Source: Cellulomonas sp. NS3
GTDB lineage: Bacteria > Actinomycetota > Actinomycetes > Actinomycetales > Cellulomonadaceae
NCBI RefSeq assembly: GCF_024757985.1
Contig: NZ_CP103289.1
Coordinates: 186,001 to 250,000 of the forward strand
Reading direction: 5' to 3'
DNA: 64,000 nt
The position numbers and the translations under genes were made by a program. The first letter of the stretch is position 1. Each line of letters begins with the position of its first letter. Of this stretch, positions 1-64,000 are shown one piece after another. The notes under the pieces are model-generated. The model saw nothing but the letters and a program-made list of their open reading frames with translations. It did not search any database and was not told where the DNA came from.

Positions 1-51
1 CTCGTCCGTGCGTTCGTCCGTCGTGCTCTCGGTGCCGGTCGCTCCGTGCAT
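1..51 (-). CDS. 5' end of an unidentified leftward gene (partial)
   Basis: An ATG on the minus strand (49-51) is preceded by a textbook Shine-Dalgarno AGGAGG with a 5-nt spacer, and the frame stays open to the window edge. Only 17 codons are visible, beginning MHGATGTEST and rich in Thr, Asp and Glu, so the product cannot be named. It lies about 200 bp downstream of the DUF6545 gene in the same direction and could be the next gene of that operon. Confidence rests on the ribosome-binding site and in-frame continuation only. Confidence 0.55.
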   Translation of the reverse strand, partial: MHGATGTESTTDERTDE

Positions 52-250
52 GGTGCCCTCCTGGGCTGGTCGCTCGGGTGGTGGCGGCTGCTGTCGTGGT
101 GGTGTCAGCAGCCGGTCGTGCGCGTGTACGTCCGGGTCGATCCTGACGGCGTCAGCGCCGTCGTCCGCCCGGGGTGCAGCCTGTGTGCCGCGGACGTCGG
201 GCGCCGCGGTCTGGGGGTGGCTCGCCGGCGCACGACGTGTGCCCCGCCGC

Positions 251-1423
251 TCATGGCGTGCGCTCCGCGAGCCCGGGCGGTCCGTCCCCGGACGCCCGGA
301 CCTGCGCCGCGACGGCGTCGTCCCCGCCCTCGACCTCCGCGCCGGGGACGACCTGCGCCCGGACGGCCGCCGCCCGCGGCCACGCGCGCGCGAGCGTGGA
401 CAGCTCGCGCGTCCGTGCGGCGAACCCCGCCTCGGCCGGCCGCGGCCCCGACGCCGCCGGCGGCGGGAGGCCCTGCCCGACCCGTCGGGACGCGAGCTGC
501 AGCGCCGCGGCGGACGCGACCGGGTCGGTGTGGTCGTGCGCGGGCACGTAGGGGGTGAGGGCGCGCAGCGCGTCGCCGATCTCGACGACGAGCCGGACCT
601 CGCGGATGCGCGCGTCGGTCGAGAAGATCGTCCGGAGGCGACCCGGTGGGGTGTCGTCGAGGTGCGGTGCGTGCGGCCACAGGTCCGCCCACACCGGCCA
701 CAGCACCCACAGCCGCCGGCGGGTCGCGACGTCCGCGGCGACCGTGGCGGCGAAGCCGACGACGAGCCCGGTCGCGACGAGCAGGATCGCCGAGCTCAGC
801 GCCGCCTGCTCCGCGGTGCCGACCAGCCGGACGTCCGACCCCGGCGAGACCACCAGCACCCCGAGGTGCAGCGCCTTGAGCGCGGTGTAGAGCACGCCGA
901 GCACCTGACCGGCCCCGAGACCGACGAGCCGCACCCCGAGGACCCCACGCGTGAGGCGGCCGTTGCGCAGCGCGATGCGGGCGCCGGCGGTGAGGGCGAC
1001 GGCGAGCGTCACGAGGAACGCGACCCAGTGCACGAGCCACGGGACCGACGACGCGTACACGGCGGCCCGGCCCTCCGCGGTCGCCGGCAGCAAGCCGCCC
1101 GCGTCGACCAGCGGCGCCGCGAGCATGACCGCGAGCACGACCCAGACCGGCCGCGGGACCGTGCGGCGCTCGCCGGTGATCCGGTGGGTGAACGCCACCA
1201 CCGCCACGGCGCTGACCACGACGAGCGCGTGCTCGACGGCGGCGAGCGCGGTCGTGCGCCCCAGCGCCTCGCCCACCGCGTCGAGGTCGAGGGTCCGGCC
1301 CGCGGCGAGGGCGGCGACCGCCACGAGCAGCGACCGCGTGCCGGTGCCGCGGACGGCGCGCACGACCTCCACGACGGTCACGGCCCACAGGACCACGACC
1401 CCGGCGGTGACGAGCTCAGCCAC
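251..1423 (-). CDS. DUF6545 / MAB_1171c-like multi-spanning membrane protein
   Basis: The 390-residue protein has about seven hydrophobic helices in its first 230 residues. A cytosolic C-terminal half follows, carrying the pattern of DUF6545 (the MAB_1171c putative transporter family): an LWP-Vw-DLWP stretch, then RLVVEIGDALRALTPYV near residue 290. The family is common in actinobacteria, usually beside an XRE regulator and/or an ImmA/IrrE peptidase, as here; its molecular function is unknown. The GTG start overlaps the stop of the peptidase gene by 8 nt, implying translational coupling as third gene of the operon. The C-terminal 90 residues are Ala/Pro/Arg-rich and probably disordered. Confidence 0.85.
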   Translation of the reverse strand: MAELVTAGVVVLWAVTVVEVVRAVRGTGTRSLLVAVAALAAGRTLDLDAVGEALGRTTALAAVEHALVVVSAVAVVAFTHRITGERRTVPRPVWVVLAVMLAAPLVDAGGLLPATAEGRAAVYASSVPWLVHWVAFLVTLAVALTAGARIALRNGRLTRGVLGVRLVGLGAGQVLGVLYTALKALHLGVLVVSPGSDVRLVGTAEQAALSSAILLVATGLVVGFAATVAADVATRRRLWVLWPVWADLWPHAPHLDDTPPGRLRTIFSTDARIREVRLVVEIGDALRALTPYVPAHDHTDPVASAAALQLASRRVGQGLPPPAASGPRPAEAGFAARTRELSTLARAWPRAAAVRAQVVPGAEVEGGDDAVAAQVRASGDGPPGLAERTP

Positions 1424-1934
1424 GACCCAGCCTCCCGCTCAGCGCGTGGCGCAGCGCCTCCGCCTCCCGGTCCTCGAGGCGGTCCGCGTCGGTCGCGTCG
1501 CGCAGCGTCAGCAGGGACGCGAGGACCTCGGCCTCCCGCTCGGCCGCGACGCCGTAGTCGCTGCGTCGGTGCAGCGCACCTAGGACCGTGCCGGCGTCGA
1601 GGTCGGGCAGCACACGGGCGAGGACGCCGCGGAGCGCCTCTCCGGAGCACGCGGACCCGGGGTGCCGCAGGATCATGTGGGCGAGCTCGTGGCGGACCGT
1701 GTGGTCGCGCAGCACGGGGTCGGCGTCCTCGGGGACGAGGACCAGGTCCAGGTGCTCGCTCTCCCACCAGGCGCCCCACGCGGTGTCCGTGAAGAAGGCA
1801 GCGGGTGCCGTCTCGACGAGCAGGGGCCGCTGCCGCTGCTCCGCGAGGTGCTGGACGAGGGCGTCGACGGTCGTGGGCCCGCGCAGGCCCAGCCCGTCGA
1901 GCGCCTCCTCAGCCCGGCGTCGGGCGCTGGTCAT
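1416..1934 (-). CDS. ImmA/IrrE-family metallo-endopeptidase
   Basis: The 172-residue protein carries the zinc-protease signature HELAH around residues 82-86, followed by the family's arginine/histidine-rich stretch and a conserved Glu-rich helix (EREAEVLAS, about 132-140) that supplies the third ligand in ImmA/IrrE peptidases. Members cleave partner repressors (ImmA on ImmR, IrrE/PprI on DdrO). The immediate upstream partner here is an XRE protein whose 3' end overlaps this start by 26 bp, so proteolytic control of that regulator is the natural hypothesis, but it is not shown. The ATG start is chosen because the family domain begins right after it. Confidence 0.88.
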   Translation of the reverse strand: MTSARRRAEEALDGLGLRGPTTVDALVQHLAEQRQRPLLVETAPAAFFTDTAWGAWWESEHLDLVLVPEDADPVLRDHTVRHELAHMILRHPGSACSGEALRGVLARVLPDLDAGTVLGALHRRSDYGVAAEREAEVLASLLTLRDATDADRLEDREAEALRHALSGRLGRG

Positions 1935-2385
1935 CTCTCGTGTCCCCCTGGGTCCTGCCGTGCACGCCCTCGAGCTCGCGGACGCGCTCGACCATGAGCA
2001 GCAGGGCGTCGATGCTCTGCTGCGACAGGCCGGACGCGCGCAGGGCGACGGAGCGCACGCCCGCGTCCCGCATCGCAGCGACGAGCGCGAGCTGGCGCTC
2101 GATCTCGCCCGCCCGATCGTCGTCGAAGAAGTAGGCGGGCTGCACGCCGAAGAACGCCGCGAGCGCCTCGAGGTGCCGCTTCGTCGGGTTGTCGCGCCGA
2201 CCGGTGCGCAGCTGCCACACGTACGTCGCGGAGATCGACGGTCCGCCGGCGGTGCGGCCGATCGCCTGGGCGACCTCGTCGTGGGTGTACTCGCGGTCCG
2301 GCGACGGGCGCATCGTCGTGAAGAGCCGGTCGAGCTTGGCGGCGAGCCCGGTGCCGACCGTGGTTGGCTCGTCCTGCTCCGCCAT
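1909..2385 (-). CDS. XRE-type helix-turn-helix regulator
   Basis: A 158-residue protein with an N-terminal XRE HTH (about residues 15-85; HDEVAQAIG and ISATYVWQLRTGRRDNP look like the positioning and recognition helices) and a C-terminal helical region that could dimerise (residues 95-145). First gene of the XRE / ImmA-IrrE / DUF6545 operon. In ImmR/DdrO-type systems the regulator is the substrate of the peptidase encoded next. The ATG at 2383-2385 is preceded by a GACGGAG-type ribosome-binding site; upstream in-frame residues look non-coding. A long-spaced inverted repeat just upstream (2410-2460) may be its operator. Confidence 0.85.
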   Translation of the reverse strand: MAEQDEPTTVGTGLAAKLDRLFTTMRPSPDREYTHDEVAQAIGRTAGGPSISATYVWQLRTGRRDNPTKRHLEALAAFFGVQPAYFFDDDRAGEIERQLALVAAMRDAGVRSVALRASGLSQQSIDALLLMVERVRELEGVHGRTQGDTRDDQRPTPG

Positions 2386-2409
2386 GCCGCTCCGTCCTGG
2401 GAGGACCTG

Positions 2410-2460
2410 CTGAGATGAACCGGTCGGGTCGATCGCATGAACTGTCGTGGAGCATCTCAG
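2410..2460. promoter_or_regulatory. Long-spaced inverted repeat upstream of the XRE gene
   Basis: CTGAGATG (2410-2417) and CATCTCAG (2453-2460) form a perfect 8-bp inverted repeat separated by 35 nt. The interval also contains ATGAAC twice, 22 bp apart (about two helical turns). It sits 25-75 bp upstream of the XRE start, where an autoregulatory operator would be expected. The assignment is inferred from position and symmetry only. Confidence 0.4.
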
Positions 2461-3065
2461 ACCGGACATCCCGAGACAAGCACCCCGCCCCGCAGCCGGC
2501 CGGCCACGGGCACGACGCGCGGGCAGCCCGCGCGCTGAGCCGGGTCCTTGGACCGCTGCCCAGCACGGTGCTCGCGACCGTCGTCGCCGCGTGGGCCGGC
2601 GGTCCCGACGGCCGGGGACGAGCCGTCGCGCTGACCGTCGGCCTCTTCGCCGGGGCCACGCTCCTGGCGCTCGCCCTCGTGCGGCTCGCCGGCGGGCCCG
2701 GCTCTGTGACCCGGCGGCGGGCGGTCCCCTGGGTGCTCGCCGCGGAGCTCGTCGCGCTCGCGGTCGGCGTCGCGCTCGGCGTGCCCGACGAGGTGGTCCG
2801 CGCGTTCGTCGCCTACTTCGCGACCGGGCTGGTGGCGCTCGCGGGCGCGCGGCGGGACGTCTCGGCGCACGGCCTGCTCGCGGGGACGCTGGTCGGGCTG
2901 CTGCTCGGGTGGTTCCCGGTGGTCGGCGCGGCCGGCGCGGTGGTGCTCGCGGCGCTCGTCTGGTCGCGGGTGCGGCTGCGGCAGCACACCGTCGCCCAGG
3001 CCGTCGTGGGGGCGGTCGTGGGGGTGCTGCTGGGCTTCGTCGCGACGCTCGGCGGGGGCGGCTGA
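2415..3065 (+). CDS. PAP2-superfamily-like membrane protein
   Basis: About 216 residues with five or six hydrophobic segments. Near the C-terminus the pattern SRVRLRQHTVAQAVVGAVVG resembles the third conserved motif of PAP2 phosphatases (SR-x5-H-x3-D), but with Gln where the catalytic-triad Asp is expected; motifs 1 and 2 are weak. It may be a degenerate or regulatory PAP2 relative rather than an active lipid phosphatase. The start is uncertain: the ATG at 2415 has GAGG upstream but lies inside the inverted repeat near the divergent XRE gene, and the first 40 residues look unlike the rest. It converges on the MOSC gene. Confidence 0.65.
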   Translation: MNRSGRSHELSWSISDRTSRDKHPAPQPAGHGHDARAARALSRVLGPLPSTVLATVVAAWAGGPDGRGRAVALTVGLFAGATLLALALVRLAGGPGSVTRRRAVPWVLAAELVALAVGVALGVPDEVVRAFVAYFATGLVALAGARRDVSAHGLLAGTLVGLLLGWFPVVGAAGAVVLAALVWSRVRLRQHTVAQAVVGAVVGVLLGFVATLGGGG

Positions 3066-3120
3066 CGCGCGGGCGGCTGGCGCGCGGGCGCGGCGGCGGT
3101 CGGAGCGCGCCCGGCTGACG

Positions 3121-3681
3121 TCAGACGGGCGCGAGGACCTCGTGGGCCCCGACCGGGACCTCGACGTCGATCCGGTCGCCGGCCCGCACGAGGCCCGAGG
3201 CGAGCACGATGCTCATGACGCCGGCCTTGCGAACGAGGTTGCCGTCCGCGTCGCGCCCGAGCACCGCGCGCATGAGGCCGTCCGCGAACCCGTCGATCTG
3301 CCTGCACGGGTTTCGCAGGCCGGTGAGCTCGACGACCGCGTGGCGGCCCAGGTGCAGCCGCGTCCCGCGCGGCAGCGACAGCAGCTCGACGCCCTGGGTC
3401 GTCACGTTCTCGCCCATCTCCCCGGGCCGGACGACGAAGCCGCCCGTCGCGACCTCGTCGAACAGCTCGGCGTGGATGAGGTGGACCTGTCGCAGGTTGG
3501 GCGGCGGGTCGGGGCGGTGGCGGCGCGAACGGTGCTGGACGGTCACGCCGCAGTGCGCGTCCCCCTCGACGCCCAGGCCCGCGACGAGCCGGATCTCGTC
3601 CTCGACGGGCTTGCTGAACGCGTGCCGCGGGCTGCGGCTGACGGACAGGACGGAGGGCTGGACGAGCGCGTCGGTGCTCAC
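3121..3681 (-). CDS. MOSC-domain protein
   Basis: A 186-residue single-domain MOSC protein of the YiiM class. Visible family elements are the GVEGDAHCG stretch (about residue 40), the GEMGENVTTQG loop, TRLHLG, and the conserved cysteine in TGLRNPCRQID (about 125-135). MOSC domains bind molybdenum-cofactor or related sulfur species; some bacterial members detoxify N-hydroxylated compounds. The GTG at 3681 overlaps the HIT stop as GTGA and places AGGAG 10 nt upstream. An ATG at 3690 would add three residues but sits almost on the Shine-Dalgarno. It is coupled to the HIT gene as second gene of a two-gene unit. Confidence 0.85.
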   Translation of the reverse strand: MSTDALVQPSVLSVSRSPRHAFSKPVEDEIRLVAGLGVEGDAHCGVTVQHRSRRHRPDPPPNLRQVHLIHAELFDEVATGGFVVRPGEMGENVTTQGVELLSLPRGTRLHLGRHAVVELTGLRNPCRQIDGFADGLMRAVLGRDADGNLVRKAGVMSIVLASGLVRAGDRIDVEVPVGAHEVLAPV

Positions 3682-4190
3682 GCGCCCCATTCTCCTCGGG
3701 GTGCGGACGGGGCGCCAGGCTCGGCGGGGAGGACCGGCGCGACGGGACGGGACACCATCGCGGCTCTGACCGCCTGCGCGTCGCTGTCGCGCAGCGACTT
3801 CTCGCGCTCGTGGGTCTCGACCGCGAAGGGTGCCCCCAGGGCGTCTCCCGGGTAGCGGGGGATGACGTGCAGGTGGACGTGGAAGACCGTCTGGGAGGCG
3901 GCCTCGCCGTCGCAGACGAGGACGTTGATCCCCGCGCAGCCCAGGCTCGACCGTCGCAGCGCCCGAGCCATCTCGTGACCGACCGACCACATGTGCGCGC
4001 TGGTGACGGGATCGAGGTCGTCGAGGCCGACGGAGTGCTTGCGTGGCACCACGAGGAGGTGCCCGTGCGTGACGGGGTTCAGGTCCATCCAGACCGCGAC
4101 GGTCTCGTCCTCGAGGACCATGCTGGCTTCCGCCCGGCCCGCCACGATGGCGCAGAAGACGCACTCCTGGGCCGCCGGCTCGTCGGTCAT
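3678..4190 (-). CDS. HIT-family nucleotide hydrolase/transferase
   Basis: A 170-residue histidine-triad protein. The N-terminal CVFC motif (a C-x-x-C zinc half-site typical of bacterial HIT proteins), the THGHLLVVPRKH block and the catalytic triad HVHLHVIPR (about residues 102-110) are all present. HIT enzymes hydrolyse nucleoside phosphoramidates or adenylated compounds through the central histidine; the exact substrate cannot be read from sequence. The ATG at 4188-4190 directly precedes the domain. It overlaps the downstream MOSC gene by four bases. The C-terminal 40 residues are Pro/Ala-rich and probably flexible. Confidence 0.9.
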   Translation of the reverse strand: MTDEPAAQECVFCAIVAGRAEASMVLEDETVAVWMDLNPVTHGHLLVVPRKHSVGLDDLDPVTSAHMWSVGHEMARALRRSSLGCAGINVLVCDGEAASQTVFHVHLHVIPRYPGDALGAPFAVETHEREKSLRDSDAQAVRAAMVSRPVAPVLPAEPGAPSAPRGEWGA

Positions 4191-4291
4191 GTGCGGTGAT
4201 GATCCCCGCGCGCGCCGACGGCGTGCAAGGGGCGGGGCCGCCTGCTCCGGACGCAACCTGCAGGACACGCGCCCGTCGTACCGTTCGGGGC

Positions 4292-5380
4292 ATGGACGTG
4301 GCGGTGCTGGGAGCGACGGGTGACGTCGGGCGACAGGTGTGCACGCAGCTCGTCGAGCGGCGGGTCCTGCCGACGTCGTCGCGGCTCCAGCTCGTGGGGC
4401 GCACGGGCGGGTCGTCGGCGCGCGCGACGCACGGGCTGCGCGCGGACCTGGTCGACGCGTACGACGAGCACGCGCCGCTGATCGACGTCGCGCTCGCGCC
4501 CGAGGACGTGGTCGCGGACGTCGTGGTCGTCTGCGCGGGCGTCACCGCGCCGCCGCGCGCCGGGGCGTCGACGGACCGCACGCGGCTCGCGGCCGAGAAC
4601 CACGCGGTGTTCGACGCGTACGCCCGGGCGCTGGCCGCGCACGGGTCCGGCAACGAGGTCGTCGTCGTCGTGTCGAACCCCGTCGAGCTCGGGGTCGCCG
4701 TGATGGCGCGCACGCTCGGCCGGCACCGCGTGATCGGGATGGGCGCGTGGCTCGACACCCTGCGGTTCCGGCGCGAGATCGCCGTGTCGCTCGGGCTGCG
4801 CCGGCACCGGATCGGCGGGTTCGTCGCGGGCCAGCACGGCTCCGACCTCGTGCCGCTGTGGTCGACCGTGCGGGTCAGCGGGCTCGACCGGGCGGAGCGC
4901 CGGCGCGCGATCGACGCACTGCGGCGGGGGCGGACCCTCGCGACGTTCGGCGACGAGATCGCCGACGCGCAGACCCGGCTGCTCGCGCTCGCCGCCGAGG
5001 ACATCGGGGCGGCGTTCGACCTGATCGACTCGTGGCCGCCGGACCTGCGCGCGGTCGCCCGGCCCTGGATGACGCACCAGAGCGGCGCCAAGACGGCGGC
5101 CGGCACGGCGAGCGCGACCGTCGACCTCGTCGACACGCTCCTCGACGGCCGGGAGATCGTCGTCGCCGGGCAGGTCCTGCTCGACGGCGAGGTCGGCGTG
5201 GGCGGCACCCCGCTCGACGGCGTGCTGGGCGTGCCGGTCGTCCTCGGCCCCGAGGGGTGGACGCGCGCGCTGCTCGACGAGCCGGAGCCTGACGAGGCCG
5301 AGCTGCTGGTGCGGTGCCGCGACCGGATCGACGCGAGCCTCGCGCCGTGGGGCCTCGGGCGGACGGGGGCGGTGGCGTGA
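4292..5380 (+). CDS. Malate/lactate dehydrogenase-family NAD-dependent oxidoreductase
   Basis: A 362-residue protein beginning with a Rossmann nucleotide-binding glycine motif (GATGDVGRQ, residues 7-15). It keeps the LDH/MDH hallmarks: PRAG-x5-R in the substrate loop, VSNPVE, LDTLRFR, and the catalytic histidine in GQHGSD (about 187-192). It interconverts a 2-hydroxy acid and a 2-oxo acid; whether malate, lactate or something else cannot be decided. It is longer than the usual 310-330 residues because of extra sequence before and after the WMTHQSGAKTA region. The GTG of an ACT-domain gene overlaps its stop (GTGA), suggesting a functional pair. Confidence 0.85.
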   Translation: MDVAVLGATGDVGRQVCTQLVERRVLPTSSRLQLVGRTGGSSARATHGLRADLVDAYDEHAPLIDVALAPEDVVADVVVVCAGVTAPPRAGASTDRTRLAAENHAVFDAYARALAAHGSGNEVVVVVSNPVELGVAVMARTLGRHRVIGMGAWLDTLRFRREIAVSLGLRRHRIGGFVAGQHGSDLVPLWSTVRVSGLDRAERRRAIDALRRGRTLATFGDEIADAQTRLLALAAEDIGAAFDLIDSWPPDLRAVARPWMTHQSGAKTAAGTASATVDLVDTLLDGREIVVAGQVLLDGEVGVGGTPLDGVLGVPVVLGPEGWTRALLDEPEPDEAELLVRCRDRIDASLAPWGLGRTGAVA

Positions 5381-5949
5381 CCGGGCACGAGGTGGAGGAC
5401 GGGGTGGAGGACGGCGGCGCGCGGAGCGGCGGGGTGGAGGCGGAGCGCGCCGGCGCTGCGCGCGTGCGGGACGGCGGGCGCCCGCCGGGCGACGGGGACG
5501 GCGGCGAGCGGTGGGTCGTGCTCGTGCGCGGCGCCGACCGGCCGGGCACCCTCACGGCGCTGACCAGCGTGTTCTCCACGCGCGGCGTGAGCTTCGAGTC
5601 GCTCGCGACGGGCGCGGTCGACGGCGACGTCGGGGCGATCGCGGTGACGTTCCGCGCGACCGCCCGGCGTCAGCACCTGCTGGTCCGCACGGTCGAGCGG
5701 CTGTCCGTGATCCGCTCGGTCGAGGTGCGCTCGGCCGAGGACCCGGCCGTGCGCGCGGCCGGCGTCGTCGTCATGCCCGACCACGTGCCGTTCACCCCGC
5801 CGCCGCACGCGGCCGTCCGGTGGTCGGGCGACACGTCGGCCGGGCAGCCGGTCCTCGTCGAGGGCTCGTTCGCGGACGTCGTCGACGTCGTGCAGGCGGC
5901 GCGGGCGCGCGGCGCGACGACGACGGCGACGGTCGTCCTGGGTCTCTGA
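5377..5949 (+). CDS. ACT-domain protein, translationally coupled to the dehydrogenase
   Basis: A 190-residue protein. Residues 1-45 are Gly/Glu/Asp-rich and low-complexity. Residues 46-120 form an ACT domain resembling that of acetolactate synthase small subunits (VVLVRGADRPGTL, then GVSFESLATG). ACT domains bind amino acids or other small ligands and regulate partner enzymes allosterically. The C-terminal 70 residues have no recognised domain. The GTG start lies within the upstream stop (GTGA), so it is very probably made with the dehydrogenase and may be its regulatory subunit; that pairing is inference. No acetolactate synthase large subunit is nearby. Confidence 0.75.
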   Translation: MTGHEVEDGVEDGGARSGGVEAERAGAARVRDGGRPPGDGDGGERWVVLVRGADRPGTLTALTSVFSTRGVSFESLATGAVDGDVGAIAVTFRATARRQHLLVRTVERLSVIRSVEVRSAEDPAVRAAGVVVMPDHVPFTPPPHAAVRWSGDTSAGQPVLVEGSFADVVDVVQAARARGATTTATVVLGL

Positions 5950-6032
5950 CCTGGGCTCCCGCCGCGCCGGCCACCGCACGTCCCCAGCCGCGGCCGTCGT
6001 CCGCCGCACCCGCGCCCCGGCGCCCGGGACCG

Positions 6033-6062
6033 TTGCCCGCGGCACCCGGGCGGGTCTAGCGT
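6033..6062 (+). promoter_or_regulatory. Candidate promoter of the DDN-hemerythrin gene
   Basis: TTGCCC (6033-6038) and TAGCGT (6057-6062) are separated by 18 nt, a reasonable actinobacterial sigma-70-type promoter ending 27 bp before the ATG at 6090. The same TAGCGT -10 recurs upstream of aztD (31304-31309). Confidence 0.45.
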
Positions 6063-6089
6063 CGCTCGCGAGACCGCAGGGGAGCGTCC

Positions 6090-6932
6090 ATGCCGAACGC
6101 GTACAACGACCGGATCGTCGACGAGTTCCGCGCACGCCACGGCCGCGTCGCCGAGTACGAGGGCAGCCGCCTGCTGCTGCTCACCACCCGCGGCGCGCGG
6201 ACCGGGCGCCCGCACACGACCCCGCTCGGCTACCTGCCCGACGGCGACCGCGTGCTCGTCATCGCGTCGTCCCTCGGCGCACCGACGCACCCGGCGTGGT
6301 TCCACAACCTCGTCGCGGACCCGACCGTGACGGTCGAGGACGGCGTGTTCACCTACGAGGCCCGCGCGGAGGTCCTGACCGGCGAGGAGCGGGACCGGCT
6401 GTACGCGCGCGCGGTCGAGGCGGACCCCGAGTGGGCCGAGTACCAGGCGCGCACGACGCGGGTCATCCCCGTGGTCGCGCTGCACCGCGTCTCGACGGGC
6501 CCGCCGCAGGGCGGGTCGTGGGGTCAGGCGCTCGTCCTGCTGCACGACGCGTTCCGCCGCGAGCTCGCGCTGGTGCGCGACGAGATCGCGCGCGGCGGGA
6601 CGACGCTGGGCGCGCAGCTGCGGGTCTCGTGCCTCACGGTGTGCTCCGGCCTGCACCGGCACCACGAGGGCGAGGACACGGGGATGTTCCCGATGCTCGG
6701 GCAGGACCCGTCGCTGGCGCCGGTGCTCGACCGGCTCCGCGCGGAGCACGCCGAGATCAAGGCCCTGCTCGACGAGCTGCAGGCCGCCGTGGGGGAGGAC
6801 GCCGCGGACCGCGACACCGCCGACCGGGACGCCACGCTGCGGGAGGTCGACCGCCTCGTCGACGAGCTCGGCCGGCACCTCGCGTACGAGGAGGAGCAGC
6901 TCGTCCCGGTGCTCGACGCGGCGCGCGGCTGA
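6090..6932 (+). CDS. DDN-family nitroreductase fused to a hemerythrin (HHE) domain
   Basis: 280 residues in two modules. Residues 1-135 match the deazaflavin-dependent nitroreductase (DDN) family: LLLLTTRGARTGRPHTTPLGY, then WFHNLVADPTVTVE. Such split-barrel proteins typically use cofactor F420. Residues 145-280 form a hemerythrin-like four-helix bundle with iron-ligand patterns LHDAFRREL, HRHHEGEDTGMFP, EHAEIKALLDEL and HLAYEEEQLVP. The fusion suggests a redox or oxygen-responsive enzyme, but its substrate is unknown. The ATG follows a GCAGGGGAG ribosome-binding site. A TTGCCC/TAGCGT promoter lies just upstream. It converges on the membrane-protein gene with only 6 bp between stops. Confidence 0.88.
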   Translation: MPNAYNDRIVDEFRARHGRVAEYEGSRLLLLTTRGARTGRPHTTPLGYLPDGDRVLVIASSLGAPTHPAWFHNLVADPTVTVEDGVFTYEARAEVLTGEERDRLYARAVEADPEWAEYQARTTRVIPVVALHRVSTGPPQGGSWGQALVLLHDAFRRELALVRDEIARGGTTLGAQLRVSCLTVCSGLHRHHEGEDTGMFPMLGQDPSLAPVLDRLRAEHAEIKALLDELQAAVGEDAADRDTADRDATLREVDRLVDELGRHLAYEEEQLVPVLDAARG

Positions 6933-6938
6933 CCCGCC

Positions 6939-7502
6939 TCAGTCGTCGAGGTCGTCGTCGCCGTCCTCCGCGCCGTCGGCCACCGGGCGGGTCCGTCGAC
7001 GCACGAGCTGGACGACCAGGCCGACCGCACCGCCCGCGATGCCGCCGAGGATCCCGCCGACGAGCACGTCGTCGAGCACCTCGGACGCCGTCCCGGTGGG
7101 CTCCGGCAGCGGCACGAGCCCGTGCCCGGTGCGCACCGTGACCAGCATCGCCCCGAGGACGACGAGCACGCCGCCCATGAGGGTCAGCACGGCGGTGCGC
7201 CGCTCGCGCGCGGTCGCCCGCTCGGACATCGCGAGCAGGTCGACACCCCGCCGCCGGGCGTACCACATGCTCGCGAAGGACGGCAGGGTCGCCACGAGGA
7301 GGAGCGCGACGGGCAGCAGGAGCCCACCGAGGACCGCGCTGACGACGGCGGCGCCGATGCAGACGTAGACGGTCGTCGTCGCGCCGAAGGTGTAGGCCTC
7401 CATGACGAGCGCGCGCTCGCGCTCGTCGCCGTAGACGGGGGAGTCGAGGTCCATGAGGCGGTCCGCGGCACGGCCGAGGACGCTGTGGTCGTTCGTCGTC
7501 AT
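6939..7502 (-). CDS. Small membrane protein paired with an XRE regulator
   Basis: A 187-residue protein of unknown function with about four hydrophobic helices: two near residues 40-80, one near 105-125, one near 145-165. It has an acidic C-terminus (DGAEDGDDDLDD). Its ATG overlaps the stop of the upstream XRE gene (ATGA). Two-gene cassettes of a short XRE regulator plus a four-helix membrane protein are widespread in Gram-positive bacteria; the membrane protein's activity is not established. Confidence 0.75.
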   Translation of the reverse strand: MTTNDHSVLGRAADRLMDLDSPVYGDERERALVMEAYTFGATTTVYVCIGAAVVSAVLGGLLLPVALLLVATLPSFASMWYARRRGVDLLAMSERATARERRTAVLTLMGGVLVVLGAMLVTVRTGHGLVPLPEPTGTASEVLDDVLVGGILGGIAGGAVGLVVQLVRRRTRPVADGAEDGDDDLDD

Positions 7503-7762
7503 GCTGACCCTCCGGGGTGCGGCTCGGGAGCGCCGAACAGGTCCTCGACCGTCGAGCCCAGGGTCCGCGCGATGCGCAGCGCCAGGAAGACGGACGGGGC
7601 GTAGTCGCCCTGCTCGATCGCGATGATGGTCTGCCGACTGACCTCGCTGGCCTCGGCGAGCTCGGCCTGCGTGATCCTGAGCGCGCGCCGCCGCTGCCGG
7701 ACGGCGCTGTCCGCACCGGCCCGTCCAGGTCGGGCCTGGGTGCGGGGGGCGGGACTGCTCAT
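7499..7762 (-). CDS. Short XRE-family transcriptional regulator
   Basis: An 87-residue, almost pure HTH protein (residues 22-80): RRRALRITQAELAEASEVSR, then QTIIAIEQGDYAPS as recognition segment and LALRIARTLGSTVEDLF, the end typical of small YozG-like regulators. It starts with ATG only 6 nt after a good -10, so the transcript is probably leaderless. The promoter contains repeated TTGAC/GTCAA half-sites, suggesting negative autoregulation of this two-gene operon. Confidence 0.88.
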   Translation of the reverse strand: MSSPAPRTQARPGRAGADSAVRQRRRALRITQAELAEASEVSRQTIIAIEQGDYAPSVFLALRIARTLGSTVEDLFGAPEPHPGGSA

Positions 7763-7768
7763 GGCGAG

Positions 7769-7811
7769 ATGTTAAGGAAGGTTGACATGCAAAGTCAATA
7801 ATCCTTGACTT
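7769..7811 (-). promoter_or_regulatory. XRE promoter with overlapping palindromic operator; leaderless start
   Basis: Read on the minus strand, -35 TTGACT and -10 TAACAT are 18 nt apart, and the ATG follows six bases after the -10, so the mRNA is probably leaderless. AAGTCAA-N6-TTGACTT (7792-7811) is a perfect 7-bp inverted repeat covering the -35. A third half-site, TTGACAT (7782-7788), pairs with the middle one in the spacer. The stretch is strikingly AT-rich for this genome. This layout suits repression by the XRE protein it drives. Confidence 0.7.
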
Positions 7812-7869
7812 CGGCGGGTTCCCTCGTGACCGGACCGACCCGCGACAGGGTCCCGCAGGACGCCCCGAC

Positions 7870-7896
7870 CCAACGTTCCGGGCGCGTGGTGCGTTG
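7870..7896 (+). promoter_or_regulatory. ECF promoter of sigma/propeller pair A
   Basis: CCAAC (7870-7874) and CGTTG (7892-7896) are 17 nt apart, 39 nt before the sigma GTG at 7936. The same boxes with the same spacing occur upstream of the other two sigma genes in the window (49273-49299 and 52875-52901). The flank CCAACGTTCCGGGC is identical between pairs A and C. This is the expected form of an autoregulated ECF promoter. Confidence 0.75.
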
Positions 7897-7935
7897 GTGC
7901 TCTGTCATCTGTCGGGAACGGTCGGAGGGAATCTC

Positions 7936-8487
7936 GTGGCCCAGTGGGAGCAGCTGCTCGAGGAGGTCGTCCGCACACGCCGGATGGCGCTCATCGCGTA
8001 CGCGTGCCTGTTCACGCGTGACCGGGTGGAGGCGGAGGAGCTCGTCCAGGAGGCGGTCGTCCGCACGTTCTCCCGGGCCCGCACCTGGCCGGACGCCCGG
8101 TCGGCGGAGGCATACGTGCGCACGGCGATCAGGACGTCGTTCCTGGACGCGACCCGGCGCCGGCGGACGTGGCGGGACGCGTCCCACCTGTTCGCCGGGG
8201 ACCGCACCGGCCGTTCGCCCGACGAGACCGCCGCCACGGGGATCGACGTCCGCGCGGCGCTCGGCGACCTGCCCCCGCGGGAGCGGGCCTGCGTCGTCCT
8301 GCGGTACATCGACGACCGCACGGTCGCGGACATCGCCGCCGAGCTCAGCCTCAGCGACGGCGCCGTGAAGCGGTACCTGTCGGACGGCGCCCGCCGGCTG
8401 CGGTCCGCGCTCGGGGACGCCGTGCGGTGGCCCGACGACCCCGAGGTCATCCCCGTCACGACCCGAACCACGAGGAGCGCATCATGA
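7936..8487 (+). CDS. SigE-family ECF sigma factor (pair A)
   Basis: 183 residues with sigma region 2 (MALIAYACLFTRDRVEAEELVQEAVVRTF, split here at about residues 16-44, then AYVRTAIRTSFLD) and region 4 (LPPRERACVVLRYIDD, then LSLSDGAVKRYLSDG as HTH). The GTG at 7936 is chosen: GGAGGGA lies 5 nt upstream, its first residues align with the other two sigma paralogs (xxWxxxLEEVV), and an ATG-like codon at 7894 would fall on the -10 box. Its stop overlaps the ATG of the membrane beta-propeller gene (ATGA). It probably directs its own transcription from the CCAAC-N17-CGTTG promoter. Confidence 0.92.
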   Translation: MAQWEQLLEEVVRTRRMALIAYACLFTRDRVEAEELVQEAVVRTFSRARTWPDARSAEAYVRTAIRTSFLDATRRRRTWRDASHLFAGDRTGRSPDETAATGIDVRAALGDLPPRERACVVLRYIDDRTVADIAAELSLSDGAVKRYLSDGARRLRSALGDAVRWPDDPEVIPVTTRTTRSAS

Positions 8488-9935
8488 CCCCCGACCTGCG
8501 ATCCGCGCTCGAGGGCTTCGGCCACGAGGAGTCGCGCGGGTCCGACCTCTCGGCCGCCGGCCTCGACGCCGAGGTGCGGGCCCTGACCGCCCGGGTCCGC
8601 CGCCGCCGTGCGCTGCGGGCGACCGCGGCCGGCCTCGGCGCCGCCACCGTGATGGGTGTCGGCGCGCTCGGCGTCCAGGCCGCGGACCGGACCGACGAGG
8701 TCCCGGTCGACCCGCGCCCGTCCGTCACCCGCACGAGCCCCGCCCCGAGCCCGTCCGTGACCCGGACCGGTACCCCCGCGCCGACGCCGACGCCGACCTC
8801 CGAGGAGCCGGCGGTCCTCGGTGAGGTGACGGTGCACCCGCTGCTGCCGCCGGCGCAGCCGCTGCGAGCCGGGATGCTCGAGGCGGCCGGACCGGGCTGG
8901 CACCTCGTCACGGTCAGCGTCCCATGGGAGGTCGAGCCGGACGTCCCGGACGCGCCGCCACCGGTGCTGTACCTGGTGAGCCCCTCAGGTGACCGGTTCG
9001 AGGTGCCGACACCGGTCCCGCTCACGATCGACTCCGCCACCTGGGACGGCGGGACGGTCGAGGACTGGGCTCCCGGCTCGACGGCCGTGGTGACGTTCGT
9101 CTCGACGGGCGTGAGCCTGGGCGACACCCGGACCGGGTACCTCGCCGTCCGCGACCTGCTCAGCGGGGAGACGTTCGCCGAGATCCCGGTGCCGGAGACG
9201 GAGTGGGTGGGTGCGACCTTCGTGGGGGACGGCACCACCGACGTGCTCGTGACCCGGCGGGTCGCGTGGACCGAGGGGTACACCCAGGTCGACCGGGTGC
9301 AGCGGCTGACCCGGGACGGGGTCGAGGTGGGGGCGCTGGGGGCGATGCGGCAGAGCGCCCGGAGCGACGAGGCGTTCGTCCGCAGCCCGGACGGCTCGAC
9401 GCTCGTCCTCAACGACGCCGACGGTCTGCGGCTCGTCCGCACCCGTGACCTGGCGGTCATCGGCGACGTGACGGTTCCGTACCCGGACGCGCCCGGCGCG
9501 TGCGGGGTGTGGACCTGGTGGGACGACGACCGCGTGGTCCTGCGGTGCCAGCCGGACGGGCCGTCCCTGACCGGCGAGGCGGAGACGTCCGAGCTGTGGC
9601 TCGCGCCCGCGTCCGGGGACGCCCCGGCGCGACGTCTCGGTGACGCGCAGTCCTACGTCGGCGCCACCATGGTCGCCGGGCGCCTCGTCGTGCTGGGGAC
9701 GCCGTCGTGGACCGCCGTGGACGAGAGCGGCACCGTGACCACGCTGCCCTGGAGCAGCGACCTGTCGGCGCCGCTCCACGGGACGGCCGGCGATCGTGTG
9801 CACGTGCGCCGGTCCACCGCCGCGGGTGGGCAGGAGATCGTGTCGGTGGACCCGTTCACCGGGCAGGTGGCACAGCTCGTCCCGCCGGTCACGTCCCTCG
9901 ACCTCCGCGTCGCGCCGACGACGGCCAGGGGGTAA
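8484..9935 (+). CDS. Membrane-anchored beta-propeller-like protein, putative anti-sigma partner (pair A)
   Basis: 483 residues. A short cytosolic N-terminus ([12 protein letters not shown]) ends in an Arg-rich stretch; a single transmembrane helix follows at about 48-67, then a Pro/Thr/Ser linker (about 75-112), then a roughly 370-residue extracellular region of repeated beta-rich blade-like segments. No zinc anti-sigma motif (H-x3-C-x2-C) is visible. Translational coupling to the sigma gene (ATGA, GAGGAG ribosome-binding site) and the one-helix topology suggest a sensor/anti-sigma partner. This is inference supported by two paralogous pairs in the same window, whose N-termini share an M(S/T)P-x-L start. 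Confidence 0.75.
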
Positions 9936-9968
9936 GCCCCGCCTGACCCGCCGTCCGGGAGCGGCGCC

Positions 9969-9998
9969 CGCCGCCGGTCGTCCAGCACGCCGGCGGCG
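9969..9998 (+). terminator. Small hairpin after pair A
   Basis: CGCCGCCGG and CCGGCGGCG form a 9-bp stem with a 12-nt loop, just downstream of the propeller gene stop. No T-tract follows. It may act with the stronger hairpin at 10011-10053. Confidence 0.4.
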
Positions 9999-10010
9999 AG
10001 TGCCGCTCCA

Positions 10011-10053
10011 CCGACGCACCGGTCCCGGTCATCCGCTCCGACCGGTGCGTCGG
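10011..10053. terminator. Strong hairpin terminator upstream of the gcv leader
   Basis: A perfect 13-bp stem, CCGACGCACCGGT pairing with ACCGGTGCGTCGG around a 17-nt loop, lies between pair A and the glycine riboswitch. It would isolate the gcv leader from upstream transcription. As usual in high-GC actinobacteria there is no poly-T tail. Confidence 0.6.
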
Positions 10054-10160
10054 CGCCAGCGCCCCCCATCAGCCGTCGGTCGCAACCCGCGCCGCCCAGC
10101 GAGCCCCGTGCAGCGGTACGCTGAGCGCCGCAGTCCTCAACTGAACACGCTGCTCGAACC

Positions 10161-10432
10161 GTGGCGGGAGAGTCCTCCCGTCGTCGGCCCGGATCCCGCG
10201 AGGGGCCGAGCCGTCCGGGAGGCGCCGAAGGAGCAAGTCCCTCCCCGGGAAACTCTCAGGCCCCCGTACCGCCACGGCGAGGCAACTCTGGAAAGCGGCC
10301 ACCCGGCGACGGGCGGCCCACCGACGGTGCAAGCCGGCGCGCCCCGGGGTCCCGCTCACCGCGAGGCCCATGGCGGACCGGCAAAACTCTCAGGTCGCGT
10401 GCCCCCGGGCGCGCGGATGACAGAGCGGGGAG
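10161..10432 (+). ncRNA. Tandem glycine riboswitch upstream of gcvPTH
   Basis: Two aptamers are visible. The first (about 10161-10275) has GTGGCGGGAGAG, GCGCCGAAGGAGCAA, AACTCTCAGG and the closing ACCGCCAC. The second (about 10276-10432) has GGCAACTCTGGAAAG, CACCGACGGTGCAA, GGCAAAACTCTCAGGT and GACAGAGCGGGG. These are the classic glycine-riboswitch core blocks, and the tandem arrangement immediately precedes the glycine-cleavage operon. In known systems glycine binding turns expression on. The expression platform would lie between 10432 and the gcvP ribosome-binding site at 10470. Confidence 0.95.
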
Positions 10433-10479
10433 GCCACCCGTCCGTCCCGGTGCCCGCCGGACGACCCCCGGAGGCCCTC

Positions 10480-13400
10480 GTGACCGATCTCGACCAGACC
10501 GCCGTGACGCACCTCAGCGCCGACGAGCTGTCCCACCGCACCGACGCCGCGCGCGACTTCACGGACCGTCACGTCGGCCCGCGCACGTCACAGCTCGCGA
10601 CGATGCTCACGCAGCTCGGCTACGACTCGCTCGACGACCTCGTCGACGCCGCCGTCCCCGCCTCGATCCGCACGGACCGCCCGCTCGACCTGCCGGCGGC
10701 CCGCAGCGAGGCCGAGGTGCTCGCGGCCCTGCGCGCGATCGCCGCGAAGAACACCGTGATGACGCAGATGATCGGGCTCGGGTACTCCGACACGATCACG
10801 CCGCCGGTGATCCGCCGCAACGTCCTCGAGTCGCCGGCCTGGTACACCGCGTACACGCCGTACCAGCCGGAGATCTCGCAGGGCCGGCTCGAGGCGCTGC
10901 TCAACTTCCAGACCGTGATCGGCGACCTCACGGGCCTGCCGACGTCGAACGCGTCGCTGCTCGACGAGGCCACGGCCGTCGCGGAGGCGGTCGCGCTCAT
11001 GCGGCGCTCGGTCAAGGGCCGGCCCGAGGGTGTCGTGGTGCTGGACTCCGAGTGCCTGCCGCAGACGGTCGCGGTCACGCGGGGTCGCGCCGAGGCGATC
11101 GGGCTGCCGGTCGTGGTGGCGGACCTGAGCGCGGGCCTGCCCGACCTGGGCCCGGGCGGCCTCGTCGGCGTCGTGGTCCAGGCGCCCGGGGTCTCGGGCG
11201 TCGTGCGCGACCTGCGGCCGCTGATCGAGGCCGCGCACGCGGCGGGCGGGCTGGTCACGGTCGCCGCCGACCTGCTCGCGCTGACGATCCTCACGCCGCC
11301 GGGCGAGCTCGGTGCGGACATCGCCGTCGGCTCGGCGCAGCGGTTCGGCGTCCCGCTGTTCTACGGCGGGCCGCACGCCGCGTTCATGGCGGTGCGCTCG
11401 GGCCTCGAGCGGATGATCCCGGGCCGGCTCGTCGGGGTGTCGATCGACGCCGACGGCGCCCCCGCGTACCGGCTCGCGCTGCAGACGCGCGAGCAGCACA
11501 TCCGGCGCGAGAAGGCGACGAGCAACATCTGCACCGCGCAGGCGCTGCTCGCGATCACGGCCTCGATGTACGCCGTCTACCACGGGCCCGACGGGCTGCG
11601 GGCGATCGCCGAGCGGGTGCACGCGCGCGCGGTCGCGCTCGCCGACGGGCTGCGGGCGCACGGGGTCGCCGTCGCGCACGAGACGTTCTTCGACACCGTC
11701 CGGGCCGTCGTGCCGGGTCGCGCGCGGGCCGTCGTCCGCGCCGCTGCCGAGCGCGGGGTCAACCTGTGGGCGCCCGACGAGGACCACGTCCAGGCGGCGT
11801 GCGACGAGACGACGACGCGCGAGCACGTGCGCACGGTGCTGGCCGCCGTCGCCGAGGCGCTGGGGTCCGCCGCCGACGCCGAGCCGCGCCCCGACGAGGA
11901 CGCCGCCGGGCCCGCGACCAGTACCGACGTGCCGCTGGCGTCCGGTGACCTCCCCACGTGGGCCGTCCGCACGAGCGGCTACCTCACGCACCCCGTGTTT
12001 CACGTGAATCGTTCCGAGACCGCGATGATGCGCTACCTGCGCCGGCTCTCCGACAAGGATCTCGCGCTCGACCGCACGATGATCCCGCTGGGCTCCTGCA
12101 CCATGAAGCTCAACGCGACGGTCGAGATGGAGGCCATGACCTGGCCCGAGTTCGCGTCGATCCACCCGTACGTGCCGCGCGAGCAGGCGGCCGGGTACGC
12201 CGAGCTCATCGAGAGCCTGTCGACGTGGCTCGCGGAGATCACCGGCTACGCCGCGGTCTCGGTCCAGCCCAACGCCGGCTCGCAGGGCGAGTTCGCCGGG
12301 CTGCTCGCGATCCGCGAGTACCACGCGGCGAACCGCGCCGAGGGCGACGCCGTGCGCGACATCTGCCTGATCCCCGCGTCGGCGCACGGCACGAACGCGG
12401 CCTCCGCGGCGCTCGCGGGCATGCGCGTCGTCGTCGTCGCGACCGCCGAGGACGGCTCGGTCGAGCTCGACGACCTGCGCGCCAAGCTCGCGCAGCACGG
12501 CCCGCAGGTCGCGGCGATCATGATCACGTACCCGTCGACGCACGGCGTCTACGAGGAGGACGTGCGCACGGTCTGCGACCTCGTGCACGAGGCCGGCGGC
12601 CAGGTCTACATCGACGGGGCGAACCTCAACGCGCTCGTCGGGCTCGCGCGGCCCGGCGAGTTCGGCGGCGACGTCTCGCACCTCAACCTGCACAAGACGT
12701 TCTGCATCCCGCACGGCGGCGGTGGCCCCGGCGTCGGACCCATCGGCGTCGGCGCGCACCTCGTGCCGTTCCTGCCCGGGGACCCCGGCGCCGAGCACGG
12801 GTCAGACGCGCGGCCCACGGCTGCGGCGGACGGCTCGGGGGTCGCCGACGGCTCGGCGGCGCCCTCGTCGGGCAGCCCGTCCGCGGCCGCCTTCGCGTCG
12901 CCCGGCCTGCCCGGTCCCGGCGCGGCCGCCCCGGTCTCCGCGGCGCCGTTCGGGTCGGCCGGCATCCTGTCGATCTCCTGGGCGTACGTCGCGCTCATGG
13001 GCGGCGAGGGTCTGCGCCGCGCGACCGAGACCGCCGTGCTCAGCGCGAACTACCTCGCGTCGCGCCTCGCCCCGCACTTCCCCGTGCTCTACACCGGCCC
13101 GAACGGACTCGTCGCGCACGAGTGCATCCTCGACCTGCGCCAGATCACCAAGGACACGGGCGTCACGGCCGAGGACGTCGCGAAGCGGCTCATGGACTAC
13201 GGCTTCCACGCCCCGACGCTGTCGTTCCCCGTCGCGGGCACGCTCATGGTCGAGCCGACCGAGTCCGAGGACCTCGCCGAGCTCGACCGGTTCGTCGACG
13301 CGTTGGTGTCGATCCGCGGCGAGATCGACGCGGTCGGCGCCGGGCGCTGGCCGCTCACGGAGTCGCCGCTGCGGAACGCGCCGCACACGGCGGGCTCCGT

Positions 13401-13566
13401 CACGGCCGACGTCTGGGACAAGCCGTACGGGCGCGAGCTCGCGGCCTTCCCGCTCGCGAGCGTGCGCAGCGACAAGTACTGGCCGCCGGTGCGCCGGATC
13501 GACGGCGCGCACGGCGACCGCAACCTCGTCTGCACGTGCCCGCCGATCGAGGCGTACACCTCGTGA
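10480..13566 (+). CDS. gcvP: Glycine dehydrogenase (decarboxylating), P-protein
   Basis: PLP-dependent decarboxylase of the glycine cleavage system, passing the aminomethyl group to lipoyl-GcvH. The full-length fused form has 1,028 residues: the N-terminal GDC-P half begins near [13 protein letters not shown], and the C-terminal half carries the PLP lysine in [16 protein letters not shown] (Lys about 739). The GTG at 10480 has GGAGG five bases upstream and follows the glycine riboswitch. About 35-40 extra residues rich in Ala, Ser, Gly and Pro sit at about 769-818, before the conserved SAAPFGSA block; common P-proteins are about 950 residues. gcvT and gcvH follow. Confidence 0.97.
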
Positions 13567-13711
13567 CCCGGGCCTCCGGGTCCCGGCCGCTCCGGCTCGG
13601 CCGGCGCTCCGCCGTCACCACGGCGCCGTCCGCGACGCCCGCTCGTCCCGCCCTTCCCGTCGCGCGCGGCCCGCGTGGCGACGGCACCCTCGACCCGATC
13701 GGAGCCCGCCC

Positions 13712-14851
13712 GTGAGCGACGTCCTGTCCCCGCTGCACGACGAGCACGTCGCCCTCGGCGCCGCCCTGACCTCGTTCGCGGGGTGGCAGATGCCGCTGCG
13801 GTACACGAGCGACATCGCCGAGCACCAGGCGGTCCGCACGGCCGCGGGGCTGTTCGACCTCTCGCACATGGGCGAGCTCGAGGTCTCCGGCGCGGGGGCC
13901 GCCGCGGCGCTCGACCACGCGCTCGTCGGGGACCTCACGGCCCTCGCGCTGGGCCGGGCGCGCTACACGATGATCGTCCGCGAGGACGGCGGCGTGCTCG
14001 ACGACCTCGTGGTCTACCGGCTCGCCGAGGACCGGTTCCTCGTCGTCGCGAACGCCTCGAACGTCGCCGTGGTGCGCGACGCGCTGACCGAGCGCCTCGC
14101 CGGGTTCGACGCGACGCTGCACGACGCCTCGCTGACCACCGCGCTCATCGCCGTGCAGGGTCCGCGCGCCGAGGAGATCGTCACGTCCGCGGCCGAGCCC
14201 GTCGACGTGGACCCGATCCGCGAGCTGAAGTACTACGCCGCGGTCAACGCCACCGTCTCGGGCGTCCCGGCGCTCGTCGCCCGGACCGGCTACACGGGCG
14301 AGGACGGCTTCGAGCTGTTCGTCCCGGCCGAGGCCGCCGCCGAGCTCTGGCGCGACCTGCTCGCCGCCGGGGAGCCCCTCGGGCTCGTCCCCGCGGGCCT
14401 GTCCGCGCGCGACAGCCTGCGCCTCGAGGCCGGGATGCCGCTCTACGGGAACGAGCTCGACACCACGACCACGCCGTACGAGGCGGGTCTCGGCCGCGTG
14501 GTGAAGCTCGACAAGACCGGGCCCGACGGTACGCCGCTGCCCTTCGTCGGCCGCGCGGTGCTCGCGTCGCGCAAGGGTGCCCAGCCGGCGCGCGTGCTCG
14601 TCGGTCTGCGCGGGCTCGGCAAGCGGGCGGCGCGCCACGGGTACGACGTCGTGATGAGCACCGCGCCGGACGCCCCGGTGATCGGGCACGTGACGTCGGG
14701 AGCCCCGTCGCCGACGCTCGGCCACCCGATCGCGCTCGCGTACGTGACGCCCGAGATGTGCGGCGAGGGCCGCGAGCTCGCGGTCGACGTCCGCGGTCGC
14801 CGCGAGCCGGTGGTCGTCGTGCCCGTTCCCTTCTACCGTCGTCCTCGCTGA
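13712..14851 (+). CDS. gcvT: Aminomethyltransferase (T-protein)
   Basis: The 379-residue T-protein transfers the aminomethyl group from GcvH to tetrahydrofolate, releasing ammonia. Visible family blocks are the start [33 protein letters not shown], the folate-site [14 protein letters not shown] and [16 protein letters not shown]. The GTG at 13712 has GGAG upstream. It is second in the gcvPTH operon, 145 bp after gcvP; that gap holds no recognisable gene. Downstream come a 12-bp tandem repeat and then gcvH. Confidence 0.96.
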
Positions 14852-14897
14852 CCGACCGCTCGACCGACCGCTCGACCGACCGCTCGCGCGAGCGGTC
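14851..14897. repeat. Three 12-bp tandem repeats ending in a 20-bp perfect palindrome
   Basis: ACCGACCGCTCG occurs three times head-to-tail (14851-14886), starting in the gcvT stop codon. The last copy forms the left arm of the palindrome GACCGCTCGC-GCGAGCGGTC (14878-14897). As RNA the palindrome folds into a tight hairpin between gcvT and gcvH, which could attenuate or stabilise the transcript or reflect replication slippage. Confidence 0.7.
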
Positions 14898-14952
14898 GAC
14901 CCGACCGCCCCACGACCACCGGCGCCGCCGGCCGACCCGACAGGACACCTCC

Positions 14953-15336
14953 ATGAGCGCCTTCCCCGAGCACCTGCAGTACACGGTCGAGCACGAGTGG
15001 GTCGACACCCGCGCCGGCGCCGACGCGCCCGCGACCGTCGGCATCACCTCGACCGCGGCCGACGCGCTCGGCGACATCGTCTACGTCGAGCTCCCGGCGG
15101 TCGGCGAGGCGATCACCGCGGGCGCCGTGATCGGCGAGATCGAGTCCACGAAGTCGGTCTCCGAGCTGTTCTCGCCCGTCTCGGGCACGGTCGTCGAGGT
15201 CAACGAGGCGGTCGTCGAGACCCCCGAGCTCGTGAACTCGGACCCGTTCGGCGCCGGCTGGCTGCTCAAGGTCGAGGTCGCCGAGACGGGGCCCGTGCTG
15301 ACCTCCGAGGAGTACGCGGCGCAGGTCGCCGGCTGA
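14953..15336 (+). CDS. gcvH: Glycine cleavage H-protein
   Basis: The 127-residue lipoyl carrier of the glycine cleavage system has the lipoylation site ESTKSVSE (Lys about residue 64), YVELPAVGE upstream and the C-terminal [12 protein letters not shown] expected for the family. ATG at 14953 with AGGA upstream. Third gene of gcvPTH; no lipoate ligase, lipoate synthase or gcvL is adjacent, so lipoylation and the L-protein must be encoded elsewhere. Confidence 0.97.
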
Positions 15337-15662
15337 CCCGCGGGGGCGCGTGCCGCGGCGGTGTCCACGCCACCGCGCGCGCCCACCACGCGCCACCCGG
15401 CTCCGCGGGCTGCCCCGAAGGGCGGGGAACGTCCGCGACGGCTGGTCCGAACGGGTGAACCCGGTTCTCCCGGTGTCCTCCGTGTATCTCCGTGACCTGC
15501 ACGTTCACCTTCGAGTGTCGCCCCGAGCACGTGCCACGGCGACACCGGGGTGATTCGTGGGTGATTTCGGCGTCATATCGGCCGCGCCTGCCGATCTCAT
15601 CCGGTAACAGCCGCACGACACGGCGCCGGGTCACCGGACGCCGTCCGGACCCGGAGGACACC
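15337..15662. other. 326-bp gene-free region with an inverted repeat
   Basis: No convincing gene. It holds an 8-bp perfect inverted repeat, GTGTCGCC (15515-15522) with GGCGACAC (15538-15545), whose loop contains the palindrome GCACGTGC, and a lower-GC tract at about 15545-15610 just before the small LuxR-type gene. That tract is a plausible promoter/operator zone, but no clear -35/-10 pair stands out. Confidence 0.45.
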
Positions 15663-15899
15663 ATGAGCATCCTTGAGGCAGACCGCACCGTCACGACGCC
15701 CCTCGCCGAGCCGCTGACACGGCGCGAACGCGTCGTCCTCTCCGAGCTCGCCGAGGACGTCACCCTTGAGGAGATCGCGACGCGCCTGTTCGTCACGCGC
15801 AACACCGTCAAGTCCCAGGTGCGCAGCGTCTACCGCAAGATCGGCGTCTCCACGCGCGCCGAGGCCGTCGCCTGGGCCGAGGCCGCCGGCCTGCGCTGA
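15663..15899 (+). CDS. Stand-alone LuxR/GerE-type HTH protein
   Basis: A 78-residue protein almost wholly made of a GerE/LuxR HTH: LTRRERVVLSELAEDVTLEE, then IATRLFVTRNTVKSQVRSVYRKIGV (about residues 45-69, split here), the signature of the family. It lacks receiver or ligand domains, so it is a single-domain regulator of unknown input. ATG at 15663 with GGAGGA and a 4-nt spacer. A GC-rich hairpin follows (15954-15973). Confidence 0.9.
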   Translation: MSILEADRTVTTPLAEPLTRRERVVLSELAEDVTLEEIATRLFVTRNTVKSQVRSVYRKIGVSTRAEAVAWAEAAGLR

Positions 15900-15953
15900 C
15901 CCGCAGCCACCCGCACCGCACGACCCGGGCGCCCACCCCGGACGCACCAGCCC

Positions 15954-15973
15954 GGCCGGACGCACGTCCGGCC
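15954..15973 (+). terminator. Hairpin after the LuxR-type gene
   Basis: GGCCGGAC-GCAC-GTCCGGCC is a perfect 8-bp stem with a tetraloop, 54 bp after the stop codon. A likely intrinsic-type terminator, though without a T-tract. Confidence 0.45.
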
Positions 15974-16221
15974 CGCACGAGCAGCCCGGCCGGACCAGTC
16001 CCGCCGGACGCACCACCCGCACCTGCCTGTCGCACGCACCGGCCGTACCCCCGGTGCGCCGACCCCGGTCAGCAGCCCTCGCCGACGTCGGCCGCGACCC
16101 GTCCCGCACGACGCCGGACCGCGCGGCGGCATCCCTCGCCGCCCGCGCCCCCGCGGCCGCTGTTCCCCGGTCCGCCTCCCATCGTCCACGCGTCCGCCTG
16201 CCCCGCCGCCGGCGCACCCGC

Positions 16222-16284
16222 CGGCCAGGCTGCCGCCCGCAACGGCCAGGCTGCCGCCCGCACCGGCCGGGCCACCGCCCGCTC
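16222..16284. repeat. 21-bp tandem repeat, three copies
   Basis: CGGCCAGGCTGCCGCCCGCA plus one base (21 bp) occurs at 16222-16242 and 16243-16263 with a single final-base change, and at 16264-16284 in a degenerate form. It is a minisatellite-like array in the non-coding spacer ahead of the Nudix gene; short unspaced units, so not CRISPR. Confidence 0.7.
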
Positions 16285-16357
16285 CCCGCGCGCACCCCGC
16301 CCGCCGCGCCCCCGCCACGTCACGCGCCCGACATGCATCACTGGCAGGATCGCCCGC

Positions 16358-16780
16358 ATGACGCGTCCCGTGCTCGTGGTCGCCGCGGCGATCGTCGACG
16401 ACCTCGACTCCCCCCGCGAGCTGCTCGCAGCCCGCCGGTCCGCCCCCGCGAGCCTCGCCGGACGCTGGGAGTTCCCCGGCGGCAAGGTCGACCCGGGCGA
16501 GTCCCCCGAGGAGGCGCTGCACCGCGAGCTGCGCGAGGAGCTCGGCGTCCGCGTCGGCCTGGGCCACGAGCTCGTCGGGCCCGACGGCGGCGCGTGGCGC
16601 CTCACCGACACCTACGTCATGCGGCTGTGGATGGCCGAGGTGGTCGACGGGATCCCCGAGCCCCTCGTCGAGCACGACGCGCTGCAGTGGCTCCCGCTCG
16701 GGCAGTGGACGACGGTGCCGTGGCTCGACGGCGACGTCCGGATCGTGGAGGCGCTCGCCGCGCAGTACGTGACGGACTGA
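16358..16780 (+). CDS. MutT-like Nudix hydrolase
   Basis: A 140-residue single-domain Nudix enzyme with an intact Nudix box, GGKVDPGESPEEALHRELRE followed by ELGV, matching G-x5-E-x7-R-E-U-x-E-E-x-G-U (residues about 47-69). The overall pattern, AAIVDD with LLAARRS and WEFPGGKV, is that of MutT/8-oxo-dGTP diphosphatase relatives that clean oxidised nucleotides. The exact substrate is inferred from similarity. ATG start; no clear Shine-Dalgarno. Confidence 0.88.
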   Translation: MTRPVLVVAAAIVDDLDSPRELLAARRSAPASLAGRWEFPGGKVDPGESPEEALHRELREELGVRVGLGHELVGPDGGAWRLTDTYVMRLWMAEVVDGIPEPLVEHDALQWLPLGQWTTVPWLDGDVRIVEALAAQYVTD

Positions 16781-16837
16781 CCGGCCGGCGCCGGTCGGCA
16801 CCGGTTCGGCGCAGTGCCCGCGCAGGCCCGGCAGCGT

Positions 16838-18127
16838 TCAGCCGCCGCCGGCCGCCAGCGACGTCGCGTGGTGCGGGAACCCGTCCCACCGCGGTTCACG
16901 GCACGGCTTCTCGAGGAAGAAGCCCTGGCCCAGGCCGACCCCCAGGTCCAGCAGCGAGACGAGCTCGTCCTCGGTCTCGACCCCCTCCGCGACGACGAGC
17001 GCGCCCGCGACCGCGCAGAACCGGGCGAGGGCCCCGACGAGGGCCTGCCGGACGGGGTCGGTGTCGACGCCGCGCACGAGCTGCATGTCGACCTTGACGA
17101 CGTCGGGGCGCAGGCGCAGCACGTGGGTGAGGCTCGCGTACCCGGCACCCGTGTCGTCGACGGCGACGCGCAGCCCGGCGGCGCGGTGCGGTGCGAGGGC
17201 GCGCTCGAGGGCGTCGTAGTCCGCGACCGGGGCGTACTCGGTCAGCTCGAGGACGACCCGGGACACGTCGACGTCGTCGAGGAGCTCGTCGAGCGCCCCG
17301 ACGACGAGCTCGGGGGAGAGGTTGACGGCGATCGCGCAGCCCGGGGGCACCCTCCCGGGCGTGCGGAGCGCGTCGAGGGCGCACCGGGCGGCCGCGACCT
17401 CGAGCTCGCGGCCGAGCCCGACGCTGTGCGCCGCGGCGAACCAGCCGGCCGGCGCGCGGTCGGACGCCTCGAAGCGGGTGAGCGCCTCGGCTGCCACGGC
17501 GACGCCCGTGCTGAGCTCGACTATGGGCTGGTAGACGGAGTGCCGGCCGAGCCCCGAGCACAGGGCGGCGACGCGGGTGTGCAGCGCGGCCCGCTCGCGG
17601 CGCGCCGCCCCCTCGCCGAGCGCCCGGTGGTGCAGGTCGTCGACGACCTGGGCGACGAGCCGTGCGGTGGTCAGGGCGTGCTCGTCGAGCTGCGGGGCGA
17701 CGCCGCTGCTGATCATGCACAGCATGCCGTTCGGCGTGCCGTCGGGCGCGTGCAGCGGCACACCGAGATAGGAGCCGATGTGCAGCGCCAGGGTCACGTC
17801 GAGCCAGGTGGCGGCCGGCACGTCGCGCGCGTTCGGGATGAGCGCGGGCATCGTCCCGTTGAGCACGCGCGAGCAGTAGGCGTCGTTGAGCGAGGTGCGG
17901 GTCCCGACCGCCGGGCCGCTGTGCCCGGGTTCGACGTCGACGATGCGGAACACCTGCTCGGTCCCGACGAACTCGCTCGTCCAGCCGACGTCCATGCGGA
18001 CGTGCTGGCGCAGCAGGTGGACCAGGCGCGCGCACGCGTCCTCGAGGGTCCCGTCGTGCGGGTGCGCGCGCGCGATCGCGTCGATCTCGACGGCGATGCC
18101 GTCGCTGCCCGTGCCGGTCACGTCCAT
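16838..18127 (-). CDS. GAF-EAL cyclic-di-GMP phosphodiesterase
   Basis: 429 residues: an N-terminal GAF-like sensor (about 15-165; IGSYLGVPLHAPDG and NGMLCMIS are typical) and a C-terminal EAL domain (about 195-420). The catalytic and metal-binding elements look intact: AEALTRF, AVNLSPE, LELTEY, the DDTGAGYASL loop, VKVDMQL, AEGVETEDE and GQGFFLEKP. It should hydrolyse c-di-GMP to pGpG under control of the GAF ligand. No transmembrane segment. ATG at 18127 with GGGGG-type ribosome-binding site. Two GAF-SpoIIE phosphatases elsewhere in the window use similar sensor folds. Confidence 0.92.
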   Translation of the reverse strand: MDVTGTGSDGIAVEIDAIARAHPHDGTLEDACARLVHLLRQHVRMDVGWTSEFVGTEQVFRIVDVEPGHSGPAVGTRTSLNDAYCSRVLNGTMPALIPNARDVPAATWLDVTLALHIGSYLGVPLHAPDGTPNGMLCMISSGVAPQLDEHALTTARLVAQVVDDLHHRALGEGAARRERAALHTRVAALCSGLGRHSVYQPIVELSTGVAVAAEALTRFEASDRAPAGWFAAAHSVGLGRELEVAAARCALDALRTPGRVPPGCAIAVNLSPELVVGALDELLDDVDVSRVVLELTEYAPVADYDALERALAPHRAAGLRVAVDDTGAGYASLTHVLRLRPDVVKVDMQLVRGVDTDPVRQALVGALARFCAVAGALVVAEGVETEDELVSLLDLGVGLGQGFFLEKPCREPRWDGFPHHATSLAAGGG

Positions 18128-18301
18128 GCCGACCCCCTGCTCCGGTGGCGGTCCCCCCGGCCGCCTCCTGCCACGAGGCTAGCCCCGCGCGCACGAGGAG
18201 GCCGCGCGAGGGCTGGTACGTCGCGTCGGCCCGCGCGGAGGGAGGCGGGCGCGACGGGGGCGGCGTCGCGCGCAGGACCGGGTCGAGCGGTCGCGCAGGG
18301 C

Positions 18302-18331
18302 TTGGCACTCCCGGTAGCAGAGTGCTAAAAA
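18302..18331 (+). promoter_or_regulatory. CIRCE operator containing the hsp20 promoter
   Basis: TTGGCACTC-N9-GAGTGCTAA (18302-18328) matches the CIRCE consensus TTAGCACTC-N9-GAGTGCTAA at 17 of 18 arm positions. The arms also supply a -35 (TTGGCA) and, 18 nt on, a -10 (TAAAAA). HrcA binding would therefore occlude the promoter. This indicates heat-shock control by HrcA rather than an HspR/HAIR site. Confidence 0.88.
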
Positions 18332-18424
18332 AGAGACGTAGCCAGTCCTCTCCGGACGGTTCCGGAGGGGGCCCGTACCGAGGCGTCGGACGGTCCGGTG
18401 CCTCGCCGCGAGGAGGTGATGGTC

Positions 18425-18877
18425 GTGGCTACGCGATTCGACCCGTTCCAGGAGATGGACCGGCTCGTCGGTCAGGTGTTCGGCTCCGCACGCGCTGCAG
18501 CGTCCATGCCGCTCGACCTGTTCCGGTCGGGGGACCACTACGTGCTCCACGCCGACCTCCCGGGCGCCGACCCGGGCACGATCGACGTGAACGTCGAGGA
18601 CCAGACGCTGACGATCCGCGCGCAGCGCACCCACCAGGGTGCCGAGGGCGTGCAGTGGCTCGTGCAGGAGCGTCCGTCCGGCACGTACGTGCGCCAGCTG
18701 ACCGTGGGTCGCGGCCTCGCGCTCGACAAGATCGAGGCGACGTACGCCGACGGCGTCCTCTCCCTGACGATCCCCGTCGCCGAGGAGGCGAAGCCGCGCC
18801 GTATCGAGGTGCAGCACAGCGCGTCCCAGGCCGCCGCGATCACGCAGTCCGGCGAGCGCGCCGACGCGACGGGCTGA
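18425..18877 (+). CDS. Hsp20 / alpha-crystallin small heat-shock protein
   Basis: A 150-residue ATP-independent holdase chaperone. The alpha-crystallin domain spans about residues 35-130 (YVLHADLPGADPGTIDVNVE, then the ADGVLSLTIPV block containing the G-x-L motif); the C-terminal tail begins EEAKPRRIEV. The GTG at 18425 is chosen over the ATG six bases earlier because it places AGGAGG at an 8-nt spacing and gives the usual ATRFDPFxEMDRL beginning. Preceded by CIRCE and followed by a 32-nt palindromic terminator. Monocistronic. Confidence 0.93.
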   Translation: MATRFDPFQEMDRLVGQVFGSARAAASMPLDLFRSGDHYVLHADLPGADPGTIDVNVEDQTLTIRAQRTHQGAEGVQWLVQERPSGTYVRQLTVGRGLALDKIEATYADGVLSLTIPVAEEAKPRRIEVQHSASQAAAITQSGERADATG

Positions 18878-18903
18878 CGCGCCGACAGGGCCCGGACGCA
18901 CCG

Positions 18904-18935
18904 GAGGCCGGGGAGCCCGCGGGCTCCCCGGCCTC
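18904..18935. terminator. Bidirectional palindromic terminator between hsp20 and metE
   Basis: A perfect 32-nt palindrome running from GAGGCCGGGGAG at 18904 to CTCCCCGGCCTC at 18935 lies between the convergent hsp20 and metE genes. The stem is at least 14 bp. It would terminate transcription from both sides. Confidence 0.75.
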
Positions 18936-18953
18936 GGGCCGTCGTGCGTCAGG

Positions 18954-21305
18954 TCAGGCGAGCGTCGCCCGGACCGCGCGCGTCGCGGCGAGGATGCTCT
19001 CGAGCGACGGCGTGACCTCGGCGTAGCGACGGGTCTTCAGGCCGCAGTCGGGGTTGACCCAGAGCTGGTCGAGGTCGATGGCCTTGACCGCCGCCGTGAG
19101 CAGCTCCTGGACCTCGTCCTCGCCCGGCACGCGCGGGGAGTGGATGTCGTAGACGCCCGGGCCGACGGCGCGCGGGTACCCGGCGTTCGCGATGTCGGCG
19201 AGGATCTCCATCTTCGAGCGGGCCGCCTCGATCGAGGTCACGTCCGCGTCGAGGCCGTCGATCGCGCCGACGATCTGCCCGAACTCGGAGTAGCACAGGT
19301 GCGTGTGGATCTGCGTGTCGGGGCGCACGCCGGCTGTCGAGAGGCGGAACGACCGCACCGACCAGTCGAGGTACGCGGCGTGGTCCTTCTCCTTGAGCGG
19401 GAGCAGCTCGCGCAGCGCCGGCTCGTCGACCTGCACGATCGCGATGCCGGCCTCCTCGAGGTCCGTGATCTCGTCGCGCAGCGCGAGCGCCACCTGGTTC
19501 GCGGTGTCGCCGAGCGGCTGGTCGTCGCGCACGAACGACCACGCGAGGATCGTCACCGGGCCCGTGAGCATGCCCTTGACCGGCTTGCTCGTGAGCGACT
19601 GCGTGTAGTGCGTCCAGCCGACCGTGATCGGGGCGGGCCGCGAGACGTCGCCCCACAGGATCGACGGGCGGGTGCAGCGCGAGCCGTAGGACTGGACCCA
19701 GCCGTTCTGCGTCACGGCGAACCCGTCGAGGTTCTCCGCGAAGTACTGGACCATGTCGTTGCGCTCGGGCTCGCCGTGCACGAGAACGTCGAGGCCGACG
19801 GTCTCCTGGAGCTCGACCACGCGGCGGATCTCCGCGCGCATCTCCTCCTCGTACTGCTCGGTGCTGAGCTCGCCCTTGTCGTGCGCCGCGCGCGCCTTGC
19901 GGATCTCGGGCGTCTGCGGGAACGACCCGATGGTCGTCGTGGGCAGCGGCGGGAGGTTGAGGCGCTCCGCCTGGGCGCTCTTGCGCTCGGTGAACGGGCC
20001 GCGGTTGAACGCGTCCTCGGTGAGCGACGCGACGCGCTCGCGCACCTCGGGGCGGACGACGCCCGGCGCCGTGGCGCGCGAGCGGACCGCGTCCGACGCC
20101 TCGAGCAGCTGCGTGTGGATGGCCTCGCGACCCTCCGCCAGGCCCTCGGCGAGCGTGACGATCTCGGCGACCTTCTGGTCGGCGAACGCGAGCCAGGACT
20201 TCAGCGTCGCGTCGAGCGCGGGCTCGTCCTCGAGCGTGTGCGGCACGTGGAACAGCGACGTCGACGTGCCGGCCGCGACCTGCGCCGCGCCGAGCGTCTC
20301 GAGGCGCTCGAGCACCTCGAGCTCCGCGGACAGGTCCGCGCGCCAGATGTTGTGTCCGTCGATGACACCGCCGACGACGACCTTGCCCGCGAGACCGGGA
20401 ACGGCGGCCGTGGGGGCCGCGCCGCGGACGAGGTCGAGCGCGACGCCCTCGACGTCCGAGGCCGCGACGACGTCGAGGCTCTCCGCGAGGTCCGCGTAGG
20501 GCGCGGCGACGAGGATCGCCGGGCGCTCGGGGCGGGCGAGCTCGGTCGCGAGCACGGTGTACGCCTGGGCGAACGCCTCGCGGACGCGCTCGAGCGGGAC
20601 GTCGAGCGACTCGGAGACCAGCGCGGGCTCGTCGAGCTGGACCCACGTGGCGCCGGCCGTCGCGAGCTCGCGGAGCACCGTCGCGTACACGGGGAGCAGG
20701 TCCGCGAGGCGGTCGAGCGGCGTGAAGCCCTCGGGCGCGGTCTCGGTCGGCTTCGCGAGCGCGAGGTAGGTGACCGGGCCGACGAGGACCGGGCGCGTCA
20801 GGACGTCGTCGGCGAGGCCCTCGACGAACTCGCGCACGGTGCGGTCGCTCGCGTAGCGGAACTCCGTCTCCGGGCCGATCTCCGGGACGAGGTAGTGGTA
20901 GTTCGTGTCGAACCACTTGGTCATCTCGAGCGGCAGGTCCTCGCCGCGGCCGCGGGCGACCGTCGAGTAGCCCGCGAGGTCGAGGCGGCCCTCGGCGTCG
21001 ACGAGGTCGGCGAAGCGGGCCGGGACGGCGCCCACGAGGTTGGTCGCGTCGAGCACCTGGTCGTAGAACGAGAACGCGCTCGGGATCGCGGGCACGTCGG
21101 TGCGCAGGCCGAGGCCGGCGAGGTGCGTGCGGGTGCGCTTGCGCAGGTCGGCGGCGACCGCCTCGACCTCCTCGGCGGACGTCTTGCCGGCCCAGAACGC
21201 CTCGATGGCCTTCTTCAGCTCGCGGCGGGGCCCGATGCGCGGGTAGCCGAGGATCGTCCCGGCGGGGAACTCGGGCAGCGCGGACGCGGGGGTGGTGCTG
21301 GTCAT
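18954..21305 (-). CDS. metE: Cobalamin-independent methionine synthase
   Basis: The 783-residue MetE transfers the methyl group from 5-methyltetrahydropteroyl-triglutamate to homocysteine. Both halves are present: N-terminal TILGYPRIGPRRELKKAIE and C-terminal LPTTTIGSFPQT. Zinc/homocysteine ligands are visible in IHTHLCYSEFG (His, Cys) and NPDCGLKTR (Cys). The ATG at 21305 is chosen; upstream in-frame sequence is low-complexity. Second gene after metF with a 13-bp gap, so probably co-transcribed and under the S-box riboswitch. A terminator palindrome follows. Confidence 0.97.
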   Translation of the reverse strand: MTSTTPASALPEFPAGTILGYPRIGPRRELKKAIEAFWAGKTSAEEVEAVAADLRKRTRTHLAGLGLRTDVPAIPSAFSFYDQVLDATNLVGAVPARFADLVDAEGRLDLAGYSTVARGRGEDLPLEMTKWFDTNYHYLVPEIGPETEFRYASDRTVREFVEGLADDVLTRPVLVGPVTYLALAKPTETAPEGFTPLDRLADLLPVYATVLRELATAGATWVQLDEPALVSESLDVPLERVREAFAQAYTVLATELARPERPAILVAAPYADLAESLDVVAASDVEGVALDLVRGAAPTAAVPGLAGKVVVGGVIDGHNIWRADLSAELEVLERLETLGAAQVAAGTSTSLFHVPHTLEDEPALDATLKSWLAFADQKVAEIVTLAEGLAEGREAIHTQLLEASDAVRSRATAPGVVRPEVRERVASLTEDAFNRGPFTERKSAQAERLNLPPLPTTTIGSFPQTPEIRKARAAHDKGELSTEQYEEEMRAEIRRVVELQETVGLDVLVHGEPERNDMVQYFAENLDGFAVTQNGWVQSYGSRCTRPSILWGDVSRPAPITVGWTHYTQSLTSKPVKGMLTGPVTILAWSFVRDDQPLGDTANQVALALRDEITDLEEAGIAIVQVDEPALRELLPLKEKDHAAYLDWSVRSFRLSTAGVRPDTQIHTHLCYSEFGQIVGAIDGLDADVTSIEAARSKMEILADIANAGYPRAVGPGVYDIHSPRVPGEDEVQELLTAAVKAIDLDQLWVNPDCGLKTRRYAEVTPSLESILAATRAVRATLA

Positions 21306-21318
21306 CGTGGGTCCTCGA

Positions 21319-22413
21319 TCAGTTCGTGGGGGCGGGGACGGGGCTGGGTGTGCCGGCCTGCGGCCTGGGGGAGCGGTCGGGAGCTGTCGGAGCCCCGCCG
21401 CCGAGGTGTGCACCCTCGAGCAGGTCCAGCGCGGCATGGTGGGTGTTGAAGGTGTAGACGTGGACGCCCGGGGCGCCCCCGTCGAGCACGGCGTTCACGA
21501 GGTCGACGCTCACGCGGATGCCGACACGGTGGCGCTCGGCGTCGTCCTCGACCGAGCCGAGCCGCTCGAGCAGCGGCCGGGGGACCGGGACGCCGGTGAG
21601 CGCCTCGACCCGCAGGAGCCGGGCGGGGTCCGTCGTCGGGATGATGCCCGGGATGATCGGGATCGTGACGCCGGCCTCGCGCGCCTCGGCGACGAGCTCG
21701 AGGTAGCTGCCCGCGTCGAAGAAGACCTGCGTGATCGCGAAGTCGGCGCCGGCCTCCTGCTTGGCGAGCAGCGCCGCGACGTCCTGCGCCCGGGTGCTGC
21801 CCGTGCCGGCGTTGCCGCGCGGGAACGCGGCGACGGCGATCGACAGGGGCCGCACGGTCGCGCGGACCTTCTGCGCGAGGCTCGCACGGCAGCGGCGCTC
21901 CTCGATCTCGCGGAGCAGCGCGACGAGCTCGCTCGCGGTCTCGAGGCCCTCGGGGTGCGGGCGCCAGTCCGGCTGGTCGGCCGGCGGGTCGCCGCGGAGC
22001 GCGAGGAAGGACCGGACGCCCTCGTCGAGGAACTCCTCGACGACCGCGGTGACCTCGGCGCGCGAGGTCCCGACGCAGGTCAGGTGCGCGATGGGGTTGA
22101 GCGACGTCTCGCGCAGCAGGCGGCGGACGAGCCCTCGCGTGGTGTCGCGCGTCTTGCCCGACGCCCCGTAGGTCACCGAGACGAAGTCGGGGCGGGCCTC
22201 GCCGAGCGCCTGGATCGTCGCCCACAGCTTCGGGGCGGCGTCCGGGTTGCGCGGCGGGAACAGCTCGAACGACACCGTCGGCCGGTCGACCGGCGCCAGC
22301 ACGTCGCGCGCACCCGGGGCCGGGCGGACCGAGTCGCCGGTGAAGGTGTCGCGCGGGGCGGGGGGTGCGTCGGGCGCGGCGTCGGGCGCGGCGTCGGTCA
22401 CGGGCGCGCTCAT
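21319..22413 (-). CDS. metF: 5,10-methylenetetrahydrofolate reductase
   Basis: The 364-residue FAD enzyme makes 5-methyl-THF for MetE. Characteristic blocks are VSFELFPPRNPDA, VSVTYGASGKTRD, AHLTCVG, LALRGDPPADQP, ADFAITQVFFDA and IPIIPGIIPTTDP, all in the order expected for MetF. Residues 1-45 and the last 25 are Ala/Pro/Asp-rich extensions. ATG at 22413. First gene of a metF-metE unit headed by an S-box (SAM) riboswitch about 70 bp upstream, so expression should fall when SAM is abundant. Confidence 0.95.
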   Translation of the reverse strand: MSAPVTDAAPDAAPDAPPAPRDTFTGDSVRPAPGARDVLAPVDRPTVSFELFPPRNPDAAPKLWATIQALGEARPDFVSVTYGASGKTRDTTRGLVRRLLRETSLNPIAHLTCVGTSRAEVTAVVEEFLDEGVRSFLALRGDPPADQPDWRPHPEGLETASELVALLREIEERRCRASLAQKVRATVRPLSIAVAAFPRGNAGTGSTRAQDVAALLAKQEAGADFAITQVFFDAGSYLELVAEAREAGVTIPIIPGIIPTTDPARLLRVEALTGVPVPRPLLERLGSVEDDAERHRVGIRVSVDLVNAVLDGGAPGVHVYTFNTHHAALDLLEGAHLGGGAPTAPDRSPRPQAGTPSPVPAPTN

Positions 22414-22479
22414 GAGGCGGTCCGGTGCGGGGTGGCCGCCCGGGAGGGTCGCAGACACGGGGACGTGCACGTCATCGTC

Positions 22480-22576
22480 AACTCCATCGAACCTGGCGGA
22501 AGCACCCACACCCTCGTGAGAGGGGGGTTGCTGCGGCGTCGACGAGCCAGGACTCTCGGCCGCTCTGGATGGTGAG
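22480..22576 (-). ncRNA. S-box (SAM-I type) riboswitch upstream of metF
   Basis: Read on the minus strand: P1 strand CCATC, CAGAGCGGCCGAGAG, CCTGGCTCGTCGACGCCGC, AGCAACC, a short P3 hairpin (CCCTCTCACGAGGG), GGGTGCTTCCGCCAGG and the closing GATGG. This order (AGAG...GAGAG, GCAACC, GGTGCT...CC, P1 closure) follows the S-box/SAM-I core. The position ahead of metF-metE fits methionine control. It could be a SAM-IV-like variant of the same clan. A TATGCT box upstream (about 22581-22586, minus) may be the promoter -10. Confidence 0.8.
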
Positions 22577-22719
22577 CCGAGCATAGGGCCGGTCCCGCAT
22601 GCTGAGCAATGCCTCTCACCAACCGAGATGAGCCCGTCCACGGCTCGGCGGTCTGCCCGTGACCTGGGGCGCGCCGCCGCGAGGACGCGACCCCGTGACG
22701 TGTGCGCCGAGCGGTGCTC

Positions 22720-22773
22720 GTCGGGCGGCGTGCGGGTCGGCCTGGGCGGTGCGGGTCGGGCGGCGTGCGGGTC
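22720..22773. repeat. 19-bp direct repeat beside the phosphatase stop codon
   Basis: GTCGGGCGGCGTGCGGGTC occurs exactly at 22720-22738 and 22755-22773, separated by 16 bp of related sequence. The second copy overlaps the stop of the histidine phosphatase gene. Probably a slippage duplication in the spacer; nothing else is recognisable between 22590 and 22771. Confidence 0.6.
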
Positions 22774-23431
22774 AGGCGATCGAGGCTACCGGGGTCGGCG
22801 CGCGCATCGGGCGGGCCGCCACGTGGCCCTGGCCGGCGACGTCGACCGCGACGCTCGTCAGGCGCGCCGACCCGTCGGGCTCGATCTGGACGGTGGAGAC
22901 CGACGCGTTGGGCAGCGGGACGAGGCCGACCTCGTCGACCGTCGCGAGGTACGCGCCGAGCGCGAGCCCGTGCCCGACGACGAGGACGTGCCCGCCGTCG
23001 TCGTGCTGCGCGGCGATGCGGGCGAACACGTCCCGGGTCCGGTGCATGAACTCGGCCCCGGGCTCCCCGCCGGGCAGCCCCGGGTGCCGGCCTGCGAGGA
23101 CCTCCGTGACGAGCTCGGGCCACGAGACGACCTCGTCGAGCACCCCTTCGTGCTTCCGCTCGTAGATGCCGAAGCTGTACTCGAGCAGCCCGGGATCGGT
23201 GCGCAGGCGGACCTCGGGGTGGGGGCGGAGCAGCTCGACGGCGGTCGCGACGGCCCGGCCCGAGGGCGAGGACCACGCCGCGGTGAACGGGGTGCCGGCG
23301 AGGTGCCGGGCGGTGGTGCGGACGCCCGCGCGGCCGTCGCGCGTGAGCGGCGAGTCGCAGCGTCCCTGCATGATCCGTCGTGCGTTGAAGTAGGTGCGCC
23401 CGTGGCGGACGAGCGTCAGCGTGAGGGTCAT
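22772..23431 (-). CDS. Histidine phosphatase (phosphoglycerate-mutase-like)
   Basis: A 219-residue member of the histidine phosphatase superfamily with the phospho-accepting LVRHGRTYFN motif near the N-terminus (His about 10), LLEYSFGIYE (acidic residue) and the second catalytic histidine in VLVVGHGLALG (about 150-160). Substrates range from phosphosugars to nucleotides in this family and cannot be assigned here. ATG at 23431; a minus-strand TAGCGT at 23463-23468 may be its -10, although no -35 is evident. Monocistronic by layout. Confidence 0.88.
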   Translation of the reverse strand: MTLTLTLVRHGRTYFNARRIMQGRCDSPLTRDGRAGVRTTARHLAGTPFTAAWSSPSGRAVATAVELLRPHPEVRLRTDPGLLEYSFGIYERKHEGVLDEVVSWPELVTEVLAGRHPGLPGGEPGAEFMHRTRDVFARIAAQHDDGGHVLVVGHGLALGAYLATVDEVGLVPLPNASVSTVQIEPDGSARLTSVAVDVAGQGHVAARPMRAPTPVASIA

Positions 23432-23526
23432 CGGTGCCCCGCTCTCTCTCGTTGTCGCTCCGACGCTAAGGAGCACGCATGTCGGGCGGACGACGCAGGC
23501 ATGACGAACAGGCGACGATGTGCCGC

Positions 23527-24135
23527 TCAGCGCCCCGCGACGACCGGGCAGCCCGCGAGGTGGTCGTCGACGAGGCCGCACGCCTGCATCGCCGCGTACA
23601 CGGTGGTCGGTCCGAGGAAGCGGAAGCCCAGGCGCTTGAGCTCGCGGGCCAGCGCCTTGGACTCGTCGGTCTGCGCGGGCACGTCGGTCCAGGTAGCGGG
23701 CCGTGGGCGCGCACCGGCGCCGGCCGGCGCGAACGACCAGACCACCTCGTCGAGCGTGCGCCCGGCCTCGTGCAGGGCGAGGACCGCGCGCGCGTTGGCG
23801 ATCGTGGCCTCGATCTTGGCGCGGTTGCGGACGATCCCCGCGTCCGCCAGGAGCCGGGCGACGTCGGTGTCGTCGAACCGGGCGACCGCCTCCGGCTCGA
23901 AGTCGGCGAACGCCGCGCGGAACGCGGGCCGCTTCCGCAGGATCGTGATCCAGGCGAGGCCGGACTGGAAGCCCTCGAGGGCCAGGCGCTCGAGCAGCGC
24001 CCGGTCGCCGTGCACGGGGACGCCCCACTCCTCGTCGTGGTACGCCTCGTAGAGCGGGTTGCCGTCGCCGAAGCAGCGTGCGCCGGGGGTCGCCAGCGGG
24101 ACGGCCGCCGGCTCGGGGGTCTCGGTGGGGGTCAT
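23527..24135 (-). CDS. tag: DNA-3-methyladenine glycosylase I
   Basis: The 202-residue base-excision enzyme removes 3-methyladenine from DNA. The Tag zinc ligands are apparent: Cys in ARCFG and His in YEAYHDEEWG near the N-terminus, His and Cys in DDHLAGC at the C-terminus. The family core GFQSGLAWITILRKRPAFR and GIVRNRAKIEATIANA are present. The ATG at 24135 sits just before a Pro/Glu-rich leader. The gene lies between the phosphatase and tetR genes, all leftward, but gaps near 95-180 bp argue for separate transcripts. Confidence 0.93.
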   Translation of the reverse strand: MTPTETPEPAAVPLATPGARCFGDGNPLYEAYHDEEWGVPVHGDRALLERLALEGFQSGLAWITILRKRPAFRAAFADFEPEAVARFDDTDVARLLADAGIVRNRAKIEATIANARAVLALHEAGRTLDEVVWSFAPAGAGARPRPATWTDVPAQTDESKALARELKRLGFRFLGPTTVYAAMQACGLVDDHLAGCPVVAGR

Positions 24136-24222
24136 GCGGCGATCCTGCCGTGCGCCGCCCACGCCGCGACGGGCGTGCCCGCGGGTCGGGGTCGGCGCTC
24201 ACCGGGACGGGGCGGTGGGTGC

Positions 24223-24285
24223 GCGGCCGGAGGGCGGGCCACCGCGTCGTCGCACCCCCGGCCGGACACCACACCCTCCGGCCGC
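24223..24285 (-). terminator. Long-loop inverted repeat after the tetR gene
   Basis: GCGGCCGGAGGG (24223-24234) and CCCTCCGGCCGC (24274-24285) are perfect 12-bp arms separated by 39 nt, just downstream of the leftward tetR stop. The loop contains a further GGCCGG. A plausible terminator, though the long loop weakens the call. Confidence 0.4.
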
Positions 24286-24318
24286 ACGCCGGGTCGTCCG
24301 TCGCGCCCCGGTTCCGTC

Positions 24319-25647
24319 CTACGGCGAGGCGGCGCCGTTCGCCCGCGTGGCGACGAGCGCCGCGACGCCGTCGAGGATGAGCCGGGCCCCGAAGTCGAGG
24401 TCGGGGTCGTCGGGCGGGCCGTCGAAGGCGAACGCGCCCTCCTCGACGGCCCGCGCGAGCGCGGGGTGCTCGTCGGGCCGCACGAGGGCCGCGATGATCG
24501 CGCCGTAGTCGGCGACGCGCGGGGTGTCGTCGTCCTGCGGCTCGGCGGCGGCGCGCTCGTAGGCGGTGAACTCGCCCGCGAGCCGCGCCTCGCTCAGCGC
24601 GTGCGACGCGAGCAGGGCGGCGACACCGAGCTTCTCCGCCGCGTGCAGGCTCGTCCCGTCGAGGGCGCCGACCATCCCCTCCATCCACGCGAGCCGGTGC
24701 GGGCCGGTCGCGTGCAGCGCCGCGTCGCTCTGCGCGAGCCAGGGGTGCGCCCGCAGGAGCGGGCCCTGCGCGCGCACGAGCTGCTCGAGGCGGGGCCGCC
24801 AGCCGCCCGGCAGCCCGGGCTCGGGTGCCGGGGGCGGCCCGACGGCGGCGTCGGCCATGAGCGCGAGGACCTCGTCCTTCGACGAGACGTACCGGTAGAG
24901 CGACATCGTGGTGAAGCCGAGCGACTCGGCGAGCCGGGCCATCGACACCGCGGCGAGCCCCTCGGCGTCGGCGAGCGCGACCGCCGCGTCGGCGATGCGG
25001 TCGAGGGTCAGGCTCGGGCGGGGTCCCCGGCGGGGCGGCTCGGCGGCGCGCCAGAGGATCTCGACGTCGCGGGGCAGCCGGACCGGGCGCTCGTGGGCCT
25101 CGTCGGCGGGGGCCAGGCCGGCGCGCGCGGCGCGGCGCCGGGCCTCGGCGACCTCGCGGGCGGCCCGCTGCTGCGCGAGCGCGGCGGCCTGGACGGCCTT
25201 CTCGGCCTCGCGCTGGGCGCGCGCCGCGTCGCGCTCGGCCTGCTGGAGCTCGCGTTCCCGCTCGGCGCGGGCGCGCTGCGCCTCCTTGGCGGCAGCCCGC
25301 GCCGCGCGCTCCTGGTCGCGGCGGGCGCGCTCGGCGTCCTTGGCCGCGGTCTGGGCGGCCTTCTCGCGGTCGCGCCGGAGCCGCTCGGTCTCCTTGGTGG
25401 CGGCCTGCTGCGCCTTCTCCCGGTCGCGGCGCAGCAGCTCCGCCTCGCGGCGAGCCGCCTGCGCCTCGCGCTCGTCGGCGGCCTGCGCGTCCTGCTCACG
25501 CGCGGTGTCCGCGTCGCGCCCGCCCGGGCCCCGCGCCTCGCGCGCGTCGGTGGCCCGCGTCCCGTGCCCACCGGCGACCGGGTCGACGGCCGTGCCGCCG
25601 GGGGCGCCGTCGGGCGCGCCGGTCGGGTCCTGCTCGTGTGCGCTCAC
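24319..25647 (-). CDS. TetR-family regulator with a long N-terminal repeat coiled coil
   Basis: 442 residues, about twice the family norm. The TetR HTH is at about 213-260 (LTLDRIADAAVALADAEGL, then SMARLAESLGFTTMSLYRYV) with a TetR_C-type ligand domain to residue 440. Residues 45-175 are Ala/Arg/Glu/Gln-rich, and 72-161 are five consecutive 18-residue repeats of the type LRRDREKA-x2-AA-x-K-x2-ER, predicted to form a long charged helix. GTG at 25647 with AAGGAGGT upstream is a very strong ribosome-binding site. Divergent from the ABC exporter it probably represses through the shared operator (25674-25713). Confidence 0.9.
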   Translation of the reverse strand: MSAHEQDPTGAPDGAPGGTAVDPVAGGHGTRATDAREARGPGGRDADTAREQDAQAADEREAQAARREAELLRRDREKAQQAATKETERLRRDREKAAQTAAKDAERARRDQERAARAAAKEAQRARAERERELQQAERDAARAQREAEKAVQAAALAQQRAAREVAEARRRAARAGLAPADEAHERPVRLPRDVEILWRAAEPPRRGPRPSLTLDRIADAAVALADAEGLAAVSMARLAESLGFTTMSLYRYVSSKDEVLALMADAAVGPPPAPEPGLPGGWRPRLEQLVRAQGPLLRAHPWLAQSDAALHATGPHRLAWMEGMVGALDGTSLHAAEKLGVAALLASHALSEARLAGEFTAYERAAAEPQDDDTPRVADYGAIIAALVRPDEHPALARAVEEGAFAFDGPPDDPDLDFGARLILDGVAALVATRANGAASP

Positions 25648-25673
25648 GGCACCTCCTTGACCCGATCCTAGAA

Positions 25674-25713
25674 CTGTGTACATCATAAACAGCACAGTGT
25701 GCGGCATACACAG
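25674..25713. promoter_or_regulatory. Operator/promoter region between tetR and the ABC exporter
   Basis: CTGTGTA (25674-25680) and TACACAG (25707-25713) are perfect 7-bp inverted arms whose centres are 33 bp apart, about three helical turns. Related CACAG/GTGTG half-sites lie between them. The AT-rich interval is the only space for both promoters; TTGACC (25658-25663) plus CATCAT 17 nt on is a candidate rightward promoter. Likely TetR operator by position and symmetry. Confidence 0.6.
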
Positions 25714-25725
25714 ATAGGGATACCC

Positions 25726-26628
25726 ATGACCGACCCGATCGTCCTGACCCGAGGGCTGCGCAAGTCCTACGGCGGCACCCCCGTGCTCGACGGCCTCGAC
25801 CTGGAGATCGGGCGCGGCGAGGTGCTCGCGCTGCTCGGTCCCAACGGCGCCGGCAAGACCACGGCCGTCGGCATCCTCGCGACGCTCGTCCGGCCGGACG
25901 GCGGCACCGCGACCGTCGCCGGACACGACGTCGTCCGCGAGCCCGAGCGCGTCCGGCACGTCATCAGCCTCACGGGGCAGCACGCCGCGGTCGACGAGCT
26001 GCTCACCGGCCGGGAGAACCTGCACCTCATGGCGAACCTCGCCCACCTCGGGCGGCGCGAGGTCCGCGGCCGCAGCGCCGACCTGCTCGAGCTGTTCGAC
26101 CTCGCGGGCGCCGCCGACCGGCTCACCCGGACCTACTCGGGCGGCATGCGGCGCCGGCTCGACCTCGCGGTCAGCCTGCTCGCCCGGCCGCAGGTGATCT
26201 TCCTCGACGAGCCGACGACGGGCCTCGACCCGCGCAGCCGGCTCGCGCTGTGGGACGTCATCCGGGAGGTCGTCGCCGCCGGGACCACGCTGCTGCTCAC
26301 GACCCAGTACCTCGACGAGGCGGACCGGCTCGCGGACCGCGTCGTGGTGCTCGACCAGGGGCGGGTCATCGCCGAGGGCCCGGCCGCCGAGCTCAAGCGG
26401 CGCGTCGGGTCCGCGCACGTCGAGCTCACGCTCGCCGACGGCACGAGCGAGCGGATCGAGACCGACGCGAGCGTCGCCGACGTGCGGCGCATCCTCGCCG
26501 GCGTCGAGGCCCGCGCGCTCCCCGTCGACCACTGGCGCGTCGCCGTCCCCACGCTCGACGACGTGTTCCTGACCCTGACCGGCGCCCCGACGCGCACCGA
26601 GGACCTCGTCACCGCGGAGGCATCATGA
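25726..26628 (+). CDS. ABC exporter ATP-binding protein (DrrA/NodI-like)
   Basis: A 300-residue ATPase with Walker A GPNGAGKTTAV (about 38-48), signature TYSGGMRRRLDLA, Walker B VIFLDEPTTGLDPRSR and the switch region LLLTTQYLDEADRLAD. The C-terminal extension ending in VPTLDDVFLTLTG is the DrrA-type domain of drug-resistance exporters. ATG at 25726 with AGGGA upstream. It overlaps the permease gene (ATGA) and lies opposite its probable TetR repressor. Substrate unknown; drug or toxic-metabolite efflux is inferred from the family and the regulator. Confidence 0.94.
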   Translation: MTDPIVLTRGLRKSYGGTPVLDGLDLEIGRGEVLALLGPNGAGKTTAVGILATLVRPDGGTATVAGHDVVREPERVRHVISLTGQHAAVDELLTGRENLHLMANLAHLGRREVRGRSADLLELFDLAGAADRLTRTYSGGMRRRLDLAVSLLARPQVIFLDEPTTGLDPRSRLALWDVIREVVAAGTTLLLTTQYLDEADRLADRVVVLDQGRVIAEGPAAELKRRVGSAHVELTLADGTSERIETDASVADVRRILAGVEARALPVDHWRVAVPTLDDVFLTLTGAPTRTEDLVTAEAS

Positions 26629-27461
26629 CCACGCTCGCACCGTCACCCCTGGGGCCCGTCGACGGCACCCTGGACCACGCCGCCCGTGCGGCCGCCGAGC
26701 GCCCGCTGCTGGGCTGGGCGGCGCACGACGCACGCACGATGATCGGCCGCAGCCTGCGCCGGTCCGTGCGCGAGCCCGACACCCTGATCATGGCCGTCGC
26801 GCTGCCCGTGGTGATCATGCTGCTGTTCGTCACGGTCTTCGGCGGCGAGATCGACACCGGGATGGCGTACGTCGACTTCGTCGTGCCCGGGATCATCCTG
26901 CTGTGCGCGGGGTACGGCGCCTCGACGACGGCGGTCGCGGTGGCCTCCGACGTCACCGGCGACATCATGAGCCGGTTCCGGTCGCTGCCGGTCCGCCTGT
27001 CGAGCGTGCTGACCGGGCACGTCGTCGCGAGCCTCGCGCGCAACGCGGTGTCGACGGCGCTCGTGGTCGGCGTGGCGTTCCTGCTCGGGTTCCGGCCGTC
27101 CGCGGGCCCGGGGGAGTGGCTGCTCGTCGTCGCGCTGCTCGCGGCCTACGTGCTCGCGCTGACGTGGCTCGCGGTGTGCGTGGGGGTCGTCGCGTCGAGC
27201 CCCGAGGCGGCGAGCGGGTTCAGCTTCGGGATCATGTTCCTGCCCTACGTGTCGAGCGCGTTCGTGCGGCCCGAGACCATGCCGGCGGCGCTCGAGTGGT
27301 TCGCGCGCTACCAGCCCGTGACGCCGGTGACCGACACCCTGCGGGCGGCGCTCGTCGGGATGCCGGGCGGCGACGCGCTCGTCGCGTTCGCGTGGTGCGC
27401 CGGGTTCTTCGTCGTCGCGCGGGCGCTCGCGGGCCGCCTCTTCCGGCGCCGGACGGTGTGA
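26625..27461 (+). CDS. ABC-2 type exporter permease (DrrB-like)
   Basis: 278 residues with six hydrophobic helices typical of ABC-2 permeases (about 52-75, 85-105, 135-165, 170-200, 210-225, 250-270) and the family motif RFRSLPVRLSSVLTGHVVASL between helices 2 and 3. A 45-residue cytosolic N-terminus precedes the first helix. Its ATG overlaps the ATPase stop with GGAGG just upstream, so the two are co-translated and form one exporter. The short gap after it (27462-27595) leads to an independent secreted protein. Confidence 0.93.
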   Translation: MTTLAPSPLGPVDGTLDHAARAAAERPLLGWAAHDARTMIGRSLRRSVREPDTLIMAVALPVVIMLLFVTVFGGEIDTGMAYVDFVVPGIILLCAGYGASTTAVAVASDVTGDIMSRFRSLPVRLSSVLTGHVVASLARNAVSTALVVGVAFLLGFRPSAGPGEWLLVVALLAAYVLALTWLAVCVGVVASSPEAASGFSFGIMFLPYVSSAFVRPETMPAALEWFARYQPVTPVTDTLRAALVGMPGGDALVAFAWCAGFFVVARALAGRLFRRRTV

Positions 27462-27595
27462 GGGCGCGCGGCACCTTCGGGAAGCCGTTTCACCCGGGAA
27501 CGGACTTGTCGGGCATTTCGCCCCGCCGCTGGACTGGACGCTCCGGCCACCCGTGCACCCGCGGGGGTCCTTCCGGAGTCACCAGGGGGTCGTCC

Positions 27596-28720
27596 ATGAG
27601 GTCTCGTCCGCTCGTCGCCGCGCTGACCGCGGCGGTCGCCGCCGTCTCGTCCGTCGCGCTCGCCGCACCCGCGGCGGCCGCTCCCGTCGCCGTGTCGTGC
27701 GGGGACGTCGTCACGACCGACGCCTACCTCGATGCCGACGCCGCGTGCGCCGGCGCCGGGATCACGCTCGTCGGCGACGTCACGCTCGACCTGCGTGGGC
27801 ACACCCTCGACGGCGGCGGCTCCGGCACGGGCCTGCGCGTGACGCTCGGGGGGACGCAGGCCGTCGTCGACGGCACCGTCTCGGGCTGGACCACCGCGGT
27901 CGACGCCGTCATCCCGCCCGACCCCGAGGGCGAGGGGTTCGTCGGCGACTTCAGCTTCTCGGGGGTGGTGTTCACCGGGAACGGCGAGGTGACCGACCTC
28001 GGGGTCGACTCGCTCTTCGGGCGACACCGGGCCGACTTCCGGTACAGCGGCACGCGGTTCGAGGAGAACGCGCTCGTGTTCGGCGGGCTGTTCGGGGGCG
28101 GCGGGTTCGTCGAGGACTCCGAGTTCCTGCGCAACGGCACGGTGGTCAGCATCGACACCGCCGGCGTGGTCATCGACCGCTCGCGGCTCGAGGGCAACGA
28201 CGTCGTGGCCGACGACCTCACCGAGTCCGGGCTCACGGTCCGCGACAGCGTGCTGCTCGACAACCGCGTGATCGACACGGGAGGGCACTTCATGGGCTAC
28301 CTGGACCTCGAGGGCAACGAGATCAGCGGCAGCGACACCGTGGTCGCGCCGACGACCTCCTACGTGCGGGTCGTCGACAACGTGCTGGTGGACAACGACG
28401 TGGCGCTCGACCTGGGCGAGGCCGGCGGGTACGTCGCGGGGAACACGTTCGAGCGCAACCGCGTCGCGTTCACCTCGACCGGGCCGCTCGTCGGGTGGGG
28501 CAGCGTCATGACGGTCGAGGGCAACACGTTCGTCGGCAACGGGGACGCGATCGTCACCGCGGGGGTCGGGACCGAGGTCGGCGGGAACGTCGCGCACCAC
28601 AACACGGGCCGCGGCATCCACGCGCCGGGCGTCACGGACCTCGGCGGCAACCGGGCGTGGGCCAACGGTGTGTACCCGCAGTGCGTCGGGGTGGTGTGCG
28701 CGGGCAAGCCGCGCAGCTGA
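27596..28720 (+). CDS. Secreted right-handed beta-helix repeat protein
   Basis: A 374-residue protein with a Sec signal peptide (residues 1-29, MRSRPLVAALTAAVAAVSSV then ALA-x-PAAAAP) and no membrane anchor. From residue 50 onward there are regular short beta-strand repeats with N-x-F/V and G-N-x-F/I patterns (FTGNGEV, FLRNGTVV, VEGNTFVGNG), as in pectate-lyase-like or parallel beta-helix folds. Catalytic residues of a known lyase family cannot be identified, so it may be a polysaccharide-active or adhesive protein. ATG at 27596 with AGGGGGT upstream. A strong terminator follows. Confidence 0.8.
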   Translation: MRSRPLVAALTAAVAAVSSVALAAPAAAAPVAVSCGDVVTTDAYLDADAACAGAGITLVGDVTLDLRGHTLDGGGSGTGLRVTLGGTQAVVDGTVSGWTTAVDAVIPPDPEGEGFVGDFSFSGVVFTGNGEVTDLGVDSLFGRHRADFRYSGTRFEENALVFGGLFGGGGFVEDSEFLRNGTVVSIDTAGVVIDRSRLEGNDVVADDLTESGLTVRDSVLLDNRVIDTGGHFMGYLDLEGNEISGSDTVVAPTTSYVRVVDNVLVDNDVALDLGEAGGYVAGNTFERNRVAFTSTGPLVGWGSVMTVEGNTFVGNGDAIVTAGVGTEVGGNVAHHNTGRGIHAPGVTDLGGNRAWANGVYPQCVGVVCAGKPRS

Positions 28721-28732
28721 CGGGTCGACGTG

Positions 28733-28770
28733 CCGGCCGGGCGGAGGCGCCGGTGCCCCCGCCCGGCCGG
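28733..28770. terminator. Bidirectional hairpin between the beta-helix gene and rpmF
   Basis: CCGGCCGGGCGG (28733-28744) and CCGCCCGGCCGG (28759-28770) form a perfect 12-bp stem with a 14-nt loop, sited between convergent genes. It would end both the beta-helix transcript and the leftward ribosomal-protein operon. Confidence 0.65.
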
Positions 28771-28783
28771 GCCGCGGGCGGGG

Positions 28784-28963
28784 TCAGCGGCGCAGCGCCT
28801 CGACGTCGACGAGCCCGCGCTCCACGGCCCGGACCAGGCGGCGCGGGACCTCCACGGTGCCGCCCGGCGCGCGGACCGTCACCAGGTCGACGGTCGTCGC
28901 CTTCCACTGCGCGCGGCGGGACCGCGTCCGGCTCCGCGACATCTTCCGCTTGGGGACCGCCAT
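28784..28963 (-). CDS. rpmF: 50S ribosomal protein L32, zinc-free form
   Basis: A 59-residue L32 beginning [20 protein letters not shown]. It has no cysteines, whereas the zinc form has a C-terminal CxxC pair set, so this is the C-minus paralog used under zinc shortage. Its ATG shares one base with the rpmJ stop (TGATG). Last gene of the six-gene zinc-free ribosomal cluster. Confidence 0.93.
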
Positions 28964-29085
28964 CAGCCCTGCCTCGCCTTCCAGCGCGGGTTGCGCTTGT
29001 TGATCACGTAGGTCTTCCCGCGCCGGCGGACGACGATCGAGCCGTCCTTCTTCTTCAGCGACGCGAGCGACGCGCGGACCTTCAT
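28963..29085 (-). CDS. rpmJ: 50S ribosomal protein L36, zinc-free form
   Basis: A 40-residue L36 ([15 protein letters not shown] start, [12 protein letters not shown] end). The cysteines and histidine that bind zinc in the housekeeping L36 are absent. It overlaps the L31 gene by ATGA upstream and rpmF by one base downstream, so it is tightly coupled in the Zur-type operon. Confidence 0.93.
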
Positions 29086-29375
29086 GCGCGGTCGTCGGCG
29101 GTGCGGTCGGCGGCGGTCGTCCCCGCGCCGCTCCGCGTGCCGTAGCGCCGACGGAACTTCTCCACGCGCCCCGCGGTGTCGAGGACGCGTGCGGTGCCGG
29201 TGTAGAACGGGTGGCTCGCGCTCGACGTGTCGACGTCGATGACCGGGTAGGTGTTGCCGTCCGTCCACTCGATCGTCTTCGACGACGTCGCGGTCGACCG
29301 CGTGAGGAACGCGAAGTCGGCCGAGATGTCCCGGAACACGACCGGGCCGTACGCGGGGTGGATGCCCTGCTTCAT
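29082..29375 (-). CDS. rpmE2: 50S ribosomal protein L31 type B
   Basis: A 97-residue type B L31 ([20 protein letters not shown] start; [10 protein letters not shown] and VEKFRRRYG near the end). It lacks the CxxC zinc motif of type A L31. It has an Asp/Thr-rich C-terminal tail of about 15 residues. 33 bp downstream of rpsN, with an AGGAGA ribosome-binding site in the gap; ATGA overlap with rpmJ. In other actinobacteria L31B replaces L31A on ribosomes in zinc starvation. Confidence 0.95.
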
Positions 29376-29408
29376 CTGCTTCTCCTGTCTGCCCGGCTCC
29401 CGGCCGGG

Positions 29409-29714
29409 CTACCAGCTGGACTTCGTGATGCCCGGGAGCTCGCCGCGGTGGGCCATCTCCCGGAACCGGACGCGCGAGAGCCCGAACGTGCGCAGGTGCC
29501 CGCGGGGTCGGCCGTCCGCGACGTCGCGGTTGCGCAGCCGGACCGGGCTCGCGTCGCGGGGGAGCGCCTGGAGCGCGGCCTGGGCGGCCTCGCGCTCGGC
29601 CGCGGGGAGGTGCGGGTTCACAGCGGCGGCCTTCAGCTCGGCACGGCGCTCGGCGTACCGCTCGACGACGACGCGACGCTGCTGATCGCGGGCGATCTTG
29701 CTCTTCTTGGCCAT
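29409..29714 (-). CDS. rpsN: 30S ribosomal protein S14, zinc-free form
   Basis: A 101-residue long-form S14 without the CxxC-x-CxxC zinc motif (starts [14 protein letters not shown]; ends [18 protein letters not shown]). The short zinc form is about 61 residues, so this is the alternative paralog. It starts one nucleotide after the rpmG stop, consistent with an operon. Confidence 0.95.
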
Positions 29715-29715
29715 C

Positions 29716-29886
29716 TCAGCGCTCCTCGCGGAAGTCGACGTGGCGGCGGACGACGGGGTCGAACTTCGTCAGCACGAGCCGGTCCGGGGTGTTCCGGCGG
29801 TTCTTGCGGGTCACGTAGGTGAACCCGGTGCCCGCGGTCGAGCGCAGCTTGATGACAGGCCGGACGTCGGTCCGCTTCCCGGCCAT
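29716..29886 (-). CDS. rpmG: 50S ribosomal protein L33, zinc-free form
   Basis: A 56-residue L33 ([20 protein letters not shown]; ends [14 protein letters not shown]) without cysteines. The family feature [14 protein letters not shown] is intact. Its ATG shares one base with the rpmB stop (TGATG). Second gene of the zinc-free cluster. Confidence 0.94.
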
Positions 29887-30122
29887 CAGACCTTCTCCCC
29901 GCGGGCGAGGATGCGGGCGACGACGACGTCGATCCCGAGCTTGTCGATCGTCTTGATGCCGCGCGCCGAGACGTTCAGGGTGATGCGGCGCCCGAGCGAC
30001 GGGACCCAGTAGTGCTTGCGCTGGATGTTCGGGTCGAAGCGGCGCTTGGTGCGCACGTGCGAGTGGGAGACGGAGTGGCCGAACCCCGGCGTCGTGCCGA
30101 GGACCTGGCAGCGGGCTGACAT
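29886..30122 (-). CDS. rpmB: 50S ribosomal protein L28, zinc-free form
   Basis: A 78-residue L28 ([20 protein letters not shown]; then [20 protein letters not shown]). It has a single cysteine and lacks the paired CxxC of zinc-binding L28. First gene of the operon; ATG at 30122 lies 8 nt after a possible -10, and a Zur-box-like site sits between its -35 and -10 (30141-30155). Derepression in low zinc is inferred from family and site. Confidence 0.94.
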
Positions 30123-30140
30123 GGGCGTCAACGTAAGTAC

Positions 30141-30155
30141 TGAGAATCATTCGCG
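30141..30155. promoter_or_regulatory. Zur box between rpmB and the COG0523 gene
   Basis: TGAGAATCATTCGCG; its reverse complement CGCGAATGATTCTCA agrees with the actinobacterial Zur consensus TGAAAATGATTTTCA at 11 of 15 positions. It sits inside the leftward rpmB promoter (TTGACG at 30154-30159, minus strand; TTACGT 17 nt on) and just upstream of the rightward -10 TAGGGT (30164-30169). One Zur dimer could repress both directions. Confidence 0.75.
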
Positions 30156-30163
30156 TCAAGCGC

Positions 30164-30169
30164 TAGGGT
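30164..30169 (+). promoter_or_regulatory. -10 element of the COG0523 gene; apparent leaderless start
   Basis: TAGGGT ends 8 nt before the ATG at 30178, so the transcript would begin at or beside the start codon. No Shine-Dalgarno is seen between them, consistent with leaderless translation. Confidence 0.5.
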
Positions 30170-30177
30170 CGGTGCCC

Positions 30178-31281
30178 ATGAACCGACGCACCCCGCTGCT
30201 GACCCTCGCGACCGTCGACCCGGTCGTCCGCGACTCCGCCGTCCTCGGCCTCGTCATGGACGACCCCCGCGCCGTCGTCGTCCGCCACGACATCCACGAC
30301 GACGAGGACGGCGGCTCGATCCGCCGGCTCGTGCTCGACGCGGGCGGCGTCGTCGAGGACGAGCGGATCCCGCTCGAGCACGCCTGCCTCAGCTGCGCGG
30401 TGCGTGAGGACGCCGTCCCGACCCTCGCCCGCCTCGCGCGGGACCCGCGCTGGGACTCCGTCGTCCTCGCCCTCCCCGTCTCGGCCGAGTCGCTGCCGGT
30501 CGTGCGGGCGCTCGGGTGGGAGGCCCGTGGCCGGGGTGCGCTGCGCCGGCTCCGGCTCGCCCAGGTCGTCACCGCGGTCGACGTCGAGGCGTTCGAGGAC
30601 GACGTGCTCGGCGACGACCTGCTCGACGAGCGCGGGCTCGCGCTGACCGCCGACGACCGCCGCTCGGTCGGGGAGGCGCTCGCGGCCCAGGTCGCCCACG
30701 CCGACACCGTCCTGGTCGCCGGCTCGCGCGAGGACCACCCCGTCGCGTCCGACCTCCTCGACCACCTGCGCGCCCGCGACGGGCGGCGCGTCGACGGTCT
30801 CTACGGCGCCGACCTCGGGGCCCTGCTGCGCGCCGAGCACGACGTGCACCGCGGGGACCGGCGGCTCGACCCGCTGCACGTCGCGCCGGCACGCCGGGCA
30901 TCGACCGCGCACGGGGTCTGGACGCTGGACCTGCGCTCCGAGCGGCCGCTGCACCCGGAGCGGCTCGTGGAGCACGTGCGCCGGCTCGCGCCCGACCGGG
31001 TGCGCGCGCGAGGGCGGTTCTGGGTGCCGAGCCGGCCCGACTCGGTGTGCGTGTGGGACGGCGCGGGGGGGCAGCTGAGCGTCGGCGAGGCGGGCACGTG
31101 GGGTGACGCGGACGCGGACACGCGGCTCGTGCTGACGGGCACGGGCGACCAGCGGGCCGGGCTCGTGGAGGCGTTCGAGGACGTGCTCATGACGGGTGCC
31201 GAGCTCGACGCCGGGCTCGCGTCGTGGCTCGGGCGCGAGGACGTGCTCGCGCCGTGGCTCGGGGAGCGGTCGTGGGCATAA
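30178..31281 (+). CDS. COG0523/CobW-like metal-homeostasis protein lacking the P-loop
   Basis: A 367-residue relative of CobW/COG0523 GTPases. It retains the metal-site region (EHACLSCAVREDAVPTL, corresponding to the family CxCC motif, about residues 62-78) and a C-terminal CobW_C domain (RFWVPSRPDSVCVWDGAGG, about 280-300). The N-terminus (TLATVDPVVRDSAVLGLVMD) shows no GxxGxGK[ST] Walker A, so normal GTP binding is doubtful. Location divergent from the zinc-free ribosomal genes, with a shared Zur-type box, suggests a role in zinc allocation during starvation. It ends 65 bp before aztD, so read-through is possible. Confidence 0.85.
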   Translation: MNRRTPLLTLATVDPVVRDSAVLGLVMDDPRAVVVRHDIHDDEDGGSIRRLVLDAGGVVEDERIPLEHACLSCAVREDAVPTLARLARDPRWDSVVLALPVSAESLPVVRALGWEARGRGALRRLRLAQVVTAVDVEAFEDDVLGDDLLDERGLALTADDRRSVGEALAAQVAHADTVLVAGSREDHPVASDLLDHLRARDGRRVDGLYGADLGALLRAEHDVHRGDRRLDPLHVAPARRASTAHGVWTLDLRSERPLHPERLVEHVRRLAPDRVRARGRFWVPSRPDSVCVWDGAGGQLSVGEAGTWGDADADTRLVLTGTGDQRAGLVEAFEDVLMTGAELDAGLASWLGREDVLAPWLGERSWA

Positions 31282-31309
31282 CGAGAATCAGTCGCAAGTC
31301 TGTTAGCGT
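31282..31309 (+). promoter_or_regulatory. Second Zur-box-like site and -10 upstream of aztD
   Basis: CGAGAATCAGTCGCA (31282-31296) matches the first box in 13 of 15 positions (shared GAGAATCA-x-TCGC). It is followed by TAGCGT (31304-31309), a candidate -10 for aztD. The repeated motif in the same cluster strongly suggests the same regulator controls both. Confidence 0.65.
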
Positions 31310-31346
31310 GGTCGGCGTTCACCACCCGCGTCACGGAAAGTCCCTC

Positions 31347-32687
31347 ATGCCTGCTCAGACCCGAGTCCGTCCGACCGCGAGGTACACCGCCCTCGCGCTG
31401 ACCGTCCCGCTCGCCCTGCTCGCCGGGTGCGCCGCCGAGAGCGACGCCGGCACCGCGCCGAGCGCCTCCCCGAGCGAGACCACGAGCGCGACCGAGGCGG
31501 CGACCGTCACGCCGCGCCTCGCCCTCACGTACGACGGCGGCATCCAGGTGCTCGACGCCACGACGCTCGAGACGCTCGCGGACGTCGAGCTCGACGGCTT
31601 CAACCGCCTCAACCCCGCCGGCGACGGACGGCACCTGTTCGTCTCGACGACCGGCGGCTTCCGCCTCCTCGACGCGGGCACGTGGGGCGAGCCGCACGGC
31701 GACCACGCGCACTACTACACGGCCGACCCCGAGCTCACCGACGTGACGTTCGCGGCCGAGAAGCCCGGCCACGTCGTCGTGCACGACGGCCGGACCGTGC
31801 TGTTCGACGACGGCACCGGCGAGATCGTGTCGTTCGACTCCGCGCACGTCGCCGACGAGGACCTCGCGACGCGCGAGCTCACGACGCCGAGCGCGCACCA
31901 CGGCGTGGCGGTCGAGCTCGCGGACGGCACGATGGTCGTCTCCGAGGGCACCGAGGACGAGCGCACCGGCATCCGCGTGCTCGACGCGGACGGCGAGGAG
32001 CTCACGTCGAACGCCGACTGCCCCGGCGTGCACGGCGAGGCGGTCGCGGCGGACGACGCGGTCGTCATCGGCTGCGAGACCGGCGCGCTCGTCTACGCGA
32101 ACGGCACGATCACCAAGGTCGCGAGCCCCGACGCGTACGGCCGCATCGGCAACCAGGCCGGCAGCGACGAGTCCCCGATCGTCCTGGGCGACTACAAGTC
32201 CGACCCCGACGCCGACCTCGAGCGCCCCACGCGCGTCTCGCTCATCGACACCCGCACCGGCGGGCTGACGCTCGTCGACCTGCCGTCGAGCTACACGTTC
32301 CGCTCGCTCGGCCGCGGCGACGACGGCGAGGCGCTCGTGCTCGGCACCGACGGCGCGCTGCACGTGATCGACCCCGAGACGAAGGCGCTCGTGCGCTCGA
32401 TCCCCGTCATCGGCGCGTGGGAGGAGCCCGAGGAGTGGCAGGAGCCGCGCCCGACGCTCCTCGTGCTCGACGGGCTCGCGTACGTGACCGACCCGTCGAC
32501 CGACACGCTGCACGCGGTCGACTACGCGAAGGGCGAGGTGTGGAAGAGCGCCGAGCTCACCGTCACGCCGAACGAGCTCAACGGGGTCTCGGGTGAGGCG
32601 CCCTCGCACGAGCACGACGACCACGCCGAGGGCGAGGGCGACGAGCACGCGCACGACGAGCACGCCGACGAGGCGCACCAGGACTGA
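31347..32687 (+). CDS. aztD: Zinc metallochaperone AztD, lipoprotein
   Basis: A 446-residue lipoprotein (lipobox LLAGC, Cys about 30) with a Ser/Thr-rich linker and a seven-bladed-propeller-like body. His-rich zinc loops typical of AztD are visible: GDHAHYY (about 116-122), HHGVAVEL, CPGVHGEAV. A C-terminal tail is extremely rich in His, Asp and Glu (HEHDDHAEGEGDEHAHDEH). AztD passes zinc to the ABC-binding protein AztC in characterised systems. ATG at 31347 with GGAAAG upstream. A matching aztC follows after a strong hairpin; aztA and aztB are not in the window. Confidence 0.88.
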   Translation: MPAQTRVRPTARYTALALTVPLALLAGCAAESDAGTAPSASPSETTSATEAATVTPRLALTYDGGIQVLDATTLETLADVELDGFNRLNPAGDGRHLFVSTTGGFRLLDAGTWGEPHGDHAHYYTADPELTDVTFAAEKPGHVVVHDGRTVLFDDGTGEIVSFDSAHVADEDLATRELTTPSAHHGVAVELADGTMVVSEGTEDERTGIRVLDADGEELTSNADCPGVHGEAVAADDAVVIGCETGALVYANGTITKVASPDAYGRIGNQAGSDESPIVLGDYKSDPDADLERPTRVSLIDTRTGGLTLVDLPSSYTFRSLGRGDDGEALVLGTDGALHVIDPETKALVRSIPVIGAWEEPEEWQEPRPTLLVLDGLAYVTDPSTDTLHAVDYAKGEVWKSAELTVTPNELNGVSGEAPSHEHDDHAEGEGDEHAHDEHADEAHQD

Positions 32688-32719
32688 GGCGACGCGTCAC
32701 CCGCGCGCTGCTGAGGGCG

Positions 32720-32760
32720 ACGGCGCCGGACGCTCCCGAACCGGGGGCGTCCGGCGCCGT
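32720..32760 (+). terminator. Very strong hairpin between aztD and aztC
   Basis: ACGGCGCCGGACGC (32720-32733) pairs perfectly with GCGTCCGGCGCCGT (32747-32760), a 14-bp stem. It would terminate much of the aztD transcript and so reduce aztC expression unless read-through or an unseen promoter operates. The remaining gap to aztC (32761-32931) is GC-rich, with GCCGCACCG repeated about five times and no visible promoter. Confidence 0.7.
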
Positions 32761-32931
32761 TGGTGCGCCGCAGCACCTCTGCCGCGCGACCCGGCCGCAC
32801 CGGCCGCCGGGCGAGCCGCCGCACCGCCCGCACCGGCCGAGCGCGCCGCACCGCTCGCGCCGGACGAGCCGCCGCACCGAGACCCCGCGGGCCCGCTGCG
32901 CCGGCCCGCCGCACCGACACCGAGGACCCCC

Positions 32932-33852
32932 ATGACCCCCCGCACGCACCACCCGCACCGCACGCGCACCGCCGCCGTCCTGACCGCTGCGCTCGTCGGG
33001 CTCGCCGTGTCCGCCTGCGCCCCGGCCGGCGCCGACGACGACGGGACGCTCGACGTCGTCGCGTCCTTCTACCCGCTGCAGTACGTCGTCGAGCAGGTCG
33101 GCGGCGCGCACGTCGAGGTCGCGAGCCTCGTGCCGCCCGGCGGTGAGCCGCACGACCTCGAGATCTCGCCGAACAAGGTCCAGGAGCTCCGCGACGCCGA
33201 CCTGGTCGTGTACCTCTCGGGCCTCCAGCCGGCCGCCGACGAGGCCGTCGCGACCCGCGACCAGGAGCACGTCGTCGACGCCGCCGAGGGTGCGGGCATC
33301 GGGCCCGGCGGCGAGGGCTCCGACGCGCGCGACCCCCACTTCTGGCTCGACCCGACGCTGCTCGCCGCCGTGGGCACGCAGGTGGCGGACGCCCTCGCCG
33401 ACGCCGACCCCGAGAACGCGGACGACTACGCGGCCGCCGCGGACCGTCTCGGCGGCGAGCTCGCGGCCCTCGACACCGAGCTCGCCGACGGCCTCGCGGC
33501 GTGTGTGGGCGCGACCGTCGTGACGTCGCACGAGGCGTTCGGCTACCTCGCCGAGCGGTACGGCCTCGAGCAGGTCGGCATCACCGGGATCGACCCCGAG
33601 GTCGAGCCGTCCCCGGCGCGGCTGCGCGACGTGGGCGAGGTCGTCACGGCGGCGGGGGTGCGGACGCTGTTCTTCGAGCGGTCCGCGGGTCCCGGTCTCG
33701 CGGCGGCGCTGGCCGAGGAGCTCGGCGTCGGGACGGCGGTGCTCGACCCGCTCGAGACGCAGCCCCCCGCACAGGGCGACGACGCGCCGGACTACCCCGC
33801 GGTCATGCGCAGCAACCTCGAGGCGCTGCGCTCCGGGCTGACCTGCGGCTGA
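32932..33852 (+). CDS. aztC: Zinc ABC transporter substrate-binding protein (AztC/ZnuA-like)
   Basis: A 306-residue lipoprotein of the cluster A-I (ZnuA/TroA) family; lipobox VSAC (Cys about 29). Zinc-ligand blocks are in order: EPHDLEISPNKV, DPHFWLDP, TSHEAFGYLAERYGL and an acidic ligand region FERSAG. Short His-rich loop compared with ZnuA, as in AztC. ATG at 32932 with GAGGAC upstream. Genes for the permease and ATPase do not follow (the next gene is convergent), so partners must be encoded elsewhere. The aztC versus znuA label rests on the adjacent aztD. Confidence 0.88.
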   Translation: MTPRTHHPHRTRTAAVLTAALVGLAVSACAPAGADDDGTLDVVASFYPLQYVVEQVGGAHVEVASLVPPGGEPHDLEISPNKVQELRDADLVVYLSGLQPAADEAVATRDQEHVVDAAEGAGIGPGGEGSDARDPHFWLDPTLLAAVGTQVADALADADPENADDYAAAADRLGGELAALDTELADGLAACVGATVVTSHEAFGYLAERYGLEQVGITGIDPEVEPSPARLRDVGEVVTAAGVRTLFFERSAGPGLAAALAEELGVGTAVLDPLETQPPAQGDDAPDYPAVMRSNLEALRSGLTCG

Positions 33853-33867
33853 CGACCGGGCGCCGGG

Positions 33868-35085
33868 TCAGCCCGCGCGCGTCGGCGCGGTCGGCACGAC
33901 GGGCGGCTCCCACGCCGCGACCGCGCCGGCCATGCGCACCGCGGCGCGCGGGGGCACGAGCCCCATGAGCGTGTTCCGGGCGCGCAGCGCGAGCGGGTGG
34001 CGGAGCTGCTGGCCGTAGCGCGACGCGCGCAGCGCCGCCCGGGCCACGCCCTGCGACCGGCGCCGGCGCTGCGCGTCGTACACGGCGAGCGCCCGCACGA
34101 CGTCGCCCGCCGGGTCGCACACCGAGGCCAGCACGACCGCGTCCTCGATCGCCTGGTTGGCGCCCTGACCGAGGTTGGGGACCATCGCGTGCGCGGCGTC
34201 GCCGAGCAGCGCGACCGCGCCGCGGTGGTAGGTGTCGACGGGCGGCAGGTGCAGCAGGTCGCTGCGGATGACCGCGTCGGGGTCGGTCGCGTCGAGCAGC
34301 GCCGGGACGGGGTCGTGCCAGTCGCCGAACCGCGCGCGGACCTCCGCCATCTCGTCGCCCCCCGGTGCCCGGCCGCCGGGCTCGGCCGTGACGGCCCCGA
34401 ACCAGTACACGCGCCCGTCGCCGAGCGGGACCATGCCGAGCTCGGTTCCCGGGCCCCACGTGATCGCGGTGACGAGCTCGCCGTGCCACGGGTCACGGGT
34501 CACCGCGCGCCAGGCGGTCGAGCCGCCGTAGGCCGGGGGCCGTGCGCCGGGCCACAGCGTCGTGCGCACCTGGCTGTGGATGCCGTCGGCCGCGACCAGC
34601 AGGTCCGGGCGCAGCGTGACCTCGGTGCCGGTGGCGTCCCGGTGCACGACCCCCGGGCGCACGCCGCCCTCAACGGACAGCAGCTCGACGCCCGTGCGCA
34701 GCACCGACGGCGGGAGCGCCGCGAGCAGCACCTCGTGCAGCGTCGCGCGGTGGATGCCGAGGGCCGACGTGCCGAGCGCGCGCGTCATCTCCGCGGCGTC
34801 GACCCGCATGACCCAGCGCCCGTCGGGCGTGCGCATCCCGCCCGACGCCTCGGGGCTGCCCTGCGCCCGGACGGCGTCGCCGAGCCCGAGCGCGTCGAGC
34901 CCGCGCAGGCCGTTCGCGAGGATCGTGAGGCCTGCGCCGACCTGGGTGAAGCCCGGTGCGCGCTCGAGGACGGTGACGTCCCACCCGCGCCGCCGCAGCC
35001 CGACCGCCGCGCACAGCCCGCCGATGCCGGCCCCCACCACCACGGCCGTCGAGCCCGTCCGGTCCTGCCCCGCGTCGTGAGTCAC
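33868..35085 (-). CDS. FAD-dependent aromatic-ring monooxygenase family protein
   Basis: A 405-residue flavoprotein of the PHBH/UbiH class. N-terminal dinucleotide-binding GAGIGGLCAAVGLRRRG (about 18-34) with ERAPGFTQVGAGLTI, the DG motif VAADGIHSQVR (about 163-173) and the second FAD motif GDAAHAMVPNLGQGANQAIED (split: GDAAHAMVPN / LGQGANQAIED, about 295-315). Such enzymes hydroxylate small aromatics using NAD(P)H and oxygen; substrate is unknown. GTG start at 35085. It converges on aztC with 15 bp between stops and does not look part of the zinc or sugar modules. Confidence 0.9.
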   Translation of the reverse strand: MTHDAGQDRTGSTAVVVGAGIGGLCAAVGLRRRGWDVTVLERAPGFTQVGAGLTILANGLRGLDALGLGDAVRAQGSPEASGGMRTPDGRWVMRVDAAEMTRALGTSALGIHRATLHEVLLAALPPSVLRTGVELLSVEGGVRPGVVHRDATGTEVTLRPDLLVAADGIHSQVRTTLWPGARPPAYGGSTAWRAVTRDPWHGELVTAITWGPGTELGMVPLGDGRVYWFGAVTAEPGGRAPGGDEMAEVRARFGDWHDPVPALLDATDPDAVIRSDLLHLPPVDTYHRGAVALLGDAAHAMVPNLGQGANQAIEDAVVLASVCDPAGDVVRALAVYDAQRRRRSQGVARAALRASRYGQQLRHPLALRARNTLMGLVPPRAAVRMAGAVAAWEPPVVPTAPTRAG

Positions 35086-35214
35086 CCGGACATCATCGCG
35101 GTCGCCGAGGTCGAACTCGACGCGCCCGCTCGGTGCACCCGTCCGGACCCGGCCGGTGACCGTCCCGGACGGGTGGCGGTCGCACCGACCGGTCGGAGCC
35201 GCTCCACGGCCCGG

Positions 35215-35949
35215 TCACCCCGAGGCGGTGTCGAAGTGCAGCTCGCTCGTGACGCGGTAGCGGTCGCCGCGGTAGACCGAGCGGACGAACTCCACGATGC
35301 GCCCGGTGACGTCCCGGGTCGTTCGTTCCACCATCAGCGCGGGGAAGTGCTCGGGCACCTCGAGGAGCTCGGCCTCCGGCCCGTCGGTCACGGTCGCCTC
35401 CAGCGTCTGGACCGCGCTGCGGACGTCGACGCCGAAGCGCTCGCGCAGCAGCCGGTAGAACGACCCGGCGACCATGTCGTCCGGCTCGAGCCCGACCACG
35501 AGCTCGTACGGCAGGTGCAGGCGTTCGATGGCCATCGGTTCCTCGTCGACGACCCGCAGGCGCACGACCCGGAGCACCGGCGCGGCCGGGGCGAGCTGCA
35601 GGCGTCTCGCCAGCTGCGGTCCCGCGACGATCGTGCCGAAGTCGAGGATCTTGCTGCTCCACTCGCCCTCGGCGGGTGGGGCGTAGAACGAGCCCGACGG
35701 CGTCGAGGTGAGCGCCTGGGTGACCCGGTGGGGCCCGGTGAAGGTGCCGCGCCCGTGCTGGCGTACCAGCACGCCGGACCGGACCAGATCGTCGACGGCG
35801 GCCCGCAGCGTCGGTCGGGAGACGCCGAGAACTGCGGCGAGGTCGCGCTCGGACGGGATCGCCTCACCCGGACCGCGGCCGGCGACGAGGTCGAGCAGGT
35901 AGTCGCGCACGGCATCGCGCTTGAGGCCGGGGCCCACGTTCAGTGTCAC
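35215..35949 (-). CDS. GntR/HutC-family regulator (UTRA domain), probable sugar-operon regulator
   Basis: A 244-residue protein with N-terminal winged HTH (residues 10-75; PSERDLAAVLGVSRPTLRAA, then GRGTFTGP) and C-terminal UTRA effector domain (about 100-240; PMAIERLHLPYELV). HutC-type regulators such as DasR sense phosphosugars. GTG at 35949, AAGGTG ribosome-binding site overlapping its putative operator. Divergent from the sugar ABC importer and GH20 operon, it is its likely controller. DasR homology by context is inference. Confidence 0.88.
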   Translation of the reverse strand: MTLNVGPGLKRDAVRDYLLDLVAGRGPGEAIPSERDLAAVLGVSRPTLRAAVDDLVRSGVLVRQHGRGTFTGPHRVTQALTSTPSGSFYAPPAEGEWSSKILDFGTIVAGPQLARRLQLAPAAPVLRVVRLRVVDEEPMAIERLHLPYELVVGLEPDDMVAGSFYRLLRERFGVDVRSAVQTLEATVTDGPEAELLEVPEHFPALMVERTTRDVTGRIVEFVRSVYRGDRYRVTSELHFDTASG

Positions 35950-35957
35950 GCCCGCAC

Positions 35958-36071
35958 CTTACCAAACCTTACCAGTTGCGCTGCCACGTCCGGCATCGGC
36001 TGCGCATGATTCCGCCTCTTGACACAGCACGCGGGCGAGTCCAGGCTCTCCCCAGGTCGTGTTGCTTACCA
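35958..36071. promoter_or_regulatory. Repeated CTTACCA sites and promoter between gntR and the importer
   Basis: CTTACCA occurs at 35958-35964, 35968-35974 (10 bp apart, same face of the helix) and 36065-36071. On the minus strand the first two read TGGTAAGGTT/TGGTAAGGTG, over the gntR 5' leader. Rightward, TTGACA (36019-36024) and CAGGCT 17 nt on form a good promoter; the third site lies just downstream. The arrangement fits a GntR protein controlling itself and the operon. Confidence 0.55.
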
Positions 36072-36095
36072 ATAATTGACCACTGGAGGGTGACG

Positions 36096-37358
36096 ATGAA
36101 GTCCCGCCTGCCTGCCGCCTCCGCGGCTCTGCTGCTCGCCGGCACGCTTGCGGCCTGCGGCGCGTCCAGCCCGTCCTCGAGCGGCACGCCCGAGGCGGCC
36201 GAGCTGACGGTCTGGTTCATGAAGGACAGCTTCTCCGACGAGGTCGTCCAGCAGTTCCGGGCCGACTTCGAGGCGGCGCACGAGGGGACCACCCTCGACA
36301 TCCAGATCCAGGAGTGGGACGGGATCGGTCAGAAGGTCACGAGCGCGCTCGCGAGCAACGACGCCCCGGACGTCATCGAGGTCGGCAACACCCAGGTCGC
36401 GCAGTACGCGGCCAGCGGCGGTGTCGTCGACCTGACCGACAAGATCGACGATCTCCAGGGCGACGACTGGCTGCCGGGCCTGGCCGAGCCCGGGAACATC
36501 GACGGCAAGCAGTACGGCATCCCCTGGTACGCCGCCAACCGCGTGGTCATCTACCACAAGGACCTGTTCGCCGCCGCGGGCATCACCGAGCCGCCGACGA
36601 CGCGCGACGCCTGGATCGCCGACACCCAGAAGCTCGACGCCGGTGGCAACCAGGGCATCTACCTGCCGGGCCAGAACTGGTTCGTCCTCGCAGGATTCAT
36701 CTGGGACGAGGGCGGGGACCTCGCCGTCCAGGAGGGCGAGGGGTGGCGCGGCGCTCTGGACACCCCGGAGGCCCTCGCGGGCATGGACTTCTACGCGCAG
36801 CTGCAGGCGCTCGGCGAGGGGCCCAAGGACTCCGACGAGGCCAACCCGCCCCAGGCCGACGTGTTCGCGAAGGGCACCGTCGCGCAGCTCATCTCCGCCC
36901 CCGGCGGTGCCGGCGCGATCATCGAGGCCAACCCGGAGCTCGACGGCAAGCTCGGCTTCTTCCCGATCCCCGGACCGACCGCCGACAAGCCGGGCGCCGT
37001 GTTCACCGGCGGCTCCGACCTCATCATCCCCGAGGCGTCCCAGCACCAAGAACTGGCCTACGAGGTGGTCAAGGCGCTCGCGGGGGAGAAGTTCCAGAAC
37101 CAGATGGCCGCAGCCATGTCCTACGTGCCCAACCGGGTCTCGCTCGCCGACGCCCTGGTCGGCAGCGAGGGCGCCGCCGCGATGGCCCACGGCGCGACGA
37201 ACGGGCGAGCGACCCCCAGCTCCCCGAGCTGGGCGGCGGTCGAGGCCAACAACGTCATCAAGGAGTACATGACGCAGGTCCTGACGGGTGGCGACCCCGC
37301 GGAGGCGGCCGAGCAGGCCTCCGCGACCATCACGCAGATCCTCGACACCGATTCGTGA
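36096..37358 (+). CDS. Sugar ABC transporter substrate-binding lipoprotein
   Basis: A 420-residue cluster D/family 1 solute-binding protein with lipobox LAAC (Cys about 22). Features include LTVWFMKDSFSDEVVQQF, DAPDVIEVGNTQVAQY, YGIPWYAANRVVIYHKDLF and a C-terminal YVPNRVSLAD block. Context with two permeases and a GH20 hexosaminidase suggests N,N'-diacetylchitobiose or another GlcNAc oligosaccharide, as for DasA. ATG at 36096 with GGAGGG. The ATPase is absent, as is usual where a shared MsiK-type ATPase serves several importers. Confidence 0.92.
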   Translation: MKSRLPAASAALLLAGTLAACGASSPSSSGTPEAAELTVWFMKDSFSDEVVQQFRADFEAAHEGTTLDIQIQEWDGIGQKVTSALASNDAPDVIEVGNTQVAQYAASGGVVDLTDKIDDLQGDDWLPGLAEPGNIDGKQYGIPWYAANRVVIYHKDLFAAAGITEPPTTRDAWIADTQKLDAGGNQGIYLPGQNWFVLAGFIWDEGGDLAVQEGEGWRGALDTPEALAGMDFYAQLQALGEGPKDSDEANPPQADVFAKGTVAQLISAPGGAGAIIEANPELDGKLGFFPIPGPTADKPGAVFTGGSDLIIPEASQHQELAYEVVKALAGEKFQNQMAAAMSYVPNRVSLADALVGSEGAAAMAHGATNGRATPSSPSWAAVEANNVIKEYMTQVLTGGDPAEAAEQASATITQILDTDS

Positions 37359-37439
37359 GCGGACCCCGGGCCGCCCCGTCCCCCACCGTCGACCGGTGAG
37401 CGGGCGGCCCGGAGACCATCGCCCTCCGAGAGGAACGAC

Positions 37440-38420
37440 GTGCTCTCCCATGCCCTGGACCAGCCCGTGGTCGACCCGCCGGTCGACGCGCAGGACCCGA
37501 CAGGTCCCCGACGGCTGACGGCTCGTCGCGGCCGGCCGGCGCTGTGGCCCTATCTGCTGGTCGTCCCGACGGTCCTCGGGACCCTGCTGCTGCTCTTCTA
37601 CCCGCTGGTGCGGAGCGTCGTCATCTCGCTGCAGCACTTCCGGATGGGCGAGCTCATCCGCGGCGACGCCACCTGGGTCGGTCTCGACAACTACCGCGAG
37701 GTCCTGGCCAGCCCGGAGCTGTGGGCGGTTCTGCGACGCACCCTGCTGTGGACCGCGGTCAACGTCGTCCTGATCATGGTCCTGTCGACGCTGGTCGCGC
37801 TGATGCTGGCGCGCCTCGGCCGCCGGATGCGGCTCGCCGTCATGAGTGCCCTGGTGCTGGTGTGGGCGGTGCCCGTGCTGGCCGCGACGACGGTCTTCCA
37901 GTGGATGTTCCAGTCCCGGCTGGGCGTCGTGAACTGGTTCCTGACGAGCGTCGGGCTCGAGCAGTTCGACGGGTACACGTGGTTCGCCGACGGGGACGCG
38001 ACCTTCGTCATCCTCGTCCTACTCGTGGTGTGGCAGTCCGTGCCGTTCGGTGCCCTGACGCTCTACGCCGGCCTGACGACGGTTCCCGGTGAGCTGTTCG
38101 AGTCGGCCCGGATCGACGGGGCGAGCGCGCCGCAGATCTTCCGCGTCATCACCTTCCCCATCCTGCGACCGCTGTTCGGGCTCATCACCTCGCTCGAGAT
38201 CATCTGGGTGTTCAAGTGCTTCGCACAGATCTGGGCGGTCAGCCAGGGCGGGCCCCGGGGAGCCACCACCACCTTGCCCGTCTACGCCTTCCAGGTCGCG
38301 CAGTCGCTGCACAGGTACGACTTCGGAGCCGTCGTCTCCACGATGACCGTCCTGATCCTGCTCGTCGTGCTGGTGCCGCACCTGCGGCACATGTACCGGA
38401 CCGAGGCGGTCGACCCGTGA
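37440..38420 (+). CDS. Sugar ABC transporter permease, MalF/DasB-type
   Basis: A 326-residue permease with a 35-residue cytosolic leader and six helices. The EAA loop reads ELFESARIDGASAPQIFRVI (about 219-238) before helix 5, contacting the ATPase. GTG at 37440 with GAGAGGA upstream. Its stop overlaps the next permease by GTGA. Together with the binding protein it forms the membrane part of an oligosaccharide importer. Confidence 0.93.
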   Translation: MLSHALDQPVVDPPVDAQDPTGPRRLTARRGRPALWPYLLVVPTVLGTLLLLFYPLVRSVVISLQHFRMGELIRGDATWVGLDNYREVLASPELWAVLRRTLLWTAVNVVLIMVLSTLVALMLARLGRRMRLAVMSALVLVWAVPVLAATTVFQWMFQSRLGVVNWFLTSVGLEQFDGYTWFADGDATFVILVLLVVWQSVPFGALTLYAGLTTVPGELFESARIDGASAPQIFRVITFPILRPLFGLITSLEIIWVFKCFAQIWAVSQGGPRGATTTLPVYAFQVAQSLHRYDFGAVVSTMTVLILLVVLVPHLRHMYRTEAVDP

Positions 38421-39274
38421 CGACTCTCGCCCTCACCGCCCGCGGACGTCGCGCCGTCCGGAGGGTGCCGCTGAACGCTGCGGCGCTGGTCGTCCTGCTG
38501 GTCTCGGTCTTCCCCGTCTACTGGATGGTGCTGACGGCCTTCAAGCCCACGCCCGAGATCCAGGCCGACACCCCGCACTTCCTCCCGCTGCACCCCACCG
38601 TCGAGCACTTCCGCTCGGCCGTCTCGGTGGACGAGTTCGGGCTGTTCTGGCGCAACAGCGCGCTGGTCTCCCTCGGGGCGGTCCTCCTGGCGCTCGTCAT
38701 CGGGCTCATGGCGGCGTTCGCGGTCGCGCGCATGCGGTGGCGGGGGAGGAAGGGCTTCATCCTCATGGTGTTCATGGCCCAGATGGCGCCGTGGGAGGCC
38801 CTGCTCATCCCGATGTTCATCATCGCTCGCGACACCGGGACGCTCGACACGCTCTCCCTGCTCACCCTCATCTACTTCATGAGCACGCTGCCCTTCACGA
38901 TCGTCACCCTGCGCGGGTTCCTCGCCTCCGTGCCGCCCGAGCTGGAAGAGGCGGCGCAGCTCGACGGGGCGAGCCGGTTCGAGGCGTTCCGCCGCGTCGT
39001 CCTCCCGCTGCTCGCGCCGGGCCTGATGTCGACCTCGCTGTTCGGGTTCATCACGGCCTGGAACGAGTTCGCCTTCGCCAACGCGCTGATCATCAAGAAC
39101 CAGGACAACCGCACGCTGCCGGTCTGGCTGTCGTCCTTCGGCAACGTCTTCGGGACGGACTGGGGCGCCACGATGGCCGCCTCGACCCTGTTCATGCTGC
39201 CGGTCCTGGTGATCTTCCTCGTCCTGCAGCGTCGGGTGACCTCGGGGATCGTCGCCGGCGCCGTCAAGGGCTGA
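38417..39274 (+). CDS. Sugar ABC transporter permease, MalG/DasC-type
   Basis: 285 residues, six helices, with the EAA motif ELEEAAQLDGASRFEAFRRV (about 176-195) and the family C-terminal block TSGIVAGAVKG. The GTG start overlaps the preceding stop (GTGA), so the two permeases are translated together as a heterodimer. Followed after 70 bp by the GH20 gene. Confidence 0.93.
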   Translation: MTTLALTARGRRAVRRVPLNAAALVVLLVSVFPVYWMVLTAFKPTPEIQADTPHFLPLHPTVEHFRSAVSVDEFGLFWRNSALVSLGAVLLALVIGLMAAFAVARMRWRGRKGFILMVFMAQMAPWEALLIPMFIIARDTGTLDTLSLLTLIYFMSTLPFTIVTLRGFLASVPPELEEAAQLDGASRFEAFRRVVLPLLAPGLMSTSLFGFITAWNEFAFANALIIKNQDNRTLPVWLSSFGNVFGTDWGATMAASTLFMLPVLVIFLVLQRRVTSGIVAGAVKG

Positions 39275-39344
39275 CCCCCACCCGCACCCCCACCGACCCG
39301 GAGGCTCGGGCGCACCGTGCCCCTGCACGACGAGAGGACCGCAC

Positions 39345-40628
39345 GTGACGGACGCAGACCCGGACGAGCTCCTGCTCGTCCCTCGGCCGCGGCACGTGAC
39401 CGCGACGGGCGGCACGATCGCGGTCGACCCCGCGCTCGTGCGCACCGTGCACGACCCGGCGCTCGACCCCGAGGGCTACCGGCTCGACGTCGCGCCGCAC
39501 GCCATCGTCCTGGCCAGCGGCGGCCCCGCGGGCGAGCACTACGGACGGGTCACGCTCAGCGCCCTCGACCGGGTGCCCCTGGGCACGATCGTCGACGGGC
39601 CGCGGTTCGCCTGGCGTGGGGTCATGCTCGACACCGCCCGGCACTTCATGCCCAAGGACTTCGTCCTGCGCCTGGTGGACCTGCTGGCCGAGCACAAGCT
39701 CAACGTCCTGCAGCTGCACCTCACGGACGACCAGGGCTGGCGCCTGCAGATCACGCAGCACCCCCGCCTCACCGACCTCAGCGGGGAGCACTACACGCAC
39801 GACGACGTCCGCGAGATCGTCTCCTACGCCGCCGAGCGCTGCGTCACCGTGGTGCCGGAGATCAACCTGCCCGGGCACGTGCAGGCGGCGCTCGCCGCCT
39901 ACCCCGACCTCGGCAACGAGCCGGGCGAACCGGTCGAGGTGTGGCGCGGGTGGGGGATCAGCCCGCACACGCTCAACCTGGAGGAGAGCACGGTCGCGTT
40001 CTTCCGGGACGTGCTCGACGAGGTCATGGACCTGTTCCCCGGCCCGTACGTGCACCTGGGCGGTGACGAGTGCCGGCCCGACGAGTGGGCGGCGAGCGCC
40101 CGAGCCCTCCAGCGCATCGACGACCTCGGCCTCGCCGGCCCCGACGCGGCGTGCGCGTGGTTCACGCGTCGCCTCGCCGATCACGTCGAGAGCCGCGGAC
40201 GTCGCGCGGTGTTCTGGTACGAGAAGCCCGGGGGGCCGTCCGGCGCTGTCGCGATGCCGTGGCTGGGCGAGGACAGCGGGCTCGTCGCCGTCCACGCAGG
40301 GCACGACGTGGTCCTGACGCCGCACACGCGCACGTACCTGGACTACCCGACGCAGCTCCAGGACGGGCCGTTCGGTCCGGACCGGGTGCTCGCCCTGGCG
40401 GACGCCTACGCGTTCGACCCGCCGGCACGGACGGACGGACCCGGGTCCGTGCTCGGGGTCCAGGCCCAGCTGTGGACCGAGTACCTGGCCACGCCCGCCG
40501 ACGTCGAGCGGCAGGCGTTCCCCCGTCTGTGCGCCTTCGCCGAGGTCGCGTGGGGCACCGCCGGCGCCTACGACGACTTCCTCTCCAGGCTTCCGACGCA
40601 CCTGGCCCGCCTGGGCCTGGGCACCTAG
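39345..40628 (+). CDS. GH20 beta-N-acetylhexosaminidase, cytoplasmic
   Basis: A 427-residue GH20 enzyme: N-terminal GH20b-like domain (1-90), then the TIM barrel. Key blocks are FAWRGVMLDTARHFMP, LQLHLTDDQGWR, PEINLPGHVQAAL, and the catalytic Asp-Glu pair in YVHLGGDECRP (about 231-241). No signal peptide, so it acts on imported oligosaccharide, releasing GlcNAc (or GalNAc). GTG at 39345 with GAGAGGA upstream. Directly after the importer permeases, which gives the best clue to the imported substrate. Confidence 0.93.
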   Translation: MTDADPDELLLVPRPRHVTATGGTIAVDPALVRTVHDPALDPEGYRLDVAPHAIVLASGGPAGEHYGRVTLSALDRVPLGTIVDGPRFAWRGVMLDTARHFMPKDFVLRLVDLLAEHKLNVLQLHLTDDQGWRLQITQHPRLTDLSGEHYTHDDVREIVSYAAERCVTVVPEINLPGHVQAALAAYPDLGNEPGEPVEVWRGWGISPHTLNLEESTVAFFRDVLDEVMDLFPGPYVHLGGDECRPDEWAASARALQRIDDLGLAGPDAACAWFTRRLADHVESRGRRAVFWYEKPGGPSGAVAMPWLGEDSGLVAVHAGHDVVLTPHTRTYLDYPTQLQDGPFGPDRVLALADAYAFDPPARTDGPGSVLGVQAQLWTEYLATPADVERQAFPRLCAFAEVAWGTAGAYDDFLSRLPTHLARLGLGT

Positions 40629-40645
40629 AAGAAGGGACATCACCG

Positions 40646-42046
40646 ATGAAGATCCGACAGCTGGCCTGGTGGGCCGGCGCCGCGGTGGCCACCGTGGTCG
40701 CCGTGGGCGTCGCCGCCCCGGTGCAGGCCGCACCCTCGATCAGCCTGCAGTACCGCACGAGTGCCGCGGGGGCGACCGTCGACCAGGTCGAACCGTGGTT
40801 CGTCCTGCGCAACGGCGGCTCGACCTCCGTCCCGCTGAGCACGGTGAAGATCCGGTACTACTTCGGAGCGGACTCCCCGGCGCAGCAGTACCGGTTCGCG
40901 TGCTCCTGGGCCGTCGTGTCCTGCTCGACCGTGACCGGCACCTTCGGGACGATCGCAGGCGGGTCCACCGGAGCCGATCGCTACCTGGAGGTCGGGTTCA
41001 CCTCCGGCACCCTGGCGGCGGGCGGCAGCACCGGCGACCTGCAGCTGCGGTTCCACCGCTCCGACTGGCAGCGCATCACCCAGAGCGACGACTACTCGTA
41101 CGGGCCGAGCAGCGCGTACGCGTCCTCGACGAGGATCGCGGTGTTCGTGGCCGGTGAGCTCGTCTCCGGTACGCCGCCGACCGGCGGCAACCCGACGCCC
41201 AGCCCGACGCCGACGACCCCGACGACCCCGCCGGGGGACGGCGCGGTGGTGTTCGACGACTTCAGCTACGCGAACGCCGACGACCCGTCGATCTCGGCCC
41301 ATCAGTGGACCATCCGCACCAACGCCGGGGGCCCGGGCATCCCCGGGGCGAGGTGGCTCAAGGAGAACGTCTCCTTCCCGACGGTCTCCGGGTCGAACAA
41401 GGCGCTGCAGCTGAGGTCCTCCACGGACGGCACCGGTGCGGGGACGCAGCAGTCGGAGGTGCTGCACCAGCGCAAGTTCCTGGAGGGGACCTATGCCGCA
41501 CGCGTCTTCTTCACCGACGCGCCGGAGAGCGGGCCCGACGGCGACGCGGTCGTCGAGACCTTCTTCACCATCACGCCCCTGGCTCGGGACCTCGACCCGG
41601 ACTACTCCGAGCAGGACTTCGAGTACCTGCCCAACGGCGGCTGGGGCGAGCCGAGCAACATCCTCTACGCCACGTCCTGGGAGACGTACCAGAACGACCC
41701 GTGGATCGCGGTGAACACCCACACCGAGCAGCGGCAGAGCTACGCCGGCTGGCACGACCTGGTGCTGCAGGTCGTGGACGGCCAGATCAGGTACTTCGTC
41801 GACGGTCAGCTGTTCGCGACCCACGGCGGCGACTACTACCCCGAGACGCTGCAGTCGGTGAACTTCAACCTGTGGTTCATCAGCGGCGGGCAGATCGGCA
41901 GCAGCACCCCGCGGACGTACACGCAGCAGGTCGACTGGTTCTACCACGCGAAGAACGAGGTGGTGAGCCCGGCCGAGGTCATCGCCCGCGTGAACGGCTA
42001 CCGCACCGCCGGCACCACGTGGGTCGACACCGTGCCGGCCTCCTGA
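40646..42046 (+). CDS. Secreted CBM3 protein with a GH16-like catalytic-fold domain
   Basis: 466 residues. Signal peptide (1-29, cleavage near VQAAP). Family 3 cellulose-binding module (30-170; LQYRTSAAGATVDQVEPWFV, then SDWQRITQSDDYSYG). A Pro/Thr linker (about 176-194). C-terminal jellyroll domain of GH16 type (195-450). The catalytic pattern is SEQDFEYL (about 329-336), matching E-x-D-x-E but with Gln at the second position. It also has WHDLVLQVVDGQIRYFVDGQ. It should bind crystalline polysaccharide and may cleave beta-glucan-like chains; activity is inferred. ATG at 40646; only 17 bp after the GH20 stop, so possibly in the same operon. Confidence 0.85.
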   Translation: MKIRQLAWWAGAAVATVVAVGVAAPVQAAPSISLQYRTSAAGATVDQVEPWFVLRNGGSTSVPLSTVKIRYYFGADSPAQQYRFACSWAVVSCSTVTGTFGTIAGGSTGADRYLEVGFTSGTLAAGGSTGDLQLRFHRSDWQRITQSDDYSYGPSSAYASSTRIAVFVAGELVSGTPPTGGNPTPSPTPTTPTTPPGDGAVVFDDFSYANADDPSISAHQWTIRTNAGGPGIPGARWLKENVSFPTVSGSNKALQLRSSTDGTGAGTQQSEVLHQRKFLEGTYAARVFFTDAPESGPDGDAVVETFFTITPLARDLDPDYSEQDFEYLPNGGWGEPSNILYATSWETYQNDPWIAVNTHTEQRQSYAGWHDLVLQVVDGQIRYFVDGQLFATHGGDYYPETLQSVNFNLWFISGGQIGSSTPRTYTQQVDWFYHAKNEVVSPAEVIARVNGYRTAGTTWVDTVPAS

Positions 42047-42064
42047 CCGGGGCTGCCCGAGCTC

Positions 42065-42101
42065 GGACGGCTCGCGCGCGGAGCGGACGCGCGAGCCGTC
42101 C
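42065..42101. terminator. Strong hairpin after the CBM3-GH16 gene
   Basis: GGACGGCTCGCGCG (42065-42078) and CGCGCGAGCCGTCC (42088-42101) form a perfect 14-bp stem with a 9-nt loop, 19 bp after the stop codon and ahead of the convergent small ORF. Probable terminator of the gntR-divergent sugar operon. Confidence 0.7.
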
Positions 42102-42116
42102 CGCCGGGCTCAGGGC

Positions 42117-42329
42117 TCAGGGCTCGGCGGTGCGGCGGGTCGTGAGGTTCGCGGGACGCGTGCGCGTGCGCTGCCGCGGGACCTCGAACCACGCGCTCGG
42201 GGAGCCTGCCGGGACGGCCATGAGGCCCTCCTGCACCGCGGCGAGGATCTCCGGGTCCGGCGTCGTGGTCGATCCCGCGAGAGCGTCGAGCACCTCACGT
42301 CCCGCTTCGTCGCGGTCTGGACCGATCAT
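42117..42329 (-). CDS. Small hypothetical protein
   Basis: A 70-residue ORF with GC-rich third positions and no recognised domain: acidic first half (DRDEAGREVLDALAGS) and Arg/Thr-rich tail. It has no Shine-Dalgarno but a -10-like TATCGT ends 6 nt before the ATG, with a palindrome ACCCGG-N6-CCGGGT (42342-42359) directly upstream. This promoter-like context is the main argument for a real, leaderless gene. No function can be suggested. Confidence 0.5.
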   Translation of the reverse strand: MIGPDRDEAGREVLDALAGSTTTPDPEILAAVQEGLMAVPAGSPSAWFEVPRQRTRTRPANLTTRRTAEP

Positions 42330-42335
42330 GGGTCG

Positions 42336-42359
42336 ACGATAACCCGGGCATATCCGGGT
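42336..42359 (-). promoter_or_regulatory. Palindrome and -10 upstream of the small ORF
   Basis: ACCCGG-GCATAT-CCGGGT (42342-42359) is a perfect 6-bp inverted repeat with an AT-rich core, abutting the minus-strand -10 TATCGT (42336-42341). Two related CACCCG direct repeats lie further upstream (about 42385-42403). Possible repressor site. Confidence 0.4.
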
Positions 42360-42466
42360 GCGGGAGACGGGCAGACCGACCTCACCCGGGATCTCACCCG
42401 TGCGGATGAACTGGCATCGGCGCTGGTCACGGCGCCACCGGGACAAGTCGGTCAGCCGCGGCGGAA

Positions 42467-45400
42467 TCAGGCGGTCGAGGCGAGCGCGGTGCGGATCCGC
42501 TTGACCGAGACGGGCTGCGGCGTGCCGAGCTGCTGGGCGAACAGGCTCACGCGCAGCTCCTCGAGCATCCACCGGACGTCCGCGAGGGACGCGTCGCGGG
42601 CCGGGTCGGGCGACGAGCCGGCCGCGCGGCGGACCGCCTGGTCCCACGCCTCGGCGAGGTCGTGGACCTGCCACGCGAGGTCGGCGTCGCGCTGCGGGTT
42701 CTCGGCGGCCTTCTCCAGCCGGCGCCGCGCCGCCCGCAGGTACCGGGGGAGGTGCACGAGCCGGGTCACGCCGGTCGCGCTGACGAAGCCGTCGAACACG
42801 AGCCGGGCGGCCTGCTCGCGCACGTCCTGCAGGGTCGCGAGGAGCGCGAGGCTCGACGAGCCGCGGACGTCGGCGTCGAGCTCGCGCGCCGCGGTGAGGG
42901 CCGCGACGACGTCGGCGACGACCCGGTGCACGGTGTCCTCGAGCCGCTCGCGCACGTGCGTGCGGAGCGCGGCGTACGCGGTGCCGGTGCGGACCTCCGT
43001 GGCCGGGCGGCCCGCGAGGTGCTCGGCGAGCAGGTGGTCGACGGCCGCGCGCTGCACGTCCGCGACGAGCGCGTCCGTGCTGCGGTAGGGGCTCGCGGCG
43101 AGGGTGAGCGCCTGCGTGCCGGTCCACCGCGTCGTCACGCGTGCGGTCGCGAGCGACGTCTCACGCAGCAGCACGGCGCGGAGCCCGCGGCGGTGGGCCT
43201 CGACCTGCGCGCCCGCGTCGGCGAGCACCCGAAGCCCGACCGTGCCCGACGGCTCCTCGACGAGCGCGGGATAGCCGCGCACGCGCAGCCCCCCGGCACC
43301 GGTCGTCTCGACGGTGAGCGGGAGCGCGTCGTCGGGCAGGTCGGCCGGCCACGCGGTCAGGCCGGTGCGCTCGGGGATCGCCGCCGCGACCGCGGGGTCC
43401 GCGGCGCCGCGTGCCGCGGCGGGGGAGGTCGGTGCCGTGCCGGCGTCGGGGGCGGCCGGAGCGGCGGCGGCCGGTGCGGCCGTCGCCGTCGCGTCGTCCC
43501 GTCCGCGCGCGCCCGCCTTCGTCCCCGCCTCCCGCATCGCGTCGCGCACCGCGGTCCGGACCGCGGAGCTCACGGCGTCCTGCGTCCGGGCCGCGAGCCG
43601 GCGCTGCAGCGCCACGAGGTCCTTGCTCTCGTCGAGCACGACCCCGCGGTCCGACTGGACCCGGAACGTCATGCGCAGGTGCGGCGGGAGCTTCTCGTCG
43701 TCGAACGCGTCGAGCGGCACGTCGACGTCCCGGAGCGCGCGCACGGCCTGCGCGAACGCGTCGTGGAACGACGGCGCGAGGTCCGCGGCGCGCACGGTGT
43801 CGTGCCACGACGCGAGGTTCTCGCGGAACCAGGCCACGACGCCCCGCGCGACGTCCGGCGCGGGCACGAGCTGCACCCGGACGGGCTTGGGCAACGACCG
43901 GATCGTCGCGGTGACCAGCTCCTCGAGCAGGCCAGGGACCATCCACCCGAAGCCCTCGGGGCGCACGCGCGCGAGCAGCACGAGCGGGACGTGCGCCGTG
44001 ACCCCGTCGGCCTCGGTGCCGGGCTCGAACTGGTAGGTGAGCGGCAGCTCGAGCTCGCCCTGCGGCCACGTCGAGGGGAAGTCGGACGCGCTGACCGCGT
44101 CCTCGTCGGACACGAGCAGCTCGCGCGTGAAGGTCAGCAGGTCCGGCTGGGTGCGCCGGGCCGTCTTCCACCACGTGTCGAAGTGCCGGGCGGAGACCAC
44201 GTCCGCCGGGACGCGCTCGTCATAGAACGCGAACAGCACGTCGTCGTCGACCACGAGCCCGCGCCGGCGGGCCCGGGCCTCGAGGCTCTCGGCCTCCGCG
44301 AGCAGGCGGCGGTTCTCGTGGAAGAACTCGTGGTGCGTGGTCCACTCGCCGTCGACGAGCGCGTGCCGCAGGAACAGCTCGCGCGCGTGCTCGGGGTCGA
44401 CCTTGGCGTACAGCACCCGGCGCTGCGCGACGATCGGGACGCCGTAGAGCAGCACCCGCTCGAGCGCCATGGCTGCGCCCTGCTTCGTCGACCACGTCGG
44501 CTCGGAGTACGTGCGCTTCACGAGGTGCCCCGCGAGCTCCTCGGCCCACTCGGGCTGGATCCGCGCGACGTCGCGCCCCCACAGGCGCGAGGTCTCGACG
44601 AGCTCGCCGGCCATGACCCATGCTGGCGGGCGCTTCGCGAGGCCGGACCCCGGGAAGATCGCGAACCGGGCGCCGCGCGCGCCGAGGTACTCGTTGCGCG
44701 CACGTCGGTCGGGGCGCCGGGCGGGGGAGTCCTTGCGGCCGCGGTTCCCGGCGGGCGGGGTGACCTCGGTGGCCTCCTGCATGCCGATCTGGCTGAGGAG
44801 GCCCGCGAGCAGGCTCAGGTGGATGCGGTCGGCGTCCCAGTCGAGGCGCAGCTTCTCGGGGCCGCCCTCGGTGTCGGACGCGAGGACCGTCTGCTCCGCA
44901 CCGGGCGCGGTCCGGCGTCGCGGCTCCTTCTCGGCCTGTGCGCCCGCGAGCGCGACCCCGACGCTCCCCGCCTTCTCCCGCCGCCGCGGCGGGTTCACGA
45001 CGATGCCGAGCGGCTTCGCCAGCTCCCGGAGCTGCGTGACGACGTCCTGCCACTCGCGGATCCGCAGGTAGTTCAGGTGCTCGGAGCGGCACAGGCGGCG
45101 GAACGCCGAGCCGGACAGGTCCGCCTGCGCGTCCTTGAGGTACTGCCAGAGGTTCAGGTACGTGAGGAAGTCGGACGTCGGGTCGGCGAAGCGCGCGTGC
45201 TGCTGGTCGGCCTGCGGGCGGCTCTCGACCGGGCGCTCGCGCGGGTCCTGGATCGACAGCGCCGCCGCGATGATCATGACCTCGCGCGCGACGCCCCGGC
45301 GCCCGGCCTCGACGATCATCCGGCCGAGCCGCGGGTCCATCGGCAGCTGGGCGAGCGCCCGTCCGGTCTCGGTGAGCGCCCCGCCCGTCGGCGCGAGGGC

Positions 45401-47068
45401 CCCGAGCTCGGTGAGCAGCTGCACGCCGTCGCGCACCGAGCGCACGTCCGGGGGGTCCACGAACGGGAACTGCGCGATGTCGTCGGGCGTGGCTGCGACC
45501 CCCACGGAGATCATCTGGAGGATGACCGACGCGAGCGACGTGCGCAGGATCTCCGGCTCGGTGTACTCGGGGCGGGACTCGAAGTCGGCCTCGGAGTAGA
45601 GCCGGATCGCGATGCCGTCCGCGACGCGCCCGCACCGGCCCGAGCGCTGGTTCGCCGACGCCTGCGAGATCGGCTCGATGGGCAGGCGCTGGACCTTCGT
45701 GGCCTTGGAGTAGCGCGAGATGCGGGCCGTGCCGGGGTCGATCACGTACCGGATGCCCGGCACGGTCAGCGACGTCTCGGCGACGTTGGTCGCGAGCACG
45801 ACGCGGCGCGTGCCGTGCTGCTCGAACACCCGGTGCTGCTCGGCCGCGGAGAGCCGCCCGTACAGCGGCAGGATCTCGACCGCCGACGGGCCGCGCAGGT
45901 CCGCCGCCCGGTCGCCCAGGTGCGCGCGCAGCGCGTCCTCCGCGTCGCGGATCTCCCGCTCGCCCGAGAAGAACACGAGGATGTCGCCCGGGCCCTCGGC
46001 GGCGAGCTCGTCGACCGCCTCGCAGATCGCCTGCATCAGGTCGCGGTCCTCGACCTGCGCGCGGCCGGGGCCCTTGCCCTTGCTCGGCGACCCGGCACCC
46101 TTCCCCGGGCGGCCCTTCGGGTACGCGCGCCCGGTCAGCGCCGCACCGTCCGGCCCGGTGCCGTCGTCGTCCCACCCGTCCCCGTCGGCCGCGGGCAGCG
46201 CGTCGTCCGCGCGCAGCGGCCGGTACCGGATCTCGACCGGGAAGGTGCGGCCCGTGACCTCGACGACCGGCGCCGGGACGCCGTCGGGGTGCTCGGGCGT
46301 CGGCGGACCCGCGAAGTGCGCCGCGAACCGCGCCGAGTCGATCGTCGCCGACGTGATGACGAGCTTGAGGTCCGGCCGCTGCGGCAGGAGCCGCGTGAGG
46401 TAGCCGAGCAGGAAGTCGATGTTGAGCGAGCGCTCGTGGGCCTCGTCGATGATGAGCGTGTCGTAGCCGCGCAGCATCGGGTCGCGCTGGATCTGCGCGA
46501 GCAGGATCCCGTCCGTCATGACCTTGACCAGCGTCGACGCGCTCGACTCGTCGGTGAACCGCACCTGGTACCCCACGAGGTCCCCGAGCGGGACGCCCGG
46601 GCCGCTGATCTCCTCGTTGATCCGCTCCGCGACCGTGCGCGCCGCGATCCGCCGGGGCTGCGTGTGGCCGATCTGCCCGTCCCGGCCCCGGCCGAGCTCG
46701 AGCATGATCTTGGGGAGCTGCGTCGTCTTCCCCGAGCCCGTCTCGCCCGCGACGATCACGACCTGGTGCTCGCGGATCGCCGCGGAGATCTCGTCGCGGC
46801 GCGCCGAGACCGGGAGCTGCTCGGGGTACGTGATCGGGGGGACGACGACGGCGTGGCGCAGCTCGGCGCGGCGGGCGCGCTGGGCGTCGCCCTGCTTCGG
46901 GTCGGGCCGGCGGTCGGGCCGACGCTCGCGCTGAGGACGACTGCTCTCGTCGGTGCGGTGCTCCGCGTCGGGACGACGCGGCCCGCGACGACGACCGCGC
47001 CCGCCCCGACGGCCCGGTGCCCCGGTCCCGTCCGGCGTCGCCGGTCGCTCCTCGCGCGCAGTGCTCAC
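42467..47068 (-). CDS. hrpA: ATP-dependent helicase HrpA (DEAH box)
   Basis: A very large DExH RNA helicase (1,533 residues from the GTG at 47068). N-terminal Arg/Asp/Pro-rich extension (1-70), then Walker A GETGSGKTT (about 108-116), DEAHERS, SATID, a long helicase C-terminal core ending in the QRSGRCGRVADG motif, HA2/ratchet and OB-fold regions, and the C-terminal DUF3418 typical of bacterial HrpA. A Gly/Lys/Pro-rich insert (DGTGPDGAALTGRAYPKG and following) separates the two RecA lobes. Enteric HrpA resolves stalled or collided ribosomes; the same is inferred here. An upstream GTG at 47101 would add 11 residues. Confidence 0.95.
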   Translation of the reverse strand: MSTAREERPATPDGTGAPGRRGGRGRRRGPRRPDAEHRTDESSRPQRERRPDRRPDPKQGDAQRARRAELRHAVVVPPITYPEQLPVSARRDEISAAIREHQVVIVAGETGSGKTTQLPKIMLELGRGRDGQIGHTQPRRIAARTVAERINEEISGPGVPLGDLVGYQVRFTDESSASTLVKVMTDGILLAQIQRDPMLRGYDTLIIDEAHERSLNIDFLLGYLTRLLPQRPDLKLVITSATIDSARFAAHFAGPPTPEHPDGVPAPVVEVTGRTFPVEIRYRPLRADDALPAADGDGWDDDGTGPDGAALTGRAYPKGRPGKGAGSPSKGKGPGRAQVEDRDLMQAICEAVDELAAEGPGDILVFFSGEREIRDAEDALRAHLGDRAADLRGPSAVEILPLYGRLSAAEQHRVFEQHGTRRVVLATNVAETSLTVPGIRYVIDPGTARISRYSKATKVQRLPIEPISQASANQRSGRCGRVADGIAIRLYSEADFESRPEYTEPEILRTSLASVILQMISVGVAATPDDIAQFPFVDPPDVRSVRDGVQLLTELGALAPTGGALTETGRALAQLPMDPRLGRMIVEAGRRGVAREVMIIAAALSIQDPRERPVESRPQADQQHARFADPTSDFLTYLNLWQYLKDAQADLSGSAFRRLCRSEHLNYLRIREWQDVVTQLRELAKPLGIVVNPPRRREKAGSVGVALAGAQAEKEPRRRTAPGAEQTVLASDTEGGPEKLRLDWDADRIHLSLLAGLLSQIGMQEATEVTPPAGNRGRKDSPARRPDRRARNEYLGARGARFAIFPGSGLAKRPPAWVMAGELVETSRLWGRDVARIQPEWAEELAGHLVKRTYSEPTWSTKQGAAMALERVLLYGVPIVAQRRVLYAKVDPEHARELFLRHALVDGEWTTHHEFFHENRRLLAEAESLEARARRRGLVVDDDVLFAFYDERVPADVVSARHFDTWWKTARRTQPDLLTFTRELLVSDEDAVSASDFPSTWPQGELELPLTYQFEPGTEADGVTAHVPLVLLARVRPEGFGWMVPGLLEELVTATIRSLPKPVRVQLVPAPDVARGVVAWFRENLASWHDTVRAADLAPSFHDAFAQAVRALRDVDVPLDAFDDEKLPPHLRMTFRVQSDRGVVLDESKDLVALQRRLAARTQDAVSSAVRTAVRDAMREAGTKAGARGRDDATATAAPAAAAPAAPDAGTAPTSPAAARGAADPAVAAAIPERTGLTAWPADLPDDALPLTVETTGAGGLRVRGYPALVEEPSGTVGLRVLADAGAQVEAHRRGLRAVLLRETSLATARVTTRWTGTQALTLAASPYRSTDALVADVQRAAVDHLLAEHLAGRPATEVRTGTAYAALRTHVRERLEDTVHRVVADVVAALTAARELDADVRGSSSLALLATLQDVREQAARLVFDGFVSATGVTRLVHLPRYLRAARRRLEKAAENPQRDADLAWQVHDLAEAWDQAVRRAAGSSPDPARDASLADVRWMLEELRVSLFAQQLGTPQPVSVKRIRTALASTA

Positions 47069-47152
47069 GACGGACCATTCTCCCCGCTGCCGCGGGTGCA
47101 CCGCGCGTTGATTCCCCGCAGGCGTCCGCGCACGCCTCCGCGGCCGGTCAGC

Positions 47153-47183
47153 CCTCGGCCGCCCGTTGCCCGGACGGCCGAGG
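47153..47183 (-). terminator. Hairpin downstream of sigma/propeller pair B
   Basis: CCTCGGCCG (47153-47161) and CGGCCGAGG (47175-47183) form a perfect 9-bp stem with a 13-nt loop, only 6 bp past the leftward stop at 47190. Likely terminator, without T-tract. Confidence 0.5.
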
Positions 47184-47189
47184 CTCGCG

Positions 47190-48656
47190 TCACCAGGCGT
47201 AGAGCTGAACCGCGCGCGGCCCGGAGACCGCGAGGTGCCGCGGCATGACCGACGTCCCGACGATCGAGCCCGCCGGAGCCGGGAGGGACCAGACCGTCGA
47301 GCCGTCCGCGAGCGCGAGGGCGACGAGCTCCTGCCTGTCGTGGTGGTGCACGAGCACCCGCTCGCCGTCCGTCGCGACGACGGTCCCCGCGTCGGTCGAC
47401 CAGCGCACCGCTCCGGTCGCGAGGTCGAGCGCGGACACTCCCGCCGCGTCCTCGACGAGCACCGTGTCGCCGACGAGCCCCTCGACGCGCGTGGCGCCCG
47501 CCTCCCACAGGACGGTCTCGTCCCGCGGGTCGTGAGCGGCGAGCGCGCTCATCCCGCCGTCGGCCGACGTCGTCACCGGGACGAGCCGGGGGACGACGGC
47601 GCCCGGTGCGACGGACCACACGGCGGGATCCCGCCCGACGCCCAGGTCCTGCGGGCCCGTCGTCGAGCGCTCGCCCGTCGCGGTGTCGATGACCGCGCTG
47701 TAGGTGAACCCCGCGAGCCGGGCGTGCGTGCCCTGGACCTGCGTCTGGGCGAACACGTCGCCGTAGACCGGCTCGTCGCTCGCCGCCCCCGGCTCGACGT
47801 GCGACCACACCGTCCGCCCGGTCACGGCGTCGAGGCCGTCCCAGCGCGCGGTCGTCGGCTCGGGCTTGCCGTGCACCACGACGGTGTCCCCCGCGAGGCC
47901 CGTGGAGACGACCCAGGGCTCGACCGGCAGTGTCCGCACGACCGTCCCGTCCTGCGGGTCCAGGAGCTGGAGCTCCGGCTCGTCCTCGGCGGACGAGCCC
48001 AGGCACACCACGAGCCCCTCGGAGCTCGTCCCGGAGCACGTCCAGGTCGTCGGGCGCTCGACGCCCTGCCGCTGCACCCACCGGACGGCGCCGGTGACGG
48101 CGTCGATCCCGGTCAGGGCGTTCTGCCCGTCCTCGGCGGTGACGAACGTCACGAGGACGTCGCCTGCGTCGACGGCCTCGAAGTCGCCGTACCAGGACCC
48201 GTCGCGCACGTCGACGAACGTCGTCGGCTGACCGCCCGCCGGGTCCGGCAGTACGTCGCCCGCGGTGAGCGACCACAGTGCGCGGGGCGGCTGGGCGAGC
48301 GACCCGACGACGCCCCACCCGGCGGGCTGCTCGGGCGTGGCGGTGGCGGTCGGCGTCGGTGTCGTGGTCGCGCTCGCGCTCGCGGTGGGCGTGGGCGTGG
48401 GCGTCGCGGTGGCGGTCGGCACCGGGTCGACCGCGGGGTCCCGCGGTGCGGGCGTCAGGGCGGTCGCCGTGGCGATGCCGACGGCGAGGACCGTCACGGC
48501 GACGGCCGAGATCGCGCCGGTGCGGCGTGCGCGGAGGGTGCGGATGTCGGTCATGACGTGGCGGACCTCGGTGCTGGTGTCGGGCGCGGTCGCGGCGGCG
48601 GCGGCGGTCTCGGTGCCGGCGAGCTCGTGCAGGAGGTCGCGCAGGTTCGGGCTCAT
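47190..48656 (-). CDS. Membrane-anchored PQQ-like beta-propeller, putative anti-sigma partner (pair B)
   Basis: 488 residues. The cytosolic N-terminus (MSPNLRDLLHELAG) leads to a single transmembrane helix (about 50-70), then a Thr/Pro/Ser linker of TPTPT-type repeats (about 78-110), then a PQQ-like beta-propeller (about 118-485) with repeated blade motifs such as GIDAVTGAVRWV, GLDAVTGRTVWS and ALDLATGAVRWS. Overlaps the sigma gene by ATGA. The cytosolic segment is presumed to bind the sigma factor; no zinc anti-sigma motif is present. Paralogous to the proteins at 8484 and 50869. Confidence 0.8.
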   Translation of the reverse strand: MSPNLRDLLHELAGTETAAAAATAPDTSTEVRHVMTDIRTLRARRTGAISAVAVTVLAVGIATATALTPAPRDPAVDPVPTATATPTPTPTASASATTTPTPTATATPEQPAGWGVVGSLAQPPRALWSLTAGDVLPDPAGGQPTTFVDVRDGSWYGDFEAVDAGDVLVTFVTAEDGQNALTGIDAVTGAVRWVQRQGVERPTTWTCSGTSSEGLVVCLGSSAEDEPELQLLDPQDGTVVRTLPVEPWVVSTGLAGDTVVVHGKPEPTTARWDGLDAVTGRTVWSHVEPGAASDEPVYGDVFAQTQVQGTHARLAGFTYSAVIDTATGERSTTGPQDLGVGRDPAVWSVAPGAVVPRLVPVTTSADGGMSALAAHDPRDETVLWEAGATRVEGLVGDTVLVEDAAGVSALDLATGAVRWSTDAGTVVATDGERVLVHHHDRQELVALALADGSTVWSLPAPAGSIVGTSVMPRHLAVSGPRAVQLYAW

Positions 48657-49204
48657 GCCTGGCTCCGTCCGGTGCGGGTCACGGGGATCGTGTCGAGGTC
48701 GGCGTCCGGCGGCAGCGCGTCGGGCCCCAGGAGGACCCGCAGCCGCGCGGTCGCGTCGGACAGGTAGCGCTTGACCGCGCCGGGGCTCAGCCCGAGCGCG
48801 TCCGCGATCTCCGCGCCCGGCAGGTCGTCGAAGTAGCGCAGGACGGCGCAGGCCCGCTCGCGCGGCGCCAGCGTCGCGAGCGCCGCCCGCACGTCGAGGA
48901 CGGCCGTCGTCGCGTGCTCGGGCGACGCGACGTCGTCCGTCACCGCGAACAGGTGCGCCCTCGACCGCCACGTGCGCTGCTTGCGGGCGTGGTCCAGGAA
49001 CGTCGTCCGGATCACCTGGCGCACGTAGCCCTCGGCGGTGTGCACGTCGGTCAGGTCGCGCGGCTTCGCGAAGGTCCGCACGAGCGCGTCGTGCACCAGG
49101 TCCTCGGCGAGCGACCGGTCGACCGTGAACAGCGCGGCGTAGCCGACCAGCGAGCTCCGGCGGTCACGGACCACCTCCTCGAGCACGTCCTGCCAGTCCG
49201 GCAC
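48653..49204 (-). CDS. SigE-family ECF sigma factor (pair B)
   Basis: 183 residues; starts MPDWQDVLEEVVRDRRSSLV. Region 2 has LFTVDRSLAEDLVHDALVRT and GYVRQVIRTTFLDHARK; region 4 has LAPRERACAVLRYFDDL and LGLSPGAVKRYLSDA. GTG at 49204 with AGGAGGGG upstream. The CCAAC-N17-CGTTG promoter (49273-49299, minus) lies 68 nt upstream. Co-translated with the propeller protein through ATGA. Confidence 0.93.
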   Translation of the reverse strand: MPDWQDVLEEVVRDRRSSLVGYAALFTVDRSLAEDLVHDALVRTFAKPRDLTDVHTAEGYVRQVIRTTFLDHARKQRTWRSRAHLFAVTDDVASPEHATTAVLDVRAALATLAPRERACAVLRYFDDLPGAEIADALGLSPGAVKRYLSDATARLRVLLGPDALPPDADLDTIPVTRTGRSQA

Positions 49205-49579
49205 GGCCGCCCCTCCTGTCCTCGCGCCGGGCCGTCACCGGCTGGTGACCGCTCCGTGCACCCTCACCCCCACAACGCGCGCCGGGGCGGGGAAGTTGGG
49301 GTGCGGCCGCCGCCGGACCTCACCACCTGCGGGGAACCCACGTGGAGGAGATCCCGCCGCTGCCGACGGCGACGCGGGACACGGTCGAGGTGGCGCCGGA
49401 CTCGACGTCCACGCAGACGAGATCCTGACGGTGCGGTCACCGGGAGAGTGACACCTGCGGACGCACCCCGACAAAGGGACTGGGCCGACCGGGCGTCGCA
49501 CCGCGGGACGCCTGCACCGGCCGGGCACCGGTCCGATCAGGAGGTCGACACCCCGCACCGCCCCGCGCAAGGACTCCCC
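49205..49579. other. 375-bp divergent intergenic region, sigma B / GH26
   Basis: Apart from the sigma promoter (49273-49299, minus strand), no gene or clear rightward promoter was recognised. The stretch just before the GH26 start has an AAGGA ribosome-binding site (about 49569-49573). No CebR-type TGGGAGCGCTCCCA box is present. Confidence 0.5.
49273..49299 (-). promoter_or_regulatory. ECF promoter of pair B
   Basis: On the minus strand CCAAC and CGTTG are separated by exactly 17 nt, as in pairs A and C. The upstream flank ACCCCAACTTCC matches pair C (ACCCCAACGTTCC) with one base missing. The conservation between paralogous loci argues for autoregulation. Confidence 0.72.
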
Positions 49580-50728
49580 GTGCCGTTCCTCCGTCTCGCC
49601 ACCGCCGCCGCCCTCGTGGCCGTCCTCGCGGTGGCCACCGCGCCGTACGGCCCGCACGACGGCGCCATCCCGGACCCTGAGTCCCCTGCGGCGTCGGACT
49701 CCACGCTGCGCGTCCCGCTCCACGCCCGCGTGGAGCTCGCGGTCGGCCGCACCTCCCCGGGCGCGTCGGCCACGACGTCCACCGCGTCCGGCACGTCGAC
49801 GAAGGTGCAGGGTGGCAAGGTGAAGCCGACGCCCACCCCCACGCCGACGCCGACCCCCACCCCCACCTCCGGCTCGAGCACCGCGTGGGCCGTCCCGGTC
49901 GGGGTCACGATCCCGTGGGGGCCGGTGGACGCCGGGCGCCTCGCCGAGACCACCGCGATCCTGCGGCACGTCCCCGCCTACCTCGAGTGGTACACCGGCT
50001 TCGGGGAGGCGCCCGACGTCGCGAAGCTCCAGGCCGTGACCGACGCGGGCGCCGTCCCCGTCGTCACGTGGGAGCCGTGGGTGTGGACCGACGGCGTGAA
50101 CCAGCCCGCGTACGCGCTCGACCGCGTCACGGCCGGCGACTTCGACGCGTACCTCGTGCAGTGGGCCGACGCGCTCGCGGCCTGGGACCGCCCGGTGATG
50201 ATGCGGTTCGCGCACGAGATGAACGGCGACTGGTACCCCTGGTCCGCCGGGGTCAACGGCAACTCCGCCGCCGACTACGTCGACGCGTGGCGGCACGTGC
50301 ACGACGTGTTCGCCGCGCGCGGGGCCGACGAGGTGCAGTGGGTCTGGGCGCCCAACGTGGTCTACCCCGGCTCGACGCCGCTCACGTCGCTGTACCCCGG
50401 TGACGCGTACGTCGACGTCCTCGGGGTCGACGGCTACAACTGGGGCACCTCGGTCTCCTGGGGCACGTGGGTCTCCGGCCGGCAGGTGTTCGAGCAGACG
50501 TTCGCCGAGCTGCGCGTGCTCGCGCCGTCGAAGCCGCTGCTCGTGACCGAGACCGCGTCGAGCGAGCTCGGCGGCTCGAAGGCCGCGTGGGTCGACGACC
50601 TGATCACGTGGTCGGCGGGCCAGGGCCTGCTCGGGGTCATCTGGTTCGACGAGAACAAGGAGACCGACTGGCGCATGGCGAGCTCGCCGGAGTCCGCGGC
50701 GGCGTTCGCGGCGGCGCTGTACCGCTGA
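49580..50728 (+). CDS. Secreted GH26 beta-mannanase-like glycoside hydrolase
   Basis: 382 residues: signal peptide or N-terminal hydrophobic segment (1-24), Ser/Thr-rich region, a Thr-Pro linker (about 80-95), then a (beta/alpha)8 GH26 domain. Acid/base Glu is in MMRFAHEMNGDWYPW (about 213-227) and the nucleophile Glu in LLVTETASSE (about 320). GH26 enzymes hydrolyse beta-mannan or related mixed-linkage glucans; substrate is inferred. GTG at 49580 with AAGGA upstream. It sits between two inward-facing sigma/propeller pairs, which may or may not control it. Confidence 0.9.
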   Translation: MPFLRLATAAALVAVLAVATAPYGPHDGAIPDPESPAASDSTLRVPLHARVELAVGRTSPGASATTSTASGTSTKVQGGKVKPTPTPTPTPTPTPTSGSSTAWAVPVGVTIPWGPVDAGRLAETTAILRHVPAYLEWYTGFGEAPDVAKLQAVTDAGAVPVVTWEPWVWTDGVNQPAYALDRVTAGDFDAYLVQWADALAAWDRPVMMRFAHEMNGDWYPWSAGVNGNSAADYVDAWRHVHDVFAARGADEVQWVWAPNVVYPGSTPLTSLYPGDAYVDVLGVDGYNWGTSVSWGTWVSGRQVFEQTFAELRVLAPSKPLLVTETASSELGGSKAAWVDDLITWSAGQGLLGVIWFDENKETDWRMASSPESAAAFAAALYR

Positions 50729-50868
50729 CCGGACGCCATCGAGCCGGAGCGCAGCCACGGGACGCCGCCCCGCCGAGGGACCGTAGGGCGTCGGGAGGAC
50801 CCGGAAGGTGCGCGGGTGCAACGTCCTTCTCCGCCGTGCGCACCGCGGTGCCGGAACGCACCGGCGGG

Positions 50869-52278
50869 TCAGGGCGTCAACGCCGTGAGGCGTCCGCCGT
50901 CGTGCTCGAGCAGGATCCGGTCGCCGGCGAGGACGACGTCGCGCGCGTCGACCGGGAGGGTCCAGGTCGTCTGCCCGGTCGACGTGTCGACGGCGCTCAG
51001 CATCGTGTACCGGCGGTCGGTGTCCTGGTGCGCGAGCACCACCCGCTGCCCGTCGAAGGCCACGACCTCGACCGGGCCGCCGCCGCTGCCGTCCGCCACG
51101 GACCACCGGATCGCACCCGTGCGCTCGTCGTGAGCGAACACCGCGCCGCCGTCGACCCGCAGCACCGTCCCTGGGACGATCGCCGCCGGCCTGCCGGCTG
51201 TGAGCTCCCACAGCGGTGCCCCGTCCTGGGCGTCGTGGACGACGACCGGCCCCGTGGCGTCGTGCACGAGCCGCACGCCGGTGCCCGGTCGAGCGACCCA
51301 CACGTCGAGGACCCGGCCGAGGTCGAGCCCGAGCGCGTCCGAGACCTCCTCACCGGTCCGCACGTCGAGCGCACGCGGATCACCGTCGTCCCCGATCAGG
51401 GCGAAGCCACCGTCGACGCCCACCGAGACGGTCGACGTGTGGGTGACCGGCGCCTTCCCGGCTTCGACCCACAGCTGCTCGCCGGTGCCCGTCGAGACGC
51501 CCGTCACCCGCTCGACGCCCGCGTCGTCGAACCCGCGCAGGATCGCGACGTCGCCCGCCACCACGAGGGAGTGGACCGGAAAGCCCGTCGCCACCTCCCG
51601 GGTCACCCGGCCGTCCGCGAGGTCCACCACCTGCAGCACCGGACCGGCGCCGGCCGTGGACCCGACGCACACGAGCTGCCCCGCGCTGTCGACGCCTCCG
51701 CACGCGTGCGTCCCCGGCTCGTCCCGCTCCTCGACCAGGTCCGTCGACCAGCGGCGGACGCCCGACCCGGCGTCCACCCCGACGACGTGGACGGGGCCCG
51801 TGCCGTCGCCCAGCACGAGCACGGTCGTGCCGCCCGCCCCGAAGGCGACCCGACCGAGGTACGGCGAGCCGCCCATCGACGGGATCCGGGGCGGGTTCGC
51901 CGGGTCCGACCCGGGCACGAGGTCCACGGACGACATCGTCCAGGCGATCGAGGGCTCCTGCGGGTGCGGGGCCACCCGTCCCCGGGTCAGCCCGGGAGCG
52001 GTCGGCGCCGGGGTCGCCGGCGGGGTCGGTGCGGCGCTCGCGGTGCCGTCCGGCCCCGCGGGCGTCGGTGCGGTCGGCTCGCGCAGCAACGTCGAGGCGG
52101 TCACCGCGAGCGCGACCGCGGCCGCCGACGCGGTGAGCGTCACCGCGAGCCGCCGTCGTCCGGCGCGGCGAGCCTCGGTGAGGACCGCACGCAACTCGGC
52201 GGACCCGTCGTGCGTGACGGCGGCGACGTGCGACTCGCTGCGCGCGAGGTCGGTGAGCAGGTCGCTCAGCGGGCTCAT
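50869..52278 (-). CDS. Membrane-anchored PQQ-like beta-propeller, putative anti-sigma partner (pair C)
   Basis: 469 residues. Cytosolic N-terminus (MSPLSDLLTDLARSESH), one transmembrane helix (about 43-62), a Pro/Ala/Thr linker, then a PQQ-like propeller (about 105-465) with blades such as GVDAGSGVRRWS, GVSTGTGEQLWV and AVDTSTGQTTWTL. ATGA overlap with the sigma stop. No zinc anti-sigma motif. Paralog of the 8484 and 47190 genes and closer to the latter by propeller type. Confidence 0.8.
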   Translation of the reverse strand: MSPLSDLLTDLARSESHVAAVTHDGSAELRAVLTEARRAGRRRLAVTLTASAAAVALAVTASTLLREPTAPTPAGPDGTASAAPTPPATPAPTAPGLTRGRVAPHPQEPSIAWTMSSVDLVPGSDPANPPRIPSMGGSPYLGRVAFGAGGTTVLVLGDGTGPVHVVGVDAGSGVRRWSTDLVEERDEPGTHACGGVDSAGQLVCVGSTAGAGPVLQVVDLADGRVTREVATGFPVHSLVVAGDVAILRGFDDAGVERVTGVSTGTGEQLWVEAGKAPVTHTSTVSVGVDGGFALIGDDGDPRALDVRTGEEVSDALGLDLGRVLDVWVARPGTGVRLVHDATGPVVVHDAQDGAPLWELTAGRPAAIVPGTVLRVDGGAVFAHDERTGAIRWSVADGSGGGPVEVVAFDGQRVVLAHQDTDRRYTMLSAVDTSTGQTTWTLPVDARDVVLAGDRILLEHDGGRLTALTP

Positions 52279-52829
52279 CGGTCGGTCCTCCCGGTGGGGC
52301 TGATCGTCAGGAAGGTCGTGGCGGCCGGCACCTCGTCGCCGGCGTCCGGCCCCAGTGCGGCCCGCAGCTTCGCGGTCCCGTCGGACAGGTACCGCTTCAC
52401 CGCGCCCGTGCTCAGGCCGAGCTCGGCGGCGACGTCGGCGACGGTGAGGTCGTCGACGTGGCGCAGCACCACGCACGCGCGCTCCCGCGGCGACAGCTCC
52501 GCGAGCGCCGCCCGCACGTCGAGCCCCGCGGTGACGGCGCGCTCGGGTGACGGGACGTCGCGGGCGTCCGCGAGCAGGTGCAGCCTCGCCCGCCAGGACG
52601 TCTGCCGGCGTGCCGAGTCGAGGAACAGCGTGCGGATCACCTGGCGCACGTAGCCCTCGGCGGTGTGCACGTCGGTCAGCGTGCGCGCCCGGCCCGCGGT
52701 GCGCACGAGCGCGTCGTGCACGAGGTCCTCGGCGCGCGAGCGGTCCGCGGTGAACAGGTACGCGTACCCGACGAGCGCCGGCCGCCGCTCCTGCACGACC
52801 TCCGCCAGGACGTCCTGCCAGCGGTTCAC
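52275..52829 (-). CDS. SigE-family ECF sigma factor (pair C)
   Basis: 184 residues; starts MNRWQDVLAEVVQERRPALV from the GTG at 52829 with AGGAG upstream. Region 2: YLFTADRSRAEDLVHDALVR, then GYVRQVIRTLFLDSAR. Region 4: LSPRERACVVLRHVDDL, then LGLSTGAVKRYLSDG. Very similar to sigma B through region 2 (GYVRQVIRTxFLD). Its promoter lies 45 nt upstream (52875-52901). Confidence 0.93.
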   Translation of the reverse strand: MNRWQDVLAEVVQERRPALVGYAYLFTADRSRAEDLVHDALVRTAGRARTLTDVHTAEGYVRQVIRTLFLDSARRQTSWRARLHLLADARDVPSPERAVTAGLDVRAALAELSPRERACVVLRHVDDLTVADVAAELGLSTGAVKRYLSDGTAKLRAALGPDAGDEVPAATTFLTISPTGRTDR

Positions 52830-52874
52830 GCGGGTCTCCTGGGCGGGGCGGGGCGTCGTGGGCTCACACAGCCT

Positions 52875-52901
52875 CAACGAGGGAGGAGCCCGGAACGTTG
52901 G
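52875..52901 (-). promoter_or_regulatory. ECF promoter of pair C
   Basis: CCAAC-N17-CGTTG on the minus strand. The surrounding CCCAACGTTCCGGGC is identical to the pair A promoter flank. Third instance of the motif in 64 kb, each upstream of a SigE-family gene. Confidence 0.75.
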
Positions 52902-52997
52902 GGTGCGCGTGCCCGCCTCGGTGGTGCGGGGTCGTCGGGCGCTGAGCCCCGCCCGGCTGCGCCCGTGCGCTGCGCCCGTGCGCCGTACGCTCGGCGG

Positions 52998-53519
52998 ATG
53001 GCACAGGACCCGCAGCCCGAGACCGCGCCGGCCGAGCCCCGCACGCCCGGCGAGGAGCGGGCGACCGCCGCGCTCGACGCCGCCGGGATCGACTACCGGG
53101 TGGTCCGCCACGGCCCGGTCCGCTCGCTCACCGAGGCGGCCGAGGTCCGGGGCATCGACCCCGCGGGCATCGTCAAGACGCTCGTCGTGCGCCGCGCGGA
53201 GGACGACTACCTGTTCGTGCTGGTGCCCGGCGACCGCGCGATCTCGTGGCCGAAGCTGCGCGCGCTGCTCGGCGTCACGCGCATGTCGATGCCCGACGCG
53301 GCGACCGCGCTCGCCGTCACGGGGTACGAGCGGGGGACGATCACGCCGTTCGGGTCGACGCACGCGTGGCCGGTCGTCGCCGACGAGCGCGTCCCGGGCC
53401 GGCCCGCGTCGATCGGCGGCGGGGCGCACGGCGTCTCCGCGACCGTCGACGGCGACGACCTCGTGCTGGCGCTCGGCGCGACGGTCGCGGACGTGACGGA
53501 GCCCGAGCCGCCGCGCTGA
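52998..53519 (+). CDS. YbaK/EbsC-family aminoacyl-tRNA deacylase
   Basis: A 173-residue single-domain editing factor of the YbaK/ProX group. The functional lysine lies in GIVKTLVVR (about 60-68), with LFVLVPGDRAISW and GTITPFGSTHAWPVV following, as in free-standing deacylases that hydrolyse mischarged tRNAs (for example Cys- or Ala-tRNAPro). Specificity cannot be assigned. ATG at 52998; starts divergently from sigma C, 97 bp from its promoter. Confidence 0.9.
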   Translation: MAQDPQPETAPAEPRTPGEERATAALDAAGIDYRVVRHGPVRSLTEAAEVRGIDPAGIVKTLVVRRAEDDYLFVLVPGDRAISWPKLRALLGVTRMSMPDAATALAVTGYERGTITPFGSTHAWPVVADERVPGRPASIGGGAHGVSATVDGDDLVLALGATVADVTEPEPPR

Positions 53520-53769
53520 CGTAACGGTCGCCGCGTCGGGCTCGCCTCGTCAGGAGGCCGGGGCGTCCTGCGGCTCCACGAGCGCGGTGAGGGCACGGGG
53601 TCGGGCCTCCCGACGTGCAGGCGGTCGGATGTCGTCGGCGGCCGGTGAGGCAGTCGCCGCCGTCGCGCCTACGATGGAGACGGGTGCCCGCACATCTCGC
53701 TGACGGGGGGCAGCCGGAGGCCCTCGCCGGAAGGCGGGGGCCTCGTCGCGTCGACGGCGTCGTGGAGCG

Positions 53770-53987
53770 ATGGCTGTCGGCATCGCCGCGGCGTTCCAGT
53801 GCCTGGCCTTCGCGCTGAACCCGATGGGTGGGCTCGAGCGTGGCGACGACCTCGCCACCGACCTGGGTGTCTGGGTCGGGTTCCTCGGCGCAGCGGTCTG
53901 GGCCGTGGGTCCTACCTGCTGGCCGAGGAGATCGAGGGCGACGACCACGAGCACGACGCGCACCGCGACACCCAGCACGCGCACTGA
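53770..53987 (+). pseudogene. Small membrane-protein gene with an apparent frameshift
   Basis: From the ATG at 53770 the frame reads MAVGIAAAFQCLAFALNP and LGVWVGFLGAAVWAVG, two hydrophobic segments, then degrades into Arg/Thr-rich sequence. In the frame one base off, the sequence continues smoothly as SYLLAEEIEGDDHEHDAHRD to a stop at 53987. A one-base loss in the GTGGG run near 53908-53912 would join them into a 72-residue, two-helix protein with an acidic/His tail. It could be a sequencing error, decay or, less likely, a -1 shift. Function unknown. Confidence 0.45.
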
Positions 53988-54166
53988 CGAGCCGTACCCC
54001 CGCCGCGCGCCTCTGCGAGGGCCCGCGGCGGCACGACGGGGGTACGACGGGCCGCATCGTCCGTCGCGTCCGTGCGGCCCGAGGTCGAACGAGACGTCCC
54101 GATGCCCGTCGGCGTCCGCGGCGGGCCTCGGTGACCAGGGCCGGAGGCCGGCCGGGTCGCCGCCCC

Positions 54167-54181
54167 TATGCTCGTGAGGTG
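54167..54181 (+). promoter_or_regulatory. -10 element and apparent leaderless GTG start
   Basis: TATGCT (54167-54172) ends 6 nt before the GTG at 54179. No Shine-Dalgarno precedes the start, and no clear -35 was found. The spacing suggests leaderless translation of the GAF-SpoIIE gene. Confidence 0.35.
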
Positions 54182-55453
54182 AATGACCACGGAGGCCCGG
54201 GCGTGGCGCTCGACGGCGTGCTGGATGCGGTGGAGGACGCCTCACCGGTGCAGGCGGTCGAGGCCGCGACCCGCGCTCTGGCGGACGGGCTCGGTGCCTC
54301 GTCGGTGTCGTTCTTGATCGCGGACCTGTCCGGTCGTGCCCTCGTGCGCCTCTCGCGCGTCGACGCCGACACCGGCCACGGCGCGGACCAGGACGACGCT
54401 CGCAGCGACGGTGGGGAGCGGGCGGTCAGCGAGCCGCTCGACGGGGACGTGGGTGCCCGGGCCCTGCGGACCCAGTCGGTCCAGGTGCTGCGGTCCGAAG
54501 CCGAGCCGGGGGCGAGCGAGAGCTGGACGGTGCTCGCTCCGGTGACCGAGCGGGGTGAGGCGCTCGGTCTGCTGGAGCTCGTGCTGCCGGCCGAGCCGGA
54601 CGCCGCGCAGGTCGCGCAGATCACGAGGACGGCTCACCTGCTGGGGTTCGTCGTCGTGGCGAGCAGGCGGCACACGGACCTGTTCGAGTGGGCGCAGCGC
54701 AGCACGCCCTACTCGTTGTCCGCGGAGATCCAGCGCCGGCTGCTGCCGCTGGGTTACACGTGCGAGGCCGGGTCGTTCACCCTCTCGGCGTGGCTGGAGC
54801 CGTCGGCGAGCGTCGGCGGGGACACCTACGACTACAGCCTGGCCCGCGACGTGCTGCACCTGTCGATGACGGACGCGATGGGCCACGGGGTCGCGAGCGC
54901 CCTGCTGGCGACCCTGTGCGTCGGTGCCCTGCGCAACGCGCGCCGGCACGGGCTCTCGCTGCTCGAGCAGGCCGACGCCGCGAACGCGGCTCTGTGCGCC
55001 CACCAGGCCACGGTCGCCGGCGAGGGGTTCGCGACCGGGCTGCTGGGCCGCCTGGACCTGGTGACCGGGGTGCTCGAGCTCGTCAACGCCGGGCACGCCC
55101 TCCCGTACCTGCTGCGGGACGGCGCCGTGCAGAGCCTCGAGCTGCCGTCGCACGTGCCGCTCGGGATGTTCCCCGAGACGAGCTACGCGACGACGGAGGT
55201 GGCGTTGAGCCCGGGGGACCGGCTGGTGCTCGTGACCGACGGGATGCTCGAGCGCAACGCCGAGGACCTGGACCTGCCGGCGCTGATCGCCTCGACCGCG
55301 CACCTGCACCCGCGCGAGGCGACCCGCGACCTGACCGACCGGGTCCTCGAGGCGACGGGCCAGGCGCTCACCGACGACGCCACGCTGCTCGTCCTGGACT
55401 GGCACGCCCAGCACGGCCGCGGCCGTCACACCCACGCCGGCACCCCCGCCTGA
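54179..55453 (+). CDS. GAF-SpoIIE (PP2C) phosphatase
   Basis: A 424-residue signalling phosphatase: N-terminal GAF-like sensor (about 10-165; WTVLAPVTERGEALGLLEL) and C-terminal PPM/SpoIIE domain (about 185-410). Metal-site motifs VGGDTYDYSLARD, MTDAMGHGVASALLAT, VNAGHALPYLL and LVLVTDGMLE are intact. Such proteins dephosphorylate STAS anti-sigma antagonists in partner-switching. A STAS protein is encoded 2.3 kb downstream, but no anti-sigma kinase is seen. Start chosen at GTG 54179. Confidence 0.9.
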   Translation: MNDHGGPGVALDGVLDAVEDASPVQAVEAATRALADGLGASSVSFLIADLSGRALVRLSRVDADTGHGADQDDARSDGGERAVSEPLDGDVGARALRTQSVQVLRSEAEPGASESWTVLAPVTERGEALGLLELVLPAEPDAAQVAQITRTAHLLGFVVVASRRHTDLFEWAQRSTPYSLSAEIQRRLLPLGYTCEAGSFTLSAWLEPSASVGGDTYDYSLARDVLHLSMTDAMGHGVASALLATLCVGALRNARRHGLSLLEQADAANAALCAHQATVAGEGFATGLLGRLDLVTGVLELVNAGHALPYLLRDGAVQSLELPSHVPLGMFPETSYATTEVALSPGDRLVLVTDGMLERNAEDLDLPALIASTAHLHPREATRDLTDRVLEATGQALTDDATLLVLDWHAQHGRGRHTHAGTPA

Positions 55454-55466
55454 CCGCCCGCGTCAC

Positions 55467-55494
55467 CGGCGGGTGCGGGAGCCTGCACCCGCCG
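55467..55494 (+). terminator. Hairpin after the GAF-SpoIIE gene
   Basis: CGGCGGGTGC (55467-55476) pairs with GCACCCGCCG (55485-55494) as a 10-bp stem with an 8-nt loop, 14 bp past the stop. Probable terminator. Confidence 0.55.
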
Positions 55495-55692
55495 CACGGC
55501 GTGCTCCGCCCCGCGCGGCGCGGCCGGGTGCGGTGTGCCGCGGTCACGTGCTGATCTCGGCCCGGACGATCGTCGTCGTGTCCGTGGGGCACCAGCCGAC
55601 GTCGACCCGGGTCTCTCGGGGCGCCGTGCGTTGCGGGGCCTCGCAGGCGGGCCGCGGAGTCCTCCGGGCCCGGGAACCCGACGAGGTGGCCA

Positions 55693-55752
55693 TTGACGAT
55701 GTTCCAGGCTCCTGGGTATGTTCTTCAACGTTGCTCTACATCGTTGTAGAGC
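55693..55752 (+). promoter_or_regulatory. Promoter and palindromic operators of the GH43 gene
   Basis: TTGACG (55693-55698), 18 nt, TATGTT (55717-55722) is one of the best promoters in the window. Immediately after it lie CAACGTTG (55726-55733, perfect palindrome) and GCTCTACA-TCGT-TGTAGAGC (55733-55752, 8-bp arms). The CG-centred palindrome resembles LacI-family operators; a roadblock repressor at the transcription start is likely. No LacI gene is in the window. Confidence 0.7.
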
Positions 55753-55770
55753 GCGAAGGGAGAATCCGCA

Positions 55771-57528
55771 GTGACGCGTCACCTCCGCAGGTCCGCCCGG
55801 GTCGCCGCCGCGACCGCCGCCCTCCTCGCCGCCGCTCTCGCCGCACCCGTCGGCGCGTCCGCGCTCGCCGGGAACCCGGCCGCCGCCCCGGCGCCCGCCG
55901 CCGTCCCCGCCGTCACGTCCTCCGTCGCCCCGACCCCGGCCGCTCTCGCCGAGGACCCGACCGGCGGCAAGACCGTCGTCGGCCAGACGTCCCCGATCCA
56001 CGACCCCGCGCTCGTGATCGAGGGCGACACCTGGTACGTCTTCTCGACGGGCCGGGTCAACCGCGAGAACGGCGGCACGATCCAGATCGCCACCTCGCAC
56101 GACGCCGGCACCACGTGGGAGTACTCCGGCACGATCTGGCGCGAGATCCCCGCGTGGCTCGACGAGCGCCTCCCGGGGCTCGACAACCTGTGGGCGCCCG
56201 AGGTCTACGAGCACGAGGGCACCTACTACCTCTACTACTCGGCGTCGGTCTTCGGCACCAACACGTCGCTCACCGCGCTCGCGACGAACACCACCCTCGA
56301 CCCGACCGACCCGGACTACGAGTGGGTCGACCAGGGCGAGGTCGTCTCGAGCCCGGTCGTCGGCCTGCCGAACGGCGCGACGTTCAACGCGATCGACGCC
56401 GGCATCGTGGAGGGCGCCGACGGCACTCCGTGGATGGCGATCGGCTCGTTCTGGTACGGCATCTGGCTCGTCGAGCTCGAGTGGCCGAGCGGCAAGCCCG
56501 TCGCGAACTGGCGTGAGACGGCCGTGAACATCGCGGACCGCTTCATGCCCGGCAACCCGATCGAGGCGCCGTACATCTACGAGCACGACGGGTACTACTA
56601 CCTGTTCGTGTCGTTCGACCGCTGCTGCCAGGGCGGGGACAGCACCTACAAGGTCGCCGTCGGGCGCGCCACGGACGTCACCGGCCCCTACCTCGACAAG
56701 GAGGGCCGCGACCTGTTCGGCGGTGGCGGCTCTGTGGTGCTCGACGCGCACGGCGCGATCGTCGGTCCCGGCGGGCAGTCCGTCGCCGACGGCTACCTCG
56801 CGTTCCACTACTACGACGCGTCGAACGAGCAGATCCCGTTCTTCCCGACGCTCGGGATCCAGAAGATCGCCTGGGTCGACGGCTGGCCGACGTTCGACCA
56901 GACCGTCGAGCTCCCCACCGTCACGACGCAGCCGCAGGACGTCACCGCCGCCCCGGGCGACCGCGTCGAGCTGACCGTGGCCGGCACGGGCACCCCGCGC
57001 CCCGTCGCGGTGTGGGAGACGTCGGCGGACGGCGGCGCGACGTGGACGACGGTCGAGGCGCAGCCCGTCACCGGGGCCGACGGCACGTCGACCCTCGTGC
57101 TCGACGCCGCCACCGCGGCCGACGACGGCCGGTCGTGGCGCGCCGTGCTGCACAACCCGCACGGCACCGCGACGAGCGAGGTGGCGACCCTGACGGTCAC
57201 CGCCCCGGCACCGCCGGTGGTCACGCGCCACCCGCGTGCCGTCACCGCGGCGAAGGACTCGACGGCGTCGTTCACCGCGGCGGCGTCCGGGTCGCCGGCG
57301 CCGTCCGCGCGGTGGGAGGTGTCACGCAACGGCGGACGCTCCTGGGCACCGGTGCCCGGGGCGCGCGTGACGTCGGCGGCCACCGGCTACGGCACGACCA
57401 GCACGCTCACGCTCACCGCGCACCAGGGGCTCACCGGGACGCGCTACCGAGCGGTGTTCACCGGCGCCGGCGAGACCGCCACGACCGCCGCTGCGACGCT
57501 CACCGTGCGCCCGGAGCGCCGGTCGTAG
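55771..57528 (+). CDS. Secreted GH43 arabinan-degrading-type hydrolase with Ig-like domains
   Basis: 585 residues. Signal peptide (1-30). GH43 five-bladed propeller (about 70-385): catalytic Asp in SPIHDPALV, pKa-modulating Asp in NAIDAGIVE, acid Glu in PIEAPYIYEHDGYYYL; WAPEVY and FDRCCQGGDSTY resemble endo-1,5-alpha-arabinanases. Two C-terminal Ig-like domains follow (about 390-480 and 485-580). GTG at 55771 with AGGGAG. Arabinan is the likeliest substrate, inferred from subfamily pattern. Preceded by a strong promoter and palindromic operators and followed by a strong terminator: an independent regulated unit. Confidence 0.92.
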   Translation: MTRHLRRSARVAAATAALLAAALAAPVGASALAGNPAAAPAPAAVPAVTSSVAPTPAALAEDPTGGKTVVGQTSPIHDPALVIEGDTWYVFSTGRVNRENGGTIQIATSHDAGTTWEYSGTIWREIPAWLDERLPGLDNLWAPEVYEHEGTYYLYYSASVFGTNTSLTALATNTTLDPTDPDYEWVDQGEVVSSPVVGLPNGATFNAIDAGIVEGADGTPWMAIGSFWYGIWLVELEWPSGKPVANWRETAVNIADRFMPGNPIEAPYIYEHDGYYYLFVSFDRCCQGGDSTYKVAVGRATDVTGPYLDKEGRDLFGGGGSVVLDAHGAIVGPGGQSVADGYLAFHYYDASNEQIPFFPTLGIQKIAWVDGWPTFDQTVELPTVTTQPQDVTAAPGDRVELTVAGTGTPRPVAVWETSADGGATWTTVEAQPVTGADGTSTLVLDAATAADDGRSWRAVLHNPHGTATSEVATLTVTAPAPPVVTRHPRAVTAAKDSTASFTAAASGSPAPSARWEVSRNGGRSWAPVPGARVTSAATGYGTTSTLTLTAHQGLTGTRYRAVFTGAGETATTAAATLTVRPERRS

Positions 57529-57562
57529 CGCGCTCCGGCGGCCCCCGGGGCGGCACGACCGG

Positions 57563-57596
57563 CGGCCGCCGGGAGGAACGGTCCTCCCGGCGGCCG
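57563..57596 (+). terminator. Strong hairpin terminator after GH43
   Basis: GGCCGCCGGGAGGA (57564-57577), tetraloop ACGG, TCCTCCCGGCGGCC (57582-57595), extended by one C-G pair to a 15-bp stem. Located 36 bp past the GH43 stop. Confidence 0.8.
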
Positions 57597-57791
57597 TCCG
57601 TCACGCCCGGGGGTGATTCGGCTCGCTCCGGTGGTGATGTCCGCGGGGATGGGTATCGTCGAGGCACGTCATGGGCAGGTCCTCAGGAACCGAGGACGAG
57701 CCCGGCGCGTTCTCCCCTGAGAACGCCACAGGGGGCCGGCCGGCGGACGCCGTGCCGAGGACGTGCGCTGACGAGCAGGAGCCGAGGAGCG

Positions 57792-58154
57792 ATGGGGCTG
57801 ATCGAGCAGGCCGAGGCCACGGGCGGGATCGACGTGGTGAGCTCCGGCGGACGCACCTGCGTCCGGATGTGGGGCGAGGTCGACGGAGGCCTCCGCGACC
57901 AGGCGAGCGCGTCGATGGCCCTCGCGCTCGCGACGACGGACCCGGTCGTGGTCGACGCGACGGACGTGCGCTTCATCGACTCGTCGGGGCTCGCGTTCAT
58001 CCTCCAGCTGCACCTCGCCGCGGCGGAGTCGGGGCAGGCCGTGACGCTGCGCGACCCCCACCGCGCGGTCCTCGAGCTGCTCGAGATGATCGGCATGGGC
58101 GAGGCGATCCTCCTCGAGGACGTCGCCCCGGCCGACGGCGCCACGACGTCCTGA
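57792..58154 (+). CDS. STAS-domain anti-sigma factor antagonist
   Basis: A 120-residue single STAS domain with the canonical phosphorylatable-serine motif VRFIDSSGLAFIL (about 61-73). In partner-switching systems the dephosphorylated form binds an anti-sigma kinase and frees a sigma factor; SpoIIE phosphatases reactivate it. Two such phosphatases flank this region (54179 and 62830), but the kinase is not visible here. ATG at 57792 with AGGAG at a 9-nt spacing. Confidence 0.9.
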   Translation: MGLIEQAEATGGIDVVSSGGRTCVRMWGEVDGGLRDQASASMALALATTDPVVVDATDVRFIDSSGLAFILQLHLAAAESGQAVTLRDPHRAVLELLEMIGMGEAILLEDVAPADGATTS

Positions 58155-58261
58155 GCACCGGGCGCACGCGCCGCGCCACCCCCAGCACACCGACCGTCCC
58201 GGCCGAGCCCACCCGCGCGGCCCGCGCAGGCAGCGTCGGTGGTGTCGGTTAGTTTCGAGGC

Positions 58262-59554
58262 ATGCGGCTCCTGCACACCTCCGACTGGCACCTGGGCCGC
58301 ACCCTGCACGGCGTCGACCTGCTCGACCACCAGGCCGCGTACCTCGAGCACCTCGTCGACGTCGTGCGCACCGACCCGGTCGACGCGGTGCTCGTCGCCG
58401 GCGACGTCTACGACCGCGCGATCCCGCCCGTCGAGGCCGTCCAGCTCCTCTCCGCGACGCTCGCGCGCCTCGCGGAGCACACGACCGTCGTCCTGACCCC
58501 CGGCAACCACGACTCCGCGGCGCGGCTCGGCTTCGGCGCCGAGCTCATGCGCGAGCGCGTGCGGGTCCGCGCGCAGGTCGGCGACCTCGCGACGCCCGTC
58601 GTGCTCCCCTCGGACGACGGCGACGCGCTCGTGTACGCGCTGCCGTACCTCGACCCCGACGTCGTGCGGCACCGGCTCGACGCGCCCGCCCGGTCGCACG
58701 AGTCGGTCATGACCGCGGCGACGGCGCTCGTGCGCGCCGACCTGGCCCGCCGGGCCGCCGAGGCGTCCGCCGCGGGCCGGCCCGCCCCGCGCTCGGTCGT
58801 GATGGCGCACGCGTTCGTGATCGGCGGGGAGCCGAGCGACTCCGAGCGCGACATCCGCGTCGGCGGCGTGGACCACGTGCCCGCCGGGGTCTTCCACGGG
58901 GTCGACTACGTCGCGCTCGGGCACCTGCACGGTCCGCAGCTCGTGGGTGGTGCAGGCGGGGCCGGCGGCGGGAGCGGGACCGACGCGGCGGGCAGGACTG
59001 ACGGCGCGGACCGGACCGACGGCGCTGACCGGGCCGGCAGGGCGGGCGGGACCGGCGGTGCGGGCGGTGTCCACCCGGTGCTGCGGTACTCGGGCTCTCC
59101 GCTCGCCTACTCCTTCTCCGAGCTCCGCCAGGCCAAGTCCACGACGCTCGTCGAGCTGCCCCCCGGCGGCGGCGCACCCATCGTGACCCTGCTCCCGGCG
59201 CCCGTGCCGCGCCGCCTCGCCGAGCTGTCCGGCCCGCTCGAGGACCTGCTCGGCCCGGCCGGCGCGGCGCACACCGAGGACTGGCTGCGCGTGACCGTCA
59301 CGGACGCGCACCGGCCGCCCGACCTGTTCCGCCGCGTCCGCGAGCGGTTCGCGCACGCGCTCGTGATTCAGCACCGGCCGCCCGAGCGCACGGGTACGGA
59401 GCGCGCCGCGACGCAGGTCACCGCGGCGCACGACCCGCTCGAGGTGGCGGCGGAGTTCGTCGCGCACGTGTGCGGCGCCGAGCCGACGGAGGCCGAGCGG
59501 ACCGTCCTGCGGCGCGCGTACGAGGACGTCGTCGCGCTGGACCGGAGCGCCTGA
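58262..59554 (+). CDS. sbcD: Nuclease SbcCD subunit D
   Basis: The 430-residue Mre11-type metallophosphoesterase cuts DNA hairpins and ends with SbcC. Metal-site motifs are HTSDWHLG, VAGDVYD, TPGNHDSAA, VMAHAF and ALGHLHGPQ. About 40 extra Gly/Ala/Asp/Arg residues (GGAGG..DRTDGADRAG type, about 229-270) are inserted between LGHLHGPQ and the conserved RYSGSPLAYSF. The stop overlaps the sbcC start by one base. ATG at 58262. Confidence 0.95.
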   Translation: MRLLHTSDWHLGRTLHGVDLLDHQAAYLEHLVDVVRTDPVDAVLVAGDVYDRAIPPVEAVQLLSATLARLAEHTTVVLTPGNHDSAARLGFGAELMRERVRVRAQVGDLATPVVLPSDDGDALVYALPYLDPDVVRHRLDAPARSHESVMTAATALVRADLARRAAEASAAGRPAPRSVVMAHAFVIGGEPSDSERDIRVGGVDHVPAGVFHGVDYVALGHLHGPQLVGGAGGAGGGSGTDAAGRTDGADRTDGADRAGRAGGTGGAGGVHPVLRYSGSPLAYSFSELRQAKSTTLVELPPGGGAPIVTLLPAPVPRRLAELSGPLEDLLGPAGAAHTEDWLRVTVTDAHRPPDLFRRVRERFAHALVIQHRPPERTGTERAATQVTAAHDPLEVAAEFVAHVCGAEPTEAERTVLRRAYEDVVALDRSA

Positions 59555-62500
59555 TGTACCTGCGCACGCTCACGCTCCAGGCCATCGGCCCGTTCGCGGG
59601 GCGGTTCACGGTCGACTTCGCGCAGCTCGGCGCGTCCGGGCTCTTCCTGCTCGAGGGCCCCACGGGCGCGGGCAAGTCGACGCTCATCGACGCGATCGTG
59701 TTCGCGCTGTACGGCAAGGTCGCCTCGGCGTCGACGAGCGAGGACCGGCTGCGGTCCGGGTTCGCGGGGCCCGACGACGAGAGCGTCGTCGACCTCGTGT
59801 TCGAGACGTCCGCCGGGGTCTTCCGCGTGCGCCGCACCCCCGCGTACGACCGACCGAAGAAGCGCGGCACGGGCACCGCGCGCCAGCAGGCCACCGTGAA
59901 GCTGTGGCGGCTGCCGGCCGAGAGCCCGGCGGAGGCGGGCGGCGGCGACCTCGCGGGTCCGGGGGCCGCCCCCGAGGGGGAGATCGTCTCGACCCGGCTC
60001 GACGAGGCCGGCGCCGAGCTGCAGCGCGTGGTGGGCCTCGACCGCGCGCAGTTCGTGCAGACGATCGTGCTGCCGCAGGGCGAGTTCGCGAGCTTCCTGC
60101 GCGCCGACCCCGAGCACCGCCGCGGGCTGCTGCAGAAGATCTTCGGCACGGAGGTCTACGAGCGGCTGCAGCGTCGGCTCGAGGAGCTGCGCCGTGAGGC
60201 GCTGCGCGCGACCGGTGAGGCGCGCGCGCAGCTCGTCACGGCGACCGCGCACTTCGTCGGCGCGGCCGGGCTCGACGGCGAGAGCGCAGACGAGCTGCGC
60301 GCGCTGGCCGACGACGCCGCGCTCGAGACCGCCGACGCCGCTCGCCGGTGCGCCGGGCTGCTCGAGGCGGGGTCGCTCGAGGCGTCGGCGTGGGACACCG
60401 AGGCGCGCCGCGCCCTGACCGAGGCCGAGACCCGGGTCGGGGCGGCCGAGCGGACCGTCGAGCTGCTCACGCGCCGCGCCGCGCTGCGGGCCGAGCGGGA
60501 CGAGCTCGCCGCACGGGCGGACGAGCACACCGAGGAGGTCGCCCGCCGGGACCGGGCTCGCCGTGCCGCGGTGGTCCGGGCGCTGCTCGCCGGTGTCGAC
60601 GCCGCGCTCACCGAGGTCGCGAGCGCCGAGAAGGCCGTGCACGCCGCGGTCGACGCCGCACCGGCGGGTCTCGTGCCGCAGCACGCCCGCGTGTTCGGGC
60701 TGCTCGGGCACCGCGCGGCGACGCTCCCCGGCGACGCCGAGGACGCGCACGGCCACGCCGGCCCCGCGCTGACCCACGAGCTCGAGGCCGAGCGGGCGCG
60801 CGCGGCCGATCTCGCGGCGACGCTCGCGCGGCTCACGGAGCTCGAGTCCGGGCTGCCGGACCGCCGCCGCGGCGTCGAGGACCTCCGGACGACGCTCGCG
60901 GCGTCCCGCGCCGAGCGCGCGCGGCTGACCGAGGAGCTCGCGACGCGCCCGGTCGAGCGCGCCGAGATCGTCGCGGCCGTCGAGGGTGCGCGCGGGCTCG
61001 TCGCCGAGCTGCCCGGCCGGCGCGCGCAGCTCACCGCCGCCGAGCAGGTCCTCGCGGCGGTCCGGACGAGCGAGCGGACGCGCACCGACCTCGAGGCCGT
61101 CACGCGGCGCCGCGACGCCGCCGCGCAGGCCGCCCGGACCGCCGTCGAGCGCGAGGCCGCCGTGCGCGCCGCCCGGATCGCGGGCATCGCCGGGGAGCTC
61201 GCCGCGACGCTCGCCGACGACGAGCCGTGCCCGGTCTGCGGCGGGACGGAGCACCCGGCCAAGGCCGCGCTGAGCCCCGACCACGCGAGCGCCGAGGAGG
61301 TCGAGGCCGCCGAGCACGCCCGCGTCTCGGCGACCGGCGTGCTCGACGAGCGCGCAGCCGAGGTCGCGACGCTCACCGAGCGCCTCGCGGGCCTGCGCGA
61401 GCAGGCGGGCGACCTCACGCCGGCCGAGGCGCAGGACCGGCTCGACGAGGCGCGGCTGCTCGTCACCATGGCCCACGACGGCGTCGCGGCGCTCGGACGT
61501 GCGGAGGCGGCCCTCGTCGCGCACGACGACGAGACCGAGCGCGCCCGGTCCGCCCGGGCCGAGCTCGAGACGCTGTGCGCGTCCGAGGCGGAGCGCCTCA
61601 CGGCCCGCGAGCAGGAGGTCGCCCGCGACGAGCGCGAGGTGCTCGACGCCCGCGGCGACCACCCGACGGTGGCTGCCCGGCGCGCCGCGCAGCTCGTGCG
61701 CGTCGAAGCGGCGACCACCGTGCTCGACGCGCTCACGGCCGTCGCCCAGGCCCGCGCCGACCGGGGCCGGCGACGCGCCGAGCTCGCGGACGCCGTGACC
61801 GAGCAGGGCTTCCTGGACACCGACGACGTGCGCTCGGCGCTGCTGCGCGCCGACGAGCTGGCCGCGCTCGACGCGCGCGTCCAGCGGCACGACGCGGCGG
61901 TGCTGCGGGTGCGCGACGCGCTCGCCGACCCCGCCCTGGCCGGTCTGCCCGAGGACGCGGCCGCCGCCACGGACGCCCGGCGCGAGGTCGAGGAGGCCCG
62001 CGCAACCTGCGAGGGGTGCCGCTCCGCCGCCTCGGCCGCGGCCGGTGCGGCCGCCGTCGCCGAGCAGCAGGCCGCGCTCGCCGGCTCCGCGCTCGCGCAG
62101 GTCGAGGCCGCCGTCGCCACGCTGGCCCGCGCGCACGCCGACGCCGGTCCGGTCCTGCGGATGGCGAACCTCGCCACGGCGAGCGGCTCGGACAACTCCC
62201 GCGCGCTCACGCTCGCGACGTACGTGCTGGTCCGCCGCTTCGAGGACGTCGTCGCCGCCGCGAACGACCGCCTGCTCCTGATGTCCGACGGGCGCTACGA
62301 GCTCGTGCGCAGCGACGAGCGCGAGGACGTGCGCACGCGCCGCACCGGGCTGTCGATGCGGGTCGTCGACCACTCGACGGGCCTCGAGCGCGACCCGCGG
62401 ACCCTCTCGGGCGGCGAGACGTTCTACGTGTCGCTGTGCCTCGCGCTGGGCATGGCCGACGTGGTCACCGCCGAGGCGGGGGGCATGGACCTCGGGACGC

Positions 62501-62700
62501 TGTTCGTCGACGAGGGCTTCGGCTCGCTCGACCCCCACACGCTCGACGTGGTGCTCGCCGAGCTCGGGCGGCTGCGCGCCGGGGGCCGCGTGATCGGCGT
62601 GGTGTCGCACGTCGAGACGCTCAAGCAGTCGATCGCCGACCGGATCGAGGTCCGGCACCTGCCGGACGGGTCGAGCACGCTCTCGGTCCGCGCGGGCTGA
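59554..62700 (+). CDS. sbcC: Nuclease SbcCD subunit C (Rad50-like ATPase)
   Basis: A 1,048-residue SMC-like ATPase. Walker A GPTGAGKST (about 35-43), long coiled-coil arms rich in Ala/Arg/Glu, the zinc-hook CPVCG at about 559-563, signature LSGGETFYVSL (about 951) and Walker B LFVDEGFGSLD. It tethers and processes DNA ends with SbcD. ATG at 59554 overlaps the sbcD stop (TGATG), GGAG upstream. A Gly/Ala/Pro insert (SPAEAGGGDLAGPG) lies in the N-terminal lobe. Confidence 0.96.
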   Translation: MYLRTLTLQAIGPFAGRFTVDFAQLGASGLFLLEGPTGAGKSTLIDAIVFALYGKVASASTSEDRLRSGFAGPDDESVVDLVFETSAGVFRVRRTPAYDRPKKRGTGTARQQATVKLWRLPAESPAEAGGGDLAGPGAAPEGEIVSTRLDEAGAELQRVVGLDRAQFVQTIVLPQGEFASFLRADPEHRRGLLQKIFGTEVYERLQRRLEELRREALRATGEARAQLVTATAHFVGAAGLDGESADELRALADDAALETADAARRCAGLLEAGSLEASAWDTEARRALTEAETRVGAAERTVELLTRRAALRAERDELAARADEHTEEVARRDRARRAAVVRALLAGVDAALTEVASAEKAVHAAVDAAPAGLVPQHARVFGLLGHRAATLPGDAEDAHGHAGPALTHELEAERARAADLAATLARLTELESGLPDRRRGVEDLRTTLAASRAERARLTEELATRPVERAEIVAAVEGARGLVAELPGRRAQLTAAEQVLAAVRTSERTRTDLEAVTRRRDAAAQAARTAVEREAAVRAARIAGIAGELAATLADDEPCPVCGGTEHPAKAALSPDHASAEEVEAAEHARVSATGVLDERAAEVATLTERLAGLREQAGDLTPAEAQDRLDEARLLVTMAHDGVAALGRAEAALVAHDDETERARSARAELETLCASEAERLTAREQEVARDEREVLDARGDHPTVAARRAAQLVRVEAATTVLDALTAVAQARADRGRRRAELADAVTEQGFLDTDDVRSALLRADELAALDARVQRHDAAVLRVRDALADPALAGLPEDAAAATDARREVEEARATCEGCRSAASAAAGAAAVAEQQAALAGSALAQVEAAVATLARAHADAGPVLRMANLATASGSDNSRALTLATYVLVRRFEDVVAAANDRLLLMSDGRYELVRSDEREDVRTRRTGLSMRVVDHSTGLERDPRTLSGGETFYVSLCLALGMADVVTAEAGGMDLGTLFVDEGFGSLDPHTLDVVLAELGRLRAGGRVIGVVSHVETLKQSIADRIEVRHLPDGSSTLSVRAG

Positions 62701-62737
62701 CCCCGCGCGCGGCGGGCTCCTGCCGCCGCACGGCCGG

Positions 62738-62818
62738 GTGGCGGTCAACCTCTCGGCGCACGACGCCGGGGAACCCGCGGTCGTGGACCTCGTGCGCGAC
62801 TGCGTCGAGCAAGCCTGA
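62738..62818 (+). pseudogene. Possible EAL-domain remnant
   Basis: The short frame after sbcC reads VAVNLSAHDAGEPAVVDLVR, then DCVEQA and a stop. It closely resembles the conserved EAL-domain segment VAVNLSA-x5-P-x-LVD-x-VR-x2-L-x2-A, but neither the upstream EAL motif nor the downstream ELTE motif is present. It may be a decayed fragment of a c-di-GMP phosphodiesterase gene or a chance match; the length is only 26 residues. Confidence 0.35.
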
Positions 62819-62829
62819 CCCGGCCGGGC

Positions 62830-64000
62830 TCAGTCCGTCTCGCGGCGCAGGGCCAGGATCGTCAGGTCGTCGGGCCGGTCGTTCGCCCCGAGCGCCCACA
62901 GCACCTGCGCGACGGCCTCGTGCGCGGACGGCGCGCCGCGCGCCGCACTCTCGACGACGGCGAGCGCCTCGAGGGTCCCGCCGGAGGCGTCGAGCGCGTC
63001 GAGCACGCCGTCGCTCAGCGTGAGCACGAGGTCGCCGGGCTCGAGCGGCACCCGGGCCGCAACCCGCTCGGTGCCGGGGACCGCGCCGAGCGGCGGGCCC
63101 TGCGACGCGAGCCGCTCGGTCGTGCCGTCGGCGCGGAGCAGCAGCGTGAGCCCGTGGCCGGCGTCGCACCAGGTCAGGACGTGCGCCTCGGGGTCGATCT
63201 TCCCGTGGAACGCGGTCACGAAGCTGCCGGTGCGCAGGAGGTCGGCCTCGAGGGCGGCCTCGGCGTCCGCGAGCGAGGCGGCGACGTCCCCCCGCCGCGC
63301 CGAGCTGCGCAGGACCGCGCGCACGGTCGCCGCGATGATCGCCGCGCCGCCGCCCTTGCCCATGACGTCCGCGAGCGTGAGCGCGACGCCGCCGGCGACG
63401 GGGTGCCAGTCGTAGAAGTCCCCGCCGACGGCCCGCGCGGGAAGGCAGCGGCCCGACACCTCGTAGCCCGGCAGGTCCGGCATGCTGCGGGGCAGCAGCC
63501 CGGCCTGGACCTGGGACGCGCGCTCGAGCTCCTCGTGGACCAGCAGCTCCTTCTCGACCCACAGCGCGAGGTCGCGCAGCAGCCGCGCGTCCTCCTCCCC
63601 GAAGGTGCGGGGCGTGGAGTCGGCGAGGCACAGAGTGCCCACCCGGTACCCGGCCTGCCCGTGCAGGGGCTGGCCCGCGAAGAACCGGATGCCCATCGGA
63701 CCGGTCACGTAGGGGTTGTCGCGGAACCGGGCGTCCTCGCGCGCGTCCTCGACGACGAGCAGGTCGGGGTGCTCGATGGCGAGCGCGGACAACGACGCCT
63801 CGCGCGGGTGCACCCGAGCGTCGATGCCGACGCCGGCCTTGTGGAAGACGCGGTCGCGGTCGACGAGCGCGACGGCGACCTTCTCGACGCCGAAGAGGCT
63901 CTGCGCGAGGCGCACGACGCGCTCGAACCGCTCCTCGCGCGGGGTGTCGAGCACGCCGAGCCGGCGCACGACGTCGACGCGGGTGTCCTCCGCCTCCTGC
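62830..64000 (-). CDS. GAF-SpoIIE (PP2C) phosphatase, 5' end outside the window
   Basis: At least 390 residues visible. GAF domain (LGVLDTPREERFERVVRLAQ, then GIRFFAGQPLHGQAGYRVGT) followed by SpoIIE/PPM (AVGGDFYDWHPV, LADVMGKGGGAAII, CDAGHGLTLLL, LVLTLSDGVLDAL). A GTG at 63967-63969 could start it, but the frame stays open upstream with family-like sequence (AEDTRVDVVRRLGVLDTP), so the true start is probably beyond 64000. Paralogous in layout to the 54179 gene; a STAS partner is encoded at 57792. Confidence 0.9.
   Translation of the reverse strand, partial: QEAEDTRVDVVRRLGVLDTPREERFERVVRLAQSLFGVEKVAVALVDRDRVFHKAGVGIDARVHPREASLSALAIEHPDLLVVEDAREDARFRDNPYVTGPMGIRFFAGQPLHGQAGYRVGTLCLADSTPRTFGEEDARLLRDLALWVEKELLVHEELERASQVQAGLLPRSMPDLPGYEVSGRCLPARAVGGDFYDWHPVAGGVALTLADVMGKGGGAAIIAATVRAVLRSSARRGDVAASLADAEAALEADLLRTGSFVTAFHGKIDPEAHVLTWCDAGHGLTLLLRADGTTERLASQGPPLGAVPGTERVAARVPLEPGDLVLTLSDGVLDALDASGGTLEALAVVESAARGAPSAHEAVAQVLWALGANDRPDDLTILALRRETD

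Follow-up and report, generated by a model that had tools for sequence, protein, structure and literature searches.

The question raised by this locus is whether CCAAC-N17-CGTTG, which precedes three pairs of genes (A, B and C) in the window, the whole 64-kb stretch of DNA that was analysed, is a promoter through which each pair regulates itself. Each pair consists of a gene for an ECF sigma factor followed by a gene for a membrane protein. The three pairs are very probably positively autoregulated ECF sigma/anti-sigma modules serving transmembrane signalling.

Promoter sites and sigma genes of the three pairs

An earlier note on this DNA reported the same two boxes with an identical spacer upstream of all three pairs, and exact matches to CCAAC-N17-CGTTG were indeed found at 7870–7896 (+) for pair A, at 49273–49299 (-) for pair B (CCAACTTCCCCGCCCCGGCGCGCGTTG) and at 52875–52901 (-) for pair C (CCAACGTTCCGGGCTCCTCCCTCGTTG). 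The promoter of pair A, with the -35 box CCAAC at 7870–7874, a 17-nt spacer and the -10 box CGTT(G) at 7892–7896 (+), is conserved in relatives; in the relative genome G001, the orthologs of the promoters of pairs B and C are CCAACTTCCTCGCCCCGGCGCGCGTTG and CCAACGTTCCGGGCACCTGACTCGTTG, respectively. The sole further match in the 64-kb window is site A on the opposite strand (shuffles expect 0.01), site A being palindromic, with a 6-bp inverted repeat, and matching both strands. The boxes are located 39 (A), 68 (B) and 45 (C) nt from the sigma genes, which agrees with the distance of 39–68 nt given previously, and the sigma genes begin with GTG at 7936 (A), 49204 (B) and 52829 (C). The longer sequence noted as common to A and C was also recovered and is CCAACGTTCCGGGC.

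Profile matches assign sigma A (7936–8487, +; 183 aa, GTG start), sigma B (48653–49204, -; 183 aa) and sigma C (52275–52829, -; 184 aa) to the ECF sigma factors; sigma A contains regions 2 and 4 and the recognition-helix signature GAVKRYL. All three pass the general ECF model TIGR02937 with 66–68 bits against a cut-off of 42.9, and Pfam domains Sigma70_r2 and r4_2 are above their cut-offs in each. The label ‘SigE family’ used previously holds only in part: among the subfamily models, TIGR02983 (SigE-fam_strep, NCBIfam) fits all three best, but the scores of 112.3, 114.2 and 117.3 bits are below the curated cut-off of 141.55, and the name is therefore loose.

Conservation and specificity of the promoter

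Among 99 distinct relatives, 93 have CAAC-N17/18-CGT in the 160 nt that precede the sigma gene, and the other six rows are without a box. The shuffle mean was 1.8 (largest 7), reversed sequence gave 3 matches, and equal stretches inside sigma genes gave 1. The earlier note had set the frequency of the motif in shuffled or coding sequence as a refutation test; all of these controls are far below the observed count and rule out a chance origin. The 99 rows were obtained from 105 loci after removal of L163 (144 aa), L133 (607 aa, wrong start), L135 (contig end) and the duplicates L071, L062 and L061. When spaced 4-mer pairs were ranked in the regions upstream of 80 loci in other genomes, CAAC-N17-CGTC came first (45/80, 0.19 expected); CAAC-N17-CGTT was present in 19/80 (0.08 expected), and one or the other was found in 64/80. 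With a spacer of 17, the right box across the 99 rows is represented by CGTC (50), CGTT (27), CGTA (6) and CGTG (3); CGTTG is the variant of CGTN seen locally. A strict extended pattern gave 38 matches in the 26 genomes holding family loci and 0 in the reversed control, and 29 of the 38 are followed by a family sigma match at a distance of 29–85 nt. An AAC -35 box and a CGT -10 box upstream of the own operon, a feature of ECF (group IV) sigma factors, were found in A, B and C; such boxes are generic to ECF promoters, according to passages of PMC8103513. Judged by its sequence, CCAAC-N17-CGTTG is a promoter, neither a chance occurrence nor an operator.

Seven intact sigma/sensor modules and one deletion remnant were found in the window's genome, and the seven intact modules keep one promoter type and have different outer domains. 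The family proposed previously is supported and is larger than three pairs. CAAC-N17/18-CGT is present within 160 nt of 7/7 intact KRYL-type sigmas and of 1/22 other sigmas of this genome; two of these others have CAAC-N17-CGT, namely L031, within 160 nt, and L032, whose box is 173 nt away. The counts exclude one of the 31 TIGR02983 matches in the genome, which is without a locus.

The genome scan for CCAAC-N16-18-CGTT that had been proposed as a check gave 35 matches versus 6 in the reversed control, of which 24 have the spacer N16, 1 has N18 and 10 rows, at 8 places, have N17. Five of the N17 places are upstream of family sigmas, and one is upstream of an ABC-transporter-like gene. The other two precede orphan genes for sensor domains (genome positions 92119 and 918254); these genes carry the family box and have neither a sigma nor an anti-sigma stub. 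Among the N16 matches with a locus (n = 19), 17 occupy reading frames whose third positions show a strong G+C excess, and 14 are in one codon phase; the N16 matches look coding in origin. This G+C measure is crude and is also over the mark in 5/10 N17 rows, in mixed phases, so that it is insufficient on its own to exempt the N17 rows from a coding origin; their case rests on conservation.

In 18 Demequina genomes, CCAAC-N17-CGTY was found exactly 8 nt before ATG at 44 places, compared with 2 in 15 other genome handles and 2 in the reversed control; the 33 handles probably represent 32 genomes, G001 and G025 appearing identical. Locus L254, a further fragment of the L240 gene, was omitted from the comparison of leaderless genes. 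Mostly lipoprotein genes are located behind this box, including genes for DUF4349, serpin and YPACGNE proteins. Counted from CGTN, the leaderless genes of Demequina place the transcription start on base 9, inside the range of 5–10 nt after the box that the earlier note had anticipated, and on this spacing the start of pair A is predicted approximately 7–10 nt past CGTT, near 7904. In the sigma promoters, purines peak at bases 4, 7 and 10 after CGTN and show no peak at the predicted +1 (base 9), so the exact start of these promoters is uncertain.

The leaderless DUF4349, serpin and YPACGNE lipoproteins of Demequina are candidate output of the modules. The DUF4349 gene is present in 11/12 non-Demequina genomes and has a box within 650 nt in 0/11, and DUF4349 was accordingly rejected as a Cellulomonas target; its presence without a box on the Cellulomonas side looks like rewiring of the regulon. 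The YPACGNE lipoprotein was not found in seven genus genomes. In G001, the gene of a secreted S8-like protease carries the box. The protease was nevertheless rejected as a target common to Cellulomonas: the closest homologue detected in the genome of the window shows only 40% identity, and the locus around it contains no box.

The last -10 base was also compared with the sigma residues, since covariation between the two would indicate that the base is read directly. Plain mutual information ranks columns 52 and 55 first, which match R73 and T76 of SigH by ungapped mapping (SigH from passages of PMC6411747). In a tree-aware test with labels simulated on the tree, which rests on 6 C/T changes, the four contact columns selected beforehand gave a p of 0.077, loop L3 gave 0.042 and the next stretch 0.020. 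Reading of the last -10 base by loop L3 is not claimed, since the covariation is weak once phylogeny is allowed for.

Membrane partner proteins

In pairs A, B and C, the sigma stop codon overlaps the start of the membrane protein gene (ATGA), as had been described. The genes at 8484–9935 (+), 47190–48656 (-) and 50869–52278 (-) encode putative anti-sigmas A, B and C, each with a cytoplasmic stub (about 45 aa in A), a hydrophobic helix, a linker (Pro/Thr in A) and an outer domain, which is propeller-like in A and a PQQ/BamB-type propeller in B and C (PQQ_2 at 2.8e-14 and 2.4e-14, respectively, in Pfam). The most hydrophobic stretch begins at residue 46 (A), 49 (B) and 44 (C) and is followed by a Pro/Thr/Ala-rich linker, read by eye. 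A Pfam search of partner A gave no match; its structure model (pLDDT 73.7) resembles WD40, prolyl-endopeptidase and TolB propellers with TM values by query of 0.30–0.46. The model of partner C resembles BamB (Foldseek E 1e-15). The hydrophobic stretch, the linker and the propeller matches or models support the earlier description of one-helix membrane proteins with a linker and a propeller in all three pairs.

The stub of the partners comprises about 45 residues with an Arg-rich stretch at its end. By length only, it fits the short (class II-like) anti-sigma segments, for which passages of PMC7406223 give less than about 50 aa ahead of the membrane helix. No anti-sigma domain was found in partners A, B and C at E 0.01 (Pfam, NCBIfam) or among 80 partner proteins (Pfam), and the RsgI-named family is absent from the Pfam matches of the latter. 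These 80 proteins represent 73 of 80 related loci and 7 proteins of the own genome; seven related loci were omitted due to a cut, an unreadable frame or no downstream ORF. The partner start lies over the sigma stop (offset -1) in 72/95 rows. Of the 91 scored partners, 88 have their most hydrophobic stretch beginning at residue 30–65; L143, L144, L145 and L101 were left out of the overlap, hydrophobic-stretch and purine counts. The stub and the helix are retained across partners while the outer domains vary; many partners of relatives carry other or unassigned outer domains, and the propeller is one among several outer domains in the module family.

Regulatory model, alternatives and known systems

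Operon anatomy, promoter conservation and specificity, the fixed box-to-ATG distance and the variety of outer domains are seen in the sequences themselves; sigma dependence, anti-sigma activity, signal release and the use of its own promoter alone by each sigma are what we infer. The ECF sigma and its membrane anti-sigma would probably be translated from one message, and the cytoplasmic N-terminus of about 45 residues would hold the sigma at the membrane, with the outer domain as the sensor. A trigger acting on this domain may free the sigma, by proteolysis or by conformational change. The freed sigma would bring RNA polymerase to CCAAC-N17-CGTN, in the first place ahead of the operon that encodes it, and a positive feedback loop would arise in which re-sequestration is built in. 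That these are autoregulated signalling modules, as the earlier note had suggested, is supported by the conserved promoter in relatives and by the KRYL specificity within the own genome.

A cross-activating network instead of separate self-switches, in which a single dominant sigma, or several paralogues interchangeably, would recognise the shared box, is a tentative possibility. Sigmas A, B and C together with three further own-genome paralogues fall in one 13-row clade of a quick tree (branch support 89), in which all promoters end in CGTT, the recognition helices of the own-genome paralogues have GxVKRYL in common, and the family box is also found at the two orphan sensor genes and the secreted protease gene of G001. 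However, sigmas B and C are 54% and 56% identical to sigma A, and the bases outside the promoter core differ, with CCAACTTCC in B and CCAACGTTCC in A and C. It is very unlikely that the membrane proteins are exported products, such as binding proteins, co-transcribed with an unregulated sigma. The stub without a match to a known anti-sigma family and the existence of orphan exported copies of two outer domains favor this, but the outer domains differ between proteins that retain the stub and the helix, the genes overlap in most rows, and the TolB of Thermoanaerobacter tengcongensis provides a proven precedent, described in passages of PMC3397946.

Reading the boxes as half-sites of a dyad operator (CAACG...CGTTG) for a separate repressor or activator is extremely improbable. 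CAAC and GTTG are complementary, site A contains its inverted repeat, and the opposite strand also matches in 21/99 upstream regions because the boxes are partly complementary; but the right box in relatives is mostly CGTC, CGTA or CGTG, so that the symmetry is lost although the left box is still CAAC, and the box stands at a fixed 8 nt from the ATG of leaderless genes. The dyad is contradicted by the right half, which is not kept in most relatives. Promoters A and C have 14 bases in common, and modules are arranged in tandem in G001 (C, GH26, an extra module, B), as a recent duplication would leave them, but it is hardly credible that the identity of the three sites is its functionless relic: spacers and flanks have diverged, whereas both boxes and their spacing persist over several families and in 93 of 99 diverse sigmas.

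For the autoregulated modules, the closest precedent is RpoE1/TolB (TTE0322) of T. tengcongensis, a Firmicute. In passages of PMC3397946, an ECF sigma gene is immediately followed by that of a TolB-annotated protein, for which one membrane helix is predicted; its cytoplasmic end of 39 residues binds the sigma, and the protein was shown to be the anti-sigma of this autoregulated ECF sigma, with the -10 box CGTC. The -35 box and spacer differ (tGTTAC-N16-CGTC versus CCAAC-N17-CGTN here), the T. tengcongensis system is a single pair with genes 2 bp apart, in contrast to several modules with ATGA overlaps here, and a leaderless lipoprotein regulon like the Demequina set is unmentioned in those passages. 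Clostridium thermocellum, with nine RsgI factors, likewise has paralogous membrane anti-sigmas in one genome that sense different substrates, but these serve cellulosome genes and are released by RseP cleavage (PMC12203970). Canonical ECF pairs share the AAC -35 and CGT -10 boxes, sigma2 and sigma4 only, a co-transcribed anti-sigma and positive autoregulation (passages of PMC8103513); they differ in that the partners here are without a recognised anti-sigma domain and any of C, T, A and G can be the last -10 base inside a single family.

The ECF sigma/anti-sigma module is an already known kind; to this the analysis adds a promoter that is common to the family and variable in its last -10 base, the predicted leaderless lipoprotein regulon in Demequina and the orphan sensor genes. 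Among the matches listed in the open literature (titles and abstract starts), no experimental description of this sigma/sensor family was found. A wider proposal is doubtful: a one-promoter network with many inputs, in which paralogous modules that have exchanged their outer domains would feed the same promoter type, the stub-less orphan sensors at 92119 and 918254 might act as ligand decoys damping the response and the Demequina leaderless lipoprotein set, including the serpin, would be driven, suggesting surveillance of extracellular proteolysis at the envelope. The promoter, the predicted start site and a first candidate regulon make the module family testable with few reporters, and a family that combines one -35 box with four possible last bases of the -10 box and with diverse sensors offers a test bed for insulation versus cross-wiring of duplicated sigmas.

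Modules of the window and their partner proteins

The promoter box CCAAC-N17-CGTTG was found, exact in sequence, at 7870-7896 (+) in module A, 49273-49299 (-) in module B and 52875-52901 (-) in module C, as the earlier note had read it, and the distance of 39-68 nt to the sigma genes, each of which is GTG-started, was also recovered. The overlap of the sigma stop with the start of the membrane-protein gene, reported as ATGA, is present in A, B and C. Affiliation with the SigE family was only partly upheld: its model is the best subfamily match, yet no score reaches the curated cut-off; in profile scoring, the three sigmas pass the general ECF model. Near the tail end of sigmas A (8460-8487) and B (48653-48680), an Arg-Ser coincides in the DNA with a Shine-Dalgarno-like GGAGC that precedes the overlapping gene, and may therefore reflect a constraint on DNA, not on protein.

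In the relative G001, which has orthologues of B and C, module C is followed by a GH26-like gene, then by the extra module L155 and then by B; in the window, L155 is absent. All ten sigma matches of G001 have the same coordinates in G025, the genome to which the Cellulomonas cellasea locus L061 belongs. The GH26 glycoside hydrolase gene between B and C (49580-50728, +; Pfam 4.3e-14) has a similar gene in its place in G001, adjoining the extra module. A glycine riboswitch (Rfam RF00504, 55.4 bits) is located at 10155-10281 (+), just 3' of module A, and a SAM riboswitch (RF00162, 52 bits) at 22481-22575 (-).

The extracytoplasmic propeller ascribed to all three partners was confirmed by Pfam PQQ_2/BamB for B and C, and the predicted structure of partner C (mean pLDDT 70.8) has BamB as its nearest Foldseek match (E 1e-15). 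Pfam gives nothing for partner A, whose model (mean pLDDT 73.7) comes nearest to propellers of the WD40, prolyl-endopeptidase and TolB kinds, at modest TM-scores. Among 80 partners scanned, Pfam matches were few: PQQ_2 and YceG, four each, and Thioredoxin_4, DSBA, DUF5324 and Tcp10_C, one each. The overlap at offset -1 is retained in 72 of 95 family loci, the most hydrophobic stretch begins at residue 30-65 in 88 of 91 scored partners, and a cytoplasmic stub of about 45 residues, Arg-rich at its end, recurs while outer domains vary. Their anatomy is that of membrane anti-sigmas whose sensors can be exchanged, and the partners are putative anti-sigma factors. The TolB protein of T. tengcongensis, described as a proven membrane anti-sigma (PMC3397946), resembles them in its short end, of 39 residues, and its single predicted helix.

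Promoter box in the NS3 genome and in relatives

Scans of the single 4.78-Mb contig, of which the window is 186001-250000, with a profile from the seven own sigmas (E<=1e-30) gave eight matches, namely, A, B, C, four further intact modules and one remnant (L163/L050; genome 960381-960710, -), all eight with CAAC-N17-CGT upstream. The remnant consists of sigma region 2 followed by a sensor-like part, and sigma region 4, stub and helix are absent. Among 30 TIGR02983-type loci, the box lies within 160 nt of all seven sigmas with the recognition helix GxVKRYL and of 2 of the 23 others, the remnant and L031; L032 carries CAAC-N17-CGTC at 173 nt. The association is strong without being exclusive; this would be expected were AAC/CGT boxes a general trait of ECF promoters, as described in PMC8103513.

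In the genome scan proposed earlier, CCAAC-N16-18-CGTT has 35 matches against 6 for the reversed control; the N16 matches look coding, and a family sigma lies downstream at 5 of 8 N17 places. One CCAAC-N17-CGTT (L022:1501-1526; genome 2078879, -) precedes an ABC-transporter-like ATP-binding gene; it lacks the usual G after CCAAC and may be a chance match.

One genome per species was scanned for relatives, and at least 389 were confirmed; the best 80 loci belong to Cellulomonas, Demequina, Actinotalea, Oerskovia, Cellulosimicrobium, Promicromonospora, Sanguibacter and others. In a full count of spaced 4-mer pairs over the 160 nt ahead of these 80 sigma genes, CAAC-N17-CGTC ranked top (45/80 vs 0.19 expected), and CAAC-N17-CGTT occurred in 19/80 (0.08 expected). 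With 25 genus loci added and six rows dropped, 99 distinct sigmas were obtained, of which 93 have CAAC-N17/18-CGT upstream, compared with 1.8 in shuffles (largest 7), 3 in reversed sequence and 1 inside sigma genes. The last -10 base at spacer 17 is C in 50, T in 27, A in 6 and G in 3, and seven boxes have spacer 18; covariation of this base with the sigma specificity loop is no more than suggestive. In a quick tree, A, B and C group with their nearest paralogues in a clade of 13 rows (support 89), all of them CGTT-ended. Matches on the opposite strand, in 21/99 upstream regions, arise because the boxes are partly complementary; a symmetrical operator is unlikely because the last base of CGTN varies.

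Leaderless genes and the predicted start point

Twenty-six genomes, selected for their family loci, were searched with the strict CCAACGWTT-N13-CGTY, which occurs at 38 places (reversed control 0), 29 of them followed by a family sigma match at a distance of 29-85 nt. Four of the other nine, all in Demequina, have an ATG exactly 8 nt past CGTC that opens a lipoprotein-like gene. CCAAC-N17-CGTY-N8-ATG has 46 matches in 33 genome handles (reversed control 2), 44 of them within 18 Demequina genomes. A promoter that starts at the ninth base past CGTN would place the ATG of leaderless genes at just this distance. The start is less well defined for the ordinary promoters of sigma genes, with purine peaks at bases 4, 7 and 10.

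The 44 comprise 18 genes for DUF4349 lipoproteins, one per genome (15 of them read in translation and three assigned by their identical promoter end; two run against Pfam), 11 for the YPACGNE lipoprotein (assigned by coordinates), three for leaderless serpin lipoproteins with the family promoter, seen in translation (L269, L280, L282; Pfam confirmed serpin in L280), six preceding family sigmas (by coordinates) and six unassigned, one opening a 35-codon frame only. Ahead of family sigmas the ATG at 8 nt is probably incidental; in two translated cases it opens merely a short frame. Genes for the YPACGNE lipoprotein were found at 17 loci in 16 of 18 Demequina genomes, with the box in 15/17 and the exact ATG distance in 13/17, counting one spacer of 18 and one ACAAC.

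Orphan sensor genes and the nature of the modules

Of 12 genomes searched on the Cellulomonas side, outside Demequina, 11 carry the DUF4349 gene, with no box within 650 nt in any of the 11, and a search of the seven genus genomes gave no YPACGNE lipoprotein. Two strong sites in the NS3 genome, with no mismatches to CCAACGNTCCG-N11-CGTTG and no sigma behind, lead into orphan sensor domains. One heads an exported sensor-domain gene (L001:1501-2415; genome 92119, +), akin to the sensor of the L035 module (phmmer E 1.6e-35), with the stub missing; its relative in G001 is split over two reading frames. The other lies directly ahead of L173 (genome 918254, -), encoding a Pro/Thr linker and a sensor domain, without helix or stub; the domain has relatives in the sensors of L063, L162 and L132 (E 2.8e-10 to 1.5e-7). 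Both orphans may be modules in decay, or they may function as decoys. In G001, a similar site heads a secreted S8-type protease gene, judged by reading the sequence.

The proposal of a family of autoregulated signalling modules is supported at the sequence level by the box, present in 93/99 relatives and before 7/7 own GxVKRYL sigmas. Sigma/partner modules are a known kind of system; the additions made here are a promoter common to the family, with its predicted start point, a leaderless regulon conserved within one genus, and the orphan sensors.
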